A stretch of 64,000 bases of DNA from Pectobacterium carotovorum (GTDB lineage Bacteria > Pseudomonadota > Gammaproteobacteria > Enterobacterales > Enterobacteriaceae), in NCBI GenBank assembly GCA_016415585.1, contig CP066552.1, positions 1,550,001 through 1,614,000 of the forward strand, written 5' to 3'. How positions within the stretch are numbered: position 1 is the stretch's first letter; every line of letters begins with the position of its first letter. The notes below the pieces were generated by a model that was not told the DNA's origin, ran no database searches, and saw only the letters and a list, made by a program, of their open reading frames with translations. Below, piece by piece: positions 1-64,000 of this stretch. Position numbers and translations under genes: made by a program.

Positions 1-709
<709 letters not shown>

Positions 710-1001
710 AGCCGAAATACTCTTGAACGTCGAACTCCTTCGCTAAGTATGTATAAGTAGCAATACGTGAAGGTACTGACGGCAGTAAAACCGATGCTGC
801 CTCTTAGGGTTCTGACCATGATGGTAAGATATTATCATTTTACGTAGATTATTTTAATCGGAAATTTATTCTATTGCTATCGGGTTTTTTTCATATTGAT
901 AATTTTTATTTTTTGTGAAGTAAATGTATTTTCTATAATTTCATCATAAATTTTTTTTATAAATTAGTGAGCTAATTTTTATTTATTTTTAATAAGGTGT
1001 G

Positions 1002-1037
1002 TTGACAGATTTGTTTTTAATTACTTTAATTAGTTTG
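1002..1037 (+). promoter_or_regulatory. Candidate sigma-70 promoter for the AT-rich secreted-protein gene
   Basis: TTGACA at 1002-1007 is a perfect -35 hexamer. It is followed after 17 bp by TTTAAT at 1025-1030 as the -10, placing the start site near 1037, about 89 bp before the gene. The whole 800-1120 interval is extremely AT-rich, so chance matches are common. The perfect -35 with ideal spacing is what makes this one stand out. I see no other gene in 710-1125. Confidence 0.45.
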
Positions 1038-1125
1038 ACTCTAATTTGTTTTATTTGAGTTTTTATATAATCTTTATAATTATTCAATTCATTAACTATT
1101 TGTTGAAAATAAATGAGGTGTTATG

Positions 1126-1638
1126 ATGAATCTATTACGTTCAAGTATTCTAGTTGGGGCAATGCTAGCTATGCCGTTGACATATGCATTAGAAAATGGT
1201 GTTCGCGACATGAGTAACAGTAGTTTGGTGAGTAACACCTTGCTGCATTCTGGAGAGAATCAAAATACGAAGACTAATTTGGGGTCGTCACAATACGGTC
1301 CGACCTTAATTTCTGACAAAAAAGAAACTGATTACTCAGTGGTTTATCAAATAGAAAATGGTGTTGAAATCACTGCAAAAAATTTAAGTGATTTATTTAA
1401 GACTTATGATTTAGTAGTGATAAATTTGCGAGATGGGCAGTTGGTGCCAGCAATTCATACACCTGTTCCATCTGGATATTCATCACAAAAATCAATTAAT
1501 ATTAATAATATTTCCTCTCCTTCGGCTACACCCGTTGAATTGTATGTGAATGGTGAGATGACATTAGTGAAACCCAACAGAGGAGCCTATGTTTTCTCTG
1601 GTAATGGTGTATGGATTGTATCTGGATTACAGCCGTAG
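1126..1638 (+). CDS. Hypothetical exported protein, AT-rich orphan
   Basis: I do not recognise this family. The product of about 170 residues begins with a clear Sec-type signal peptide: a positive N-terminus (NLLRSS), a hydrophobic stretch (ILVGAMLAMPL) and a likely cleavage after TYA, near residue 22. So it is probably periplasmic or secreted. The mature part is polar, rich in Ser, Asn and Thr, has no cysteine and no membrane segment. Two ATG codons lie in a row at 1123 and 1126. The Shine-Dalgarno GAGG at 1115-1118 is better spaced for the second. Base composition is far below the neighbouring housekeeping genes, which suggests horizontal acquisition. It sits between an IS end and gene remnants, with its own promoter and terminator, so it looks like a free-standing accessory gene. 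Confidence 0.7.
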   Translation: MNLLRSSILVGAMLAMPLTYALENGVRDMSNSSLVSNTLLHSGENQNTKTNLGSSQYGPTLISDKKETDYSVVYQIENGVEITAKNLSDLFKTYDLVVINLRDGQLVPAIHTPVPSGYSSQKSININNISSPSATPVELYVNGEMTLVKPNRGAYVFSGNGVWIVSGLQP

Positions 1639-1676
1639 AGAATTTTTAATAGAATGATGTTTTCATTTTCATCAAT

Positions 1677-1723
1677 AAAAGAGAGATTTTTCAATGTGGT
1701 TATTGGCAATTCTCTCTTTTTTT
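1677..1723 (+). terminator. Rho-independent terminator after the exported orphan gene
   Basis: A stem pairing AAAGAGAGA with TCTCTCTTT across a loop of about 20 nt is followed directly by a T run. It lies about 40 bp after the stop at 1638, in the right orientation for the upstream gene. Confidence 0.7.
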
Positions 1724-1973
1724 CAGTAAAAACGTCGAATATTAAATAGTGACGATTTAAATTGATGTGCATATGGTTGCTTAGTTTTTTGGGGAGAGAG
1801 TGTTCAATTCGTAGAATTTATATTTATTAATAAATTCACCGATGGTTTTTTATCGCAACAAGCGGTAGTATGCTACTGCAAGCACATCCATTTTAGTTCT
1901 ACATACTTTTTGAGATATCTAGGTTTCGATCTTTTCCCAATATTGGTGCTAAATAATTTTGCGCATTGATGCT

Positions 1974-2223
1974 TCACTTCTCATTGTGCGAGTCCAGTGC
2001 TGGCGGGGTGTTGCCGTCAGCAAGTGTAGCGCTATTATGCAAAGCTATTTAGCGTGCTCAATACCTGCGGGTCGTTGTCTTTCACTAAAGCTGTCAGCGT
2101 GGTTAATGCGTGAGTATCCTGCTACGTTAGGTGTTCGTAGAGCGCATCTATCTTGCCATTTGCCTGACTGATGGATATCGCCGATAGGCCAATCAGTGTG
2201 GCAATAAAGGTTTTCCTTATCAT
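1974..2223 (-). pseudogene. Broken secreted-protein gene, possibly Sel1-like
   Basis: On the minus strand an ATG at 2223, preceded by AAGGA, opens MIRKTFIATLIGLSAISIS, a good signal peptide. The frame reaches TAG at 2122-2124 after 33 codons. In the same frame, coding-like sequence continues for 28 codons (QDTHALTTLTALVKDND...) to TAA at 2035. Shifting frame there gives NSATLADGNTPPALDSHNEK to a stop at 1974. The LADGNTPPALD stretch resembles a Sel1-type repeat (roughly A.lY.dG..vp.D), but this match is weak. What is seen is a start with a ribosome site, a signal peptide, a nonsense codon and a frameshift. The Sel1 assignment is inference. No intact partner gene is adjacent. Confidence 0.45.
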
Positions 2224-2662
2224 CGATTTTATTTCCTTAATTCATTCCCTGAGTGACTAGCAATGTGTACCAAAGATGCCAATTAAAGCGGTGGTTTATC
2301 GTAAGCCGTGTCTTTTAGAGTCATCGCTCTAATCATTATCCTCATTATCCAACGCGATCTGTTGATTATTCCTCAAGCAGATGCAGAGCTTAAGTGAGCA
2401 ACTGTGCCGATTGCCTAATAACTAAATGCTACCGATCAGCAACATGAGCGAAGGGTTCAGTACCAGAAAAAGCTGAAATTTTAGCATTGGTAACGTTATA
2501 GCGACCAAGACTTGGGTGAATTTTTTGAAAATGTAGTCTACACTGGTTTTTTCTGCTAAAATCAATGTTATTAACTTAACTGTATGGATATACAAAACGG
2601 TAAATTTTATTCAAAAATTAAAATTATCCATTTAAATTTTTTGTTATTCTTATGGAGGTTTT
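2224..2662. other. Intergenic stretch with no gene seen
   Basis: I found no credible coding region on either strand between the broken secreted-protein gene and the next orphan gene. The left half has ordinary composition and may be further debris. The right 130 bases are very AT-rich and lead into the good GGAGG ribosome site just before 2663, so the promoter of that gene probably lies around 2540-2640. Confidence 0.5.
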
Positions 2663-3295
2663 ATGATTTCAGTAGTTGCAAGAAAATTAAGTATTCCGGT
2701 TGTTAATCATACTTTCGTTCCAAAGATTAGTGAGCGTTTAAATTACAATTTCTTGGTGAATTTAAAAAAGGTAAGAAATTCTAGCGATAATCTGGTTAAT
2801 GTTAATAAATGTGGTACCAACCCCCCTTGTAAAAAATTTCCTGACCTTAATTCTCCTTCACTGGTTAGATGCGCCGTTAATTTTTTAAAAAAAGATAATT
2901 CAGTCTCAATAAATAAAAATTTCCATGAGGTTAAGAATAAATATGATAAATTCATATCAGGAACAACAAATTCTTTAATTAATTTAGAAAAGCTAATTAA
3001 AGAAAATGATAATGATATGAGGGTTATATTTGAAAATATGGAAAACAGTGATCTTAAGTATGCAATAAATAATAAATTAAATGCTAATGTTTTAAGTAAA
3101 ATAAAATTAATGGAAGGAGGGGTTGTTAACGATTTGAATATTTTTAAAAGCAATATTGTTAATGAGAATGATTTTAATAGCTTAGATAAGGCTCGATTGA
3201 AATCTCTTGAAAATACAGCAGATGCTTTTGCTAGAAGGATAGCATCCAAATTAAAAACGATGACTTCATTAATTGAAAAAAATGGAAAAATATAG
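2663..3295 (+). CDS. Hypothetical protein, AT-rich orphan
   Basis: This is a 210-residue protein of a family I do not recognise. It starts with ATG at 2663 behind a strong GGAGG about 7 bases upstream. There is no signal peptide and no membrane segment. The product is basic and very rich in Lys and Asn, with a predicted mostly helical C-terminal half (about residues 95-205, with heptad-like Leu/Ile spacing). The N-terminal 60 residues are Ser/Asn/Val-rich and look unstructured. That layout of a loose N-terminus followed by a helical body occurs in type III effectors and in some toxins, but nothing here proves either role. Codon use is strongly AT-biased, unlike the flanking core genes, which suggests foreign origin. 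A very short open frame begins one base after the stop. Confidence 0.65.
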   Translation: MISVVARKLSIPVVNHTFVPKISERLNYNFLVNLKKVRNSSDNLVNVNKCGTNPPCKKFPDLNSPSLVRCAVNFLKKDNSVSINKNFHEVKNKYDKFISGTTNSLINLEKLIKENDNDMRVIFENMENSDLKYAINNKLNANVLSKIKLMEGGVVNDLNIFKSNIVNENDFNSLDKARLKSLENTADAFARRIASKLKTMTSLIEKNGKI

Positions 3296-3296
3296 G

Positions 3297-3377
3297 ATGA
3301 CATCTTCTAATTATAGCGATGGAAATGATTTAATCCAAGCAATTATTTCGGAACCTTTTCTATATCGAATGAGCTAA
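3297..3377 (+). CDS. Possible 26-codon leader or truncated partner gene
   Basis: An ATG one base after the stop of the 210-residue gene opens 26 codons (MTSSNYSDGNDLIQAIISEP...) ending at TAA 3375-3377. It has no independent ribosome site and could only be translated by coupling. It may be the surviving N-terminus of a second gene that once formed a pair with the upstream orphan, or it may be chance. The 210 bases after it contain nothing recognisable. Confidence 0.2.
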   Translation: MTSSNYSDGNDLIQAIISEPFLYRMS

Positions 3378-3587
3378 GAATCTGAAATTAATATAATATC
3401 ATAAGGGGAGACAAGCTTGATTGAAATATGCAGTTGTTTTATAATGATAAAAGCGGAATATCAATAATTTCTCACTTATCACCAGCGTTGTACTGGCGAT
3501 AAATGTTCTAGCTGATATAGCCGCTTCTGTAATTAAGGCACCGTCTAGATTCCCGATCGCCTTGTTGGGTGGAGCAAGCGATGCTCA

Positions 3588-3926
3588 TTATCTCAGGGCT
3601 GGCAGCTTACGCTGCCCAATGCCGTACCAATACGTAGGCCAGCGACCATCCCCTGCGTAGTTATTGATCACGGCAGCGATCGCCACCAGCACAATGCTCC
3701 CCAGCAGAACGGGCGTGACTAAGAACTCAAACCCCACAGCGCTCTTCCCTGCCAGAATAATAACCAGCGGGTTGGCGCCAGCTGGTGGATGCACAGCGCG
3801 AAAATATTGCATCAGCATCGTCGCCACGCCAACCGCGAGTGATAACACAACGATCGTGTTGCCGAATCCATATAAGGCAATCAAACCCACGGCTGACGTA
3901 ATGAAATGCCCCCCGATTACATCACC
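3588..3926 (-). pseudogene. C-terminal fragment of an HPP-family membrane protein
   Basis: Minus-strand coding sequence carries the family signature HPPAGANPL, at least two strongly hydrophobic helices (LIALYGFGNTIVVLSLAVGV and FLVTPVLLGSIVLVAIAAVI), and the usual NNY...YPxYW-like end (NNYAGDGRWPTYWYG). Homologous sequence can be followed upstream of the first in-frame start, through GGHFITSAVGL and SQGDVIGG near 3920, then stops abruptly. The N-terminal portion and the start codon of a normal HPP protein (roughly 150-200 residues) are missing. It abuts a second N-terminally truncated gene on the other strand, so both were cut by one event. Intact HPP proteins are integral membrane proteins linked to nitrite transport in plastids and cyanobacteria. 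This copy is presumably dead. Confidence 0.65.
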
Positions 3927-4099
3927 TTGCGATTAAGGTGGATGCCAAAGTGGCGCTGTTTGCGATCTTTGAGAAATTATCAGCCCATAACATCAACATT
4001 GAGTTCGCGCCCTCTCTGATTAGTGGCGGCCCGGCAATGCATATGATGTGCTATGAACCAAGCGGGATCCGTATCGAATTTTACTGGTCAGGTCAGTAA
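3911..4099 (+). pseudogene. C-terminal fragment of a VOC (glyoxalase/dioxygenase) family protein
   Basis: The plus-strand frame from about 3911 reads HHLAIKVD, then ALFAIFEKLSAHNI, and ends MMCYEPSGIRIEFYWSGQ before TAA at 4097-4099. This is the C-terminal beta-alpha-beta-beta-beta half of a vicinal oxygen chelate protein, with the conserved GIRIEF metal-ligand strand. There is no start codon or ribosome site, and the N-terminal module is missing. The left end coincides with the truncated end of the HPP fragment on the opposite strand, marking a deletion junction around 3915-3935. Confidence 0.6.
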
Positions 4100-4176
4100 A
4101 TGGGGCGTAAAAAACCAGCCTCATGACCCATATCAATAATGGTGCTGCTATAGCCGCCATTCATCCTGATTTAAAA

Positions 4177-4190
4177 TTGATCAAAATCAA
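4177..4190. promoter_or_regulatory. Perfect FNR-type box upstream of cueP
   Basis: The sequence TTGATCAAAATCAA matches the FNR consensus TTGAT-N4-ATCAA at every defined position. It is centred about 92 bp upstream of the start site predicted from the CueR-type promoter, so it could serve that promoter from a distance or a separate, undetected start. Binding is inferred from sequence only. Confidence 0.5.
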
Positions 4191-4238
4191 TAAAAAACCA
4201 GTAAATACATTATTTTACCTTTCTATACTTCCCACCTT

Positions 4239-4269
4239 TTGACCTTCCCGTAGGGGGAAGGTGTAACGT
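4239..4269 (+). promoter_or_regulatory. CueR-type copper-responsive promoter of cueP
   Basis: TTGACC at 4239-4244 serves as the -35. It overlaps a dyad ACCTTCC-N7-GGAAGGT (4242-4262), which is the arrangement of the E. coli copA CueR operator. The -10 is TAACGT at 4264-4269, giving the 19-bp spacer that MerR-family activators need in order to twist the promoter. The spacing and the arm sequence both support CueR, although cueR itself is not in the window. Confidence 0.8.
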
Positions 4270-4312
4270 CATAACCTGTGATTCCAGATAATGACTCTAT
4301 TGAGGGGAAGTG

Positions 4313-4867
4313 ATGATGAAGATAAAGGTGATGGCGGCACTGTTCGCTCTGACGTTGAGTGGGTCGGGTTTCGCTGCAGCGACTGACGCTAATGCGTTTC
4401 TAGCTAAACAAGGGCTGGCAGGGAAAAGCGTCGAACAGATCGTCGATACGATCGATCAATCGCCGCAGGACAGGCCGTTGCCCTACAGCGCGTCGATTAC
4501 CAGCAAAGAACTGAAATTATCCGATGGGCAGCAGCAGTATAGCTATCCGCTGGGAAATAAATTCTATCTCTCATTCGCCCCTTATATTCAGCAAACCCAT
4601 CCCTGCTTTAACCACAGTTTGTCCGGGTGTCAGGGTGAGCTCGCCAATACAGCATTTGACGTAAAAATTACGGATAAAGCCGGTAATGTCACCGTGCAGA
4701 AAACCCTAAACAGCCACCAAAACGGTTTTGTCGGCGTATGGCTGCCGCGCAATATTGAAGGAACGATTAATGTCAGCTATCAAGGACGCGTGGCAAACTC
4801 ATCGTTTGCGACCTATGACGACAGTCAAACCTGCATGACGACATTGCCATTGAAAGAGCGATCGTAG
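4313..4867 (+). CDS. cueP: Periplasmic copper-binding protein CueP
   Basis: CueP is a periplasmic copper-binding and reducing protein best known from Salmonella, where it supplies copper to SodC and helps survival under copper stress. The product has a Sec signal peptide (MKIKVMAALFALTLSGSGFA) and the three conserved cysteines at about C98, C106 (in HPCFNHSLSGCQ) and C174 (in SQTCMTTLPL). The spacing agrees with the family, as does the length of about 184. A GTG at 4310 immediately precedes two ATGs. The GAGGGG site at 4302-4307 best suits the ATG at 4313. The gene stands alone behind a CueR-type promoter. No copA or cueO is nearby. A perfect FNR box further upstream hints at anaerobic control, when copper is mostly Cu(I). 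Confidence 0.9.
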   Translation: MMKIKVMAALFALTLSGSGFAAATDANAFLAKQGLAGKSVEQIVDTIDQSPQDRPLPYSASITSKELKLSDGQQQYSYPLGNKFYLSFAPYIQQTHPCFNHSLSGCQGELANTAFDVKITDKAGNVTVQKTLNSHQNGFVGVWLPRNIEGTINVSYQGRVANSSFATYDDSQTCMTTLPLKERS

Positions 4868-5198
4868 TCGAAAAAAACGTAATCTGCATGTCACTGGATG
4901 CAGGTGGAAACACATCTTCAAGGTGAGGAAGGCTGTTTCTCATACTTTGTTGAGCAGTGTGAAAAAGCTATTGGTGCTTTCATTGAGAAAGACATATTTT
5001 GCTAATAGGATGCATCACCTAAATCCTCAGACTGTCTTGATACAGCGTAAAAACAGGTCAATGTTTCACCCAATGCCTTAACCTTACCGCCAACAGGCAG
5101 TAAACTAGCGGAATGATTTTTTGACCGATTTTCACTGTGAGCGCTCGCTCGCATGCGTGTCGATGCCGTTCCATCTCTTTCTGTGAGCTATCAGGCCT
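4868..5198. other. Intergenic region between cueP and the DUF3750 gene
   Basis: No convincing gene is seen. A small dyad (CTGCAT...ATGCAG near 4885-4905) just after cueP lacks a T tail, so it is at best a weak terminator. On the minus strand, 5002-5137 contains two overlapping short frames that read like a signal-peptide-like segment and a downstream segment in different phases. This could be a very small decayed gene but is too short to support. Confidence 0.4.
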
Positions 5199-5972
5199 AT
5201 GACGTACCTCAAATTCTTAGGGATTGGGTTTATTTGTGTGCTGTTGCTGTCTTTTTGGCAAAGCTGGGCGCAGTCAACGCGTAACGGCGAAACGTTTAAT
5301 GGGCAAAGCTGGTGGTCTGCCAAACGTGATTCTTCCGGCTTGGCGCCGAACCCTGTGCAATTTCGCCAGACTGCTATCGTGCAGGTTTATGCTGCGCCGA
5401 CATACGGCTGGCGTGGGCTGGTGGCGGTACATCCGTGGATCATTTTCAAGAAAGCAGGGGAAACCCAATATCGCCGCTATGAAGTCGTGAGTTGGGGGAG
5501 CGATAACGTCGTCCGTCTTAACCGTTCGGTGGCCGATGCGTATTGGTATGGTGCGAAACCGAAGCTGTTGGTGGAACACCGTGGCGACAACGCGGAAGCG
5601 ATGATCCCACAGATTGAGGCTGCGATAAAAAGCTACCCGTGGCCGAAGACGTACCACGCCTGGCCGGGACCGAACAGCAATACGTTTCTGGCTCACATTG
5701 GCCGCGCAGTGCCCGCGCTCAAGCTGGATATGCCCGCTAATGCGATTGGCAAAGATTACCGTCCGATCACGCGCCCAGTGGGGCTGTCGCCATCGGGAAG
5801 CGGTGTGCAGATTTCACTGCTGGGCGTGCTGGGTATCACGATGGGCATTGAAGAGGGAATTGAGGCCAACATTCTGGGGCTGAGCATGGGCGTGGATATG
5901 AACCCGCCCGCGCTGCGTTTACCCTTTGTTGGCCGCCTCGGCTATGAAAAAACGGGTAGCGAAGAAGGCTAA
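5199..5972 (+). CDS. DUF3750 family protein
   Basis: This 257-residue protein has an N-terminal hydrophobic segment (FLGIGFICVLLLSFWQSWA, about residues 5-23). The segment could be an uncleaved anchor or a signal peptide, so the body lies outside the cytoplasm. The conserved features of DUF3750 are visible: YGWRGLVAVHPWIIFK, a YRRYEVVSWG segment, YPWPKTYHAWPGPNSNTF, and a glycine-rich LLGVLGITMGIEEGIE stretch. The conserved His and Asn-Ser-Asn residues (HAWPGPNSNT) suggest an enzyme active site, but no reaction is established for the family to my knowledge. The gene is a single transcription unit facing the convergent LysR gene 16 bases downstream. Confidence 0.8.
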   Translation: MTYLKFLGIGFICVLLLSFWQSWAQSTRNGETFNGQSWWSAKRDSSGLAPNPVQFRQTAIVQVYAAPTYGWRGLVAVHPWIIFKKAGETQYRRYEVVSWGSDNVVRLNRSVADAYWYGAKPKLLVEHRGDNAEAMIPQIEAAIKSYPWPKTYHAWPGPNSNTFLAHIGRAVPALKLDMPANAIGKDYRPITRPVGLSPSGSGVQISLLGVLGITMGIEEGIEANILGLSMGVDMNPPALRLPFVGRLGYEKTGSEEG

Positions 5973-5988
5973 GGCTTGCGCTTCACTT

Positions 5989-6891
5989 TTACGTGCCGCA
6001 TTGCCGCAGATGTGTCAGCAGATTGGCGACTTCGGGTTGCAACGTCGCGCCGGATTTCACGCCCAGCCAGAGCTGGCGTGAAGCCCACTCGTCAGTGAGA
6101 CTGATGGCGCGTAACCCGGTGCCGAGCACTCCCGGGCGAATCGCGCCCTCCGGCAAGACGCTGATCCCCAGTCCTGCTTCGATCATGCGACAAATGCCGT
6201 CAAAGCTGCTGACCTGCACCCGCAGGCGCAGCACTCTCCCCAGCTCATCTGAGGCATCTTTTAACTGCTTCAGCAACGAGCTGCCGTTATTGAGGCCGAC
6301 ATAGTCGTAGCCCAGCGTGTCGTTAAAGCTGATTTCTGGCCTTGCGGAAAGTGGGTGCTGGGGCGGAACGAGTACGACAAGCTTGTCCTGACGATAAGGA
6401 ATCTTCTCGACCCCCTGCGAGCCGACATTGTCAGCGAAGATGCCGATATCGGCTTCTCCCATCGCGAGCGCCGTCACCACGGTCTTACTGAGCTTTTCCT
6501 CCAGGTTAATACGAATGAGCGGTCGTGCCAGAAGGAATGACGCCAGATCCTGCGGAAGAAACTGAATAATCGCCGAGGTGTTCGCCCACATGTGTACGTG
6601 GCCGCGCACGCCAACGGCGTAGTCGTTCATTTCACTCGCCATACGCTCCACGTTGCTTAACACATTGCGCGCGTGATTCACCAATTCCTTGCCTGCGGGG
6701 GTTAACGTCAGGCCGCGCGGCATTCGAATAAACAGCGCACAGTCCACGGTGCGCTCCAGCTCGGCGATACGCTTGCTCAGGGCTGAAAGCGTAATGTGGA
6801 ACTTTTCTGCGGCTTTGGTGAGGCTACCGGTTTTGGCAACCTGCAAAAAGATGCGGAGCGACTGGAGGTCAAAGTGCGTCGGGTTAATCAT
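5989..6891 (-). CDS. LysR-family transcriptional regulator
   Basis: This is a LysR-type regulator of about 300 residues. The N-terminal winged helix-turn-helix is clear (FDLQSLRIFLQVAKTGSLTK ... ALSKRIAELE), followed by the effector-binding domain. A longer frame starts at 6960, but the ATG at 6891 (MINPTHFDLQ) gives the normal LysR length and places the helix-turn-helix at the right distance from the N-terminus. It is divergent from the VOC-protein gene at 7105, which is followed by a TauE/SafE-type permease gene. LysR regulators usually control the divergent neighbour, so these are the likely targets (inference). The effector is unknown. Confidence 0.85.
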   Translation of the reverse strand: MINPTHFDLQSLRIFLQVAKTGSLTKAAEKFHITLSALSKRIAELERTVDCALFIRMPRGLTLTPAGKELVNHARNVLSNVERMASEMNDYAVGVRGHVHMWANTSAIIQFLPQDLASFLLARPLIRINLEEKLSKTVVTALAMGEADIGIFADNVGSQGVEKIPYRQDKLVVLVPPQHPLSARPEISFNDTLGYDYVGLNNGSSLLKQLKDASDELGRVLRLRVQVSSFDGICRMIEAGLGISVLPEGAIRPGVLGTGLRAISLTDEWASRQLWLGVKSGATLQPEVANLLTHLRQCGT

Positions 6892-7104
6892 GGCGTATCG
6901 AGAGTCCTCAGCAGAGCTGGAAAACAGCACAAGAGCTGGCAGTTTGATTCCGCGCAGCATGTTGGCAGATGTCTTATGTCAGGCTGTAATTTAGCACAGT
7001 CGGAGGTTTTCCTGACAGGAAAGGGTCATTGACTATTCAGGGATTATCAAAAGACCGCGTTACTCCTAGGATGTGAGAAATATCGTTCAGGATAGGACTT
7101 ATCA

Positions 7105-7491
7105 ATGTCACTTATCGATCATGTCGATCACCTTGTATTGACCTGCGTTGATTTTGCGGCGACCCGACATTTTTATGTTGATGTGTTGCAAATGCGGGAA
7201 GAAACGTTTGCGAATGGGCGCGTTGCTTTTCATTTTGGTCATCAAAAAATCAATGTGCACCTGCGTGGCGCCGAACATGAACCGAAAGCGCATCTGCCCG
7301 TTCCGGGATCGCTCGACCTGTGCTTTATTGCGTCGGTGCCGCTGGAGCAGGTTATGGATCATCTGGCACGCTGCCTCTGGCCAATTAGCGAAGGACCGGT
7401 GATGCGAACCGGTGCAACGCAGCCAATTCGTTCTCTCTATCTGCGCGATCCCGATCTGAATTTGATCGAAATCGCGGAATATTTACCCTAA
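7105..7491 (+). CDS. VOC-family protein (glyoxalase/dioxygenase superfamily)
   Basis: A single-subunit vicinal oxygen chelate protein of 128 residues. The paired modules show the usual metal-ligand strands: DHVDHLVLTC with a His near residue 9, INVHLRG in the middle, and the terminal DPDLNLIEIAEY with its conserved Glu. The DPDLNLIEI pattern is common in fosfomycin-resistance-like and small-molecule lyase subgroups, but the substrate cannot be read from the sequence. It lies between a divergent LysR regulator and a TauE/SafE permease on its own strand, which suggests a small import or detoxification unit. It is a different lineage from the VOC fragment at 3911. Confidence 0.8.
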   Translation: MSLIDHVDHLVLTCVDFAATRHFYVDVLQMREETFANGRVAFHFGHQKINVHLRGAEHEPKAHLPVPGSLDLCFIASVPLEQVMDHLARCLWPISEGPVMRTGATQPIRSLYLRDPDLNLIEIAEYLP

Positions 7492-7564
7492 AGCCATTGT
7501 CTGCCTACCGGCCTGAAACGCGGTTCTCCAGATAGTCTTGTGATATATAGGTCATGCATTTTTT

Positions 7565-8332
7565 ATGTTTAGCTTAATGATGTTCAGCGATATTTTGTTG
7601 TGTTTGCTTTTGGGTATCGGGCTGGGATTTTGCGGAGGAATGCTGGGGATTGGCGGTGGGCTGATCGCGATTCCGATTTTGGGTGTGCTCTTCGGGATGG
7701 ATCAACATATGGCACAGGGAACCGCGTTGGTGATGATTACGCCTAACGTGCTGATTGGTTTTCTACGCTATCGCCAGCGTAACCGCATTGATACGCGGGT
7801 GGCGTTGACCATGTGTGCTTTTGCGACGGGGTCTGCCTACCTTGCTGCCCATATCGCGTCATCGATTGATGTTCACAACCTCCAGCGTGCTTTCGCCACT
7901 TTTCTGCTGGTGCTGGCGGCGTACTATATCTGGCAGTGGTATAACAAGAAGCGCAGGCAAACGTCAGAGATTGTGCTATCGACCAAATATCTACCGTTGC
8001 TCGGTGTGGCGAGCGGGTTTATGTCGGGCATTTTTACCGTTGGTGGCGGTTTGGTGGTGGTGCCTGTGCTGGTTACGCTGTTTGCCTTTGCGCAAACGCA
8101 GGCGCAGGGCATGGCGCTGATACTCGTTGTTCCGGGTGCACTGGCTGCGCTGCTATCCTACTCGCAGGCGGGTAACGTTGACTGGGGTATTGGTTTACCA
8201 CTGGCGTTGGGCGGGATCTTTAGTGTTTCCTGGGGCGTGGCTTTAGCGCACAAGCTGCCCGTTGTTTACCTGCGTGGGGCGTTTTGTCTGATGCTGATCG
8301 GCGTGGGAATCACTATGCTGGTGCTGAAATAA
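7565..8332 (+). CDS. TauE/SafE (TSUP) family membrane permease
   Basis: A 255-residue integral membrane protein with about eight hydrophobic helices. It carries the two characteristic glycine-rich repeats GMLGIGGGLIAIPIL (about residues 24-38) and SGIFTVGGGLVVVPVL (about 152-167). Those repeats define the sulfite exporter TauE/SafE superfamily, whose members move small organic or sulfur-containing anions across the inner membrane. Substrate is not predictable. The ATG at 7565 lacks a strong ribosome site. ATG codons a few residues in (MMFSD) are alternatives. It follows the VOC gene by 73 bases and is probably co-transcribed with it. Confidence 0.85.
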   Translation: MFSLMMFSDILLCLLLGIGLGFCGGMLGIGGGLIAIPILGVLFGMDQHMAQGTALVMITPNVLIGFLRYRQRNRIDTRVALTMCAFATGSAYLAAHIASSIDVHNLQRAFATFLLVLAAYYIWQWYNKKRRQTSEIVLSTKYLPLLGVASGFMSGIFTVGGGLVVVPVLVTLFAFAQTQAQGMALILVVPGALAALLSYSQAGNVDWGIGLPLALGGIFSVSWGVALAHKLPVVYLRGAFCLMLIGVGITMLVLK

Positions 8333-8363
8333 CTGGCTGATACATCCTACTTAGCGCTTTTAA

Positions 8364-8417
8364 TTCCTACCTATTCAGCCTAAAGTTTTCAGCGCTTTCT
8401 CCGTTGATAGGTAGGAA
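8364..8417. repeat. 11-bp inverted repeat in the gap before the PNPOx-like gene
   Basis: TTCCTACCTAT (8364-8374) is repeated as its exact complement ATAGGTAGGAA (8407-8417), flanking a 32-bp loop. There is no T tail, so a terminator is unlikely. It could be an operator pair or an RNA structure in the 195-bp leader of the next gene. Confidence 0.5.
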
Positions 8418-8527
8418 GTGATGCGGTTAGCGTGAATGATTTCTCCGTTTCCTGACCACTGCTGGAGCGGCCCGAGTGAAGCAGGGTCGCATCCTCTCTG
8501 AAGCCCAATCTGAATAAGGCGTGATGT

Positions 8528-9346
8528 ATGAGTCTCGTGAGCTATCTAGGAAAGCAAACTCTCGGTGTACTGGCGGGTTATAAGCAGGATGGCGTAGTCA
8601 TCCATATTTGCGGCGTCTATCCCAATGCGGATAACAGTCTGCGCGTTTTTTTCCCACACGGGCATGAGTTTGCCGTTGGCGACCTGGCAACTATTCACCT
8701 TGATAACCGCTCCGGGGTTGATGAATTTGATGCCAATATTCAGGTTTATCGTACTTCTTACAAAGGACGTGTGGTCGCCAGTGATGGCGATTGGGTCGTG
8801 CTGGAACCTAGAGAGTGCCAGCTTCTGCACGGTTTCACGCCCGTGCTGGATATCCGCGAACCGGGCTATCAGTTTCCGCAAGACGATCGCCCGTCAATGC
8901 CGGTGCCCCTGACACCGATGGTGGATTTTCCGCCGACGGAGAAGCAGGATTTTTCCAATAAGGTTGGCGTATTAATTACCATGGCTGCCGAACAGCCGCA
9001 CACTACGGTGTTGGCCTTCTTGTCGTCTGTGGATAACGATGTCTTTCTGATTACGTTCCCCGAAACCTTTAAATCCCAGTTGCTTAAACGCAATCCACAC
9101 TGCTTTTTTGCGATGGATGAGCGCAGCCACTATACCTTCGAGCGAGCCATTGAATGGAACTACACCATTATTGAAGGTGAAGCGTTTATTATCGCGCGCG
9201 ACAATCCGCTTTATGAAAAAGTACGCCATGAGTTCGTCACTAAAAACCCGTGGGAAATTGCCTTTTTCACGCGTCCTGACGTCGAGGTTTACCATATTAA
9301 AAGTAAGCAGCTCGTGTGCCCCGGTAATACACAAACGCTTAGCTAA
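8528..9346 (+). CDS. Two-part protein with a C-terminal PNPOx-like split-barrel domain
   Basis: This 272-residue soluble protein appears to have two parts. Residues about 1-120 form a beta-rich N-terminal region (GVVIHICGVYPN ... VVASDGDWVVLEP) that I cannot assign. Residues about 143-265 resemble the FMN-binding split barrel of pyridoxamine-phosphate-oxidase-like proteins. They show the start VGVLITMA, the strand DNDVFLITFPETFKSQLLKR, NPHCFFAMDER, and the late WEIAFFTRPDVEVYHIK. No full PNPOx catalytic set is evident, so it may bind flavin or haem without being a classic oxidase. It has no signal peptide. It stands alone and is followed by a terminator. Function is unknown, and the domain call is by resemblance only. 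Confidence 0.65.
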   Translation: MSLVSYLGKQTLGVLAGYKQDGVVIHICGVYPNADNSLRVFFPHGHEFAVGDLATIHLDNRSGVDEFDANIQVYRTSYKGRVVASDGDWVVLEPRECQLLHGFTPVLDIREPGYQFPQDDRPSMPVPLTPMVDFPPTEKQDFSNKVGVLITMAAEQPHTTVLAFLSSVDNDVFLITFPETFKSQLLKRNPHCFFAMDERSHYTFERAIEWNYTIIEGEAFIIARDNPLYEKVRHEFVTKNPWEIAFFTRPDVEVYHIKSKQLVCPGNTQTLS

Positions 9347-9362
9347 GCTATAAAGAAAACAG

Positions 9363-9390
9363 ACGGGATAGCGCTGTGCTATCTCGTTTT
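9363..9390 (+). terminator. Rho-independent terminator after the PNPOx-like gene
   Basis: GATAGC and GCTATC pair around a five-base loop, with further pairing outside, and TTTT follows. It lies 17 bases after the stop. Confidence 0.65.
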
Positions 9391-9408
9391 ATATTAATCA
9401 ATCGCGGC

Positions 9409-9492
9409 TTACCGTGGCAGATCGATCACCATACGGCCTGTGATTTTCCCGTCTTTCATTTCAGCGAAAATGGCGTTGATGTCTTTCAGAGG
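9409..9492 (-). pseudogene. C-terminal remnant of an AdhP-type alcohol dehydrogenase
   Basis: The minus strand encodes PLKDINAIFAEMKDGKITGR then MVIDLPR and a stop at 9409. This closely matches the C-terminus of the zinc-dependent alcohol dehydrogenase AdhP (E. coli ends in INTIFTEMEEGKIRGRMVID). Only about 27 codons survive. Upstream the frame runs into the 3' end of the GGDEF gene in a different phase, so the rest of adhP has been deleted. It is a gene relic with no expected product. Confidence 0.7.
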
Positions 9493-9538
9493 ATGGCGCG
9501 TCCGTGTGGCCGTATTATCGGAATGAGACTGCGTCGGG

Positions 9539-10462
9539 TTATAGGGTTTTTTCTTTCGGTTCCAGTGCCCACTCAACTTTGCCTTTACCGGTGGTTTTGG
9601 CTTGGTAAAGTGCGACATCCACGCGTTTCATAAAGTGTTCGGTGGGTTCCTGAGGCTGTTTTTTACCCGCCCCAATACTGACAGAAAGGTGGTGTGTATT
9701 TTTAATAATGATTTTATTCGCGTTTTTTAATACCTCTCTTGCCAGCGTTTCTGCCCGAGCCTGTGTCCCGGCATACAGAATAATCGCGAACTCTTCACCA
9801 CCAATTCGGGTTGCCACAACTTCACTGTTATCGAAGCGAGAAAGAATATGACCGAAATTACTTAATATTTCATCGCCTTTCGTATGACCATATTTATCAT
9901 TAATGGCTTTGAAATTGTCGATGTCGATAATAAATAAATAGGGTGTTTTTGCTTCAAGTTTTTTTAATTCGTTAATAAAAAACCGACGGTTAGGTAGTTG
10001 CGTGAGTTCATCGCTAAATGACTGTATTCTAGCTTCGACATACTTATTATTAATTTGCTGTATCAGGGTATAGACGCCAAATCCGACGCCAAACATGCCA
10101 ATAATTCTCAGCAGATCCTCAACATAATACCCGACCAGCTTGGGTTGATAGATAAACTCATCCATAAAGTCAAACGTAGCGGCACATATCCAGATGTGGA
10201 GTCCGAGGCGAATAGATAAGGCTGAAGTATGGTTAAGGGATATTTTGCTGGTACATGACAAGATAAAAAAAAGAAAAACCAACGCAATCGTATCGGCATA
10301 AGAGCCCGGATTATTGTGCAGCTGTTCCTGAAAGTCGCGGTGCTTAAAGAACAAGACGTTGAATATAATGATCAACACAGACGATAACAGGGCGAGCCTT
10401 ACAGACGAGGTGGTTTTCTTGTTTTTATCAATAAAATCATGGTCATATTCTTTAAAAGGCAT
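9539..10462 (-). CDS. Membrane-bound GGDEF diguanylate cyclase
   Basis: This 307-residue protein has four hydrophobic segments (roughly residues 23-40, 57-71, 84-98 and 115-134), forming an N-terminal membrane sensor region. A C-terminal GGDEF domain begins at DELTQLPNRR (about 151). The active-site loop is GGEEF at 221-225 and the substrate region IDNFKAINDKYGH is intact, so it should make cyclic di-GMP. The RxxD inhibitory site expected nine residues before the loop is absent (NSEV occupies it), so classic product inhibition at that site is unlikely. The start ATG has AGGAGA at good spacing. An AdhP remnant touches its 3' end, which implies a rearrangement just downstream. The sensed signal is unknown. 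Confidence 0.9.
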   Translation of the reverse strand: MPFKEYDHDFIDKNKKTTSSVRLALLSSVLIIIFNVLFFKHRDFQEQLHNNPGSYADTIALVFLFFILSCTSKISLNHTSALSIRLGLHIWICAATFDFMDEFIYQPKLVGYYVEDLLRIIGMFGVGFGVYTLIQQINNKYVEARIQSFSDELTQLPNRRFFINELKKLEAKTPYLFIIDIDNFKAINDKYGHTKGDEILSNFGHILSRFDNSEVVATRIGGEEFAIILYAGTQARAETLAREVLKNANKIIIKNTHHLSVSIGAGKKQPQEPTEHFMKRVDVALYQAKTTGKGKVEWALEPKEKTL

Positions 10463-10576
10463 TGCGGATCTCCTCTTGCATCACCTTTCAATCCTATCAT
10501 GAAACCTATTGAATACATTGAGTCGCGTGGTGCCGGGCGGTATACCCCAGAGAATGACGTTGGCTGTGTTGATAGG

Positions 10577-10608
10577 CAAAAAGCAGACGCCCGATTGCTC
10601 AGGCGTCT
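10577..10608 (-). terminator. Rho-independent terminator of ahr
   Basis: On the minus strand AGACGCC pairs with GGCGTCT and is followed by GCTTTTT. It begins 8 bases after the ahr stop codon. Confidence 0.8.
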
Positions 10609-10615
10609 TTACCGA

Positions 10616-11635
10616 TTAAAAATCGGCTTTCAGTACCACGCGGTAGCGAGCTTTGCCGTCACGTACGTGCTGGATAGCATCGTTGATTTTCGACATCGGG
10701 AACAGTTCTGTCTGCGGCTTCACGTTGGCACGAGCCGCAAGCTTCATCAGAGAACGCAGTTCATGTGGTGAACCAGTAGAAGAGCCGGAAACGCTGCGGT
10801 CGCCCGCGATAAGCGTGAAAGCTGGAACGCTGAATGGCTTCATTACCGCGCCGACGGTATGGAACTTCCCGTTATAGGCGAGCGCGTTGAAGTAGGGTTG
10901 CCATTCCAGATCGACACTCACGGTGTTGATGATGAGATCGAACTGGCCTGCCAGTGCGGTCAGCGCCTGCGGGTCGCGGCTGTTGACGACCTTATCGGCA
11001 CCCATCGCCAGCACTTCTTGCTCTTTGGCTGGGTTAGAACTGAACGCTGTGACTTCACAGCCCATCGCGTGCAGGAGCTTAATCGCGATATGCCCCAGGC
11101 CACCGATACCGATCACGCCGACGCGGCTGGTTGCGGTGACATGGTGCATTAACAGCGGTTTGAACACGGTGATGCCGCCGCACAGCAATGGACCCGCAGA
11201 TTCGATATCAATGGAGTCAGGAAGCGGGATAGCCCACTGCCAGTTCGCGCGAATCTTATTGGCAAAACCGCCTTTATTCAGGATGGTCGGCACGCTGCCT
11301 TGCTGGCAGTTAGTTTGGCTACCGCTGATACAGGCATCGCAGTGCCCACAGCTGTGAGCCGTCCAGCCAATACCGACGCGCTGACCAATCTTTAATCCTT
11401 TGCTTTTCGCCGCGTCACCTAGCGCGTGTACATGGCCAATCACTTCATGCCCGGCAACCAGCGGATAGCTCGACATGCCCCATTCGTTATCGATCATCGA
11501 CAGGTCGGAATGGCACACGCCGCAGTAATCAACTACAACTTCGACGTCTTCCGCTTGCAGTTCACCCGCATCAAACTCATACAACTCCAGCGCTGCGCCT
11601 GCTTCCGGTGCGGCATAACTCTTTATCATCGTCAT
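10616..11635 (-). CDS. ahr: NADPH-dependent aldehyde reductase Ahr (zinc alcohol dehydrogenase family)
   Basis: Ahr (YjgB in E. coli) reduces a broad range of aldehydes to alcohols with NADPH in the cytoplasm. The product is almost collinear with the E. coli protein at 339 residues. The catalytic zinc site shows in CGVCHSD and GHEVIGHV. The structural zinc site is the cysteine set in [16 protein letters not shown]. The nucleotide-binding loop is [11 protein letters not shown] and the end is [18 protein letters not shown] at 11638 and an ATG at 11635 are adjacent. GAGGAA lies at better distance from the ATG, which also reproduces the E. coli length. It is a single-gene unit with its own terminator. 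Confidence 0.92.
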
Positions 11636-11945
11636 CACAATTTCCTCAGTATGGGTTTGATTAACCAGTCTAAAGGGTTATGGCGTTTTTCTCTATGTCA
11701 CAACGTGCCTGTGGTTTTTCATTTTGTGTCGGGGGCGTTCAAGCAGCCTGACGGTTGGCTGAAGTGGATCAGGAATAGCTCGGCGTTAGCTGCATACGTT
11801 CCCGTTATCCACAATTTGCTATGTAATTGATGGCCTGGGTTGGAGATAGCTGGTGTTTACTTAACCTGAGGGGAAAAAAAATATTGTAAATATCCATTTG
11901 AGGTACAAAGTTCGCCCCAGATCTTTGGGGCGAAATGGAGATAAT
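11636..11945. other. Gap between ahr and the DUF4062 cassette, with a stem-loop
   Basis: No gene is seen. At 11911-11934 a perfect 8-bp stem, TTCGCCCC against GGGGCGAA with loop AGATCTTT, lies just beyond the stop of the DUF4062 gene. In that gene's direction it is followed only by CTTTG, so it is a weak terminator or an mRNA-end stabiliser. The rest probably includes the ahr promoter region. Confidence 0.5.
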
Positions 11946-12968
11946 TTATTCTGTTGTAATTTGACTTTGCTTTTTGATCGTTCTGGTTTTCAGCATCTCA
12001 ACCTGTCCTGATTCTGTTAATGACCAGAATGTATTCATGCTGCCATCAATCGTTTTTAAATATTCAATTTTAATGAAATCATATGCGCGCAATTGTATGC
12101 CTATCGTCTTGAGATCCTGAGAGGAAACTTTAGCGGATGAGCCTCCTTTGTCTGCGATTTTTTTCGCTGTTTCGGCAATTGTGGATGAGACACTTGATTC
12201 GGGATAATGTCTAGTGAGGTAGGGCGATATTGTATGAAATATGTCCTTCCATTTCATGCTCACAGACCAAACTTTAATCCCGCCAGTTGTGTATGGCCCT
12301 CTAGGAAAAGTAGATTGGCAATTAAAATCGAAAACATCATCGAAATCCGCTAGATTTAACTCAAGAGTTTGGTTATAGGGAGATGTTGCTTTTGCTAGTT
12401 CACTTTTTAATCGTTCGTTTTCTTTTTGTAAATCGACTATTGCACGTAAATCATTTTCAGAAGACGTTAAATTAGCCCTTACCCATCCGATTGCCGGATA
12501 AGTTTTCATCGTTTTATTCATGCTTAACGCAACCAATCCAGGTAAATCTTTAGCTGTTGCCCATGTTTTCCTGAGGCGATTGGTTGATGCCTTCTCGATG
12601 AATGCAGCGAGCTTCTCTCTGAGTTCAGAATCTTTTTCAGATTTGGCTAAAGGTAGACTTTCCGGATTCTCATGCACTAAAACAACAACACGTAAACCTT
12701 TTGAGACCGCATAATCAAATTCCTTTTCAGTGTAACTCAAACCATCTTCTGCGACAGAGCCATAACGGCCACCAATGATCAGCAGATAGTAATCACAGTC
12801 ATCAATTACTTTTTTTATGAATTCCCATTGACCTTCATCGATTGCTGGGAATAACTCCATTCCTGCTGGGATGCAATCCATTTCCATTAGCGTCTGTATA
12901 ACGTGTTTCCGTTCCTCTTCCAAATCCGTAAACGTTGAACTTACGAAAACCTGGTAACGTTTATCCAT
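11946..12968 (-). CDS. DUF4062 domain protein with coiled coil and C-terminal domain
   Basis: The 340-residue protein opens with a textbook DUF4062 domain: [16 protein letters not shown] (residues 5-20), [20 protein letters not shown] (36-55), [12 protein letters not shown] (60-71) and [11 protein letters not shown] (77-87). DUF4062 has a nucleotide-hydrolase-like fold and also caps some NACHT/WD-repeat proteins in eukaryotes. In bacteria it is often the front end of proteins from accessory regions. Residues about 170-194 ([20 protein letters not shown]) form a short coiled coil, suggesting oligomerisation. The C-terminal 140 residues are unassigned but show an [12 protein letters not shown] helix and a winged-helix-like tail. 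A small cysteine-bearing gene lies 47 bases upstream on the same strand. I infer a two-gene sensor/effector or defence-type cassette. No activity is proven. Confidence 0.8.
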
Positions 12969-13015
12969 TTCTATCCCTTAAAAGAGGAAGGGGCATGAAG
13001 CCCCTTCATTCAACA

Positions 13016-13282
13016 TTAACCCGCGTGGCGGTAGGAATCACGCATACCATCACGATAGCCTTCAGCAAATGCTGCTTGTGGGCTTTTATGGCGTACAGTG
13101 CCCGCTTGGCTATCAGGTAAAACATGCAAATTTACCCAGACTTGTTCCGTTCGAGATAAGCCTGATTGGTAGCCTTGATCGTAGGCGCAGCCACAACATT
13201 TATGCCGCCCCTCACCACCTTGGTCATCTGGCAGGTTAATGAAAGCCGTATTGTATCGATGAGACTTATTACAGATTGTCAT
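13016..13282 (-). CDS. Small protein with a duplicated HK-CxxC/GYxxG motif
   Basis: This 88-residue protein precedes the DUF4062 gene and is probably its operon partner. It consists of two related halves. Residues 11-41 read NTAFINLPDD, then QGGEGRHKCCGCAYDQGYQS. Residues 48-79 read VWVNLHVLPD, then SQAGTVRHKSPQAAFAEGYR. The first half carries C29, C30 and C32, with C4 nearby, and could bind a metal. In the second half the cysteines are replaced by Ser, Pro and Gln while the LPD, RHK, A-rich and GYxxG positions are kept. There is no signal peptide. The ribosome site AAGGAGC is strong. I do not know a function. Confidence 0.7.
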   Translation of the reverse strand: MTICNKSHRYNTAFINLPDDQGGEGRHKCCGCAYDQGYQSGLSRTEQVWVNLHVLPDSQAGTVRHKSPQAAFAEGYRDGMRDSYRHAG

Positions 13283-13410
13283 GTGTAGCTCCTTATGAGC
13301 ACTAATTGGTATTTACATGACCATCCAAGCTCGGCACAATCAAACCGTAGAAATGAAAGTGAGGCTAACAAACGTTATGAGTCTGCAAACTCATGGTGGT
13401 CATGCTTCAT

Positions 13411-13446
13411 AAGCCGGATTCACAATTTATGAATCCGGTTTTTTTA
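13411..13446 (+). terminator. Strong rho-independent terminator with no obvious gene before it
   Basis: CCGGATTCA pairs with TGAATCCGG around a short AT loop, followed by seven T. It points in the plus direction, but no plus-strand gene precedes it for several kilobases. It either ends an unrecognised small RNA starting around 13290-13400 or is left over from a deleted gene. Confidence 0.7.
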
Positions 13447-13666
13447 TGCCTGTCATTAACGCGATATCTATATGTAGTGTATTAATTTCATTAAAATACT
13501 ACATGCTGGGTATTTTAGTTGAGATTCTTTTGAGTGCAAAGCTTGATTTTGAGGTTGAATTTAGATTTCGACAGGTTAAGAAACGCGCAACCCTTGTCTG
13601 AGAAGGCTTACAGAAATGTCAATAACGCGCAAAAAAAATGAAAATTTGATCGAATGTAGATTTCTT

Positions 13667-13810
13667 TTACGGAAAAATATAACTCGCTGAATTTTTAGAG
13701 CGCCTGTAGTGATATCTGGTTTGGGAAGCTTGAAAACTAGAACCTCGTTTAGCCCACTGACTGCGGGTCATCGCAATACTTCTGGCACACAAGCGGGATT
13801 GGATGTCCAT
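13667..13810 (-). CDS. Possible 47-codon ORF behind a TPP-aptamer-like arm
   Basis: A minus-strand ATG at 13810 with GGGAGGT a few bases upstream opens 47 codons to TAA at 13667. The product, starting MDIQSRLCARSIAMTRSQWA, is basic and matches nothing I know. What makes it notable is the leader. On this strand the sequence just before the ribosome site reproduces the 3' arm of a TPP aptamer, as if a thiamin-regulated gene once began here. It could be the chance remainder of such a gene. Confidence 0.2.
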   Translation of the reverse strand: MDIQSRLCARSIAMTRSQWAKRGSSFQASQTRYHYRRSKNSASYIFP

Positions 13811-13825
13811 TTACAATACCTCCCA

Positions 13826-13842
13826 CTGGCATTATCCTGATC
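13826..13842 (-). repeat. Inverted copy of the 3' arm of the TPP riboswitch
   Basis: CTGGCATTATCCTGATC is the reverse complement, with one mismatch in 17, of GATCTGGATAATGCCAG at 13934-13950, which is the highly conserved 3' arm of the thiM TPP aptamer. On the minus strand it reads as aptamer 3' arm followed by a ribosome site. If transcription of thiM starts upstream of it, the two arms could pair as a 17-bp hairpin that competes with aptamer folding. Confidence 0.6.
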
Positions 13843-13884
13843 GAAGATTAATAAAACATTAATCGCAACATTTTGATTTTAAAT

Positions 13885-13964
13885 GACTCGGGGTGCCCTT
13901 CTTTGTGAAGGCTGAGAAATACCCGTACCACCTGATCTGGATAATGCCAGCGTAGGGAAGTCAC
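13885..13964 (+). promoter_or_regulatory. TPP riboswitch (THI element) of thiM-thiD
   Basis: All conserved blocks of the thiamin pyrophosphate aptamer are present in order: ACTCGGGGTGCCCTTC, GGCTGAGAAATACCC, ACCTGATCTGGATAATGCCA and GCGTAGGGAAGT. It ends about 50 bases before the thiM start, as usual in enterobacteria. There it lowers translation or transcription of thiamin salvage genes when thiamin pyrophosphate is abundant. Confidence 0.95.
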
Positions 13965-14012
13965 GGTATGCCCCACCGGTTGCCGCCTTCTTCCACGCCG
14001 GTTGGGAGATTT

Positions 14013-14807
14013 ATGAACACGCGACCCGCCGACTTTTCTGCCGCTCAGGCAGCAACATCACTAACCCAATTCCGTTCTGCCTCGCCGCTGGTGCACTGTT
14101 TGACCAACGATGTGGTGCAATCTTTTACCGCTAATGTGCTGCTGGCGCTGAATGCGTCGCCAGCAATGGTGGTCGATCTCGAAGAAGCCGCGCAGTTCAG
14201 CGTGGTGGCCGATGCGCTGCTGATTAATGTCGGGACGCTGGAACGTACGCGAGCTGAGGCGATGCGGGCGGCGGTAAACAGTGCACATCAGGCGGGTACG
14301 CCGTGGGTGCTCGATCCGGTTGCCGTAGGTGGTTTGACCTTTCGGAGTGAATTCTGTCGTGAACTGCTGGCGTGGAAACCGGCAGCAATTCGCGGCAATG
14401 CGTCTGAAATCATGGCGCTGGCGGGCTTAGCCGCACAGGGGCGTGGCGTGGATAGCGCTAATGATTCGCTGGCGGCGCTCCCTGCCGCCCGCGAGCTGGC
14501 TCGGCAAGTGGGGACGATTGTTGCGGTGACCGGCGTGGTGGATTATGTCACGGACGGTGAGCGAGATATCGCGGTAACCGTCGGCGATAGCATGATGACG
14601 CGGGTGGTTGGCACGGGCTGTGCGCTGTCGGCGGTCGTCGCGGGTTTCTGTTCCTTAGAGGGGGATTGCTTATCCCATGTAGCGGCGGCGTGCTATGTCA
14701 TGGCGTTAGCGGGGCAGCAGGCAGCTTCGGCGTCGCAAGGTACGGGGAGTTTTATTCCCAACTTTCTCGATCGGCTTTATACCCTGCGCGCGGAGGATCT
14801 GGCATGA
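14013..14807 (+). CDS. thiM: Hydroxyethylthiazole kinase ThiM
   Basis: ThiM phosphorylates 4-methyl-5-(2-hydroxyethyl)thiazole in the thiamin salvage pathway. The 264-residue product carries the family hallmarks [41 protein letters not shown], and the catalytic [15 protein letters not shown] near the C-terminus. An in-frame ATG at 13968 lies directly against the riboswitch. The ATG at 14013 with GGGAGA upstream gives the normal length and start. The stop overlaps the thiD start by four bases (ATGA), indicating translational coupling. Control is by the TPP riboswitch immediately upstream. Confidence 0.93.
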
Positions 14808-15607
14808 AGCGTATCAATGCGTTGACGATTGCAGGCACCGATCCGAGCGGCGGGGCGGGGATTCAGGCGGATTTAAAAGCGTTTTCTGCGCTGGGTGCTT
14901 ACGGCACGTCGGTCATTACCGCGCTAGTGGCGCAAAATACGCGCGGCGTGCAGTCCGTCTACCGGATTGAACCAGATTTTGTCGCGGCGCAGCTGGATTC
15001 CGTACTGAGCGATGTGCGTATCGACAGCGCCAAGATTGGCATGCTGGCGCAGACCGATATTGTCGAAACCGTTGCCGAGCGCCTGCGTCACTACGCCGTG
15101 CCTTTCGTGGTGCTGGACACTGTGATGCTGGCGAAAAGTGGCGATCCGCTACTGGCTCCCGAGGCGGTGGAGTCGATCCGTCGTGAGCTGTTGCCGCTGG
15201 TGTCCCTGATTACGCCGAACCTGCCGGAGGCCGCCGCGCTGCTGAATACGTCACCCGCCACCAACGAGCGGGAAATGCGTGAACAGGGGGAGGCGCTGCT
15301 GGCGATGGGCTGTCAGGCGGTGCTGATGAAAGGCGGTCACCTCAGTGAAGCGGAAAGCCCGGACTGGTTGTTCAGCCGGCAGGCCGAGCCACAGCGCTTT
15401 AGTTCCCCGCGCGTGAATACACGCCATACGCATGGCACTGGCTGCACGCTGTCTGCCGCGCTGGCGGCGCTGCGACCGCGTCACGATAGCTGGGGGGAGA
15501 CGGTCAAGGTAGCGAAGGACTATTTACAGCAGGCGTTACAGCAGGCCGACACGTTGGAGGTTGGGCACGGCATCGGCCCTGTTCATCATTTTCACCGCTG
15601 GTGGTAA
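14804..15607 (+). CDS. thiD: Hydroxymethylpyrimidine/phosphomethylpyrimidine kinase ThiD
   Basis: ThiD phosphorylates HMP and HMP-P to give the pyrimidine half of thiamin. The 267-residue ribokinase-fold protein begins [20 protein letters not shown]. It shows [26 protein letters not shown] and [20 protein letters not shown] with the catalytic Gly-Thr-Gly-Cys. A longer open frame exists upstream, but the ATG overlapping the thiM stop is the natural start, with the GAGGA in the thiM end as ribosome site. It forms a two-gene salvage operon with thiM under the TPP riboswitch. The remaining thi genes are elsewhere. Confidence 0.95.
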
Positions 15608-15785
15608 AACGCACATGCAGCCTGAAGTCTGACGTGTATAAGTAAATTGACTTGTACTTTGCGTGACATATTTGCCAGTAATTTCAAACTAAATTAAGCG
15701 TATTTTGGCGTGACAGTGCGGGGGCATCCGGTTACTTTGCTGTGAAATCTTGGCGTTAATGTGAAATAGGATGTGGGGATAACAT

Positions 15786-16193
15786 ATGGCAGGTTCTGCT
15801 CGTAGTGCGATGGCTGCCAAGGCACTTCAGACGATACTCAATATCGGCCTGCTGGTGCTGGCGACCATTCTGGTGATTTTTTTAGTCAAGGAAACGTTCC
15901 ATCTGGCGAAAGTGCTGCTGATCTCCAACGAGAAAGATTCCTCCTATCAGCTGATAGAAGGCATTGTGATCTATTTCCTTTATTTTGAGTTCATTGCGCT
16001 GATCGTGAAGTATTTTCAGTCCGGCTATCACTTCCCGCTGCGCTATTTTATCTACATCGGCATTACGGCTATCATTCGCCTGATTATTGTCGATCACAAA
16101 AGCCCATCGGATACGCTGGTTTATTCCGCGGCGATTCTGCTGCTGGTGGTAACACTGTATCTGGCAAACAGTAATCGCCTGAAGCGGGAATAG
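15786..16193 (+). CDS. psiE: PsiE family phosphate-starvation-inducible membrane protein
   Basis: This 135-residue protein matches PsiE, an inner-membrane protein of unknown biochemical role induced by phosphate limitation in E. coli. Four hydrophobic helices are visible: [58 protein letters not shown] and [17 protein letters not shown]. The conserved charged turn DHKSPSDT lies between helices 3 and 4. The leader of 178 bases contains only a weak Pho-box-like match (15652-15669), so phosphate control is not demonstrated here. The next gene is convergent. Confidence 0.85.
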
Positions 16194-16221
16194 TAGAAAC
16201 AGGAATAATCGAAACGCGCCG

Positions 16222-17121
16222 CTATTCCAGCAGCGAGCACTGGGGCGGTAGCCGGCAGTGAATCGCTGCGGGAAGCACCTCGATATGGAAACGTTTGGCG
16301 GTGAGCGGTTCGCCGTCCAGATTAAACGTCATATCGTCCGGGGCGGTAATCTCCAGCCAGGGCAGGGTAGCGGAAATCATGTTCTGGTTTTCGCTGCCGG
16401 TAAACCAGGCTTGAAGCATATTCGGCAGCAGCTCTGTTGCCGACAGCACGCTCAGTTCCAGCAACCCATCGTTGATTAGCGCTTCCGGGCAAAGCTGCTG
16501 CCCGCCGCCAGCCTGACGACCATTGCCTACCGCGATAACCAGCGTATCCCCCGACCAGTGAAAATCCGGTCCGCGAATCTCACAGCGCTCGGCTTGCAGC
16601 ATGTCCATGCGAAAGAGCGCGTGCAGTACGTATGAGGCGCTCCCCAGCGCGGCCTTCATCTTGGCCGGTGTCTCGGTGGTAATACGCGTGGCGAATCCGC
16701 CCGTTGCCATGTTGATGAAGTAATGGCTGTCGTTCACCTTGGCGATATCAATGGCGGTGGCGCGGCCTTTGATCGCCAGCGTCAACGCATTGTGCATTTC
16801 CATCGGAATCTGACAGCTGGTGGCGAAATCGTTGGCTGTACCCAGCGGCACAATTCCCAGACACGGACGCACCGCTTCCGGCTGTACCGCTAATGCGGCG
16901 GCAACTTCATTGACGGTGCCGTCGCCACCAGCGGCGATCACGTTATCCGCATTGAGCTGAATCGCCTCTTCCACATAGCGTTTGGCATCGCCGTATTCCC
17001 AGGTCACGCGGACATGCAGCGTATAGCCGTCCTTGCGTAGCTCACCAATGGCCTCGCGAAGTTCTTCATTACCTGCGCTTTTCCCATTCAGAATCAGCAG
17101 CGTCACCGGATTTTTTTCCAT
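16222..17121 (-). CDS. yegS: Lipid kinase YegS
   Basis: YegS is a soluble diacylglycerol-kinase-fold enzyme that phosphorylates lipids, phosphatidylglycerol having been shown in vitro for E. coli. The product is 299 residues, the E. coli length. It has the DAGK nucleotide loop [12 protein letters not shown] (about 63-74), PLGTANDFA (about 92-100), and the C-terminal metal-binding strand [18 protein letters not shown]. The start [20 protein letters not shown] is unambiguous. In E. coli yegS also lies close to yegQ, and here trhP (yegQ) and the sRNA cyaR follow on the same strand, so synteny supports the call. A repeat cluster separates it from cyaR. Confidence 0.93.
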
Positions 17122-17267
17122 GGCCTATTTCTCCTAAGCAGGATAGTGGAATTAATAATAGACACTAAATCGGTAGGTAGAAATCAGAAGAGTCGGTGAA
17201 TATGCCCGTCATACTTCAAGTTGCATGTGCGTTGGCTGCGCTACTCGGCACACTTGCGTGCGCCTCG

Positions 17268-17320
17268 CCCCGTTGGGGCCGCTGCAAGCAGCGTTCAAAC
17301 CTGCCTATGGCAGGTTTGTC
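17268..17320. repeat. Double-hairpin repeat, copy 1
   Basis: Hairpin 1 is CGCTGC-AA-GCAGCG (17280-17293). Hairpin 2 is AAACCTGCC-TAT-GGCAGGTTT (17297-17317). The framework GGGGCC...CGTTCAAA...TTTGTC is shared with the other copies while both stems differ and stay paired. Confidence 0.65.
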
Positions 17321-17394
17321 TGTCACCCGAATCACTTACCTGAGTAAGCTCATCGGGATTCCTTCTCTTGCCGTGTTATTTGGCCTTATGGCCT

Positions 17395-17446
17395 CACCCC
17401 TCTGGGGCCAACGCTTTGCGTTGTTCAAAACGCTAACCTTTTGTCC
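17395..17446. repeat. Double-hairpin repeat, copy 2
   Basis: Hairpin 1 is AACGC-TTT-GCGTT (17410-17422). Hairpin 2, which follows TTC, is weaker (AAAACG...CTTTT). The framework TGGGGCC and TTTTGTCC matches the other copies. Confidence 0.55.
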
Positions 17447-17496
17447 TGAAACTCGAATTATTTAGGGTATTTGCGGTAGGGAAATGGGGGGCGTGA

Positions 17497-17592
17497 GAAA
17501 AAGAAAAGCCAGCTCAAGGGAGATTGAGCTGGCCAAGGAGGTGGTTCCTAGTAGTATCACTACGCTTGTTTTTCGTTCTATGTTTTCTCAGC
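17497..17592 (-). ncRNA. cyaR: CyaR (RyeE) Hfq-binding small RNA
   Basis: The minus strand holds the signature AGGAACCACCTCCTT, followed by the terminator hairpin CCAGCTCAA...TTGAGCTGG and a T-rich tail. This matches E. coli CyaR, where the same AGGAACCACC core lies just before the final stem-loop. The 5' end GCTGAGAAAACATA also resembles the E. coli 5' end (GCTGAAAAACATAA). It sits next to trhP (yegQ), as in E. coli. CyaR represses mRNAs such as ompX, luxS and nadE by base pairing through the CCACCUCC region. The predicted start at 17592 agrees with its -10 and CRP site. Confidence 0.9.
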
Positions 17593-17598
17593 GACGCA

Positions 17599-17641
17599 AT
17601 ATTAACCACAAGACTGGCGAATTGATGTGATCTGTTTCTAA
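17599..17641 (-). promoter_or_regulatory. CRP-dependent promoter of cyaR
   Basis: On the minus strand TAATAT lies at -12 to -7 relative to a start at 17592. A CRP half-site TGTGA (read on the plus strand at 17626-17630) with its weaker partner gives a site centred at -41.5, the standard class II position. E. coli cyaR is activated by cAMP-CRP, so the arrangement is as expected. The second half-site (TCTAA) is degenerate. Confidence 0.7.
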
Positions 17642-17802
17642 TATTCGTAAAAAACCCCTGAGCTTTGTAACGATACCTTCGCGCGATTGACGTACCGAGT
17701 CGCGGTTGAGAAAGGTTGATAATAGGGGGGCATACGATAAGGAAGGGATTGCCTTGTGGGAGGCATTGCCGGATGTACGTGACATCCGGCGCTATTACCA
17801 GT

Positions 17803-19164
17803 TTATTCCGCGTTAGGATTACGCGTGGTGGTGCCCGGCAGATTGCGCAGCAGTAGCGCGTAATCCAGCGAGACATCGTCCGGCACGTGCAGATAGACGA
17901 TATGGCCGTTACCCGGTGCCACATCGGTCAGCTGCCCTTTGGTATTCTGCATAGATTCGATGGTGAATTGAATATTGCCGTTTGGCGTCATCATCTCCAC
18001 GCTGTCGCCGCAGGAAAACTTGTTCTTCACCTCGACTTCCGCCAGCCCATCGCGGCGCACGCCGGTGAATTCACCGACAAACTGCTGACGATCGGAAACG
18101 GAGTAGCCGTATTCGTAGTTCTGGTAATCTTCATGCACGTGGCGACGCAGGAAGCCTTCGGTGTAGCCACGGTGCGCCAAGCCTTCCAGCGTTTCCAGCA
18201 GCGTCGGATCGAACGGTTTCCCCGCGACGGCATCGTCAATGGCGCGGCGATACACCTGTGCGGTACGGGCACAGTAATAGAATGACTTGGTGCGGCCTTC
18301 GATTTTCAGCGAATGAACCTGCATTTGCGTCAGGCGCTCAACGTGCTGGATTGCACGCAGATCGCGGGAGTTCATGATGTAAGTGCCGTGCTCGTCTTCA
18401 AATGCGCTCATGTACTCGCCGGGGCGCAGGTTTTCTTCCAGCATAAAGACGTTGTCGGTCGGTTCGCCGATGCCCAGCGCAGGCTCAACGTTTTTCACCG
18501 CAATAGGTTCGTGCTGATGAACGATATTCCCGATGTCATCCTCTTTGCCTTCCTGAACCTTATATTCCCAGCGGCAGGCGTTGGTACAGGTGCCCTGATT
18601 CGGGTCGCGTTTATTGATGTAACCGGAAAGCAGGCAGCGGCCAGAGTAAGCCATGCACAGTGCGCCGTGAACGAAGATCTCCAGTTCCATATCTGGGACG
18701 TTCTGGCGGATTTCTGCAATCTCTTCCAGCGACAGTTCGCGGGAGAGAATCACGCGCGTCAGCCCCATCTGCTGCCAGAATTTCACCGTTGCCCAGTTGA
18801 CCGCGTTGGCCTGAACGGAAAGGTGAACATCCATCTGTGGGAAGTTTTCGCGTACCAGCATAATCAGGCCCGGATCGGACATGATCAGCGCATCCGGCCC
18901 CATTTCGATCACGGGTTGCAGATCGCGCAGGAAGGTTTTCAGTTTGGCATTGTGCGGCGCGATGTTAACGACGACATAGAATTTCTTGCCCAGCTCATGC
19001 GCTTCGTTAATGGCTTGCGCCAGCGTCTGATGGTTGAATTCGTTATTGCGCACGCGCAGGCTGTAGCGGGGTTGACCGGCATAAATCGCGTCCGCGCCAT
19101 AGGCAAAGGCGTAGCGCATATTTTTCAGCGTACCGGCCGGAGAAAGCAGTTCCGGTTTAAACAT
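17803..19164 (-). CDS. trhP: tRNA 5-hydroxyuridine modification protein TrhP (YegQ), U32 peptidase family
   Basis: TrhP is required, with prephenate, for oxygen-independent formation of 5-hydroxyuridine at the wobble base of tRNAs. This is the precursor of cmo5U/mcmo5U. The product is 453 residues, the E. coli length. It begins MFKPELLSPAGTLKNMRYAF and shows the U32 core. Four cysteines at about 170, 177, 193 and 197 (in HGALCMAYSGRC and NQGTCTNACRWEY) are the family's iron-sulfur ligands. The C-terminal beta-barrel domain (VGEFTGVRRDGLAEVEVKNK) completes it. It lies between cyaR and the hydroquinone reductase, on the same strand as both. Tandem FNR-like boxes lie 120-175 bases upstream, which would fit a role when oxygen is low. 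Confidence 0.93.
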   Translation of the reverse strand: MFKPELLSPAGTLKNMRYAFAYGADAIYAGQPRYSLRVRNNEFNHQTLAQAINEAHELGKKFYVVVNIAPHNAKLKTFLRDLQPVIEMGPDALIMSDPGLIMLVRENFPQMDVHLSVQANAVNWATVKFWQQMGLTRVILSRELSLEEIAEIRQNVPDMELEIFVHGALCMAYSGRCLLSGYINKRDPNQGTCTNACRWEYKVQEGKEDDIGNIVHQHEPIAVKNVEPALGIGEPTDNVFMLEENLRPGEYMSAFEDEHGTYIMNSRDLRAIQHVERLTQMQVHSLKIEGRTKSFYYCARTAQVYRRAIDDAVAGKPFDPTLLETLEGLAHRGYTEGFLRRHVHEDYQNYEYGYSVSDRQQFVGEFTGVRRDGLAEVEVKNKFSCGDSVEMMTPNGNIQFTIESMQNTKGQLTDVAPGNGHIVYLHVPDDVSLDYALLLRNLPGTTTRNPNAE

Positions 19165-19284
19165 GGTATCTCTCGATTCTGATCACAAGTCAGGCTGCTC
19201 CACGGCGGGAACAGTAAAGGCGGAGGATTCTAGCGCTAATAGGGGTAAATTGCAGTAGACGACACATGAAATGTGGGGCCTTTG

Positions 19285-19338
19285 TTTGACGTAAATCAAT
19301 CGTTTGACGTAAATCAATTTTTTGACCTAAATAAAGAA
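19285..19338. promoter_or_regulatory. 18-bp tandem repeat with two FNR-like boxes upstream of trhP
   Basis: An 18-bp unit, TTTGACGTAAATCAAT plus two bases, is repeated twice and followed by a degenerate third copy (TTTGACCTAAATAAAG). The first two each contain TTGACGTAAATCAA (19286-19299 and 19304-19317), one change from the FNR consensus TTGAT-N4-ATCAA. They lie upstream of trhP and beyond the stop of the preceding gene. FNR binding and the promoter they serve are inferred. No good -10 was found at the class II distance. Confidence 0.5.
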
Positions 19339-19376
19339 TGGCCTGCCATTAATGGAACAGGCCAGATAAGGTCGTA

Positions 19377-20336
19377 TTAACGCGTAGCGATACGGGATTT
19401 TCCGAACGTTTCGCGGTTGTGGAGCTGATATAAATCGACCTGTGGGCCAACCGGCACAATCTGCGTCGGGTTCAGCCAGGCAATACCGTAATAGCCTGCT
19501 TTGATGTGGTCGATATTGACCGTTTCTGCGACGCCCGGCCACTGGTACAGTTCACGCAGGTAGTTCGACAGGTTCGGGTAGTCGGCAATGCGCTTCAGGT
19601 TACATTTGAACGCGCCGTGGTAGGCCATGTCAAAACGCACCAGCGTCACAAACAGACGCCAGTCGGCCTCGGTCAGCGTGTCGCCGATGATATAACGATG
19701 GCTACCCAGATGATCGTCCAGTTCGTCCAGCGTGGCGAAGAGCGTGGTGACGGCATCGTTATAGTGTTCCTGCGTTTTGGCGAACCCGGTCTTATACACG
19801 CCGTTGTTGACGTTGTGGTACACGGTTTCGTTCCAGCGATCGATCTCGCTGCGCAGCTCTGACGGGTAGAAATCAAGGTGATTGCCGGTCAGGTCGTTAA
19901 ATTCGCTGTTCAACATGCGGATGATATCCGCCGATTCGTTATTCACGATGCGGCCTTCTACCCGATCCCACAGCACAGGGACCGATACCTTTCCGGTGTA
20001 GTCGGGCACGCTGGCGGTGTACAGCTGGTGCAGGTAGTTTATCTCACCCACATGCTCGCCGGCATCCTGTGGCGTGGCAAATTCCCAGCCGTTATCAGCG
20101 ATACGCGGGTTGGCAACGGAGAGGGAAATGATGTTCTCCAGCCCTTTCAGCTTGCGGAAAATCAGCGTGCGCGATGCCCACGGGCAGAGGTAGGAGACAA
20201 AAAGCTGGTAACGACCAGCCTCTGGCACCAGCTCGGTTTGCCGAAATTTGGTTTCTTCGCGGTGGAACGCCCCGTTTTTGATCTCTTCCGCTGCGACATC
20301 GCCATTAACCCATTTGCCATTCACTAAGCCTGACAT
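19377..20336 (-). CDS. Glutathionyl-hydroquinone reductase (Xi-class GST, YqjG-like)
   Basis: This 319-residue cytoplasmic protein belongs to the Xi-class glutathione S-transferases, which use a catalytic cysteine to reduce glutathionyl-hydroquinones. The active-site motif is SYLCPWASRT, with the Cys at residue 51. The thioredoxin-like domain ends in VPVLWDRVEGRIVNNESADI, and an all-helical C-terminal domain follows, including LTEADWRLFVTLVRFDMAYH. Length and motifs match E. coli YqjG, but paralogues occur in soft-rot bacteria, so I leave the symbol blank. It is a single-gene unit. A short hairpin just beyond its stop (GGCCTG...CAGGCC, 19339-19363) may be its terminator. Confidence 0.9.
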   Translation of the reverse strand: MSGLVNGKWVNGDVAAEEIKNGAFHREETKFRQTELVPEAGRYQLFVSYLCPWASRTLIFRKLKGLENIISLSVANPRIADNGWEFATPQDAGEHVGEINYLHQLYTASVPDYTGKVSVPVLWDRVEGRIVNNESADIIRMLNSEFNDLTGNHLDFYPSELRSEIDRWNETVYHNVNNGVYKTGFAKTQEHYNDAVTTLFATLDELDDHLGSHRYIIGDTLTEADWRLFVTLVRFDMAYHGAFKCNLKRIADYPNLSNYLRELYQWPGVAETVNIDHIKAGYYGIAWLNPTQIVPVGPQVDLYQLHNRETFGKSRIATR

Positions 20337-20565
20337 ACACTTTTCCCCTTATCCGTACTGTTGCAGGTGACCCCTGTCCCGCACGGTGTGCGAGGTGATA
20401 CCCGTTATTATTGTAGGCTTAAAAGAGTAACAGCCTTGGGAAAAGATAAAATGACAAAATTTTCATTAAGTCAGACAGTATTTTTGACCAGCATGGGAAG
20501 GGGCCGGGGAGCTAGAGCCTAATACCAGTCACTTAAGCATGGATTTACTCGCACAGTCCCTGTGC

Positions 20566-20615
20566 TCGCCCTGACGGGCTGCCACAAGCGGCATTTAAAA
20601 TGCGTTTGCATTTTA
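20566..20615. repeat. Double-hairpin repeat, copy 3
   Basis: Hairpin 1 is TGCC-ACAAGC-GGCA (20580-20593). Hairpin 2 is AAAATGC-GTTT-GCATTTT (20597-20614). It lies in the gap between the hydroquinone reductase and the acetyltransferase gene, immediately before a repeat of another family. Confidence 0.6.
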
Positions 20616-20623
20616 TAGGGGAA

Positions 20624-20679
20624 ACACGGTGAGGAGGTTCCCGCAGGGATGCCTCACACCGTGGTCGCCCCGGTATCTC
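20624..20679. repeat. CACGGTG-type palindromic repeat, copy 1
   Basis: The unit ACACGGTGAGGAGGTTC ... CACACCGTGGTCGCCC ... GTATC is related to 36903-36956. CACGGTG and CACCGTG at its ends pair. No coding potential is seen. Confidence 0.6.
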
Positions 20680-20703
20680 GATCCTTAAACGATCAACATT
20701 AGG

Positions 20704-21255
20704 CTAACGCTTAGCCGCCAGCAGGCCGTATAGCGCAGAGTCGGACACCTCTCCGTCCACGATCCACCGCTGCTTTAACAGCCCTTCCTGCGTGAATCCC
20801 AGTCGTTCCAGCGAGCGGGCTGAGGCCACATTGCGGGGATCGATTTCGGCTTCCAGTCGGCTGAGTCCCGCTGTTTCAAAGGCAAAATCCCGCAGCGCAG
20901 AGAGCGCCTCCGCCATATAGCCTTTGCCTTGCGCACTCGCCGCCAGACAGTAGCCGATTTCGGCGCGTTTAGACTCAATCTCAAGGTTGAACAGCACGCA
21001 GGTGCCGATCAGTTCTCCGCTCTCTTTAACTTCCAGACCTAGCTTCATGTGCTGCCCGGCGCACAGCGCGCTCCAGTGTTCGTCAATTGCGTCATGTGCC
21101 TGTTCGATGTGCTGCCAAGGCGGATGATTCCAGAAGCGCATCACAACCGAGTCGGACATAAAGGCGAATAGCGCAGGCGCATCATCACGATAGAGCGGAC
21201 GCAGCAGCAGGCGAGGTGTCTCGATTTTGGTGGTTTCGGAAAATAGCGCAGTCAT
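20704..21255 (-). CDS. GNAT-family N-acetyltransferase (RimJ/RimL type)
   Basis: A 183-residue acetyltransferase of the GNAT fold in the RimJ/RimL-like subgroup. It opens with ETPRLLLRPLYRDDAPALFA. The acetyl-CoA pyrophosphate loop is in LAASAQGKGYMAEAL (about residues 106-120). The conserved end shows RNVASARSLERLGFTQEGLL. These enzymes acetylate protein N-termini or small amines. The substrate here cannot be deduced. It lies 39 bases downstream of the hexapeptide acetyltransferase gene on the same strand, and both may be read through from the baeR side. Confidence 0.88.
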   Translation of the reverse strand: MTALFSETTKIETPRLLLRPLYRDDAPALFAFMSDSVVMRFWNHPPWQHIEQAHDAIDEHWSALCAGQHMKLGLEVKESGELIGTCVLFNLEIESKRAEIGYCLAASAQGKGYMAEALSALRDFAFETAGLSRLEAEIDPRNVASARSLERLGFTQEGLLKQRWIVDGEVSDSALYGLLAAKR

Positions 21256-21294
21256 TAGCGTGGGAGCCTCTTCTTCGTGTGGAATGGAAAACGG

Positions 21295-21939
21295 TTACTC
21301 TGGCAGATAGCCAGCTTGCAGTGCCGCAATATCGCCAGCCGTGATGGTTTCCAGATGACGCGTGATTTTTTCTATCGGCCAGTCCCACCAGCACAGCGTT
21401 TCCAGTGCATCGATGACATCCGGCGCAAAACGGGATTTAAGGATTTTGGCCGGATTGCCGCCAACGACCGTATAAGCGGGCACATCGGCGGTGACCACGG
21501 CACGTGACGCAATGATGGCGCCATTTCCAATGCGGATACCGGGCATGATCAGCGCGTCATAGCCAATCCAGACATCGTTGCCGATGAGGGTGTCACCTTT
21601 GTAAGGCAGATCGCCGGGCTTGGGCGTCACTTTCTCCCAGCCGTTGCCAAAAATCTGAAACGGGTAAGTCGACAGGCCGGAAAGCCGATGATTAGCACCG
21701 TTCATGATAAATTTTGCGCCACGCGCGATAGCGCAAAACTTACCGATGATTAATTTATCGCCGAGAAACGGATAGTGGTAGAGCACATTTTGCTCGAAAT
21801 TTTCCGCACCATCGGGATCGTCATAATAGGTGTAGTCGCCAATTTCAATATTCGGGTTGGTGACAACGTTCTTGATGAAGCACACTTGGGGGAAACCGGC
21901 CATGGGGTAGTGGTTATCAGGGTCTGGTCCGTTCAACAT
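21295..21939 (-). CDS. Hexapeptide-repeat acetyltransferase of the Vat/CatB (xenobiotic) class
   Basis: This protein of about 214 residues has the left-handed beta-helix of the xenobiotic acetyltransferases. Diagnostic stretches are [37 protein letters not shown] with the catalytic His, [20 protein letters not shown], and [12 protein letters not shown]. It resembles Vat streptogramin A acetyltransferases along its whole length. Chromosomal members in enterobacteria are widespread and their natural substrate is uncertain, so resistance should not be assumed. The frame opens at 21948, but the ATG at 21939 ([13 protein letters not shown]) has GGAG in front and matches the family start. It follows baeR directly and may be part of that transcript. 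Confidence 0.85.
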
Positions 21940-21969
21940 GGTCTCCATAACATCATAAGGCGGTGGGTG

Positions 21970-22698
21970 TTACACCTCATTACAGGGCGCGGCTTCCCAG
22001 CGATAGCCGATGCCGTATACCGTGCGGATAAATGAGGTCTCTTCGTCCAGCTGTTCCAGCTTGCGACGCAGATTTTTGATGTGGCTATCGATGGTGCGAT
22101 CGGTCACGACGCGATAATCGTCGTAGAGCTTATCCAGCAGCGCCTCGCGAGAAAATACCTTGCCCGGCTCGGTGGAGAGCGTCTTGAGCAGGCGAAACTC
22201 TGCTGGCGTCAGGTCAAGGTTCTGCCCCAGATAGCTGGCCTGAAAGCCGCTTTTATCAATCAACAGGGCCGTTTCGGTTTTCTCTGCGGCTTTCAGCCCG
22301 TCATTTTGCCAGCCGCAGCGGCGCAGCAGCGTTCTGACGCGCACGACCACTTCGCGCGGGCTGAAGGGCTTACAAATATAGTCGTCGGCACCAATTTCCA
22401 GCCCCAGCAGGCGATCGATCTCTTCGCTGCGGGCGGTGACCATAATAATCGGCACGTTGGAAAACTGGCGGATGGTGCGGCAGAGCGTCAGGCCGTCGCA
22501 GCCCGGCAGCATTAAATCCAGCAAAATGAGTGAAGGAGAATGCTGCCGCACCCACTCGACGACATCGTTGCCATTGGGCAGCCAGTGCGTGGCATAGTCC
22601 GCTGCCTGAAGGTAATCCACCAGCAGTTGCCCCAATTTGGGCTCATCTTCGACGATCAGAATCGGTGATGCCATAGCGAAATCGGGTGCGGTTGTCAT
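21970..22698 (-). CDS. baeR: Response regulator BaeR
   Basis: BaeR is the OmpR-family regulator that, when phosphorylated by BaeS, activates mdtABCD, acrD and spy-type envelope-stress genes. The 242-residue protein has a receiver domain ([18 protein letters not shown]) with the phosphoacceptor Asp at about residue 61 in [11 protein letters not shown]. It also has a C-terminal winged helix ([13 protein letters not shown] ... [20 protein letters not shown] ... [12 protein letters not shown]). It is closely similar to E. coli BaeR throughout. It ends the mdtABCD-baeSR unit, 25 bases after baeS. Confidence 0.95.
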
Positions 22699-22723
22699 AG
22701 CTCTGCTTATTTAGGTGTGGATC

Positions 22724-24091
22724 TTAATCAGATTCGTGCAAGGGAAGCTCGATGGTAATCATCACTCCCCCTAATGGCGAATGTTCAGCATACAGCCGTC
22801 CGCTATGCGCCTCAACGATATTATTGCAGATCGCCAACCCCAGCCCGGAGCCGCCGCTGGCGCGGTTACGCGAACTTTCTGCACGGTAAAAGCGCTCGAA
22901 AATCAGCGTGAGCTGTTCGTCGGTCACGCCGGGGGCGCTGTCCTGCCAGATAATCGCCCAGCGTTTATGCTGCTGAATAACCGTAATGGTCAACTGACCC
23001 TGCTCATCCGTGTAGCGCAGGCTGTTTTCCAGCAAATTGTTAAATAGCTGACTCAGCCGGTCCGGATCACCAAAAACGCCAGCCTGAGTCGGTAAATCGG
23101 TGGTGAGCGTAATCTGCTTTTTCTGGAAACGCTCATGAAACGCGGCGATAGCAATATGCAGAATTTGCACCACGTCTACTGCCGTTTTGCGGTAGGCCAG
23201 TGCCCCGCGATCGGACAGGGTGAGCTGATGCAGATCGTCCACCAGTTTGGTGAGCGTCGCGACTTCAGACTGGAGCGAATGCAGAGAATTCGAGTCGGGC
23301 TTGCGCACGCCATCCTGCAAGGCTTCCAGCTCGCCACGCAGCACCGCCAGCGGCGTTCTTAACTCGTGAGAGACATCGGCCATAAACGCGCGACGGGACT
23401 GCTCATTTTTTTCCAGCGTGATGGCTAGCTGGTTGAAGTCTTGCGCCAGCCTGCCCAGTTCATCGTGCGAGCTTGCCGTCACGCGCGTACTGAAATCCCC
23501 CGATGCCAAACTGTGCATGCCGTTGACCAGCCGCTTGACGGGCGCGAGCAGGCCACGTGCGGTGAGCCAGGTGGCGATAATCGCGAGCAGCGTCGAGAGT
23601 GCGACAATCAGCCAACTGGTACGCTGTTGCTGTTGATCGAAGCTGATGTCGGCGTTGCGGGTCAGGCGTTCAACGGGCGAGGCGACAATCCAACCGACCG
23701 TTTGATTTTGCACCTCAATCGGCTGCCAGGTGCCTTCGTTCGGGATGGGAGCGGGAGAGCCAAACAGTTTGCGTTTACCAGTATCGAGCACCCAAAGCCG
23801 GACTCGCCATCCTTGCATGCTGTTGTCGGTGTCGTTGTTTTGATCCAGCGAGTGCAGCATCTTGAACACCAGACGTTCATTGTTACGCAGGAATGACCAG
23901 TTGCCGTGCTGCTGATATTGTTCTGCCAGCGCATCGCGCAGTTGCGTGACCCGCTGTTCGTTGCCGCGCTTAATGTAGTCGATAAAACCGCGCTCGAAGC
24001 TGGCGCGCACACCCCAGTGCATGGTAATCAGCACCAGCATGCAGGTGGCGAAAATCGCGAGAAACAGTTTAGCGGTGATTCCGAATTTCAT
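22724..24091 (-). CDS. baeS: Sensor histidine kinase BaeS
   Basis: BaeS is the inner-membrane sensor of envelope stress (indole, flavonoids, tannin, metals in E. coli). The 455-residue protein has a first transmembrane helix (LFLAIFATCMLVLITM, about 9-24), a periplasmic loop, a second helix (LIVALSTLLAIIATWLTARG) and a HAMP linker. The dimerisation helix carries the phosphorylated His in DVSHELRTPLAVLRGE. The ATPase domain shows NNLLENSLRYTDEQ, the GGSGLGLAICNNIVEAH box and a C-terminal MITIELPL. It lies 7 bases after mdtD and 25 before baeR, as in the E. coli operon. Confidence 0.94.
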   Translation of the reverse strand: MKFGITAKLFLAIFATCMLVLITMHWGVRASFERGFIDYIKRGNEQRVTQLRDALAEQYQQHGNWSFLRNNERLVFKMLHSLDQNNDTDNSMQGWRVRLWVLDTGKRKLFGSPAPIPNEGTWQPIEVQNQTVGWIVASPVERLTRNADISFDQQQQRTSWLIVALSTLLAIIATWLTARGLLAPVKRLVNGMHSLASGDFSTRVTASSHDELGRLAQDFNQLAITLEKNEQSRRAFMADVSHELRTPLAVLRGELEALQDGVRKPDSNSLHSLQSEVATLTKLVDDLHQLTLSDRGALAYRKTAVDVVQILHIAIAAFHERFQKKQITLTTDLPTQAGVFGDPDRLSQLFNNLLENSLRYTDEQGQLTITVIQQHKRWAIIWQDSAPGVTDEQLTLIFERFYRAESSRNRASGGSGLGLAICNNIVEAHSGRLYAEHSPLGGVMITIELPLHESD

Positions 24092-24098
24092 GACGACC

Positions 24099-25499
24099 TC
24101 ACGATTTACGCGGCAGCGTTGACTGCTTGACGCTGTCCATTGGCACGCGATTAAAAATCAACACGGGCAGGGCGATGATAACGATCATGCTGAGATAGGT
24201 GTAAATAAACACCGTATGTGTTTCCGTGCCTCCCGCCGCCATGTGCGGCTGAGAAAACATCCCCAGCAGAATGCCTGCGATGCTGACGCCGAGGCTGGTG
24301 GACAACTGCATGGTCATCGACAGCAGGCTATTGCCGCCGCTGGCGAGCGTATCCGGCAGATCCTTCAACGTCAGCGTGTTCATGGTGGAGAAGCGAACGG
24401 CGTTCACCGTGCCGAGGAAGAACAGCACAATCGGGATCATCCAGATCCATTTCATTAGCGCAACCAGTGCAAACAGCGCCGTAATCAGCGCCAGCAACAG
24501 CGTGGAGGTAATCAGCACGCGGCGGTAGCCGAATCGGTTGACGACCTGCACCACGATCCGCTTCATTCCCATGCTGCCTAGCACCATTGGCACCATCATC
24601 AGCCCGGCGTGGAACGGAGAAAACCCCATTCCCAACTGTAAAAACAGCGGCGTCATAAACGGCAACATGCCGCTGCCGATGCGGGCCAATAGCCCGCCTG
24701 TCAGGCCGATAGAAAAGGTGGATGTGTCGAACAGATGCAGGTTAAACAGCGCCCGTTTGTTGTGGCGGGCGTGCAGCCAGTAGCTCAATAGCGCGATCAG
24801 CCCGACGGCGATTAACGCGAAAATGGCAATTGGCGGAATGCCCAGACTGCGGTTGCCGTCCAGCGCCAATGTCAGTGTGGCCATGCCGACGGCAAGCCAG
24901 AGGAAGCCGCTGATATCGAAGCGTTGGGTGCGCATGGTGTAATTGGGCATCAGGAACCAGGTTGCCAGCGCGCCGATAATGCCGACCGGCAGATTGATGA
25001 GAAAAATCCAGTGCCAGCTGGCGTATTCCACCAGAAAGCCGCCGAGCGCGGGCCCCATTAGTGGGCCAATTTGGCCGGGCAGCGTCACGAATGTCATCGC
25101 CGCCATATACTGATCACGTGGGACGATCTTCATCACTGTCAGGCGGCCTACCGGCACCATCATCGCGCCGCCGACGCCCTGAATGACGCGTGAAATCAGC
25201 AGTTCGTTCAGCGTTTCCGAACGGGCGCACAGCAGCGACCCGAGCGTAAACAGCAGAATTGCGGCGAAAAAGATGTTCTTCACGCCGATGCGGTCCGCTA
25301 GCCAGCCGCTGGCGGGCAGCATCACCGCGACGGTCAGCACATAGGAAACAATCACCGAATGCATATGCAGCGGGCTTTCATTCAGACTCGCCGCCATCGA
25401 AGGCAACGCGGTATTCACGATGGTGGTGTCCAGCGTCTGCATAAAAAAGCCAAAGGCAACAATCCAGAGCTGCCAGCGGACGGAGGCTGGTTGGGTCAT
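24099..25499 (-). CDS. mdtD: MFS transporter MdtD (DHA2 type)
   Basis: MdtD is a 14-helix DHA2-class major facilitator encoded with the MdtABC pump. In E. coli it is not needed for the pump and has been linked to citrate/iron-citrate export. The product is 466 residues. It shows the DHA2 features [19 protein letters not shown] in helix 1, the motif A region [15 protein letters not shown], and [17 protein letters not shown] in helix 4. In E. coli mdtD follows mdtC directly. Here 494 bases containing a palindromic repeat separate them, so mdtD-baeSR may be transcribed or translated less efficiently from the mdtA promoter, or may have a new one. Confidence 0.93.
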
Positions 25500-25602
25500 C
25501 TTTCATGACCCTCTGGATTGTTGGATATATTCGGCATAGTTGGTGGTGTCCTCACATTTCGCATGGTGCTCTCAAAGCACGAATATTATTATCTCGGAGA
25601 GG

Positions 25603-25942
25603 TTTCGTGCGCTTAACATTTGTTTTTCTCTGCATGCTTTCCGTATGCGCACGACACAGGGGCGCTCAGTCGCCGCCGCCCTGTGAACCCAGGCTGTTTG
25701 GCGGGAAATGATGCCGCTTCGCGATTCCTTCGTCGTCAATGCTCTCCTGTTCGGACCGCCGCTGACGCGCCGGGAGCGCGTCACTGGCGGCCCGTAAAGA
25801 GGCGGCTTTCGGCGAAGGCACCGCGTAGCGGTACAATTTAGCGCCAAAAGCCAGGGTTCCAAGGGCGACGGCAATTGAGCCGCCCTTGGTCGGGCGCGTT
25901 CGGGGCGCTATTAGAAAAACGGTGAAGCTTGAGCGCACGAAA
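25603..25942. repeat. TTTCGTGCGC-bounded modular palindromic element, copy A
   Basis: The element is bounded by perfect 10-bp inverted ends, TTTCGTGCGC (25603-25612) and GCGCACGAAA (25933-25942). The left arm X holds a hairpin at 25655-25685 and the block TTTGGCGGGAAATGATGCCG. The core hairpin GACGCGC-CGGGA-GCGCGTC with outer CCGCC/GGCGG spans 25757-25790. The right arm Z holds the hairpin CCAAGGGCG...CGCCCTTGG (25859-25889). Arm X is shared with copy B and arm Z with copy C. It lies inside the mdtC-mdtD gap. No ORF of note. Confidence 0.8.
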
Positions 25943-25993
25943 TATCCCCATAAATAGCATATTAATTAGATAGCTAACGTTAATCCTATTCCG

Positions 25994-28900
25994 TCACGAT
26001 AGTGACAAATCCTTCCCCGGTGCTTTGCGCCGAATATTCCTCAGCTTGTCGAAAAACAGATACACCACCGGTGTGGTGTACAGCGTGAGGATTTGGCTCA
26101 TCACCAGACCTCCGACAATTGTGATGCCGAGCGGTTGGCGCAGCTCGGCACCATCACCGCTGGTCAACACCAGCGGCAGGGCGCCAAACAGCGCGGCTAA
26201 CGTGGTCATCATAATCGGGCGGAAACGCAGCAGGCAGGCCTGAAAAATGGCGTCCTGTGCGCTCAACCCGCCGCTGCGCTGTGCCACCAGCGCAAAATCC
26301 ACCATCATGATCGCGTTCTTCTTCACGATCCCAATCAGCAGCATGATGCCAATCAGCGCGACCAGACTAAACGGTGCGCCGAACCACTCCAGTGCCAGCA
26401 GCGCGCCCACGCCCGCCGAGGGCAGGGTAGACAGAATCGTCAGCGGGTGCACATAGCTCTCATACAACACGCCCAGCACGATATACACGGTGATAATCGC
26501 TGCCAGAATTAGCAACAGTTGGGAAGACTGCGACTGCTGGAACGCCTGTGCTGTACCGGAGAACTGACCGCGTACCGCTGACGGCACGCCCAGCGACGTC
26601 ATGGTTCTTTCTATCGCTGCCGTCGCGCTGGAAAGATCGGTGCCCTCCGGCAGGTTAAAAGATATCGTCGAGGCGGCAGACAGCCCCTGATGGTTCACCG
26701 AAAGCGGCGCGTTGATCGGCTTCCAACTGGCGAAATAAGAGAGCGGGATAGGCTTACCTTCGTTATTGATCACGAACATCTTGTTCAGTGAACTGACGTC
26801 TTGCGTGTAGGCGTCGTCCACTTCCATCACCACCTTGTATTGGTTTAGCGGCTGGTAAATGGTTGAAATCTGGCGCTGTCCGAAAGCGTTATTGAGTAGT
26901 GCGTTAGCGGCAGAAACGCTGATGCCGAGCTGCGCCATCGCATCACGATCGTAGGTGAGCGCCATTTCCGCGCCTTTATCCTGCTGATCGGAATTCACGT
27001 CGGCCAGCTCAGGGAGTTTGCTGAAAGCAGCACGAATCTTGGGTTCCCAGATGCGCAGCTCGCTCAAATCGTCAGACAGCAGCGTGTACTGGTATCCCGC
27101 GCTCGATTCCCGCCCGCCGATACGAATATCCTGCACCGGCATTAAAAACAGGTTGGCACCGGGTTCTTTTGCCAGCTTGACGCGCAGGCGACTGATCACC
27201 TGCTGTGCCGATACATCACGTTCGGACAGCGGCTTAAGTGAGATAAACATCGACCCGCTGTTGGTGCGCGATCCGCCGGTAAACCCGTTCACGTTATCCA
27301 CCGCAGGATCGCTGCTGACAATGGTCATGAAGTTCTGGAGTTTCACCGTCATAGCCTGAAAAGAAATGCTCTGGTCGGCCTGAATGAAGCCCATCAATCG
27401 GCCCGTGTCCTGCTCTGGGAAGAAGGTCTTGGGAATGCTGATGTACAGCCAGACGTTGAGCGCGATGGTGCCCAGCAGGAGCAGCAACACCCAGCGCGCA
27501 TGGTTGAGCACCCATTTCAGCGAGCGCCCGTAGCCTTGCTGCATGGCGAGCAATACACGATTAAAACCACGGGTGCGCGGCTGACTGCGTTTGGGAACGG
27601 CACGTAGCAGGCGGGCGCACAGCATCGGCGTCAGCGTCAGCGAGATCAGCAGCGAAATCATGATCGCTACCGACAGCGTGACGGCAAATTCGCGGAATAA
27701 TCGCCCCGGTAGCCCGTCCATCAGCAGGAGCGGGATGAACACCGCAACCAGCGACAGACTCATCGATAAGACGGTAAATCCCACTTCGCGTACGCCCTGA
27801 AGCGAGGCCTGTAGCGGCTTCATGCCGGCTTCGATGTGGCGGGAAATATTCTCCAGCACCACGATGGCGTCATCCACCACGAAACCGGTGGCAATGGTAA
27901 GCGCCATCAGCGACAGGTTGTTCAGACTAAAACCGCACAGATACATGGCCGCGAAAGTGCCGATAAGCGACACCGGGACGGCCAGCGCTGGAATGGCGGT
28001 TGCACGGGCTGAACGCAGGAACAGAAAGACGACCAGAATAACCAGCGCGACGGCGATAATCAGCGATTGCTCGACCTCCGCCAGCGAGGCGCGAATGGTG
28101 GGTGAACGATCCTGTGCGACGTCCAGCTGTATTTCGGCGGGCAGGCTGGCGCGCAGTTCCGGCATCGCGGCGCGGATATTGTCTACCGTGGTGATAATGT
28201 TGGCATCCGGCGCGCGGCGAATCATCACCAGAATCGCAGGCTTCGAGTTCGCCATCCCTGCGTTACGGGAGTTCTGCACCGAATCTTCTACCGTGGCGAC
28301 GTCGCTCAGGCGGACGGCTGCCCCGTTGTTGTAGTGGATAATCAGCGGCGCGTAGGCATCGGCGGTTTTGAGTTCATCGTTGGTTTGTATCTGCCAGCTT
28401 TTCTGGCTGTTTTCCACGTTCCCTAGCGGCTGGCGCACGTTCGCCTGCGCGATAGCCTGCCGCACCTCATCGAGGGAAATCCCCTGATTAAACAGCGCCA
28501 CCGGATTCAGCGCGACGCGCACGGCAGGCAGCGAACTCCCGCCGATGGAGACATCGCCAACGCCTTCCATCTGCGAAATTTTCTGCGACAGCTGGGTAGA
28601 GGCAAAGTCGTACAGCTGTCCCTGACTGTAGGTGTCCGAGGTCAGCGTCAGAATCATGACGGGGGCATCGGACGGATTGACTTTGCGGTAGGTCGGGCGG
28701 CTAGACATGCCGGACGGCAACAGATTCTGTGCCGCGTTAATGGCTGCCTGCACATCACGCGCCGCACCGTTGATATCCCTGTCGAGATTAAATACCAGAA
28801 TAACGCGCGTACTACCGAGTGAGCTGGTGGAAGTCATTTCGCTGACGCCCGCGATCCTGCCGAGTGCCCGCTCCAGCGGCGTGGCGACGGCAGAGGCCAT

Positions 28901-29074
28901 GGTTTCCGGCGAAGCACCGGGCAGCGAGGCGCTGACCGAGATCACTGGGAAATCCACCTGCGGCAGCGGCGACACCGGCAGCAGGCGGAAACCTAATACG
29001 CCACAGAGCGCGATGGCCAGCGTCAGCAGCAGGGTGGCGACGGGGCGGTGGATGAACAGGGCGAAGAACTTCAC
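25994..29074 (-). CDS. mdtC: RND efflux pump inner-membrane subunit MdtC
   Basis: MdtC combines with MdtB in a heteromeric RND proton-drug antiporter that exports bile salts, novobiocin and similar compounds through TolC. The product is 1026 residues, E. coli length, beginning [20 protein letters not shown]. It has the two-fold RND repeat: TM1, a large periplasmic loop, then TM2-6 including the proton-relay aspartates in [20 protein letters not shown], and the second half with [20 protein letters not shown]. Its start overlaps the mdtB stop by four bases (ATGA). Downstream the operon is interrupted by a palindromic repeat before mdtD. Confidence 0.96.
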
Positions 29075-32000
29075 TCGGTTTCTTCCTCCTGACGTGGCGC
29101 ACGGCGGAATCGCGTCGCCAGACGATCAAACAGCAGGTAGATCACCGGTGTGGTAAACAGCGTCAGGACTTGGCTCATGATCAGGCCGCCGACCATACAG
29201 ATCCCCAGCGGCTGGCGCAGTTCTGCGCCGACGCCAGTACTCAGCATCAGCGGCAGCGCACTCAGCAGCGCCGCCATCGTGGTCATCAAAATCGGCCGGA
29301 AACGCAGCAGACAGGCCTGATAAATAGCGTCATACGGTTTCATGCCCTGTTCTCGCTCCGCCGCCAGCGCGAAGTCGATCATCATGATGGCGTTTTTCTT
29401 CACGATCCCGATGAGCAAAATGATCCCGATAATGGCGATCACATCCAGCTCATTCCCCGCCATCATGAGCGCCAGTAGTGCGCCGACGCCCGCCGTTGGC
29501 AGCGTAGACAAGATGGTGATCGGGTGAATAAAGCTCTCGTATAGCACGCCAAGCACAATGTACATCGCGACAATCGCCGCCACGATGAGCCACACGGTGC
29601 TGCTCAGCGCTGACTGGAACGCCAGCGTACTGCCCTGAAAACGAGTGGTGATATCCGCAGGCAGGTTCATCTGCTGCTCGGCCTGCGTAATGGCATCAAC
29701 GGCTTCGCCCAGCGCATAGCCTTTAGCGACGTTGAAGGAGATTGTCGTTGACGGGAACTGGTCGATATGGTTGATCGCCAGCGGCCCCTGACGCTCCTCA
29801 ATGGTAGCAATACTGCTGAGCGGAATGGTTCCGCCGTCGCTGCTGATGAGGCGCACGTCATTCAGCGCGTCCAGACCGGTGTTGTTGGTCGTATCGTGCT
29901 CCAGCACCACGCGATACTGGCTGGCCTGCGTATAGATGGTGGAAACCAGTCGCTGACCAAAGGCATTGTACAGCGCGCTATCGACCTGTGACATTGTAAT
30001 ACCCAGACGGCTAGCGCTGTCGCGGTTCACGTTGACGTAGGCGACCGCTGCGCCGTCTTGCCAGTCGCTGCTGACATCCTCTAGCTGCGGCAGTTTTTTC
30101 AACTCGGTCATCAGCTTTGGCACCCACTCGCTCAGCTCGTCCAGCGACATCGCCTGCAAGGTAAACTGGTATTGCGTGCGGCTAATCTGGGTGTCGATGG
30201 TGAGATCCTGCACCGGTTGCAGATACAGCTGAATGCCGGGGATCTGGGCAGTTTGCTGTTGCAGACGACTGATGATCTCTGGAATACGTTCGCTGCGTTC
30301 ACTGAGCGGTTTCAGGTTGATTTGCAGTCGGCCGCTGTTCAGCGCGGCGTTTGTGCCGTCAACACCGATGAACGAGGACACGCTTTCCACCGTCGGATCT
30401 TTCATGATGATGGATGCGACGCGCTGCTGGCGGTCGGCCATATTGCTGAACGAGACCGTCTGCGGTGCCTGCACGGTGCCCTGAATGATGCCGTTATCCT
30501 GTATCGGGAAGAAGCCTTTCGGGATCCAGATATAGAGCAAAACTGTTAGCAGCAACGTACCGAGTGCGACGCTGAGTGTCAGCCACGGATGATTCAGCAC
30601 CTTGCGCAGCCAGACGCCGTAGGCATCAATCAGGCGAGTGAAGAAACGTTCGCTGGCGCGGGTAAAGCGGTTCTGTTTACGCAGTGACTGATGGCTCAGC
30701 ATTCGTGCGCACATCATGGGCGTCAGCGTGAGCGAAACGACGGCGGAAATCAGAATAGATACCGCCAGCGTGACGGCGAATTCGCGGAACAAGCGTCCGA
30801 CGATATCGCCCATAAACAGCAGCGGGATCAGCACCGCGATGAGCGAGAAGGTCAGAGAGATAATGGTGAAGCCAATTTCTCCCGCGCCTTTCAACGCTGC
30901 GTTAAGCGGTTTCTCTCCTTTTTCGATATAGCGGGCGATGTTTTCAATCACTACGATGGCATCATCCACCACGAAACCAGTGGCGATGGTGAGCGCCATG
31001 AGCGTCAGGTTGTTGATGGAGAAACCGAGAAAGTACATGGCGGCAAAGGTGCCAATCAGCGACAGCGGCACGGCAATGCTGGGGATCAGCGTAGCGACGG
31101 CGTTACGCAAGAACAGGTAAATCACCATCACGACCAGCGCGATAGCCAGCAGCAGCTCAAACTGGACGTCTTTCACCGAGGCGCGAATGCTGGTGGTGCG
31201 ATCAGTCAGCGTGGTGACTTCGACAGAGTTCGGCAGGCTGGCTTTTAGCGCAGGCAGCATCTTGCTAATGCTGTCCGTAGTCGTGATGACGTTGGCACCC
31301 GGCTGGCGCTGAACGTTGATAATGATCGCCTGCTGCCGATTCGCCCAGGCACCGAGATGAATATTCTCGGCGGCCTGTTCGATAGTCGCGACATCCTGAA
31401 GCCGCACTGGCGCGCCATTTTTCCACGCAACAATTAGCTTGCGGTAGTCATCAACGGATTTCATTTGATCGTTGGCGGAGAGCGTGACCGAGCGCGTTGG
31501 ACCATCCAGACTCCCTTTGGCGGAATTCACGTTGGCGGCGGTAATGGCGGTGCGGATCGTTTCGCTGGTTAGGCCGTACGCCGCCAGCGCAGGGGCGTTC
31601 AGCCTTACCCGCACTGCCGGACGTTGGCCACCGGCTAATGACACCAGACCGACGCCCGCCACCTGTGAGATTTTCTGCGCGATGCGGTTGTCCACCATGT
31701 CCTGCACCTGTGTCATCGACATGGTGCTGGAGGTGACGGCCAGCGTCATAATCGGCGGATCTGCTGGATTTACCTTGCTGTAGGTCGGTGGATAGGGCAG
31801 ATCGTTAGGTAGCAGGTTGCTGGCCGCATTGATAGCGGCCTGCACATCCTGTTCGGCGACGTCCAGCGATAGCTCAAGCTGGAATTGAAGCGTGATAACG
31901 GATGCGCCGCCTGCGCTCTGCGTCGACATCTGTTTTAGTCCAGACATCTGGCCGAACTGCCGTTCCAGCGGCGCGGTAATCGCCGAGGTCACCACGTCGG

Positions 32001-32193
32001 GGCTGGCACCGGGATACAGGGTAATGACCTGAATCGTCGGATAATCGACTTCGGGCAGTGCGGACACTGGCAGTGCCCGATAGCCGATAATACCGGCGAG
32101 CAGAATGGCGATCATCAGCAGCGTCGTGGCGACCGGACGCAGGATAAACAGGCGCGACGGGCCACCGCCGCTGGCTGGAACGGTATCCTGCAT
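29071..32193 (-). CDS. mdtB: RND efflux pump inner-membrane subunit MdtB
   Basis: MdtB is the second RND protomer of the MdtBC heterotrimer (normally two MdtB to one MdtC) and carries the proton pathway. The 1040-residue protein shows [20 protein letters not shown], the TM4 aspartate pair in [20 protein letters not shown], and the C-terminal [20 protein letters not shown]. It is collinear with E. coli MdtB. Its start codon overlaps the mdtA stop by one base, and it overlaps mdtC by four, so mdtABC are translationally coupled. Confidence 0.96.
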
Positions 32194-33428
32194 CAGGATT
32201 TCTCTCCAGCGATTGCGGGCGTTTTCTCCGTCAACGCTGAGGGAATGACTTCCACTTTCGCGCCTTCGGTCAGGCGGTCGATACCGTCAGTCACAACCTG
32301 AACATTGGCGTCCAGCCCGGCGGTCACCACAACCAACTGGCCGTACTGAATGCTGGTGGTAACCTGACGCTTACTCACTTCATTTTTATCATTCAGAATC
32401 CAGACAAAGCGGCCTTCATTGCCCATTTGTACGGCGGCGGATGGCGCGACGACGGCATTTTTCAGCGTGTCGACCTTCATGCGGATATTCACGAACTGGT
32501 TCGGGAACAGGGCATCGTCCAGATTGTCAAAACGCGCCTTGAGCTTGATTGTGCCCGTGGTGGTGTCGATCTGGTTGTCCATGCTCAGCAGGATGCCCTG
32601 CGAGAGTTTCTTTTGATTAGCGCGATCCCAGGCTTCTACCACGGGCGGCTGACCTGATTTCTGCGCACTCAGAATCGTGGAGATTTCCGCTTCCGGTACG
32701 GTAAAGACCACATCAATAGGGTAGGTCTGCGTAATCACGACAATGCCATTGGTGTCGCCGCTGGTGATGTAATTCCCCACATCGACCTGTTTTAAACCGA
32801 TCCGACCGCTGATAGGGGCGGTGATTTTGCTGTAATCCAGCTGAAGCTGTGCGCTGGCGACGGCACCTTCATCGGCTTTTAGCGTGCCTTCCGCCTGACG
32901 AACGGCGGCGGTCTGCGCATCCAGTTCTTGACGGGAGATCAGGTTGGTTTTCACCAACTGCTGATAGCGCGCTAAATCCTGTCGGGCGTTAGCCAGTGAG
33001 GCCTGATCTTTTGCCAACTGTCCCTGAGCCTGCGTCAGCTCAACCTGAAAAGGACGCGGGTCGATTTCCGCCAGCAGCTCGCCAGCCTTAACCTGTTGCC
33101 CTTCCTGAAAGTGGAGCGCCATCAACTGACCATTCACCCGGCTGCGCAGCGTCACGGTGTTGGCCGCCGTCACAGTGCCTAAACCTGACAGATAATAGGG
33201 CACGGAAGCGGATTGCGTCATCGCAGCCTGCACGGGGGCCAACGTGCGCATAGCAGCGCGGCGTCCACCGCCATTGCTGTTGCTTCCCGAATGTGACGTA
33301 CGGGCGGCATGCTGTTCACTCGTGCCAGAGGCGGCAGGTGGTGTCTGGGTAAAATGGCGCCAGATCAGTACGGCAATAGCGATAACGGCGGCAAGTACCA
33401 GCAGGCCTCGGATACGTTTGGCATTCAT
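32193..33428 (-). CDS. mdtA: RND efflux periplasmic adaptor MdtA
   Basis: MdtA is the membrane-fusion protein joining MdtBC to TolC. The 411-residue product has an N-terminal signal/anchor ([16 protein letters not shown], about residues 9-24) and a Ser/Asn/Gly linker. The lipoyl domain begins with [21 protein letters not shown] coiled-coil hairpin ([20 protein letters not shown] ... [20 protein letters not shown]) and beta-barrel and membrane-proximal domains follow. It is the first gene of the operon. A BaeR box is expected in front, but the best match (around 33575-33592) is weak. Part of a palindromic repeat end lies in the leader. Confidence 0.95.
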
Positions 33429-33477
33429 AGTGATGGATTACTCTCTCCAGGTTGCACGGGAAGCACGGCGTAGCCGC

Positions 33478-33505
33478 ATACTTCACGCTGCATGTGCGTT
33501 GGCTG
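33478..33505. repeat. Solo end fragment of the 17210-type repeat
   Basis: GCATACTTCACGCTGCATGTGCGTTGGCTG repeats, with two or three changes, the left end of the element at 17210. It lies in the mdtA leader, 50 bases from the start codon. Confidence 0.6.
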
Positions 33506-33610
33506 TCATACCCAGCACGTTATTAGACCAATGGCCTTATTTTACTAGTTTAAACAAGGGATGCCGGACAAAAATGAAGGAATTATGGAAGATATGTCAG
33601 GGTTTGTAGG

Positions 33611-33642
33611 AAAAAGAATCCGGCAGCACAAGGCTGCCGGAT
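33611..33642 (-). terminator. Rho-independent terminator of nupC
   Basis: On the minus strand ATCCGGCAGC pairs perfectly with GCTGCCGGAT around a five-base loop, and TTCTTTTTCC follows. It lies about 30 bases after the nupC stop and isolates nupC from the mdtA promoter region. Confidence 0.85.
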
Positions 33643-33673
33643 AGAGATAAAAATTTTATAACGTGATGAAGGA

Positions 33674-34870
33674 TTACAGCACCAGACCGGCGATAGCGGC
33701 GGAAAGGATGCTCACCAGCGTAGAACCGTAAACCAGTTTCAGGCCAAAACGGGAAACCACGTTGCCCTGTTGTTCGTTCAGGCCTTTAATCGCGCCAGCA
33801 ATAATACCGATGGACGAGAAGTTGGCGAAGGACACCAGGAACACAGACAGGATGCCCACGCTGCGTGGAGACAGTTCGCCTGCTACTTTTTGCAGTTCCA
33901 GCATCGCCACAAATTCGTTAGAAACCAGTTTGGTTGCCATGATGCTACCAACCTGAAGGGCTTCGTGAGACGGGATACCCATGATCCAGGCGAACGGATA
34001 GAACACGTAGCCGAGGACTTCCTGGAAGCTGATGCCAAAAATGGCGCTGAAAATCGCGTTGACTGCGGCAATCAGTGCAATGAAGCCAATCAGCATTGCT
34101 GCAACGATAACGGCAACTTTGAAGCCTGCCAGAATGTATTCGCCCAGCATTTCAAAGAAGCTCTGATTTTCATGCAGATTACCCAACTGCAATTCCGGCT
34201 CTTCACCGACTTTGTAGGGGTTAATCAGCGACAGCACGATGAAGGTACTGAACATGTTCAGAATCAGCGCGGCAACGACGAATTTAGCATCCAGCATAGA
34301 CATGTACGCACCGACGATAGACATCGAAACGGTCGACATGGCGGTTGCTGACATGGTGTACATGCGTTTTTCGGACATCTTGCCCAGAATGTCTTTGTAG
34401 GCAATGAAGTTTTCTGACTGGCCGAGAATCAGTGAACTGACTGCGTTAAAGGATTCCAGTTTACCCATGCCGTTCACTTTGGACAGGACCGTACCAATCG
34501 CGCGGATGATGATGGGCAGCACTTTAATGTGTTGCAGGATACCGATCAGCGCGGAAATGAAGACGATAGGACAGAGTACTTTAAAGAAGAAGGAAATCAG
34601 GTTCTTCTCACTGTTAACCATGTCACCGAATACGAAGTCCGTCCCTTGACCTGCAAATCCGAGTAGTTTGTCGAACAGCGCTGCGACCCCTTTGACTGCG
34701 CCTAATCCAATGTCGGAGTACAGGAAGAAATAAGCGAGCAAAATTTCGATGACGAGTAACTGAATAATAAAACGAATACGAATACTTTTACGATCGCGGC
34801 AGACGAGTAGTGCCAGCGCCGCAACAACAACCAGCGCCAGAATAAATTGCGCGATATGGGACAGGGACAT
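33674..34870 (-). CDS. nupC: Nucleoside permease NupC
   Basis: NupC is an inner-membrane proton-coupled concentrative nucleoside transporter that prefers pyrimidine nucleosides and adenosine. The product of 398 residues is closely similar to E. coli NupC. It has the N-terminal gate and the conserved core [36 protein letters not shown], and the C-terminal [20 protein letters not shown]. The open frame starts at 34906, but the ATG at 34870 ([13 protein letters not shown]) has GGAG at good spacing and fits the family length. It is monocistronic with a strong terminator. Confidence 0.93.
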
Positions 34871-35128
34871 GTGTGCTCCAAATATGAGGCAGGCCAAATT
34901 TTCCACGTCATTTTATGTAACGCGTGCATTAAAAATGAGAGGAAGAACGCAAAAAAACAATTATACCTTGGGATTTTATCTAAACTAAATGCTACGTCTC
35001 GTTATTTGCGTCTTTCTGGTCATTCATTATTCTTATCCCAAACAGAAAGTGGCATTGCCCTACCGTAGATGTCAGGTAGGCGCGGGTTTTTTATGATGTT
35101 TTCTGCATGATTCAAAAGGAGAGTGATT

Positions 35129-36094
35129 ATGTCAGTATCAGATACCACACGTGAGCTTGGACGTTCTGGGATCGTGGTTCCACCTTTTTCTTTCGGCGGT
35201 AATGTCTTTGGCTGGACGGTTGACGAATCGACGTCGTTCAGCCTGTTGGATACGCTGCTGGCGCACGGGCTGAATTTCATTGATACCGCCGATGTTTATT
35301 CGCGCTGGGCTCCCGGCAATCAGGGCGGTGAATCTGAAACCATCATCGGTAACTGGCTGAAAAAAAGCGGCCAGCGTGACAAGGTCATTCTCGCCACCAA
35401 AGTGGGTATGGATTTAGGCGATGGCAAGAAAGGGCTGTCTCCCCGCTATATTCGACAGGCGGTCGAGGCCTCATTACAGCGTTTGCAAACTGACTACATC
35501 GATCTCTATCAGGCACATACTGACGACAAAGATACACCGCTGGAAGAAACGCTGGCCGCGTTTGATGAGCTGATTAAAGAGGGCAAAGTGCGCGCGATTG
35601 GGGCGTCTAACTACAGTGCGACGCGTCTGGCGGAGGCGCTGAAAGTCAGTAAAGCCAATCATCTGGCGCGTTATGAAACGCTGCAACCGGAATACAATTT
35701 GTACGATCGGCAGGGTTATGAGGCCGCGCTAGAGCCGTTGGTGCGTGAGCAAGGGATTGGAGTCATTAGCTACTATTCGCTGGCTAGCGGGTTTCTGTCA
35801 GGCAAGTATCGTCAGCCGAAGGATGCGTCGAAAAGCGCACGCGGGCAGGGCGTAGTAGAAAAATACCTGAACGAGCGCGGTCGCACCATTTTGGAAACGT
35901 TGGATAGCGTGGCGAATGCGCATCAGACGACGCCATCGCAGGTCGCGTTGGCCTGGCTGATCGCACGTCCGAGCATCACTGCCCCAATCGCCAGTGCAAC
36001 GTCGCTGGAGCAGGTTGCTGAACTGGCGGGCGCGACGCGGCTGGTGCTTCCAGCAGAAGATATCGAACTGTTGAATCGCGCGAGTCGCTATTAG
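35129..36094 (+). CDS. Aldo/keto reductase
   Basis: A 321-residue NADPH-dependent aldo/keto reductase with the (beta/alpha)8 fold. The catalytic tetrad is present: Asp and Tyr in NFIDTADVYS, Lys in ILATKVGMD, and His in DLYQAHTDD. The cofactor-binding end contains WLIARPSITAPIASATS. It resembles the YajO/YghZ-like group with broad carbonyl substrates, and the true substrate is unknown. The start at 35129 is chosen over a GTG at 35123 because AAGGAGAG lies at the right distance. It is a single gene divergent from nupC. Element copy B of the palindromic repeat follows its stop. Confidence 0.9.
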   Translation: MSVSDTTRELGRSGIVVPPFSFGGNVFGWTVDESTSFSLLDTLLAHGLNFIDTADVYSRWAPGNQGGESETIIGNWLKKSGQRDKVILATKVGMDLGDGKKGLSPRYIRQAVEASLQRLQTDYIDLYQAHTDDKDTPLEETLAAFDELIKEGKVRAIGASNYSATRLAEALKVSKANHLARYETLQPEYNLYDRQGYEAALEPLVREQGIGVISYYSLASGFLSGKYRQPKDASKSARGQGVVEKYLNERGRTILETLDSVANAHQTTPSQVALAWLIARPSITAPIASATSLEQVAELAGATRLVLPAEDIELLNRASRY

Positions 36095-36153
36095 GAAATT
36101 GCCTTCTTCGCAGGTGTTTCTTCATTACACTTTATATGCGGGTGTGGAAATGG

Positions 36154-36443
36154 TTTCGTGCGCCATCATACCGCCATTTTCATGCTACCTCGTAGCACGC
36201 GCCCGACATAGGGGGCTACGCCAGCCCCCTATGAACCCCGGCTTTTGGCGGGAATTATGCCGCTTACGCGGTGCCATCGGTGTTCATGACCGCTAATCGA
36301 GCCACCAGTGACGCGTTCCCGACGCGGCACTGGTTTTCGCGACGTCCTGTCGCTCACTCGGCGGTCAAGCCCACCGCTGCATAATTTTTACGCCAGATAA
36401 CGGCAAGATACTCATACATTTACAACATTTATCGCGCACGAAA
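36154..36443. repeat. TTTCGTGCGC-bounded modular palindromic element, copy B
   Basis: Bounded by GGTTTCGTGCGC and GCGCACGAAACC, perfect inverted ends of 12 bp. Arm X has the hairpin ATAGGGGGCT...AGCCCCCTAT (36208-36232) and the block TTTTGGCGGGAATTATGCCG shared with copy A. The core hairpin CCAGTGACGCG-TTCCCGA-CGCGGCACTGG spans 36305-36333. The right arm is the reverse complement of the left arm of copy C. It fills most of the gap between the aldo/keto reductase and the EIIB gene. Confidence 0.8.
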
Positions 36444-36489
36444 CCGCCTCAACAGTGGCATAAAAATGTGACTAAGAGACAGCGAACAT

Positions 36490-36831
36490 TTAGCGCGCTT
36501 CTGCTCCATCATCCTCAAACCAGGCGGCTAACTCGCGCCGCAGGTTATCCGACTGGGTGCCGAAGATGGCCTGCACCTGATGGCCGACGATGATCACGCC
36601 GATAGCGCCCAGTTTTTGTAAGCTGTCGCTGTTAACCAGCCGCAGGCTGTGAACCTCGACCCGCAGGCGGGTGATACAGGCATCCAGACTGACGATATTT
36701 TCTTTGCCGCCAAAGGCGGTTACCAACTGCTGCAAGTTTTCTTTGTCTAGCGGTGAAGCGATTTCAATCTCGGTGATTTGCTTACCCAACATTGATGCGA
36801 ACAATTTCCGAAAATTGTGAATCTTGCCCAT
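36490..36831 (-). CDS. Stand-alone PTS EIIB domain protein (glucose family)
   Basis: A 113-residue single-domain EIIB of the glucose/glucoside PTS family. The phospho-accepting cysteine is at about residue 52 in the conserved NIVSLDACITRLRVEV. The rest of the fold follows (LQKLGAIGVIIVGHQVQAIF). It lacks any EIIC or EIIA domain, and none is encoded nearby, so it must act with a permease encoded elsewhere or serve as a regulator. GTG at 36840 and ATG at 36831 are both in frame. GAGGTG is positioned for the ATG. It lies between copies of two palindromic repeat families and before ganB on the same strand, but has no evident link with galactan use. Confidence 0.85.
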   Translation of the reverse strand: MGKIHNFRKLFASMLGKQITEIEIASPLDKENLQQLVTAFGGKENIVSLDACITRLRVEVHSLRLVNSDSLQKLGAIGVIIVGHQVQAIFGTQSDNLRRELAAWFEDDGAEAR

Positions 36832-36902
36832 CGTAGTCACCTCTTCGTTTGTTTATCAGCGTGCGTATGATAATGCCGTTCGCGTAACATTACTGTTAGG
36901 CG

Positions 36903-36956
36903 ACACACGGTGATGAGGTTCTGTAGGAACGTCTGCACTGTGCTCGCCCAGTATCG
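36903..36956. repeat. CACGGTG-type palindromic repeat, copy 2
   Basis: ACACGGTGATGAGGTTC ... GCACTGTGCTCGCCC ... GTATC matches 20624-20679 with scattered changes. It lies just downstream of the ganB stop on the operon's end. Confidence 0.6.
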
Positions 36957-36982
36957 TAATGCTTAGCCAACAAGCATGAGCC

Positions 36983-39043
36983 TTACTGTAGCGCGCGGCG
37001 TAGGACCCGGCAGCCGTAGCCTGACAGGTCGAGCGAGCCTGAAAGTGTGCTGCCCGTCGTCATTTCCTCGTAGGTGGCAGGCAGCGCGATCTGTTGCGGC
37101 GTTGCCGTGTAGTTCTGTACGAAGATGAACTCGCTTTCTCCGTCATCACGACGATGAGCGACAATGCCGTAAGGCAGATCGGTCGGTAGCGCACGCGGTA
37201 AATCCAGCGTCTGTATCAGCGTGGTGAAGAAATCACGCTGGAAGGCGAGGTCGTTGCGCGACGCGATGTAATAGGCCTGACCCTTGCCGTAATCATTGAC
37301 TGTAACGGCTGGGCGACCCGCGTAGAAATCGCTGTCATAGGTTGCCAGCGCACGCGCGCCTTCAAGATGAATTAGCTCGCACAGGTGGGTGACCTGATAC
37401 GGGCCGACCAGACGTTGCTCGTTGCCGTCCAGACCGCTAATGCTGTTGCTTTCATGATCGTACAGCCCATCGATTTCTTCTGCCCAGATCCCCATGATAG
37501 GGCGAAGCGGGCCAGGGAAACCGTTTTGGTGACACAGATCGGTTTCGTTGACGACGCCAGACCAGTAGGTGGTGACGAAGCTACCGCCCTGTTTGACGAA
37601 GGCATCGACACGTTCGGCAAAGCCATCGCGTACCATGTAGAGCATCGGTGCGATCACGAGCTGATAACCGCTGAGGTCGACATCGGCGTTGATGATATCC
37701 ACCGCCACGCCCTGTTCCCAGAACGTACGATAATGCTCGGTGACGGTTTTCTCATAGAACAGCCCCGCGTTGCGCGGCCCTTGGGCGTTGTCCATCGCCC
37801 AGCGGCTTTCCCAGTCGAAAATGATGGCGACTTTGGCGTCAACCCGACTGCCCGCTACCGGTGCGAGTTTGTTGAGTATGTCACCCAATTCCTGCACTTC
37901 ACGGCCAACGCGGGTGTCGATATGTCCGACATGATCGACGACGGCACCGTGGAATTTTTCAACGGAACCGCGGCTCTTACGCCACTGGAAATACTGCACG
38001 GAGTCTGACCCGTGCGCGACGGCCTGAAGCGAAGACAGGATATGCATGCCCGGCTTTTTCAGTTTGCTGATCGGCTGCCAGTTGGTCAGGCTTGGCGTTG
38101 ACTCCATCAGGTAGAACGGTTTTCCACCTTTCAGCGTACGCATCAGATCGTGATACATCGCGGTGTAGGCGCCCAGCGTGCAGTCATCTTCCGCGTTATG
38201 CCACAGCGGGTAGCTGTCCCAGGATACGAAGTCGATCACCTTCGCCAACTGCCAGTAGTCGTAATCATAGAAGTATTCCATGAAGTTCGTCGTCGTTGGC
38301 AGAGACGGATTTTCGGCTTTTAGCGGTGCAATTTCTGCGGCACAGAAATCGCTGACCTGTGAGGTGTTAAAGCGTTTCCAGTCCAGATTCAAGCCGTGGA
38401 TGGATACTTCACCGATGGGCGACGGGGGTTCTAACTGTGACCAGTCGGTGTAGGTGTGGCTCCAGAAGGTACTCCACCACGCTTTATTCAGTGCGTCTAT
38501 TGTGCCGTAGCGCGCTTTCAGCCAGCTCTGGAAGGTGCTGCGGCAGGTATCGCAGTGGCACTCGCCGCTGTATTCGTTGGAAATATGCCAGCCGATCACC
38601 GCAGGATGGTGCGAGTAACGATTTGCCAACTGGGTGTTGATTTGTTTTACTTTCTCGCGATAGTTCGGCGAGCTCAGGCAGTGGTTGTGGCGACCGCCGT
38701 GCAGCGCCTGCACGCGATTACTGCCTACACGTAGTACGTCTGGGTATTTCTGCGATAGCCAAGCCGGGCGTGCGCCGCTCGGCGTTGCCAGAAAAACGAA
38801 GATACCGTTGGCATACAGCGTGTCGAGGATGCCATCCAACCAGCCAAATTCGTAGCGACCTTCTTCCGGCTCAATCCCAGACCAGCTGAAAATACCCACG
38901 GACATGACGTTGCACTGGGTCTGCTTCATCATCTCAATGTCTTTTTCCAGAACCTCTGGGTCGTCCAGCCATTGGTCAGGGTTATAGTCTGCGCCGTGCA
39001 GCAGAACAGGCACTTTGCTGCTTAGCGGGGGGAATTTGAACAT
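36983..39043 (-). CDS. ganB: GH42 beta-galactosidase GanB
   Basis: GanB is a cytoplasmic glycoside hydrolase family 42 enzyme that releases galactose from imported galacto-oligosaccharides. The 686-residue protein has no signal peptide. The TIM-barrel shows LLHGADYNPDQW, the acid/base Glu at about 157 in GWHISNEYSG, and the nucleophile Glu at about 314 in PFYLMESTPS. The zinc-site cysteines are C122, C162, C164 and C167 (ECHCDTCRS). The trimerisation domain and C-terminal beta domain complete the usual length. AGGAGAG precedes the start. It is the last gene of ganEFGAB, after a 303-bp spacer holding a duplicated segment and a repeat. Confidence 0.93.
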   Translation of the reverse strand: MFKFPPLSSKVPVLLHGADYNPDQWLDDPEVLEKDIEMMKQTQCNVMSVGIFSWSGIEPEEGRYEFGWLDGILDTLYANGIFVFLATPSGARPAWLSQKYPDVLRVGSNRVQALHGGRHNHCLSSPNYREKVKQINTQLANRYSHHPAVIGWHISNEYSGECHCDTCRSTFQSWLKARYGTIDALNKAWWSTFWSHTYTDWSQLEPPSPIGEVSIHGLNLDWKRFNTSQVSDFCAAEIAPLKAENPSLPTTTNFMEYFYDYDYWQLAKVIDFVSWDSYPLWHNAEDDCTLGAYTAMYHDLMRTLKGGKPFYLMESTPSLTNWQPISKLKKPGMHILSSLQAVAHGSDSVQYFQWRKSRGSVEKFHGAVVDHVGHIDTRVGREVQELGDILNKLAPVAGSRVDAKVAIIFDWESRWAMDNAQGPRNAGLFYEKTVTEHYRTFWEQGVAVDIINADVDLSGYQLVIAPMLYMVRDGFAERVDAFVKQGGSFVTTYWSGVVNETDLCHQNGFPGPLRPIMGIWAEEIDGLYDHESNSISGLDGNEQRLVGPYQVTHLCELIHLEGARALATYDSDFYAGRPAVTVNDYGKGQAYYIASRNDLAFQRDFFTTLIQTLDLPRALPTDLPYGIVAHRRDDGESEFIFVQNYTATPQQIALPATYEEMTTGSTLSGSLDLSGYGCRVLRRALQ

Positions 39044-39053
39044 CGTTCTCTCC

Positions 39054-39343
39054 TAAACGGGTTGTCAACGCGTTGAATACGGTTTGCGTGTTCGAGATAG
39101 CTGGCAATGTGCTTATGCGGCGATGATGGGTAGATCGTAAAGACGCTGTGAATACATCCCTGTACGCTCGGGTTGCGCGGATATGAATCTCATCCCTGAG
39201 ATTCACCCTTGCAGGGCCGCCGCAAGCGACGTTCAAAAACGTTCCTGACGTTTTTGTCCATGGCGCAAACGCTTTACTCTTCTATCCCATTATCGCCGCT
39301 CTTGTTCAGTTAAACGGGTTGTCACGCTCTGAATACGGTTTAC
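39054..39343. repeat. Direct duplication of about 34 bp flanking a repeat in the ganA-ganB spacer
   Basis: TAAACGGGTTGTCAACGCGT and the following TGAATACGGTTTGCG at 39054-39088 recur with few changes at 39311-39343. One copy abuts the ganB ribosome site and the other the ganA stop. The 222 bases between them carry a double-hairpin repeat. The pattern suggests that the spacer was duplicated when the repeat was acquired. Confidence 0.65.
39205..39257. repeat. Double-hairpin repeat, copy 4
   Basis: Hairpin 1 is CGCCGC-AA-GCGACG (39218-39231, one mismatch). Hairpin 2 is AAAAACGT-TCCTG-ACGTTTTT (39235-39255). It lies between ganA and ganB, where it could influence the relative expression of the two genes. 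Confidence 0.65.
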
Positions 39344-39346
39344 GAC

Positions 39347-40561
39347 TTACTTAAACGCTTTGATGGAAGGCAGTACGTTGCCTTTGCAGTCGAACAGCGC
39401 TTGGTTTTCCCGTGCGTTGCCTTCTTTCCATTCGTCGTTGTTGTATTTCATACCCGCTTTCGTGGCCCAGGTTGCACCGAGGGTAGGCAGCCAGATTGGC
39501 TCCCAATAGAAGACGCCTTTGCCGCGCTGGTTGGGTACGTTGATGACGCTTTGCATCAAATCGTGCAGGTAATTGGCCTGACCCTGAACGGAAGCAGGGT
39601 AACCGCCGGCATCCAACTCTTTTTGCTGGAAGCTGTTTTCCGCGTTATCGCAGTTTTCCAACGTGTAAGCATAGGCGGCTTCAACCACGATGATGTCTTT
39701 ATTGTAGCGTTTGGTGACGTCGTTCATGTTGTACTGCAACGCGCTGATGGGGCCGTTCCAGTAGGTGTAGAACGAGGCACCGATGACATCAAACGGGACG
39801 TTACGTTTGACGATTTCATCGAACCACCAGATAAAGGTGTCGTTTTTGGTGCCTTCCGCCAGATGCAGCATGATCTTGACGTTATTCGCGCCCTGTACGT
39901 CCTTCACGCCCTGAATACCGGCTTTCAGCATCGCCGCGAGGCGATCGAATTCGCCGCCACCCTGACCCCAACTTTTTCCTTCCGGCCACAGCATCCCGCC
40001 GTTCAGTTCGTTACCGATCTGCACCATATCCGGCATGACGCCCGCTTTCTGGAATTCGCTAATGGTGGCTTTGGTGTAGTCATGTAGGGCAGTCGTGAGC
40101 TGCGCTGCGTTTAGGCCAGACCAGGCTTTAGGCTTGTTTTGGTGGGCCGGGTCGGTCCAGAAATCGCTGTAGTGGAAATCCAGCAGCACTTTCATTCCGT
40201 TCGCTTTGGCGCGTTTAGCCAGCGCCAGCGTGGTCGCCAGATCGTTGTTACCGCCGCCGTAACCGTTGCCCGCTGCATCTTTCGGATCGTTCCAGATGCG
40301 CAGACGGATATAGTTAATGCCGTTCTCTTTCAGGATCAGCATGGCATCTTTCTGTTTGCCATGTTCGTCATAAAATTTTCCGCCGTGCTTTTCCACCTCG
40401 TTCAGCATGGAAATATCCGCGCCTTTAATGAAATCGGCAGGGACGTTCGTCAACTTATTGATCGTCACATTCTCTGCGGCATACAGGGTTTGCGGCAGGG
40501 AGAAGGTCAACAGGCCAGTTGCCAGCATGGCGGCCATCAGTACGCGTTTTTTCATTTTCAT
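39347..40561 (-). CDS. ganA: GH53 endo-beta-1,4-galactanase GanA
   Basis: GanA hydrolyses beta-1,4-galactan side chains of pectin. The 404-residue precursor has a Sec signal peptide (MKMKKRVLMAAMLATGLLTF, likely cut after TLYA at residue 28). So it acts in the periplasm, or outside if exported further. The GH53 barrel shows DFIKGADISMLNEVEKHGG, YIRLRIWNDP, LLDFHYSDFWTDP, the acid/base Glu at about 185 in QIGNELNGGML, and the nucleophile Glu at about 294 in VVEAAYAYT. AGGAA precedes the start. It follows ganG by 35 bases in the ganEFGAB operon. Confidence 0.94.
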   Translation of the reverse strand: MKMKKRVLMAAMLATGLLTFSLPQTLYAAENVTINKLTNVPADFIKGADISMLNEVEKHGGKFYDEHGKQKDAMLILKENGINYIRLRIWNDPKDAAGNGYGGGNNDLATTLALAKRAKANGMKVLLDFHYSDFWTDPAHQNKPKAWSGLNAAQLTTALHDYTKATISEFQKAGVMPDMVQIGNELNGGMLWPEGKSWGQGGGEFDRLAAMLKAGIQGVKDVQGANNVKIMLHLAEGTKNDTFIWWFDEIVKRNVPFDVIGASFYTYWNGPISALQYNMNDVTKRYNKDIIVVEAAYAYTLENCDNAENSFQQKELDAGGYPASVQGQANYLHDLMQSVINVPNQRGKGVFYWEPIWLPTLGATWATKAGMKYNNDEWKEGNARENQALFDCKGNVLPSIKAFK

Positions 40562-40596
40562 TTTACGTTCCTGGAATAGGTACAGATGTTGAGTTA

Positions 40597-41445
40597 TTAC
40601 CCTTTGGTTCCGCCTGAGGTCAGGCCGGAGACAAAGTACTTTTGCAATGAAAGATAAAGAATGGCGACCGGTACCGCGATCAGCACGGCTCCCGCGGCGT
40701 AGGTGGTGTAGCTGGCTCCCATCTTCTGTGAGACCAGGTTGTATAGCCCGATGGGCAGCGTGTACTGATCCGGCGTGCGCAGGATGGTGCTGGAGAGAAT
40801 GAAATCACCCAGCGGGCCGGTAAACGAGAACAGAGCTATCACCGCGATGATCGGTTTGGACAGCGGCATAATGATCTCGATAAAGATGCGGAAGTTACCC
40901 GCGCCGTCCATACGCGCGGACTCATCCAGATCTTTCGGAATGGCATCCAGATAGCCTTTCATCAGATAGGTATTCATCGGGATCATGCCGCCGACGTAAA
41001 CCAGCACCAGCGCAATATGGCTGTTCACCAGCCCCAGCATCTGCGCTAGTACGAAGATGGCGATCAGCGCGGAGAACTGCGGGATCATCTGCAAGAGTAG
41101 AAACAACATCAGCCCATTCTGGCGGCCGCGAAAGCGGAAACGAGAGAAGGAATACGCGGTGAAACTGACGCTGACTAGCGTCAGAATCATGGTCAGGAAG
41201 CTGATTTTCATCGAGTTCCAGTACCATGCCGCGTAGTCAATCTGGCCGTTAAACAGCTCCTCATAGTGAATAAAGGAGAAGTTATCTGGGATGATCGAGG
41301 TGTTGAGCAGGCTGTTGCCGGGGTTCAGCGACGCGCCAACCGTCCAGATCAGTGGATAAATAATGATGATTGCCACGATCGTCAACAGCAGGTAGGTCAG
41401 GCCGAGTTTGATAAAATTCTGGCGTTTAACGCTGTGCTTTTTCAT
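40597..41445 (-). CDS. ganG: Galacto-oligosaccharide ABC transporter permease GanG
   Basis: GanG is a MalG-type inner-membrane permease of 282 residues with six helices. The EAA loop that contacts the ATPase is visible as LDAIPKDLDESARMDGAGNF (about residues 166-185). The N-terminal periplasmic loop (SLNPGNSLLNTSIIPDNFS) is typical of MalG relatives. It pairs with GanF, with a 12-base gap between the genes, and takes substrate from GanE. Energy comes from GanK. The family relation is clear, and the galactan specificity is inferred from the operon. Confidence 0.92.
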   Translation of the reverse strand: MKKHSVKRQNFIKLGLTYLLLTIVAIIIIYPLIWTVGASLNPGNSLLNTSIIPDNFSFIHYEELFNGQIDYAAWYWNSMKISFLTMILTLVSVSFTAYSFSRFRFRGRQNGLMLFLLLQMIPQFSALIAIFVLAQMLGLVNSHIALVLVYVGGMIPMNTYLMKGYLDAIPKDLDESARMDGAGNFRIFIEIIMPLSKPIIAVIALFSFTGPLGDFILSSTILRTPDQYTLPIGLYNLVSQKMGASYTTYAAGAVLIAVPVAILYLSLQKYFVSGLTSGGTKG

Positions 41446-41457
41446 CTGCGCGCTTTC

Positions 41458-42762
41458 CTATGCCATGTTGTCTTGTTTGAAGGAGTTGGTGGCGCGGAAC
41501 TGCCACAGTGCGACGCCCACGACAAAAATCGACAGCAGAATGGTGATGCTGGCTGCGATCGCATATTGGGAAGAAGACATGGTCAGCTTATAAATCCAGG
41601 ACACCAGAATATCCGTCCCGCCCGCGTTGGAGCCGATCACCGCCGGTCCGCCGTTGTTGAACAGATAGATGATGTTGAAATTATTAAAGTTGAACGTGTA
41701 CTGCGTGATGATGATCGGTGCAATGGAGTAGAGCACCAGCGGCAGCGTGATGGTGGTCAGCTTGTACCAACTGCTGGCGCCGTCAATCGTTGCGGCTTCG
41801 TACAAATCGTCAGGAATCGCCTGCAATACGCCGGTGGTCATGGCGAACACAAACGGGAAGCCTAACCAGGTTTGCATCAGAATCAGCGCGGTCTTGGCCC
41901 AGAACGGGTCGGTCATCCACGCTTTAGGCTCAATCCCCAATGCGGCCAGAATGCCGTTATTAATCACGCCAAACGTTTCGTTAAACATCCCCGCGAAGAC
42001 CAGAATAGTGACGAAGCCCGGCACTGCCCACGGCAGGATCAGGATGGTGCGGATCAGCGGCTTGAAACGCAGCCCTTTCTGGTTCACCAAAATCGCCAGC
42101 AGGATGCCTACGGCGCACTGGAGTGTGGTCGCAATCAGCGTCCAAATCACCGTCCATTGCAGCACGTCAAAGAACGTTGAGCGCCAGAGATCGAGCCGGA
42201 AGATGTTGATAAAGTTCGTCATCCCTACCCAGTCGACCAGCTTGGCGGGCGGCGTGTGGTAGAGGTTGTAATTGGTAAAGGCGATGGAAAAACCGAAAAT
42301 AATCGGGAAAACCACGACAAAGACCAGCAAGATGAAGCCGGGGGTGATCATCAGATAAGGGAAGCCTTCGCTCAGCAGCATCTGATATTGCTTCTTCACG
42401 CTATTCAACGGCAGACCTTTATCGCGTCTGGCACCGCACGCGTAGGCATCGCGCAGGCTCAAATAGTAAACGCCGACGCCAAAGGCGGCGACGATCACGC
42501 TGATAATGCCTTTTGCCAACAGAAAAATAGAGTGATCGCGCGGCAGCTCAGTGCCCAGCGTGATGAGCCCCCAGGCACCGTTCCGCAGGAAATCATGGAA
42601 TATGCCGATGAAGCAGACCATGACGATAAAGAAAAGTGCGCCTTTGACGAACTGGCGATTATAAATCTGTCCGAGTCCGGGGATGAGCGCCAGCAATACA
42701 GCCGTTCTGGCGTGGCGACATCCTCTCTCTTGTGGCGTAAGGCCGCTGGCGTTGACGGTCAC
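41458..42762 (-). CDS. ganF: Galacto-oligosaccharide ABC transporter permease GanF
   Basis: GanF is the MalF-type partner permease. An N-terminal extension of about 130 residues carries extra helices (AVLLALIPGLGQIYNRQFVKG, ALFFIVMVCFIGIFHDFL). The transport core follows, with the EAA loop LQAIPDDLYEAATIDGASSW. A long frame opens at 42849, but the GGAGGT at 42773-42768 is correctly placed for a GTG start at 42762. An ATG at 42774 is the alternative. The gap to ganE (about 100 bases) contains a stable stem-loop with a T run, reminiscent of the malE-malF gap. Confidence 0.88.
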   Translation of the reverse strand: MTVNASGLTPQERGCRHARTAVLLALIPGLGQIYNRQFVKGALFFIVMVCFIGIFHDFLRNGAWGLITLGTELPRDHSIFLLAKGIISVIVAAFGVGVYYLSLRDAYACGARRDKGLPLNSVKKQYQMLLSEGFPYLMITPGFILLVFVVVFPIIFGFSIAFTNYNLYHTPPAKLVDWVGMTNFINIFRLDLWRSTFFDVLQWTVIWTLIATTLQCAVGILLAILVNQKGLRFKPLIRTILILPWAVPGFVTILVFAGMFNETFGVINNGILAALGIEPKAWMTDPFWAKTALILMQTWLGFPFVFAMTTGVLQAIPDDLYEAATIDGASSWYKLTTITLPLVLYSIAPIIITQYTFNFNNFNIIYLFNNGGPAVIGSNAGGTDILVSWIYKLTMSSSQYAIAASITILLSIFVVGVALWQFRATNSFKQDNMA

Positions 42763-42784
42763 ATCTACCTCCATTTTCTTAAAA

Positions 42785-42840
42785 ACATGGGTATCCCTCA
42801 CATCCCGAAACCGATTGGGGGAGAAATAAGGGATCCCATG
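42785..42840 (-). terminator. Stem-loop with T run in the ganE-ganF gap
   Basis: ATGGGTATCCCT (42787-42798) pairs with AGGGATCCCAT (42829-42839) with one bulged base. On the transcribed strand the stem is followed by GTTTTT. It could act as a partial terminator or as a 3' stabiliser for ganE mRNA, letting the binding protein be made in excess over the permeases. Confidence 0.55.
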
Positions 42841-42863
42841 TTGACCCACGGTGGTGCGGGGGA

Positions 42864-44096
42864 TTACTGGTTACTGTGGTTAGCTTCGATCTGCATTTTG
42901 ATAATCTTCACGGCAGATTCCAGCGCCGCTTTGGTGTCCTGCTTGCCCGTTACGCTCAGTTGCAGCGCGCTGTTCGCAGGTGTCCAGACTTCCTGCATTT
43001 CCGGTACGCTCGGCATAGGAACGGCATAGCCAGACTGGATCGCGACAGCACGGGATTTTTCGTCATCCTTAATCAGCGGATCGTCAACCAGCGCCGCGAT
43101 AGGTGGGATTTCACCGGTTAACTGGAAGCGAATTTTGGCGTACTCAGGCTGATTGATGAACTCAATGAATTTCTGCGCTAGCGCTTTGTTTTTAGAGTAG
43201 GTGGAGATGCTGTAGCCTTTCACGCCCAGCAGCGAACGCGGATGCTCGCCGTTTGGCAGCAGCGGCAGTGGGGCTACACCATAGTTTACGCCTGCGTTTT
43301 TGTACGGCTGGAACGCCCACGGACCGGTAATCACGGCAGCGGCTTTTTTCTCGGTAAACAGGGAATCGATGGCGTTAGCGCCGGTTTCACCGACGATGCC
43401 CGGTGGGAACAGGCCATCGGCATAGAATTTCTTGATGTAGTTGACGGCATCGATAGTGGCTTGTTTATCCAGACCGATGTCTTTTACGTTTGGTGAACCG
43501 TTGCTGTTCTGCCCGAAAATGTAGCCACCCATCCCAGCGATGACGCCATAGGCGTAATAAATTTCATCAAACTTCGCCAGCAGGCCATAGCGGCCTTCCG
43601 CACGTTGCTGTTTGGAGAAGGTGAACAGATCGTCAAATTTTTCCGGCGGCTGTGGCATCAGGTCTTTGTTGTACACCAGCACGGTGGTTTCAACCGCTTT
43701 CGGCACGCCGTACAGCTTACCGTTATAGGTTTGTGCTTCCAGCGCTGGTTTGGTGAAACTCGACAGGAACGTCTGGTCCAGCTTCAGTTCGCTGATCAAT
43801 CCCTGAACCACGGCGGTACCCACCTGATCGTGTGGCATCACGATCACATCCGGGCCGATTCCTGCTGGGCCATCCAGACGGAGTTTCTCAATCTGCTGCG
43901 CGTAGGGCGTTTCCAGCACTTTGATTTTGACATTATTCTGTTTTTCAAAGGCTTTGATCGCGTCGGCGATGCCGTCGGATTTCTTGATATCTTCCCATAC
44001 CAGAAGTTCTTTGTCGGCTGCCAGCGCTGATTTGCTGAGTACGCCGGTGATACCCAGTGAAATCATAATGACGGTGGTCAGTGTTTTCATTTTCAT
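42864..44096 (-). CDS. ganE: Galacto-oligosaccharide-binding protein GanE
   Basis: GanE is the periplasmic solute-binding protein of the Gan ABC importer, of the maltose-binding (SBP family 1) type. The 410-residue precursor has a signal peptide (MKTLTTVIMISLGITGVLSK, cleaved after SALA). The mature protein begins ADKELLVWEDIKKSDGI and contains the family motif GPDVIVMPHDQVG and KKAAAVITGPWAF. Two adjacent ATG codons occur at 44099 and 44096. GAGGA suits the second. It is the first gene of ganEFGAB and is divergent from ganK. The 490-base divergent region contains three candidate GanR operators. Confidence 0.92.
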   Translation of the reverse strand: MKMKTLTTVIMISLGITGVLSKSALAADKELLVWEDIKKSDGIADAIKAFEKQNNVKIKVLETPYAQQIEKLRLDGPAGIGPDVIVMPHDQVGTAVVQGLISELKLDQTFLSSFTKPALEAQTYNGKLYGVPKAVETTVLVYNKDLMPQPPEKFDDLFTFSKQQRAEGRYGLLAKFDEIYYAYGVIAGMGGYIFGQNSNGSPNVKDIGLDKQATIDAVNYIKKFYADGLFPPGIVGETGANAIDSLFTEKKAAAVITGPWAFQPYKNAGVNYGVAPLPLLPNGEHPRSLLGVKGYSISTYSKNKALAQKFIEFINQPEYAKIRFQLTGEIPPIAALVDDPLIKDDEKSRAVAIQSGYAVPMPSVPEMQEVWTPANSALQLSVTGKQDTKAALESAVKIIKMQIEANHSNQ

Positions 44097-44189
44097 CATT
44101 AGTCCTCAAAGCCCTGGTGGGCCAATCATGGTCGGAAATTGTCGCGTACTTTCCCGTTTTCACCGTTTTTGCTGTCCCTGTGCGATGTT

Positions 44190-44205
44190 GGTGTAACGTT
44201 ACATC
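44190..44205. promoter_or_regulatory. Candidate GalR/GanR-type operator in the ganE promoter region
   Basis: TGTAACGTTACA (44192-44203) is a perfect palindrome within GGTGTAACGTTACATC. The half-site is one base shorter than the usual gal operator (GTGTAAnCGnTTACAC), so affinity is uncertain. It lies about 95 bases before ganE. Confidence 0.45.
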
Positions 44206-44308
44206 ACACGGCAGTACACCGAAGGGAATGAGGCATCTAACAGTACACGTTGTTTGGCGATCGTCGCTGTGTGGCGCTTGACGCTTTGTTGCGCGTTTTC
44301 CACAAACT

Positions 44309-44324
44309 AGGATAACGGTTACAC
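44309..44324. promoter_or_regulatory. Candidate GanR operator, middle of the ganE-ganK region
   Basis: AGGATAACGGTTACAC has a perfect right half (CGGTTACAC) and a poorer left half. Its centre is 106 bp from the next operator, similar to the spacing of looping operators in the E. coli gal system. Confidence 0.45.
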
Positions 44325-44414
44325 CAATGGCGATTACATTAAGCAGAGTGCGCCACGTCTGCCAGCGAAACATGTAAAGGCTGTGATCTTATGCACAAAA
44401 GTAACCCCCTGTTT

Positions 44415-44430
44415 GTGCAAACGGTTACAC
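44415..44430. promoter_or_regulatory. Candidate GanR operator in front of ganK
   Basis: GTGCAAACGGTTACAC closely matches the GalR/GalS operator consensus. TATATT at 44439-44444 could be the -10 of the ganK promoter, so a repressor here would block it. Confidence 0.6.
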
Positions 44431-44589
44431 CATGCTGTTATATTGCAATTATGACCAGCGTGCAGGTAAATCTGGCCGGATGCTAATGCGTCTGGAAGGG
44501 CTACCGAGCCATTTTGAGTAGACGACCACTGGGCCGTTGTGACTCAGCGCTTATATCCTGAAAAGCAAAATTATCAAGAGGTTACCGTT

Positions 44590-45672
44590 ATGGCGTCGAT
44601 CCAGTTGGATAGAGTGAGTAAGCATTTTGGCAAAACGATTACGCTTCACGATGTGAATCTGACGATTGCGGATGGAGAGTTCGCCGTTTTTGTTGGGCCG
44701 TCTGGCTGTGGTAAGTCGACGTTGCTGAGAATGATTGCCGGGCTGGAAGATGTCACGGGCGGTGAAATCATGATTGATGAGGCCGTGGTGAATGATGTTG
44801 CCCCCGCTCACCGTGGTGTGGCGATGGTGTTCCAGTCTTATGCGCTGTACCCGCACATGACCGTCGCTGAGAATATGGGCTACGGCCTGCGCGTGAATGG
44901 CGTTCCGAAAGACCAGATTAAGCACCAAATCGAGATGGTGGCGAAGACGCTGCAACTGTCTCACCTGCTGGAGCGTAAACCGAAAGAGCTATCGGGTGGG
45001 CAGCGCCAGCGTGTGGCGATAGGGCGCGCCATCGTACGTAACCCGAAAGTGTTCCTGTTTGATGAGCCGCTGTCGAACCTGGATGCAGAGCTGCGCGTGG
45101 ATATGCGATTGCACATTGCCAAACTGCATCAGGAATTGAAAACGACGATGATCTACGTGACGCACGATCAGGTCGAAGCCATGACGCTGGCCGATAAAAT
45201 CGTGGTCATGAATTACGGCAAAGTCGAGCAGGTAGGATCGCCGATGGAGCTTTATTATCATCCGGTTAACCAGTTTGTTGCGGGTTTTATCGGCTCGCCA
45301 AAAATGAACTTCCTGCCTGCGCAGGTCATCGATTGGACGCCGGATAGCCTGACGGTGAATGTTGCTGAGCAGTTGCAGCTTGAGCTGCCGATTCGCACTG
45401 GCGAACTGACTGTTGGCAGCACGATAACGCTGGGGCTGCGGCCGGAACACGTGTCACCGGAAGGTGAGGGGATTCGCCTGTCATTCGGTTGTGAAGTCGT
45501 CGAACGTTTAGGTAACAGTACCTACCTGTTCGGCCAATGCTGTGGCATCGATAACTTCAAACTTCTGCTGGCGGGCGACAGTGCCTTCAAGCCTTATGAA
45601 CATATTGAGGTCTTCTTCTCCCCGAATAACTGTCTGGTGTTCAACGCTGATGGCCTGCGTATCAGCGCGTAG
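44590..45672 (+). CDS. ganK: Sugar ABC transporter ATPase GanK (MalK/MsmX type)
   Basis: GanK energises the GanEFG importer. The 360-residue protein has Walker [10 protein letters not shown], the signature [15 protein letters not shown], Walker [13 protein letters not shown], and the switch His in [14 protein letters not shown]-terminal OB-fold regulatory domain of the MalK kind follows ([14 protein letters not shown]). A longer frame starts at 44539, but the ATG at 44590 ([15 protein letters not shown]) has GAGG in front and fits the family. It is transcribed away from ganE. Its promoter region is shared with that of ganEFGAB and carries GanR-type operators. Confidence 0.92.
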
Positions 45673-45719
45673 TTAAGTTTTTGAATCGCTTGATCTGAAT
45701 AGCAAAACCCCTACTAAAC

Positions 45720-45738
45720 AGCGCCCGCGAAGGGCGCT
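45720..45738 (+). terminator. Stem-loop after ganK
   Basis: AGCGCCC-GCGAA-GGGCGCT is a strong GC stem 47 bases after ganK. No proper T run follows on either strand, so termination is uncertain. Copy C of the modular element begins about 60 bases later. Confidence 0.4.
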
Positions 45739-45797
45739 CAACCTTAATTGCTGCTGATAAAATCATCTGTCTCTCAATATTCCGCTGTTTTGGGTTT

Positions 45798-46045
45798 CTC
45801 TGGCGTAAAAAATTGCGCTGAGGTGGGCATGGCCGTCGGGTGAGCCGCATGGATGCGGCGAAAGGCAGTGCCGCGTCGGGAACGCGTCACTGCCGGTCCG
45901 AATATCGGCCACGAACGCCGAAGGCATCGCGTAGCGACGCAATTAGCGCCGAAAAGCCAGTGGTCAAGGCGCTGCGGCGATTGAGCGCGCCTTGTCGGGC
46001 GTGTGGTGAAATCACAGATTTGCTCGGTAGTTAACACGCACGAAA
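45798..46045. repeat. Modular palindromic element, copy C (left end eroded)
   Basis: The right end CGCACGAAA (46037-46045) keeps the terminal repeat. The left end is not recognisable. The left arm Y (CTGGCGTAAAA ... GGTGGGC ... GTGAGC) is the reverse complement of the right arm of copy B. The core hairpin GGCAGTGCCGCGT-CGGGA-ACGCGTCACTGCC spans 45864-45894. Arm Z with the hairpin CAAGGCGC...GCGCCTTG (45965-45994) matches copy A. Confidence 0.75.
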
Positions 46046-46104
46046 TTTTCGCACTACCACACAGGATGCAGTGAACATTTTACAGCGGATACCATCCGCA
46101 ACAG

Positions 46105-46131
46105 AAAAAGGCTCTCGGTAGAAAGCCTTTT
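46105..46131. terminator. Bidirectional rho-independent terminator between ganK and ganL
   Basis: AAAAGGCTCTCGGTAGAAAGCCTTTT forms an A-rich/T-rich stem with TTTT on either strand. It lies between the convergent ganK and ganL genes, 54 bases beyond the ganL stop. Confidence 0.65.
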
Positions 46132-46184
46132 GGGAAACACCCGATGGGAATGATGGACCCACCGAGCTGAGGGTTAGTGCGGTA

Positions 46185-47492
46185 TTACCACCAGGCTTCT
46201 GCCTGAATACCGAAGTTCACTGCATTGCTGCGATCGTCGTTGAAGGTGTTGCGGTTTTCATTTCCACGGTTTTGGTAAGAAACGAAGAAGCGCAGTTCCG
46301 GGCGTGTCATCATGGGAATATCGGCGGTGAAGGCGTGTGCCAGCGTGTATTTCTCACCACTGTATTTGGTTTCTGTACCCGCTTTCCAGCTATCTTTTTT
46401 CTGATATGCGCCGGCTTCCAGATAGGTTTTTTGGTTCTTGGTCCAGACATATTGGCCGCGACCTACCGCAGACAATAATTCTGTGCTGTCGCGCCAGCGG
46501 CTGATTTCATCCGCTTTACCGTAGGTCAGAACATGGCTAAGAGAAATATTATCAGTGATTGGTAGGTCACCAGTCTGAATGACGCGGTAGCCTTTGGCGC
46601 TGTCGTTGATGCTCCAGACGTCATACCAGCCGCCGCCCTGATCGACCATGTTGTGCGCCAGCCCTTTGTCGGCATATTGCAGCACCAGTTTCTGGTTGGA
46701 TTTGAGGCCAGAGAAGTAGTGGCTGAGCTCACCCGTGATCATCATCGAGTTTTTAGGATCGAATTTTTGCCCTTCCGCGAGGAAGATATTTTTCTGCGTG
46801 TCCGCTTCATTTGGCATCGCGTAGGAGATACCAAACTCCGTCCACGCGCCGTCCCACGGCTTCCAGCCCGCATAGCGTGCGTCCAGATAGTTGATATTCA
46901 GATCGTCGTAGGTATCTGTTCTGCTTTGACATTCCTGACTGTTAATGCTGTTGCTACAGTCGACGTTCATGTTTTCAGCATCGGCACGGATCCAGGCAAA
47001 AGAGAACGCGCCTTCGCCCGCTTTGACGTTTTCGATCCCGGCACCCGCACCGGAGATATTCCAGTATTTGGTATCGATGATGTGCAAGTCATGACGCTGA
47101 TAGTAGCGTTTCCCCGCCCAGACCGTGGCATCCGGCAGTCCAGGTACAAAGCCTTTTGCCTGAAGGTTTAACTGGCGCAAACCAAACTCGGCATCGTCGT
47201 TTTTTGTCGTTTCATTATCGTTCGAGCCATTGGAGAACATGGAAATCATGCTATCGAAGTAAAACGTTTTCCCATTTTCGTTATACAGCTGCTGCCCTAA
47301 TTGGATTTCGCCGTAGGTGTCATCTTCGTTACCTAATCTTCCCACATAACTTTTATCGGCTGCCTGTTGTTTTCCGTGGTTTGATGCACCCACGCCAGAA
47401 CGGAAGTATCCTGAAAAATCAACAGAATAAGAAGGGGTTGCCAGCATTGCCAAACTCAGCGCAATGGATGTTGTCAGCAGTTTTCTTTTCAT
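46185..47492 (-). CDS. ganL: Oligogalactan-specific outer-membrane porin GanL (LamB family)
   Basis: GanL is a LamB-type sugar porin thought to admit galactan oligomers. The 435-residue precursor has a signal peptide ([20 protein letters not shown], cut after SYS). It opens [20 protein letters not shown], the usual LamB start, and ends in an aromatic (EAWW). Internal strands show alternating aromatic residues, [20 protein letters not shown] and [16 protein letters not shown] among them, which are hallmarks of the family. The frame opens at 47570, but the ATG at 47492 with AAGG upstream begins the signal peptide. It is transcribed alone, convergent to ganK, with a candidate CRP site and GanR operator upstream. 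Confidence 0.92.
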
Positions 47493-47609
47493 AATATACC
47501 TTTCGCTTATTCGGGTAAGAATGTGGATGTTCCAAATAACATGACGTGAACGGAGGTAAAGCGTTTCCACTCATGGCGAAGGATTATGGGGGAATAAAAT
47601 GGCGCGTGA

Positions 47610-47625
47610 CATGATTGTTCTCACA
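47610..47625. promoter_or_regulatory. Candidate CRP site upstream of ganL
   Basis: CATGA-N6-TCACA matches the CRP consensus TGTGA-N6-TCACA in 8 of 10 core positions. It is about 120 bases before ganL. Catabolite control of a sugar porin would be expected. Confidence 0.45.
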
Positions 47626-47730
47626 AAATATAAAAGAGTTACACCAATATTTACACTGATGTAACGATGTTACATATGATGTTTTGATTATTTATCAGCA
47701 CTGGAGCGGTGTTATTCGCTGTGTAATGAT

Positions 47731-47746
47731 GTGTAACTGGTTACAC
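47731..47746. promoter_or_regulatory. GanR/GalR-type operator upstream of ganL
   Basis: GTGTAACTGGTTACAC is a near-perfect 16-bp palindrome of the gal-operator class. It lies about 240 bases before ganL and 95 before a small plus-strand ORF. The related sequence TGTAACGATGTTACA lies at 47660-47674 with a one-base longer centre. Confidence 0.6.
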
Positions 47747-47825
47747 GTTTTTCTGGTGCGTCTAAAATGCAGCATAAAATTTTTTTATGTCAGAATCGGT
47801 GGCGTTACATAAAAGGAGTGATGCG

Positions 47826-47915
47826 ATGCCGAGTAGGAAACATTTTTGGAATAGAGGGAAAGGAGGTCAGTTAAAAGGAAAGCGCAAACAAGGGGGTGAG
47901 GTCAGAAGGCAATGA
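47826..47915 (+). CDS. Possible 29-codon basic peptide
   Basis: ATG at 47826 with GGAG seven bases upstream opens MPSRKHFWNRGKGGQLKGKR and nine more codons to TGA at 47913-47915. Eleven of the 29 residues are Arg, Lys or His. It lies between the divergent ganL and convergent ganR genes, downstream of a gal-type operator, and its stop touches a large hairpin. Translation is plausible but unproven, and no known family is recognised. Confidence 0.25.
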   Translation: MPSRKHFWNRGKGGQLKGKRKQGGEVRRQ

Positions 47916-47964
47916 TGTCGCTACCTGCCTGATGCAAATGAGTATTGCGTCAGGCAAGCGACAT
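47915..47964. terminator. Long stem-loop between the small ORF and ganR
   Basis: ATGTCGCT and AGCGACAT close an outer stem, and TGCCTGATGCAA pairs with TTGCGTCAGGC in the inner stem, for about 19 base pairs in 50 bases. No T run follows on either strand. It lies 13 bases past the ganR stop and probably stabilises or ends that mRNA. Confidence 0.5.
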
Positions 47965-47977
47965 TGGTGAAAGGCGA

Positions 47978-48988
47978 CTACTTCTTACGGGCCGGGGGAC
48001 TCACCGAATGGCGGCGTACCAGAGTCGGGCTAAACATGTTCGTGGTTTCACTGAGTTGTTTACCGTGAGATAGCGCGATGGCTAATTCTGCGGCCTGAAT
48101 TGCCATGGCGGAAACCGGATAGTGCACGGTGGTCAGGCGAGGGCGGAGGTAGCGAGCGATCAATACGTCATCAAACCCAATCACCGACATATCCTGCGGT
48201 ACGCTGATGCTGTTATCACTCAGGACAGAAAGCGCGCCTGCGGCCATGGAATCGTTGTAACACACGACTGCTGTCATGTTGCCGCCCCGGCTCAGCAGCT
48301 CCATCATGGCAGATTCGCCGCCCACCTCGTCTGGCGAGGCACGGGCAATGAGGCGTTCATCCCGTGCGATGCCGTGCTCTTGCAGCGCATCCATATAGCC
48401 TTGCAGGCGGTCGGCGGAGTCGGAAATTTGGTGATTAGAGCAGAGAAAACCGATCCGCTGATGTCCTTCCTGAATTAAATGACGCGTTGCCAGCCAGGAG
48501 CCGTAGCGATCGTCGAGTGCAACGCAGCGGTTTTCATAACCGGGTAAGGTACGGTTGATGAGCACCATATCAGGAATGTGGCTCATCAGTGCCGCCAGTT
48601 CTTCATCTGAAAGCATCTTTGCATGCACGACTAGCCCGGAACAGCGGTGGCGAATTAACTGTTCAATGGCTTTCTTTTCCTGCTCGGCATTGTGATAGCC
48701 GTTACCAATCAGCAGAAAGTTGCCGGTTGCCTGGGCAATTTGTTCGACAGATTTAACCATCGTTCCGAAAAAGGGATCGGACACATCCGCGACAACCAGC
48801 CCCATAGTCTCTGCACTTTGATGCGCGAGCGCTCTGGCATTGGCGTTCGGATGATATTGCAGCTCCGCCATGGCCTTGTGTACGGCTTCCCTTGACGCAG
48901 TACTGGCTTTGGGCGAGTTATTAATCACGCGCGAAACCGTAGCGACTGATACACCTGATAGACGAGCAACATCCTTTATTGTGGCCAT
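47978..48988 (-). CDS. ganR: LacI-family repressor of the GalR/GalS type, probable GanR
   Basis: The 336-residue protein is very close to E. coli GalR/GalS. It has the helix-turn-helix MATIKDVARLSGVSVATVSR, the hinge NANARALAHQSAETMGLVVA, and the ligand-binding core GNFLLIGNGYHNAEQEKKAI ... VIGFDDVLIARYLRPRLTTV. Such proteins bind galactose or a derivative and repress galactose genes. Its position between the gan genes and galTK matches ganR of the Erwinia chrysanthemi gan locus, so I use that name. GalR or GalS would be an equally fair label by sequence. The ATG at 48988 with AGGA six bases upstream is preferred to 48994. Candidate operators occur before ganE/ganK, ganL and galT. Confidence 0.85.
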   Translation of the reverse strand: MATIKDVARLSGVSVATVSRVINNSPKASTASREAVHKAMAELQYHPNANARALAHQSAETMGLVVADVSDPFFGTMVKSVEQIAQATGNFLLIGNGYHNAEQEKKAIEQLIRHRCSGLVVHAKMLSDEELAALMSHIPDMVLINRTLPGYENRCVALDDRYGSWLATRHLIQEGHQRIGFLCSNHQISDSADRLQGYMDALQEHGIARDERLIARASPDEVGGESAMMELLSRGGNMTAVVCYNDSMAAGALSVLSDNSISVPQDMSVIGFDDVLIARYLRPRLTTVHYPVSAMAIQAAELAIALSHGKQLSETTNMFSPTLVRRHSVSPPARKK

Positions 48989-49142
48989 TGGCATTCCTGA
49001 GCGGTCAAATGCGTGGTGAGGCGAACCGCAGCCTAACGCACACGTTAAAAGAAAAAATCGATTACTTATATTTATAAATGTACAGGTTTTTAGGCGATGT
49101 TACCTACCCGACCTCCTTTCCTTTTTGATCCAGACCGTACTT

Positions 49143-49160
49143 ATGTGATCGCTATCAACA
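49143..49160. promoter_or_regulatory. Candidate CRP site upstream of galT
   Basis: TGTGA-TCGCTA-TCAAC at 49144-49159 is a good first half-site with a partial second half. It lies between the divergent ganR and galT and could serve either. Cyclic-AMP control of gal genes is well known. Confidence 0.4.
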
Positions 49161-49210
49161 ATCATCGGTCATTTCTCTCTTCCAAAATACCATTTCGGGG
49201 TTTAAATTTA

Positions 49211-49226
49211 GGGTAACCGATTACAC
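49211..49226. promoter_or_regulatory. Distal gal-type operator of galTK
   Basis: GGGTAACCGATTACAC matches the GalR/GalS consensus well. Its centre is 88 bp upstream of the second operator, an arrangement that permits repression looping as in the E. coli gal operon. TTGACT at 49249-49254 between them may be a -35. Confidence 0.6.
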
Positions 49227-49298
49227 TCATGTGGTGGCTAAACGATAGTTGACTATCTTTCTTTAGCATTATTACAGCTATTTTATCCATGCCATAGT

Positions 49299-49314
49299 GT
49301 GAAACTGATTACAT
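49299..49314. promoter_or_regulatory. Proximal gal-type operator of galTK
   Basis: GTGAAACTGATTACAT follows the gal operator pattern and lies about 140 bases before galT, downstream of the likely promoter. Confidence 0.55.
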
Positions 49315-49452
49315 TAAGGGGGTTTTCTGGCTGAGTTTACGGACTGACCTGATGCCTCTTCCAGATCTCTGACGGACTGTTAGCGCCATACAATGGGTTG
49401 CGGATGGTGCCGCGGTTGTACCGAATTTGTGTTTTGTATTGAGGAATAGTTT

Positions 49453-50493
49453 ATGCAGTTTGAGCCGACTGAACATCCGCATCGCCGTTTTAACCCGCTG
49501 AAAGGCGAGTGGATTCTGGTTTCTCCGCATCGCGCCAAACGCCCCTGGCAAGGGCAGCAGGATGAACCGGATCGCGCCACGCCGCCGCCTTACGATCCGA
49601 CCTGCTATCTGTGTGCGGGTAATAAACGTATTACTGGCGATATCAACCCGCACTATCAGGGCACCTTTGTTTTTACGAATGATTTTTCGGCTCTGATGGA
49701 AGACACGCCAGAGGCGCCGTCGGGCGACGACGAGCTTTTTCGCGTTCAGCAAGCCCGGGGCGTCAGCCGTGTGATCTGTTTTTCTCCCGATCACAGTAAA
49801 AGTCTGCCTCAGCTTTCATTACCGGCGCTGAAAGCGGTGATCGATACGTGGAGCGATCAGACTGAAGATCTAGGCAAGCGGTATCCGTGGGTTCAGGTGT
49901 TTGAGAACAAAGGGACGATGATGGGGTGTTCTAATCCCCATCCGCACGGTCAGGTTTGGGCTAACGATTTTCTGCCCAATGAGGTGCTACGTGAGGACGA
50001 ACAGCAGCGAGCCTATTTCTCCCGTCACGGTTCGCCGTTACTGCTGGACTACGTTCAACGCGAGCAGGCTAATGGGTCGCGCATCGTGGTGGAAACGGAG
50101 CACTGGTTGGCGGTTGTCCCGTACTGGGCGTCGTGGCCGTTTGAAACGCTGGTACTGCCCAAGTTCGCTGTACAGCGGTTGCCACAGCTACGTGACGTTC
50201 AGCGTGACGATCTGGCGCGGCTCCTGAAAAAGCTGACCAGCCGTTACGACAACTTGTTCCAATGTTCATTCCCTTATTCGATGGGGTGGCATGGCGCGCC
50301 GTTCAAGGGTGATGACATCGCACACTGGCAGCTGCATGCCCATTTTTATCCCCCGTTATTACGTTCCGCCAGCGTACGCAAATTTATGGTCGGCTATGAA
50401 ATGTTGGCTGAGGCACAGCGTGATCTGACGGCAGAGCAGGCCGCTGAATGTTTACGCAGCGTGAGTGATATCCATTTTCGTGAGCAAATTTGA
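49453..50493 (+). CDS. galT: Galactose-1-phosphate uridylyltransferase GalT
   Basis: GalT exchanges UMP between UDP-glucose and galactose-1-phosphate in the Leloir pathway. The 346-residue protein begins [20 protein letters not shown]. It has the zinc-ligand CYLCAGN, the UMP-binding [19 protein letters not shown] with the catalytic His in HPH, and the second metal site near [26 protein letters not shown] precedes the start. It is the first gene of a galTK pair. galE, which leads the operon in E. coli, is absent here, so epimerase must be encoded elsewhere. Confidence 0.96.
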
Positions 50494-50502
50494 GGTCATT
50501 TT

Positions 50503-51666
50503 ATGAGCCGTATTGATTCTCTACGTCAGTTAACCGAGTCTGTTTTTGTCCGATTATTTGGCTATGCGCCGCACGCGGCTATTCAGGCTCCCGGCCGGGT
50601 CAACCTGATTGGTGAGCACACCGACTATAACGATGGTTTTGTCTTGCCCTGTGCTATCGATTACCAGACGGTGGTCAGCGCGGCGGTACGTCAGGATGGC
50701 ATTGTGCGGGTGGTCGCGGTGGACTTTGACAACCAGCAGGATGAATTCGATCTCGCCAAAGAGATCGTGCCTCACCCGGACTATACCTGGGCGAACTATA
50801 TCCGTGGAACGGTGAAGTTTTTGCTGGCGCGTGGCTTACCGCTCAGCGGTATGGATATGGTAGTTTCCGGAAATGTGCCTTCTGGTGCAGGACTAAGTTC
50901 ATCGGCCTCGTTGGAAGTCGTGATTGGGCAGACATTCAAAGAACTGAATAATCTGGACATCAGCCAGCTAGATGTGGCCTTGAACGGTCAGCAGGCGGAA
51001 AACGATTTTGTCGGCTGTAGCTGCGGCATTATGGATCAGTTTATTTCCGCTCAAGGACGCGCGGATCAGGCGATGTTGATCGACTGCCGTTCTCTGGAAG
51101 GGCGTTCTGTGCGTATGCTCGACGGCGTTGACGTGCTGATCGTGAATTCCAACGTGCGTCGTGGGCTGGTGGACAGCGAATACAACACACGTCGTCAGCA
51201 GTGTGAAGCTGCGGCGCGTCACTTTAACGTCAAGGCGCTGCGTGATGTTTCACTCGCACAGTTTGAAGCGGGAATCGAGGGACTGGATCCGGTAGCGGTA
51301 CGCCGTGCGCGCCATGTTATTACCGAGAACAGCCGTACGCTGGAAGCGGCCGATGCGCTGGCGCGTCAGGATGCGCACCGCTTGTTTACGCTGATGGCGG
51401 AATCGCATGTTTCCATGCGCGACGACTTTGAAATTACCGTGCCGCCGATCGATGCGCTGGTGGATCTGATTCAAGAGTATGTGGGTGAGCGGGGCGGTGT
51501 GCGTATGACCGGCGGCGGTTTCGGTGGCTGCATCGTCGCCCTTATCCCCTCGGCGCTGACAGACGAGGTCAAACAGGTGATCGAACGTGAATATCCGGCG
51601 CGCACCGGCCTTCAGCCGTCCATCTATCTGTGTCAGGCATCCGGCGGTGCAGGGCGTGTGAGTTAA
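50503..51666 (+). CDS. galK: Galactokinase GalK
   Basis: GalK phosphorylates galactose at C1. The 387-residue GHMP-family kinase shows the galactokinase signature [20 protein letters not shown], the ATP-binding [19 protein letters not shown], the catalytic region [12 protein letters not shown], and [16 protein letters not shown] near the C-terminus. It starts 10 bases after the galT stop with GAGG in front, and ends at a strong terminator. galM does not follow. It would process the galactose released by GanB, linking this operon to the gan genes. Confidence 0.96.
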
Positions 51667-51689
51667 GTTCAGCCTGGGAAAGATGAGGG

Positions 51690-51717
51690 AAAAGGGCTTT
51701 GATTAAAGCCCTTTTTA
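51690..51717 (+). terminator. Rho-independent terminator of galTK
   Basis: AAAAGGGCTTT pairs with AAAGCCCTTTT around GATT, followed by TTTTTA. It lies 24 bases after galK and may also act on the convergent mgtE transcript. Confidence 0.85.
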
Positions 51718-51745
51718 CATTTCATGTGTTTTACATCGCATATGT

Positions 51746-53224
51746 TTAAGGCAGCAGGAACAGCGTTGCCAGCCCAAGGAAGATAAAGAAGCCGCCAGTA
51801 TCCGTGATCGCCGTAATCATTACGCTGGAGCCGATGGCTGGATCGCGACCGAGTTTCATCATGACTAACGGGATAGCGACGCCCATCAGCGCGGCGAGCA
51901 GCAGGTTCAGCAGAATCGCCAGCATCATCACGCCCCCCATCGCGGCATTACCATAGAGCAGGAAGGTCACCACGCCCATGATCGTGCCCCATATCACCCC
52001 GTTGACCAGCGCAACGCCTAATTCTTTAAGCAGCAGGTACGATTTCTTGCCGTGTTCAAGCTGATGCAACGCCAGAGCACGCACAATCATGGTGATCGTC
52101 TGGTTGCCCGTATTCCCGCCGATGCCGGCGACAATCGGCATGAGCGTCGCCAGCGCGACCAAATGGGACAGCGTATGCTCGAACAGGCCGATGACCCGCG
52201 AGGCAATGAGCGCCGTACAAAGATTGATGGCCAGCCATGCCCAGCGATTGCGAAACGATTTATACACGGGCGCGTAGACGTCTTCAGAGGGCGTTAAGCC
52301 CCCTGAACGCCGCAGATTGCTGTCGCTTTCCCGGTTCACGACGTCGAGGATATCCTCAATCGTCAGGCGTCCCATGAGTTTCCCTTTGCTATCGACCACG
52401 GCGCTGGAAATTAAATCGTAACGTTCAAAAGCCCCTGCGGCCTCTTCGACTTTATCTTCAGGCTGAAACCTCAACGGCTGATCGTCCATGACGTCATTGA
52501 CCATAGTCTGAGGCGAGTGGAGCAGAATGCTGGCCAGCGATAGCTCGCCGATCAGCGTGTTCTTGCGATCGGTAACAAACAGCTTATCGGTGGAATTGGG
52601 GATCTTTTTGCGGTAGCGCAGATAGCGCTGTACGGCCGCGAGCGTGACATCAGCGCGCACGGTGATGAGTTTGAAATCCATCATGTGGCCGAGGCAGTCT
52701 TCATCATAATTGATGGCGGCACGTAGCTGCGCGCGCTGCTTCGGCTCAAGCGAAGTCAGTATTCTGCCCAGCAGATGACGGGGGACGAGGCGAGACAGCT
52801 GAGCCTGCTCATCAACATCCAGTATCCGAACCGCCCTGAGGATTTCCTTGTCCTGCATATCGCCGATCAGATCGTCAGAAATGCTATCAGAGGCCTCAAT
52901 CAACACGCGGCCGCGCTTCTCTATAGGAATAAGCCGCCAGAGCGCCAGCCGTTCATCCTGTGGTAAGGATTCCAGCAGGTCGGCAAGGTCAGCGGCATGC
53001 AGCTCGATGATAAGCTCGCTGATTTCTGCGGTCTGATCGAGCAGGATGCTTTTTTCGCGCAGCCTAATGTTGTTATTTAATGCAGCATTGTCGCCCAACG
53101 TTGCGTCATCGCCTGCTGTAACGCGCGGTTGCCGGTTGATAATGTCTTCAACCAGTTCTTTATTTTCCAATAGCAGAAGGGAGATACGGCGCCGGAGGTC
53201 GGTAAGTTTTTTTACACTCGACAT
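51746..53224 (-). CDS. mgtE: Magnesium transporter MgtE
   Basis: MgtE is a gated magnesium channel/transporter of the inner membrane. The 492-residue protein has the cytoplasmic N-domain of superhelical repeats (about residues 60-175, including LADLLESLPQDERLALWRLI) and a pair of CBS domains (about 180-310, LITVRADVTLAAVQRYLR and SSAVVDSKGKLMGRLTIEDI). Five membrane helices follow with the ion-pore motif PIVAGIGGNTGNQTITMIVRAL. The extended, polar N-terminus of about 55 residues is variable in the family. Enterobacteria usually rely on CorA and MgtA, so MgtE is an accessory importer here. The leader of 220 bases up to ohrR shows no obvious magnesium riboswitch to my reading. Confidence 0.94.
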   Translation of the reverse strand: MSSVKKLTDLRRRISLLLLENKELVEDIINRQPRVTAGDDATLGDNAALNNNIRLREKSILLDQTAEISELIIELHAADLADLLESLPQDERLALWRLIPIEKRGRVLIEASDSISDDLIGDMQDKEILRAVRILDVDEQAQLSRLVPRHLLGRILTSLEPKQRAQLRAAINYDEDCLGHMMDFKLITVRADVTLAAVQRYLRYRKKIPNSTDKLFVTDRKNTLIGELSLASILLHSPQTMVNDVMDDQPLRFQPEDKVEEAAGAFERYDLISSAVVDSKGKLMGRLTIEDILDVVNRESDSNLRRSGGLTPSEDVYAPVYKSFRNRWAWLAINLCTALIASRVIGLFEHTLSHLVALATLMPIVAGIGGNTGNQTITMIVRALALHQLEHGKKSYLLLKELGVALVNGVIWGTIMGVVTFLLYGNAAMGGVMMLAILLNLLLAALMGVAIPLVMMKLGRDPAIGSSVMITAITDTGGFFIFLGLATLFLLP

Positions 53225-53444
53225 AATGTTTTATGCTCGATCTGTTTTTTATCCGTGTTTTATTAAACGTAGCGCAATATCAGTAGATTAAGAATAGGAT
53301 TACTGACGAATCGCCGTCTGAAAGGTGTGCGATAGTGTACCCAGACGTATTTTTTATGAAAAAATTTATCTAACGGATTATTAAATCGCTTGCTACTTAA
53401 TTTTTGGCGATATAGAGTCAGTTCCAGAAACGTAACTGATACCG

Positions 53445-53894
53445 ATGGCAGAGACGATGAACGACAACGCTTACAAACTGGATGGACAGCTGTGCTTCGC
53501 ACTGTATTCAGCCAATCTGGCGATGAATAAACTGTACCGTCGTTTGCTGTCTGAACTGAATCTGACCTATCCCCAATATCTGGTGATGCTGGTGCTGTGG
53601 GAGCGTGATGGTTTGACGGTGTCTGAGTTGGGCGAGCGTCTGTATCTCGATTCCGCTACGCTAACGCCGTTGCTCAAGCGGTTACAAAGCGCAGGCTTAG
53701 TGGTGCGTAATCGGGGAACGGAAGATGAGCGTCAGGTGCTGATCGGGTTAACCGAAGCAGGACGAGCACTTCAGCAACAGGCACGAGCGATTCCTGAAAG
53801 CGTGTTTTGCGCGACGGAATGTCATCTTGACCAGTTGCAGACGATCAAAAAAGATTTAGAGACGCTGCGTAAGAATCTGATTGGGCATCTTTGA
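53445..53894 (+). CDS. ohrR: Organic-peroxide-sensing MarR regulator OhrR
   Basis: OhrR represses ohr and releases it when its reactive cysteine is oxidised by organic hydroperoxides. The 149-residue MarR-family protein has the conserved N-terminal [20 protein letters not shown] with the sensing cysteine at about residue 17. It also has [13 protein letters not shown], the winged helix [20 protein letters not shown], and the [15 protein letters not shown] wing. No second C-terminal sensing cysteine is placed as in two-Cys OhrR, although C125 or so (SVFCATECH) could serve. The ATG at 53457 is an alternative start. It lies directly upstream of ohr on the same strand. Confidence 0.9.
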
Positions 53895-54080
53895 AGATAC
53901 TCGCGGTTGTCTTGAGCATCCGAAGCCTGTCAGACAGCGTCATATTTGCTAAGTAGTCTATGTCTAAGTGTTTTGTTTTAAGTAAATAAGTAGTGTGCGA
54001 TTCTATTTTTCGCTATTTAATTAGGCCTGAGCAGCATCTATACTGCCTTAGGTCATTCCCTAACTATCTGGAGTCACATT

Positions 54081-54506
54081 ATGTCTATTGAAAAAGTATT
54101 ATACGTTGCTCATGCTCAAGCTACCGGTGGTCGTGATGGTCGTGCGGTGTCTTCCGATAAAGCGGTTGATATTAAATTGACGACCCCACGTGAGCTGGGC
54201 GGCGCAGGCGGTGAAGGGACGAACCCAGAGCAGCTGTTCGCCGCGGGCTATTCTGCCTGTTTCCTGGGGGCGATGAAATTTGTCGGTGCGCGTGAGAAGA
54301 TCGCCGTACCCGCTGACACCACGGTAAACGGTAGCGTAGGCATCGGTGCCATCCCAACAGGGTTTGGTATTGAAGTCGAATTGAAAATTTCCCTGCCAGG
54401 CTTGGATCGCGCCGTGGCTGAAGATTTAGTGCAGAAAGCCCATATCGTTTGCCCATACTCCAATGCAACGCGTGGCAACATCGACGTGACCCTGACTATC
54501 GTCTAA
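54081..54506 (+). CDS. ohr: Organic hydroperoxide resistance protein Ohr
   Basis: Ohr is a thiol peroxidase that reduces organic and fatty-acid hydroperoxides using lipoylated proteins as donor. The 141-residue OsmC-superfamily protein has the two catalytic cysteines C60 (in [14 protein letters not shown]) and C124 (in [12 protein letters not shown]), and the conserved Arg/Glu environment ([20 protein letters not shown]). GGAG precedes the start. It follows ohrR by 186 bases and has its own terminator. I did not find a clear OhrR palindrome in the gap. Confidence 0.95.
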
Positions 54507-54556
54507 GTCCGGCTTGAAGCAAGTTCATGATTGATTGATGAACACGATTGATTAAT

Positions 54557-54595
54557 AAAAACGGTGGCTGCGAAGATTCGCACTGCCGTTTTTTT
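54557..54595 (+). terminator. Rho-independent terminator of ohr
   Basis: AAAACGG...TGCGAA-GA-TTCGCA...CCGTT forms a long hairpin with one bulge, followed by seven T. It lies 50 bases after ohr. Confidence 0.8.
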
Positions 54596-54616
54596 ATGAC
54601 GGACATCCTCGTCCGT

Positions 54617-54670
54617 CACCCTTACGGGCCGTTGCTACGCAACGTTGAAAAACGCTCCCGACGTTTTTTT
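54617..54670. repeat. Double-hairpin repeat, copy 5
   Basis: Hairpin 1 is CGTTGC-TAC-GCAACG (54630-54644). Hairpin 2 is AAAAACG-CTCCCGA-CGTTTTT (54648-54667) with further T. It lies right after the ohr terminator and is most similar to copy 4. Confidence 0.7.
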
Positions 54671-54783
54671 ATTGGTACGGCATCATCTCAATAGGCAACG
54701 ACGTGAATGACGGGCACGGGAATACGAAGGCAACAAAGCCTGATGAAGAAAAAAGAGAATATAAGAAACGGGTTGGTTAAGCG

Positions 54784-54999
54784 CTACTCTTTCTGATTGA
54801 CAAGTACGTTGGTAGGGAGCAGTAATTGTTCGGCATGTTGCTGCTGTTTGTTTTGATGATGACCAAACGCGGTGATGGTGGAGTAAGCAAAGCGGCCTAA
54901 AAGAATAATGAAGCTGATGAGTAAAACGGCACGGGCGATCCGAGAGCCACTTCGTCGTGGGCGTATCGATAATCGTCGTTTGTGGGTAAGCGTGGACAT
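54784..54999 (-). CDS. yfgG: YfgG-like small membrane protein (DUF2633)
   Basis: This 71-residue protein has a basic N-terminus (HKRRLSIRPRRSGSRIAR), one hydrophobic helix (AVLLISFIILLGRFAYS, about residues 24-40) and a polar Gln/His-rich tail. It closely resembles E. coli YfgG (RIVLLISFIFFFGRFIYS), a small inner-membrane protein linked to metal (nickel/cobalt) stress. In E. coli yfgG also lies next to ppk-ppx, which supports the assignment. It is transcribed alone on the minus strand. Confidence 0.8.
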   Translation of the reverse strand: MSTLTHKRRLSIRPRRSGSRIARAVLLISFIILLGRFAYSTITAFGHHQNKQQQHAEQLLLPTNVLVNQKE

Positions 55000-55186
55000 T
55001 ACCAGTTAATCCTCTGTGAAAGCGAACATTCGCTGTTGTTTATTTAGGCACAAGCAGTAGGCGAGGTCAATCTACCTCAGTGAAAAAGATGATGATCGAT
55101 CCGGTTTTCGCACGTTCGGTGCAAGGAGAGAGGGGGGGAGAAACCCGCGCGAAGAGGAAAGGACATAAGGGACAAAGGGAATCAGT

Positions 55187-55218
55187 AAAAAACCCGCTCA
55201 AAAATGAATAAGCGGGTT
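55187..55218 (-). terminator. Rho-independent terminator of the yjfB-like gene
   Basis: On the minus strand AACCCGCT pairs with AGCGGGTT and six T follow. It lies 17 bases after the stop. Confidence 0.85.
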
Positions 55219-55234
55219 GTGTGGTGCAAGGGGA

Positions 55235-55423
55235 TTACGCCGTGGTATTGACGTTACGCCCAATCGCCGGATTTGCTGGCAGAGGGGGTAATGCCTTCAA
55301 AATACCGGAGACGACAGCTTCTTGATTATCAATCGATTTTTTCACCATAAGCGCACTGGCCTCACTGCTGGTACGCATAGTACTGAGGTCGCTAGTAAAT
55401 GATGCAATCTGCGATACATCCAT
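55235..55423 (-). CDS. YjfB-family small protein
   Basis: A 62-residue protein beginning MDVSQIASFTSDLSTMRTSS and ending in a Pro-rich tail (LPPLPANPAIGRNVNTTA). It matches the small YjfB family, annotated as putative motility protein, which is scattered among flagellated bacteria and has no known biochemical role. The frame is open to 55519, but AAGGAG stands just before the ATG at 55423, which gives the family length. It is a single gene on the same strand as ppx, followed by a terminator. Confidence 0.8.
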   Translation of the reverse strand: MDVSQIASFTSDLSTMRTSSEASALMVKKSIDNQEAVVSGILKALPPLPANPAIGRNVNTTA

Positions 55424-55652
55424 TTTACTCTCCTTAACACTGAGTGGATCCATATCCGGCATGAAAGGAAGCGTACCTTTCCGCCGAGGTTGCATGATGT
55501 TGGCGAAAATTCTCGCCAACCATCATTTTGGTATCGGCCCTATCCCTGTAAACTTTACGTTAACCGAGCTTCACCGGCCAGCTCGGCTGCACGATTTTGC
55601 ACCACTTTACTGTTCGGCGTAGGTTCGGGTTTTCACGTAACGTTTTCATCAA

Positions 55653-57188
55653 TCAGGCTTTTTCTTCCTCAATTATCAGCTTCCAGCCAGTGACGTCCTG
55701 CCAATATTCCTGTTCCCGTTCCAAATCCAGCTGTACCAGCGTGTTATTGGTAAAGAAGTCGCGTGGGAACGTCAGCGTCCAGTAGTTGTCATCGGTATGC
55801 AGCCGTAACGATTCCGGCGTTGTCGTTGCCTGACGCTGGTTATTCAACAGCGTGGCAAGGCGTAAGAGTTGCATCATGGGCAAATACTGTTTCTTTTTGA
55901 ACAGATTCAACCGCGGCAACTCTTCCAGTTTGATCGCTTTACGGTGCAATCGCACGATTAGGGACAGCACAAGCTGCTGTTCCTGATTGAAGCCGGGCAG
56001 ATTGGTATTTTGCAGAATGTAAGCGGAATGACGGTGCATGCCACTATGGTTAATGCCCAATCCAACCTCATGCAGCATGGAGGCCCAGTTTAAAATAGCC
56101 TCAAGCTGTGGATGCACCAGATTAGGATTTTGCTCTGCCCACTGTGCATAAAGCTGCTGCGTGGTTTCCCGCACGCGTCGTGCCTGTTCGCGGTCGATAT
56201 TGTAATGGGTCGCCAGGCTCTGCGCGGTGCGGATACGAATATCCTGATGGCGGAATCGGCCTTCCATTTCGTACAGTACGCCTTCGCGCAATGCGCCATC
56301 GGACAGGCGTAGTTCTTTGATCGCCAGTGCATCGAAAATACCGCACAGAATAGCCAGACCGGGCACCAGCACTGACTGACGATCTTCGGACAGACCCGGC
56401 AGACTCAGCGCTTTGAAGTGCTTAAACTGCAAAATCTGCGTGCATAGCATTTCCAGCCGCCCAGGAGTAATTAGGCCATCTTTCTCACCCATCTCTACCA
56501 GAATTTCGTGCGTGGCCTTGATCGTTCCTGACGCACCGAGGGCGAATTTCCAGCCGTATATGCGGTATTCCCAGGACAGCGTCTCCAGCTTTTGCGCTGC
56601 GGCCAGCCGGGCGCGCTTGAAGTTGGCTTCGCTAATTTCACCATTCGGGAAAAACTGCTGTGCGAAGCTGACGCACCCCATCCGACGGCTTTCCACCAGC
56701 ATTGGCTCGAAATCCTCACCGATAACCAGCTCTGTAGAACCGCCGCCGATATCGATGACCAGCTTGCGGCCTTTTTCTGGCTGTGTATGCTCTACGCCCA
56801 TAAAAATCAGGCGGGCTTCTTCATGGCCGGAAATGATCTCTATCGGATAGGGAATGATATCCGCCGCGCGGCGCAAAAATTCCTGCGCGTTGGCTGCCTG
56901 ACGCAGCGCGTGCGTTCCGACGATGGAGACGTTCACCGCAGGGAAGCCCTGCAGGCGTTCAGCAAACAGCGCCAGACAGCTCAGGCCGCGTTGAATCGCT
57001 TCTTCGCTGAGTATGTTTTTGCTGTCCAGCCCGTCGGCCAGATGCACCCGCTGTTTTAAACGCCCCAATACCTGAAGCGCACCGTTTACCACGCGTGCGA
57101 TCACCATGTGAAAACTATTGGAGCCTAGGTCGATAGCTGCGAACTCTTGCGGCTTTATCTCGGTTTTTTCATTGTTCGTTAACGGCAT
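55653..57188 (-). CDS. ppx: Exopolyphosphatase Ppx
   Basis: Ppx removes phosphate from the ends of inorganic polyphosphate and belongs to the Ppx/GppA family. The 511-residue protein has the ATPase-fold phosphate loops [18 protein letters not shown] (about 17-34) and [15 protein letters not shown]. The catalytic Glu region is in [15 protein letters not shown]. The C-terminal HD-type domain shows [20 protein letters not shown]. It overlaps ppk by one base (TAATG), so the two are translated together, as in E. coli. Confidence 0.95.
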
Positions 57189-59260
57189 TATTCAGGCTTA
57201 TCTCCAGGTTGCTCCAACGCCTTGATGTAGTCGTAAATCGCATTTTGCGCGCGTACTTTACGCCGGTTACCGCGTGAGACATAGCGGTTGCTCGACTCTT
57301 TATCAATGACACGGGCTTTCACCGTATCGCTGAACAGAATATCCAGCGTTTCCAGCACGCGGTTTTTCAAAATGGGATCCAGAATTTCCACTGCGACTTC
57401 AATGCGATAATCAATATTGCGTGTCATCCAGTCTGCAGAAGAGAGGTAGACTTTCTTGTCCCCGCCGTTGTTGAAGACATACACCCGATCGTGTTCCAGA
57501 TAGCGGTCAAGAATACTGATGACCTGAATATTTTCGCTGATCCCCGGTAAATTAGGGATCAGTGAACACATGCCGCGTACCAGCAGATTAATTTTTACGC
57601 CCGCAGACGAAGCCTGATACAGCTTTTCCGCCAGCCCTTTATCCACCAGATTATTTACCTTAAGCGTAATGCCCGCATCACGATTCGCCAGCGCATTTTC
57701 GATCTCGGTATCGATCAATTGGTAGAGCTTGTCACGTGAGTTCTGTGGTGATACCAGCAGGTGCTCGAAGCTGACTGGGCGGTAAGGGTTTTCAATGAAG
57801 TTGAAGACGCGACGGACTTCGTTGGTAATGCGTTCGTCAGCGGTCAACAGCGAGTAATCCGTATACAGGCGGGCGGTTTTCTCGTTGAAGTTACCGGTGC
57901 CGATGTGCGCGTAACGCACGATGTTTTCCCCTTCGCGGCGGGAAATCAGGAACAGTTTGGCGTGAATCTTCAGCCCAGGCACCGAGAAAATGACGTGCAC
58001 GCCAGCTTCAGTCAGACGCTTGGCCCAGTGGATGTTTGCCTCTTCGTCAAAGCGTGCCTGTAGTTCTACCACGACCGTCACTTTCTTACCGTTGTGCGCC
58101 GCATGGATCATTGAGGTAATGATGCGGGAATCTTTGGCGACGCGGTAAATATTGATTTTGATGGACAGCACATTAGGGTCGAAAGAGGCTTGTCGCAGCA
58201 GTTCCAATACGTGTTCGAAAGTGTGGTACGGGTAATAGAGCAGAACGTCACGCTCGCGAATCGCATCAAACCCATTGCGGAAATGGTTGAACCCGGAGTG
58301 TCGCAGGCGGGGCAACGGTTTGTTGACCAGATTGGCGCGTCCGACGTTCGGGAAAGAAATAAAGTCTTTGAAATTATGATAGCGCCCGCCGGGGATTACA
58401 GAGTCAAAGGAAGAGATCCCCAATTTCTCTTGTAGCATCGTAACCATGGCGTCCGGCATATCACGCTGATACACAAATCTCACCGGCTCGGCGGTTAAGC
58501 GCTGCTTCAGGCTGGAAGACATCAATTCCAACAGGCTGGATTCCATTTCCGTCACCAGATCGTATTCTGCATCGCGCGTCATCTTCATGGAGTACGCGTT
58601 CAGCGCATCGTAATCAAAGAAGCCCTTGAAGATATCATCCAGACAGTAACGCAGAATGTTATCGATGAGGATCATGGTCTTACGACGGCGCGGCGCTTCC
58701 GCTGGCAGGTTGACGAAACGCGGTATTTTATCCGAAGGAATTTCCAGCAGGGCATAATTGATCTCATCGCCACGAATAATTTCGACGGCAAGATAGGTAT
58801 AGTTATCCTTCAGGAACTCCACTAGATTGGTTTCGTTAAAGATGAGTATTGGCGTGATATGCGGGCGCAGATATTGCCGGAAGTAGTCCCTCAGCCACTC
58901 TTGCTGGTTAGGGGAAACCTGACGCTCATTGACCAGAAAAATCTGGTTACGCGCCATTTCCAGCAACAGCTCGTTGTACAAACTATCGAAGATTTGATCG
59001 GTTTTTAGTACGCGCGCCTGAATTTTACCTAAAAGGTGTCGCAGATTGCCGTCCAGACCTTGTTCTTCGTTAATCAGAATGCGTCTTTTCAAATCGGCAA
59101 AACGGACTTTATAAAATTCATCAAGGTTGCTGGAGTAAATGCCAAGAAAGCGCATGCGTTCGATTAACGGATTGCTTTTATCTGCTGCTTCCTGAAGTAC
59201 TCGTTCATTAAAGGATAACCAACTTAATTCTTTCTCTATGTAGAGTTTGTCCTGACCCAT
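57188..59260 (-). CDS. ppk: Polyphosphate kinase Ppk1
   Basis: Ppk1 makes polyphosphate from ATP at the inner membrane. The 690-residue protein begins [20 protein letters not shown], nearly identical to E. coli. It shows the N domain, the H domain, and the catalytic C1/C2 domains with the autophosphorylated His in the [20 protein letters not shown] segment. The frame is open to 59299, but the ATG at 59260 with GGAG upstream is the family start. It leads the ppk-ppx operon and is divergent from pstC. The shared 217-base region may be phosphate-controlled. Confidence 0.95.
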
Positions 59261-59377
59261 TGTCACTCCGCTCAACTCATGTACTGAAGGTTCATCCAAT
59301 ATTCATACCCTTCCTCTGTGGGTATAGGGTACAACAACATTATGGCGTGTTGATGACGATAAAATCTAATTCATAGA

Positions 59378-59395
59378 CAGACTTACCATTGTCAT
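59378..59395. promoter_or_regulatory. Candidate Pho box between ppk and pstC
   Basis: CAGACTTACCATTGTCAT has a good second half (TTGTCAT against CTGTCAT) and a moderate first half (5 of 8). The position, 83 bases before pstC and between two phosphate operons, makes PhoB control likely, but the match itself is only fair. Confidence 0.4.
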
Positions 59396-59477
59396 ATTAT
59401 GGGCGTAAAGGCAACATATGCTACCCGCAATACGTTAGCAACACGACTCTGGCGGCTTCACTCTAACGGCGAGAATA

Positions 59478-61646
59478 ATGGTAAACACAGGCAACACATC
59501 ACAGTATCGGGATCGTCGGCGAGCGTGGATCGATCGTTTGGTTCACCGCATTGTTGCGGGCAGTGGGCTACTGGTGCTGGCTATGCTGTTGTTAATCTTC
59601 TTCTATCTACTGTATGTGGTGACGCCACTGTTCCTTTCCCCCACTGTTAACGGCCAAAAAACGGTGCAACGCCACAGTGCGGAGCCGTCGCTAGCGCTGG
59701 GGCTTAGCGACAACGGGCAAATCGGGTTTCGCATCGACAGTCAGGGCTATGGCGAGTTTATTCCGTTTGCGGAAAACCAGCCTATGTCGCGTATTCAGTT
59801 GGTTCCCGCGCTGAGTTTGCTGGCGCAGAATCAGGGCGAGCGACAGGTTTATGCCCTGAGTCAGCCTGATGGCCGTCTGATTTTCGTTCAGCCCGTATTA
59901 TCGCGTACAGAAAACCGTTCTCCAGTCTGGGATTATCCGCTGGGTGAGCAGGCGTATTCGCTTGGGTTACCCGCGCAGCCGCTGCGTCATCTGGCAGTGG
60001 CTGCGGTGGGTGAAAAGCATGTCGTTGTTGCGGCGATCGGGCAGGAAAATGCCTTGATTATTGCCGATGTTGATAAAAATGGCGTGCGGCAACGGGCGCA
60101 GATTACGCTTCCGGCGGGTACGATTAGCCAAATGCTGCTGACGCCCGACGGGCAGCAAGTGTATTTGCTCAGCGGTAAGACATTAACGCTGTGGCAAGTG
60201 GGGGCGAACGCGCTGACGCTGCGGGAAGAGCGACAGTTACAACTGGCGGAACCGCTGCATCTGGCGTTGTTGTCTGGTGGACGATCGCTGCTGGTGCAGG
60301 CTGCTGACGGGCGGATTAGCCAGTGGTTTGAGGTTCCGGGCGAAAAGGGTGCCACGCTGACGGAGACGCGTCAGTTTCCGCACGTTGTGGGCGAATCGGT
60401 GTTGTTGGCAACGGAGGCGCAGCGACGAGTCTTTGCCACATTGAATGCACAGGGTGAACTGTCGCTGTTTGCCAGTAAACAGTCTCATGCGCTGCTGACG
60501 CAGATGCTACCAGCCCATGCACAAACGCTGGCGTTTTCGCCACGCGGTTCTGCCATCTTGGTTGAAACGGCGCAGGGCTGGCATCGCTATCAGGTTGATA
60601 ACCCGTATCCCGATATTGGCTGGCGCGGGCTGTGGCAAAAGCTGTGGTACGAGAACTACCCAGAGCCTGCCTATATCTGGCAATCCACGTCTGCGGATGA
60701 CAGCTATCAGGCTAAATTCAGCATGATGCCCCTGATGCTGGGCACGATGAAAGCGGCGATTTACGCCATGCTATTTGCGACTCCGCTGGCGCTGTCTGCC
60801 GCGATTTATACCGCCTGCTTTATGTCGCCGACGCTGCGACGCTGGATTAAACCCACGCTAGAAATCATGGGCGCGCTGCCGACGGTGGTTGTCGGCCTGA
60901 TTGCCGCCATCTGGCTGGCTCCGCATTTTGCGACGTATTTGTCAGCCATTCTGGTCATGCCGATTTTATGGATGCTGGCCGTGCTCGGCTGCGGCTGGCT
61001 GATTGAGTGCCTGCCGACGCGCTGGCGCACCCGTTTCCCTGCTGGCTGGGACGCGCTCTTCCTTATCCCTGCCATTTTGCTGACATTTGTGGCCGGCTGC
61101 TGGCTTGCGCCACATATCGAAATCGCAGTATTGGGACAGCCGCTATATCAGTGGTTAGGCGATGATTTTGTCCAACGTAATACGCTGGTAGCGGGCGTTG
61201 CCCTCGGCTTCGCGCTGATCCCGCTGATTTTTTCGCTAGCGGAAGATGCGCTGTTCAGCGTACCAGCTCGCTTAAGTCAGGGATCGTTGGCGCTGGGAGC
61301 GACGGCGTGGCAAACCCTGTGGCGCGTTGTGCTGCCGTCCGCCAGCGCTGGGATTTTCGCCGCGCTGATGCTGAGTTTTGGCCGCGCCGTGGGGGAAACC
61401 ATGATTGTGCTCATGGCGACGGGCAACACGCCGATTATGGATGAAGGCCTGCTTCAGGGGCTGCGTTCGCTGGCGGCGAATATCGCTATTGAAATGCCGG
61501 AAGCGGTGACGAACAGCGGTCACTATCGGGTGCTGTTCTTAACGGCATTAACGCTGTTTGTTTTCACGTTCATCGTGAATACGCTGGCTGAAACTATCCG
61601 GCAGCGCTTACGTCAACGCTACCGTGATGAAGGAGAAAACGCGTGA
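59478..61646 (+). CDS. pstC: Large PstC-type phosphate ABC permease with N-terminal extracytoplasmic domain
   Basis: This 722-residue protein is a PstC-family permease with an N-terminal extension of about 400 residues. One helix (IVAGSGLLVLAMLLLIFFYL, about 25-44) leads into a periplasmic region rich in short beta repeats (LLTPDGQQVYLLSGKTLTLW, LLSGGRSLLVQAADGRISQW), which look like a beta-propeller. The C-terminal 320 residues are the permease core. It shows SLALGATAWQTLWRVVLPSA as the ATPase-contact loop and FGRAVGETMIVLMATGNTPI. Standard PstC has only about 320 residues. The family is known beside ppk in several gammaproteobacteria (from memory). The stop overlaps pstA by four bases. No periplasmic PstS is seen in the window. 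Confidence 0.88.
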   Translation: MVNTGNTSQYRDRRRAWIDRLVHRIVAGSGLLVLAMLLLIFFYLLYVVTPLFLSPTVNGQKTVQRHSAEPSLALGLSDNGQIGFRIDSQGYGEFIPFAENQPMSRIQLVPALSLLAQNQGERQVYALSQPDGRLIFVQPVLSRTENRSPVWDYPLGEQAYSLGLPAQPLRHLAVAAVGEKHVVVAAIGQENALIIADVDKNGVRQRAQITLPAGTISQMLLTPDGQQVYLLSGKTLTLWQVGANALTLREERQLQLAEPLHLALLSGGRSLLVQAADGRISQWFEVPGEKGATLTETRQFPHVVGESVLLATEAQRRVFATLNAQGELSLFASKQSHALLTQMLPAHAQTLAFSPRGSAILVETAQGWHRYQVDNPYPDIGWRGLWQKLWYENYPEPAYIWQSTSADDSYQAKFSMMPLMLGTMKAAIYAMLFATPLALSAAIYTACFMSPTLRRWIKPTLEIMGALPTVVVGLIAAIWLAPHFATYLSAILVMPILWMLAVLGCGWLIECLPTRWRTRFPAGWDALFLIPAILLTFVAGCWLAPHIEIAVLGQPLYQWLGDDFVQRNTLVAGVALGFALIPLIFSLAEDALFSVPARLSQGSLALGATAWQTLWRVVLPSASAGIFAALMLSFGRAVGETMIVLMATGNTPIMDEGLLQGLRSLAANIAIEMPEAVTNSGHYRVLFLTALTLFVFTFIVNTLAETIRQRLRQRYRDEGENA

Positions 61647-63289
61647 AGCGCTGGTTCCGTTCGGGAAGGCCCTGGGTGTGGCTGACCGCATCGTCAATTT
61701 CTATTAGCCTGCTGGCGATGCTGGCAATCATCGTGCTGCTGGCGGGGCAGGGTATGCGCTATCTGTGGCCGCAGCCCGTTTGGTTGCTGACGTTGCAGCC
61801 GGAACAAGGTGCGCAGCGTGCGCTGATAGGGGAAATTTATGCGGAGCAGACGCTTTCGTCCCAGCAGTTGGAACAGGCCGGTTTGTCCTCTTCGCCCGGG
61901 GACGCTGAAACCCGCTATTTGATCAAAATTGGTCGGCGTGAAATCTATGGGCAGAGTTTCCGCTCGCTGCTGTCGCGCGATATTGTCCGCTTTGATAAAC
62001 CTGCCGATATTCTGGTGTTGAAGCGGACGAACAATGGCACGGCCTATGGCTATCTGGCTGGCATGCTGGAGGGCGAGCAGCCGCTGGTGGCGACGGATCT
62101 CCCTGCAACGTTGAAGCATCGCATCGAGCAGGTGCAGGGGTTGCTGGCGAAGGCGCAGGCCATCCGCATGGGAGAGATGGCGAAGATTAACCAGCAGTTT
62201 GAAACGCTGCGGCTGGAAGAGAAAAAGCGGCAGCAGGCCAAGACGCTGGATAATCAGACGGTAGCCCGTCTTCAGGCTGAGCGCATTGAACTGCAACGCC
62301 GCTTTGATGAGCTGTCGCGCCAGCTAACCTCACTCAATCTGGACATTAATCGCGATACCGTGCAGTTGCGGGATGCAAACGGCAGCGTTCATCTTATCCC
62401 GCTCAGGGACATTGAACAGGCCTGGTTCCCTAATGCGATGAACCTGTGGGAAAAAGTCAGCCACTGGGGCGAGCAGGCGAAATTCATGCTGGTACACTAT
62501 TCGCCGGACAGCAACAGCGCAGGCCACCTTTTCCCCGCCATTTTTGGCACGGTGCTGATGGTGGTGCTGATGTCTATTGTCGTGATGCCGTTGGGCGTGA
62601 TCGCCGCGGTTTATCTGCATGAGTACGCGGGGAAAAACAGCTTAACGCGCTGGGTGCGGATTGCCGTGGTCAATCTGGCCGGGGTGCCGTCCATTGTGTA
62701 CGGCGTGTTCGGGTTAGGCTTTTTTGTTTATCTTATCGGCGGCACGCTGGACCAACTATTCTATTCTGAAGCGCTGCCGAATCCGACGTTTGGTACGCCA
62801 GGGCTGCTGTGGGCGTCACTGACGCTGGCACTGCTGACGCTACCCGTGGTGATTGTGGCGACGGAGGAAGGGCTGTCGCGCATCCCAATGTCTGTGCGCC
62901 ACGGTTCACTGGCGTTGGGGGCTACCAAAGCCGAAACGCTGTGGCATGTTGTGCTGCCGATGGCGGTTCCCGCGATGATGACCGGTTTAATCCTCGCTGT
63001 GGCGCGTGCCGCGGGGGAAACCGCGCCGCTGATGTTGGTCGGCGTGGTGAAGTCGGTGCCGGTTTTACCGGTTGATGACATTTTCCCTTATCTGCATCTT
63101 GAGCGAAAATTTATGCATCTGGGATTCCAAATCTACGATCTGGCGTTCCAAAGCCCAGACGTCGAAGCGGCAAGACCACTGGTGTACATCACCGCACTGC
63201 TGCTGGTGTTGATTGTTGTTGGATTGAACCTTGCAGCGATTGGGATTCGCCATGTTCTGCGTGAGAAATACCGTTCGTTATCACTCTGA
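61643..63289 (+). CDS. pstA: Large PstA-type phosphate ABC permease
   Basis: A 548-residue PstA-family permease, again longer than the usual 296 because of an N-terminal extension. One helix (ISISLLAMLAIIVLLAGQGM) is followed by about 230 residues outside the membrane. These include a coiled coil (AQAIRMGEMAKINQQFETLR ... RLQAERIELQRRFDELSRQL, about 170-235). The permease core follows with SLALGATKAETLWHVVLPMA and AVARAAGETAPLMLVGVVKS. The ATG start overlaps the pstC stop. Coupled translation and matched extensions suggest that PstC and PstA form a complex with a substantial periplasmic part. Confidence 0.9.
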   Translation: MKRWFRSGRPWVWLTASSISISLLAMLAIIVLLAGQGMRYLWPQPVWLLTLQPEQGAQRALIGEIYAEQTLSSQQLEQAGLSSSPGDAETRYLIKIGRREIYGQSFRSLLSRDIVRFDKPADILVLKRTNNGTAYGYLAGMLEGEQPLVATDLPATLKHRIEQVQGLLAKAQAIRMGEMAKINQQFETLRLEEKKRQQAKTLDNQTVARLQAERIELQRRFDELSRQLTSLNLDINRDTVQLRDANGSVHLIPLRDIEQAWFPNAMNLWEKVSHWGEQAKFMLVHYSPDSNSAGHLFPAIFGTVLMVVLMSIVVMPLGVIAAVYLHEYAGKNSLTRWVRIAVVNLAGVPSIVYGVFGLGFFVYLIGGTLDQLFYSEALPNPTFGTPGLLWASLTLALLTLPVVIVATEEGLSRIPMSVRHGSLALGATKAETLWHVVLPMAVPAMMTGLILAVARAAGETAPLMLVGVVKSVPVLPVDDIFPYLHLERKFMHLGFQIYDLAFQSPDVEAARPLVYITALLLVLIVVGLNLAAIGIRHVLREKYRSLSL

Positions 63290-63304
63290 AAGTAGGATGA
63301 AGTT

Positions 63305-64000
63305 ATGGGATTTATGACACAAAAGGAGATGGCACTGCTGCCTGATGTTCATCAACTGAGTGATGAGCAGACGACGTTAACCGTGGAACATCTGAATCTT
63401 TACTATGGCGATAAGCAGGCACTGAACGATATTTCGATTCGTATTCCGAAGAATCAGGTGACAGCGCTGATTGGCCCGTCAGGCTGTGGCAAATCCACGC
63501 TGTTACGCTGCTTTAATCGTATGAACGATCTGGTGGACGACTGCCGTACCGAAGGTGATATCAGGCTGAATGGGATGCTTATCAACGACCCGCAGCTGGA
63601 TGTTGCTACGTTGCGCCGTCGGGTAGGTATGGTTTTTCAACGACCGAATCCGTTTCCCAAGTCGATCTATGAAAACGTGATTTATGGCCTGAGATTACAG
63701 GGGCTACGCGATCGCCGATTTCTGGATGATGCCGTTGAGCGTGCGCTACGTGCAGCGGCGCTTTGGCATGAGGTAAAGGATCGGTTGAGCGACAACGCGT
63801 TGACGCTATCCAGCGGACAGCAGCAGCGTTTGGTGATCGCCCGGGCGATCGCCATTGAGCCGGAAGTGTTGTTGCTGGACGAACCGACCTCCGCGCTTGA
63901 TCCGATTTCGACGCTAATTGTTGAAGAGTTGATGGGAACGCTAAAGCAGCATTTCACGCTGGTGCTGGTGACGCACAACATGCAGCAGGCAGCTCGCGTG
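63305..64000 (+). CDS. pstB: Phosphate ABC transporter ATPase PstB, cut by the window end
   Basis: The first 232 codons of PstB are present. Features are an N-terminal extension of about 25 residues ([20 protein letters not shown]), Walker [10 protein letters not shown], the PstB-typical [34 protein letters not shown], Walker [13 protein letters not shown] and the start of the His switch ([11 protein letters not shown]). The signature motif reads LSSGQQQR instead of the usual LSGGQQQR, a Gly-to-Ser change in a conserved motif. It follows pstA by 15 bases. The 3' end lies outside the window, where phoU may follow. Confidence 0.93.

Follow-up and report, generated by a model that had tools for sequence, protein, structure and literature searches.

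A dispersed palindromic repeat family in Pectobacterium with exchangeable arms and interiors inverted in place at some sites

The window analyzed here, a 64,000-nucleotide stretch of Pectobacterium carotovorum DNA, contains three palindromic sequences, A, B and C, which most likely represent one new family of MITE- or YPAL-like elements in which in-place inversion is the unusual trait. A sequence-only reading of the window had proposed that the three share a repeat. This is borne out, with a changed assignment of the arms, as they belong to a hairpin-rich, non-coding, intergenic family dispersed over at least 27 loci of this genome, A, B and C included. Our preferred explanation, held with moderate confidence, is a single non-autonomous palindromic element that would have spread as a MITE-like mobile sequence and now be mostly immobile. 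The RNA opposite to the orientation of our family model may be selected as a folded element at mRNA 3' ends, and inversion and arm exchange would need no dedicated enzyme, arising from template switching during replication or from recombination that involves the inverted ends or different copies.

Among the matches listed, the repeat is present in 12 of 12 genomes of the genus and 0 of 8 others, and wider sampling of the bacterial family recovers it in 6 of 119 genera, which places it in Pectobacterium and a few sister genera. Copy B has no match in the plasmids, phages and E. coli genomes searched. In syntenic stretches from 25 genomes of the genus, an element or fragment lies at site A in 25, at site B in 17 and at site C in 23, with the C copy cut in two stretches (G005 and G025) that span 29 kb against 40 kb for the others; the sole further match in the rest of these stretches is weak, 79 nt long and found in 3 genomes. 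The elements, about 250-290 bp long, may or may not carry outer ends and an apical domain of ~73 nt, and have the general traits of the MITE class (short, non-coding and dispersed, some copies having inverted ends). The copies compared are those fetched, including 60 taken among the matches listed from six genomes, and the copies named individually are among the pattern-scan matches listed.

The intergenic sites stay occupied across species, near the 3' ends of genes, while their contents turn over. Gene context was classified for 58 of 83 sites from naive open reading frames, giving 36 convergent, 22 tandem and no divergent sites, compared with 8 convergent, 19 tandem and 8 divergent among the 35 spacers of at least 60 bp in the window. 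In the 22 tandem cases, the model strand runs antisense 17 times and sense 5 times.

Table 1 Parts of copies A, B and C, with positions in the window
Feature	Position	Strand	Evidence
Copy A left half: X end (TTTCGTGCGC), arm hairpins, 5' half of core	25603..25771	+	nhmmer, family model 1-166 on + (L095:2004-2172)
Copy A right half: second X end (X'), reversed	25763..25942	-	nhmmer, family model 1-178 on - (L095:2164-2343)
Copy B left outer end, degenerate, weak relative of CTGTCTCTTAGTCACATTTTTATGC	36114..36153	+	End scan, 14/25 positions (the threshold itself, reached by 7/166 shuffled flanks)
Copy B body: X end, arm hairpins, rod with apical stem, Y arm to ACGCC and a few bases	36154..36406	+	nhmmer, model 1-257 (L096:2055-2307)
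Copy B Y tail, specific to its site, with right end GCGCACGAAA	36407..36443	+	Tail common to inverted alleles at site B
Copy B right outer end, inverted (...GTGACTAAGAGACAG)	36444..36482	-	End scan
Copy C: X-core-Y, reversed	45791..46045	-	nhmmer, model 1-256 on - (L097:1992-2246)

Three arm types shuffled around one core had been proposed; two ends, X and Y, suffice. One half of the model matches the X parts of B and C and each half of A alike (Table 1), which led us to reject a third type. Copies B and C share the order X-core-Y and lie in opposite orientations, and copy A, with the order X-core-X', looks like what is left of a head-to-head pair after fusion; such pairs occupy site A in five related genomes (G024, G027, G028, G032 and G008). 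Copy C has its X end at 46045, and its Y side shows no matching inverted end. Arm exchange itself stands, and is explained by in-place inversion, by head-to-head pairs with deletion, and by sites whose contents resemble copies from other sites. The usual order X-Y is fixed, with exceptions such as A, and no described MITE among those compared matched.

Both orientations occur at 20 of 33 comparable sites (19 of 32 once 22 paired copies and 8 duplicates are left out); these counts and the nearest-copy counts below exclude site B, where a stretch boundary coincides with the right flank, and the later-fetched L109 site. At some sites the interior is inverted in place between kept TTTCGTGCGC/GCGCACGAAA ends. 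Allele statements for sites A, B, C, L108, L109, L350/L363 and L370/L233 were made by eye. On this basis, both flanks are kept up to the element ends between opposite orientations at site B, the left flank is kept up to TTTCGTGCGC at L350/L363, and the right flank is kept between L370/L091 and L233/L333. Conservation at L350/L363 and L370/L233 is confined to that one flank, the spacer differing on its other side between orientations. In addition, tails outside the family consensus are common to both orientations at two sites, with a median score of 29.5 against 10 for other sites. When the 22 paired and 8 duplicate copies are left out and same-site copies in the same orientation are set aside, 31 of 102 copies, spread over six sites, have as their nearest copy the opposite orientation at the same site. 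The remaining 71, each of which also has a partner in the opposite orientation at its site, resemble a copy from another site as much or more, a figure inflated by same-site copies with a missing flank that were counted as other. Many flips may thus be replacements rather than inversions.

The 71 copies bear on a possible but unlikely alternative, in which a MITE with Tn5/IS50-like ends (CTGTCTCTTATACACA) inserted repeatedly, in either orientation, at the same hot spots, and lineage sorting mimics flips. Outer ends are indeed far commoner than in shuffled flanks, the left one being found in 88 of 166 copies against 7 of 166, and the right one, TTTGTGTATAAGAGACAG, in 43 against 1. The outer ends, CTGTCTCTTAGTCACA / TATACACA, show some likeness to the mosaic end of Tn5/IS50-type elements of the IS4 family, from which the family differs in that 78 of 166 copies score below our left-end threshold; ends taken from the best copies agree with the Tn5 mosaic end at 17 of 19 positions on the right and 16 of 19 on the left. 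Two single copies are suggestive, L315 with flanking 9-mers alike at 7 of 9 positions and L107 with an 8-base repeat in its flanks that is out of register by a single base, and the L108 site carries a YPAL/RU-2-like element instead in six other genomes. Against repeated insertion stand the 31 copies nearest to a same-site partner, the non-consensus tails common to both orientations, and the absence of an overall 9-bp duplication (identity 0.281 vs 0.255, p = 0.26, 17 sites). The Tn5-type domain PF14706 was found in none of 25 genomes of the genus; among 14 control genomes it was detected in E. coli. An excess of 7-bp flanking identity has p = 0.0005, but is one of 12 sizes tried, and none of the sizes 3 to 14, each taken as fixed over the 17 sites, yielded a convincing duplication. 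Variable target duplications of 3-26 bp are a trait of YPAL/RU-2. The check for empty sites that had been suggested produced no clean empty allele, as L108 and L109 hold other contents or a different flank; at site B the dld gene stands in place of the element in 7 of 25 genomes.

Compensatory changes preserve a nine-helix structure of the palindrome, 93% of cells being paired. Both sides change in 40 of 58 pairs, the covariation score is 0.384 against 0.148 in shuffles, and 315 cells are compensated on both sides, where shuffles predict 84 and slid controls give 23-46. The covariation noted at the outset lies far above both kinds of control, but its reading as proof of a selected structure is unsafe by itself, since template switching also homogenizes inverted arms, according to the available parts of PMC8794818 and PMC8604942. 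Further pair types are barely above shuffles (82 vs 75, with 18 of 500 shuffles reaching 82), and 6 of the 7 pairs in helix 1 never vary, so that covariation says nothing about that helix.

Because pair-count cells are non-independent, wobble states were counted once per site; over 168 copies at 59 sites, A-C outnumbers G-T by 71 to 15 on the modelled strand (p about 1e-6), by 57 to 15 without the top pair, and the ratio in an unpaired control is 1.05. This asymmetry speaks for selection on RNA from one strand rather than on a DNA palindrome alone, and, as far as sequence comparison can indicate, points to RNA from the strand opposite to the model orientation. That RNA would come from the - strand for copy B, which lies in the + model orientation, and from the + strand for copy C, which lies in the - orientation. 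Copy B has fold z-scores of -5.5 on + and -6.0 on -, and copy C folds little better than shuffles. A point against the strand proposed is that cUUCGg-type loops occur on the model strand.

These data also weigh on a purely DNA-level account, which we judge rather improbable, whereby template switching between inverted repeats keeps arms complementary and inverts spacers, with no selected RNA. In the accessible portion of PMC8604942, template switching at short inverted repeats is reported to homogenize arms and also to invert spacers, the inversion requiring arms longer than 9 bp. The ends here are 10-bp perfect repeats, above that limit, and spacer inversion and arm homogenization at arms of about 10 bp are points of likeness; the cases reported there from yeast genes are 2-5 bp, in contrast to ~230-340 bp at many dispersed sites here. 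Template switching can also create and maintain hairpins, as part of PMC8794818 describes. However, the wobble bias with its balanced control does not fit this account, and neither do the unpaired positions, which are purine-rich on one strand (the unpaired core is 70% pyrimidine on the model strand). Moreover, when copies from one site and in one orientation are compared at 95% identity or more, 122 stem changes are one-sided and 2 two-sided, so compensation is usually not simultaneous; at 75-85% identity there are 293 one-sided, 685 two-sided Watson-Crick and 76 other two-sided changes.

A tyrosine or serine recombinase flipping TTTCGTGCGC-type ends as phase-variable 3'-end or terminator switches would account for inversion between short inverted ends at the B, L350/L363 and L370/L233 sites and for both orientations at 20 of 33 sites, but is very unlikely given that the closest opposite pair at one site is 97.1% identical, with no near-identical flipped pair among the copies compared, that the flips observed all separate different species, each represented by a single genome, and that only 26 of 166 copies have a right end resembling GCGCACGAAA within 150 bp.

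An extension of our preferred explanation, the mobile element with a selected RNA, is improbable but worth stating: the genus may carry dozens of slowly flipping mRNA 3'-end modules, under one-strand selection, whose orientation picks the transcript bearing the fold. Interchangeable-arm elements at fixed 3' sites would then decide which neighboring transcript carries a selected RNA fold. The preferred explanation itself meets the difficulty that frequent inversion is hard to reconcile with a host-mRNA function if one RNA strand matters. Positions are conserved while orientation and arms turn over, and the family offers natural data on in-place inversion and arm exchange of long imperfect palindromes in bacterial chromosomes. 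Strand-wise wobble tolerance provides a simple test between RNA selection and palindrome homogenization, which covariation alone cannot separate.

The sequence-only reading had recognized no named element, and we concur: A, B and C have no Rfam match at the gathering cut-off or at E <= 5, and no described MITE among those compared fits, ISfinder lying outside this comparison. The repeat appears to be undescribed so far, and would add a family to well-studied plant pathogens. No description was found in the literature searched, a search outside which lie most subscription papers and the original YPAL paper, and a word search of the available text of PMC4710047, on P. atrosepticum small RNAs, finds no repeat, palindrome or MITE wording. 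YPAL/RU-2, as described in the parts available of PMC2229807 and PMC2759123, is the closest in kind, being intergenic, not A+T-rich, equipped with internal inverted repeats, and present in Erwinia carotovora too; its RNAz score is 1.00 (PMC2267715, in part). At ~168 bp it is shorter, whereas the Pectobacterium family has two distinct ends and, in some copies, perfect terminal inverted repeats, and in-place inversion and arm exchange go unmentioned for YPAL in the available text of these three papers. Local alignment of five copies (L096, L108, L114, L097 and L094) to the 168-nt RU-2 scores 16-20 against shuffled maxima of 22-26, and we rejected identity. ERIC/IRU/RU-1, a dispersed, MITE-like enterobacterial intergenic palindrome of 127 bp in the accessible part of PMC2229807, resembles the family in these respects, but scores 16-20 against shuffled maxima of 21-26 for five copies aligned to the 127-nt RU-1, and differs in that RU-1 starts and ends with tata (PMC2759123, in part).

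We also considered the apical insert as an independently mobile element and rejected this, as 6 of 6 matches in its own genome fall inside known copies and across all 25 distinct flanks at the loci examined by eye its apical position and its orientation do not vary. In viral contigs, a 20-base segment taken from the insert has 0 matches. The outer hairpin, searched as a 29-base pattern with up to 3 mismatches, has 0 matches in its own genome, the hairpin being too degenerate for such a pattern. The YPAL-like alleles at the L108 site are divided equally, three per orientation, and RU-1-like repeats are present elsewhere in the window.

The three intergenic palindromes A, B and C belong to a structured, dispersed family that occupies stable 3' sites in both orientations and with exchanged arms. 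Their positions in the sequence-only reading were confirmed (table), but of its scheme of three arm types shuffled around one core (A as X-core-Z, B as X-core-Y', C as Y-core-Z) only the exchange of arms around a core holds, with two end types in place of three. When searched with a profile of X-Y copies, where X and Y are the two end types and X-core-Y the model orientation, B and C match in opposite directions, and both halves of A match the 5' half of the model, again in opposite orientations. B and C therefore share one arrangement but point in opposite directions; A has the form X-core-X'. At site A, as matched through its flanks in other genomes of the genus, two elements stand head to head in G024, G027, G028, G032 and G008, and A resembles a fusion, made at the apex, of the first element's left half with the second element's right half. 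Other deletions are found at this site in G006 and G011, and X-X' palindromes occur at a second site in G011 (locus L383) and G023 (L382).

Features in the window and, where named, in an extracted locus
Feature	Position	Strand	Match
Copy A	25603-25942		
Copy B	36154-36443	+	model 1-257
Copy C	45791-46045	-	model 1-256
Site B	36094-36490		
ERIC/RU-1-like repeat	15560-15760		score 36, shuffled maximum 26
ERIC/RU-1-like repeat	17150-17350		score 55, shuffled maximum 25
ERIC/RU-1-like repeat	33430-33600		score 40, shuffled maximum 21
Fourth ERIC/RU-1 candidate, rejected	8080-8280		score 20, shuffled maximum 21
CyaR	17502-17586		Rfam, above gathering
TPP riboswitch	13879-13975		Rfam, above gathering
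Yersinia sRNA Ysr224	39094-39194	+	Rfam, sub-threshold: 44.3 bits, gathering 70, E 2e-7
IS110-family transposase gene (G029)	L275:9886-10971	-	DEDD_Tnp_IS110; NCBIfam NF033542, 'IS110 family RNA-guided transposase'

The window covers bases 1550001-1614000 of the single-contig genome (4.74 Mb). Searching that genome with A and B returned 42 and 33 matches, which resolve into 27 loci, all of which were extracted and aligned. The element is present in 12 of 12 same-genus genomes (19-50 matches per genome among the matches listed), in 6 of 119 genera sampled from the wider GTDB family and in none of eight genomes searched from other families; nor was it found in the plasmids, phages or E. coli genomes searched. 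Among the matches listed from a pattern scan, in which many other hits were chance ones lacking a family-model match, the family model matched Pectobacterium, Brenneria, Samsonia, Candidatus Symbiopectobacterium and one assembly labelled Serratia marcescens (1001295B_180824_A7; L118, L139, L142, L151, L159, L199 and L228). This label may be wrong, or the element may have been transferred past its usual genera.

In model orientation, the element opens with the X end TTTCGTGCGC and a short hairpin, followed by GCGCCCGAC, which can pair with TTTCGTGCGC as helix 1; because 6 of its 7 pairs are invariant, covariation is uninformative for this helix. Next come a strong hairpin whose sequence varies (the Z and X stems of the sequence-only reading), then a rod that opens GGCG..AAATTATGCCGC and closes GCATAATTT..ACGCC, with an apical stem of GCCAGTGACGCG/CGCGGCACTGGC or, alternatively, CTTGCGACACG/CGTGGCGCAAG, and finally the Y arm with a site-specific tail that sometimes ends in GCGCACGAAA. 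Ends of the GCGCACGAAA type lie at most 150 bp away in 26 of 166 copies, the left outer end resembles CTGTCTCTTAGTCACATTTTTATG in 88/166, and the right end resembles TTTGTGTATAAGAGACAG in 43/166. Some copies carry an extra apical domain of ~73 nt, inserted into one and the same loop and in a single orientation wherever it was observed.

A structure of nine helices was evaluated on 41 representatives sharing less than 88% identity: 93% of its cells are paired, and 40 of 58 pairs show change on both sides. Compensated cells number 315, as compared with 83.8 in shuffles and 23-46 in slid controls; further pair types are in only slight excess (82 versus 75.3, with 18 of 500 shuffles reaching 82). 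The proposed covariation lies far above its controls, but it is no proof of selection, because template switching homogenises inverted arms (PMC8604942, PMC8794818). Copies that share site and orientation and are at least 95% alike differ in their stems by 122 one-sided and 2 two-sided changes, whereas those 75-85% alike differ by 293 one-sided and 685 two-sided ones. It therefore seems that unpaired changes appear one at a time and are lost or compensated afterwards.

Wobble pairs were counted at 42 pairs predicted on both strands (168 copies, 59 sites, each state once per site). On the model strand, A-C outnumbers G-T by 71 to 15, or 57 to 15 without the most extreme pair, whereas in unpaired columns the corresponding transitions are balanced (ratio 1.05; p about 1e-6). 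Since an A-C pair corresponds to G-U on the complementary strand, it is the strand opposite the model that tolerates wobble. Taking the union of the two structures gives the same direction more weakly (68 versus 42), and the plus-strand structure by itself gives 35 versus 28. In the core, 70% of the unpaired positions are pyrimidines on the model strand, and therefore purines on the opposite one, where the consensus energy is also lower (-70.1 versus -64.0). The UUCG-type loops on the model strand count against the opposite-strand reading.

Syntenic stretches centred on the middle of the window and at most 40 kb long were compared from 24 other genomes of the genus, two of which gave 29 kb. 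Site A holds a whole or partial element in 25/25 genomes (remnants of 107 nt in G006 and 137 nt in G011), site B in 17/25 and site C in 23/25, the flanks of C not being found in the other two; outside these sites the sole further match is weak (79 nt, three genomes). By eye, a D-lactate dehydrogenase gene, assigned by a family scan of the G002 copy, lies at site B in 7 of the 8 genomes without the element there, and the eighth lacks the left flank. At site C in G029, a transposase gene (table) stands within a copy, so an IS110 element may target the repeat. In some genomes a third hairpin-like sequence with GGGAACCTC replaces the family at two sites (L294, L299, L301 and L386, by eye); it did not align with RU-2 in L294, L299 or L301.

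With 60 further copies from six genomes, 224 copies were grouped into sites through flank matching, and both orientations occur at 20 of the 33 sites having at least two copies (19 of 32 once 22 head-to-head copies and 8 duplicates are removed). Opposite alleles at site B agree in both flanks as far as the TTTCGTGCGC/GCGCACGAAA ends (e.g. G024, G005). L350 and L363 have a common left flank as far as TTTCGTGCGC, and L370 and L091 have their right flank and end in common with L233 and L333; in each case the interior is reversed and the other-side spacer differs, and in the latter the reversed part includes a tail absent from the family consensus. Tail scores between opposite orientations have a median of 29.5 at the L091 site versus 10 (maximum 20) at other sites, and are 31 versus 12 at site B, where the comparison maximum of 60 arises from a set containing B-site singletons. 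Simple inversion at every site would nevertheless be hard to reconcile with median same-site identities of 0.842 in opposite and 0.924 in the same orientation (other sites, 0.791), or with the finding that the same-site opposite partner is nearest for just 31 of the 102 copies compared, which come from six sites, A and C among them. At site B, G028 combines apex halves of different types. Three processes therefore all seem to operate: elements invert, are replaced by sequence resembling that at other sites, and form pairs with accompanying deletion.

By naive gene calls at the 58 of 83 sites with flanks long enough, element spacers are 36 convergent, 22 tandem and 0 divergent; window spacers of at least 60 bp are 8, 19 and 8, respectively. 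Of the 22 tandem spacers, 17 have the model strand antisense to the genes. Such placement fits an element that is tolerated at mRNA 3' ends, or has a use there, and is kept away from promoters. We hypothesize that it spread long ago as a MITE-like element and is now inherited mostly vertically, that its orientation and arms changed when inverted ends, or separate copies, underwent template switching or recombination with one another, and that its fold persists because one strand's RNA is important, perhaps as a structure at the 3' end. The outer ends agree at 16-17 of 19 positions with the ends of Tn5, which serves as a lead only; a Tn5-type transposase domain is absent from all 25 genomes searched. 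Element flanks gave no convincing target duplications, and alleles at the L108 site and a second site gave no clean empty site.

No description of the family was found in the literature searched. It is most likely a MITE/YPAL-like palindromic family, unusual in its in-place inversion and arm exchange. YPAL/RU-2 is nearest in kind, yet the RU-2 sequence printed in Table 1b of PMC2759123 aligns with the element no better than with shuffles; RU-1/ERIC likewise gave no alignment above shuffles. At the L108 site, six other genomes of the genus carry YPAL/RU-2-like alternative alleles, which align to RU-2 in one orientation (L290, L291, L307) or the reverse (L293, L302, L304), with scores of 81-118 versus shuffled maxima of 26-33. 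The window also contains ERIC/RU-1-like repeats and Rfam matches (table).
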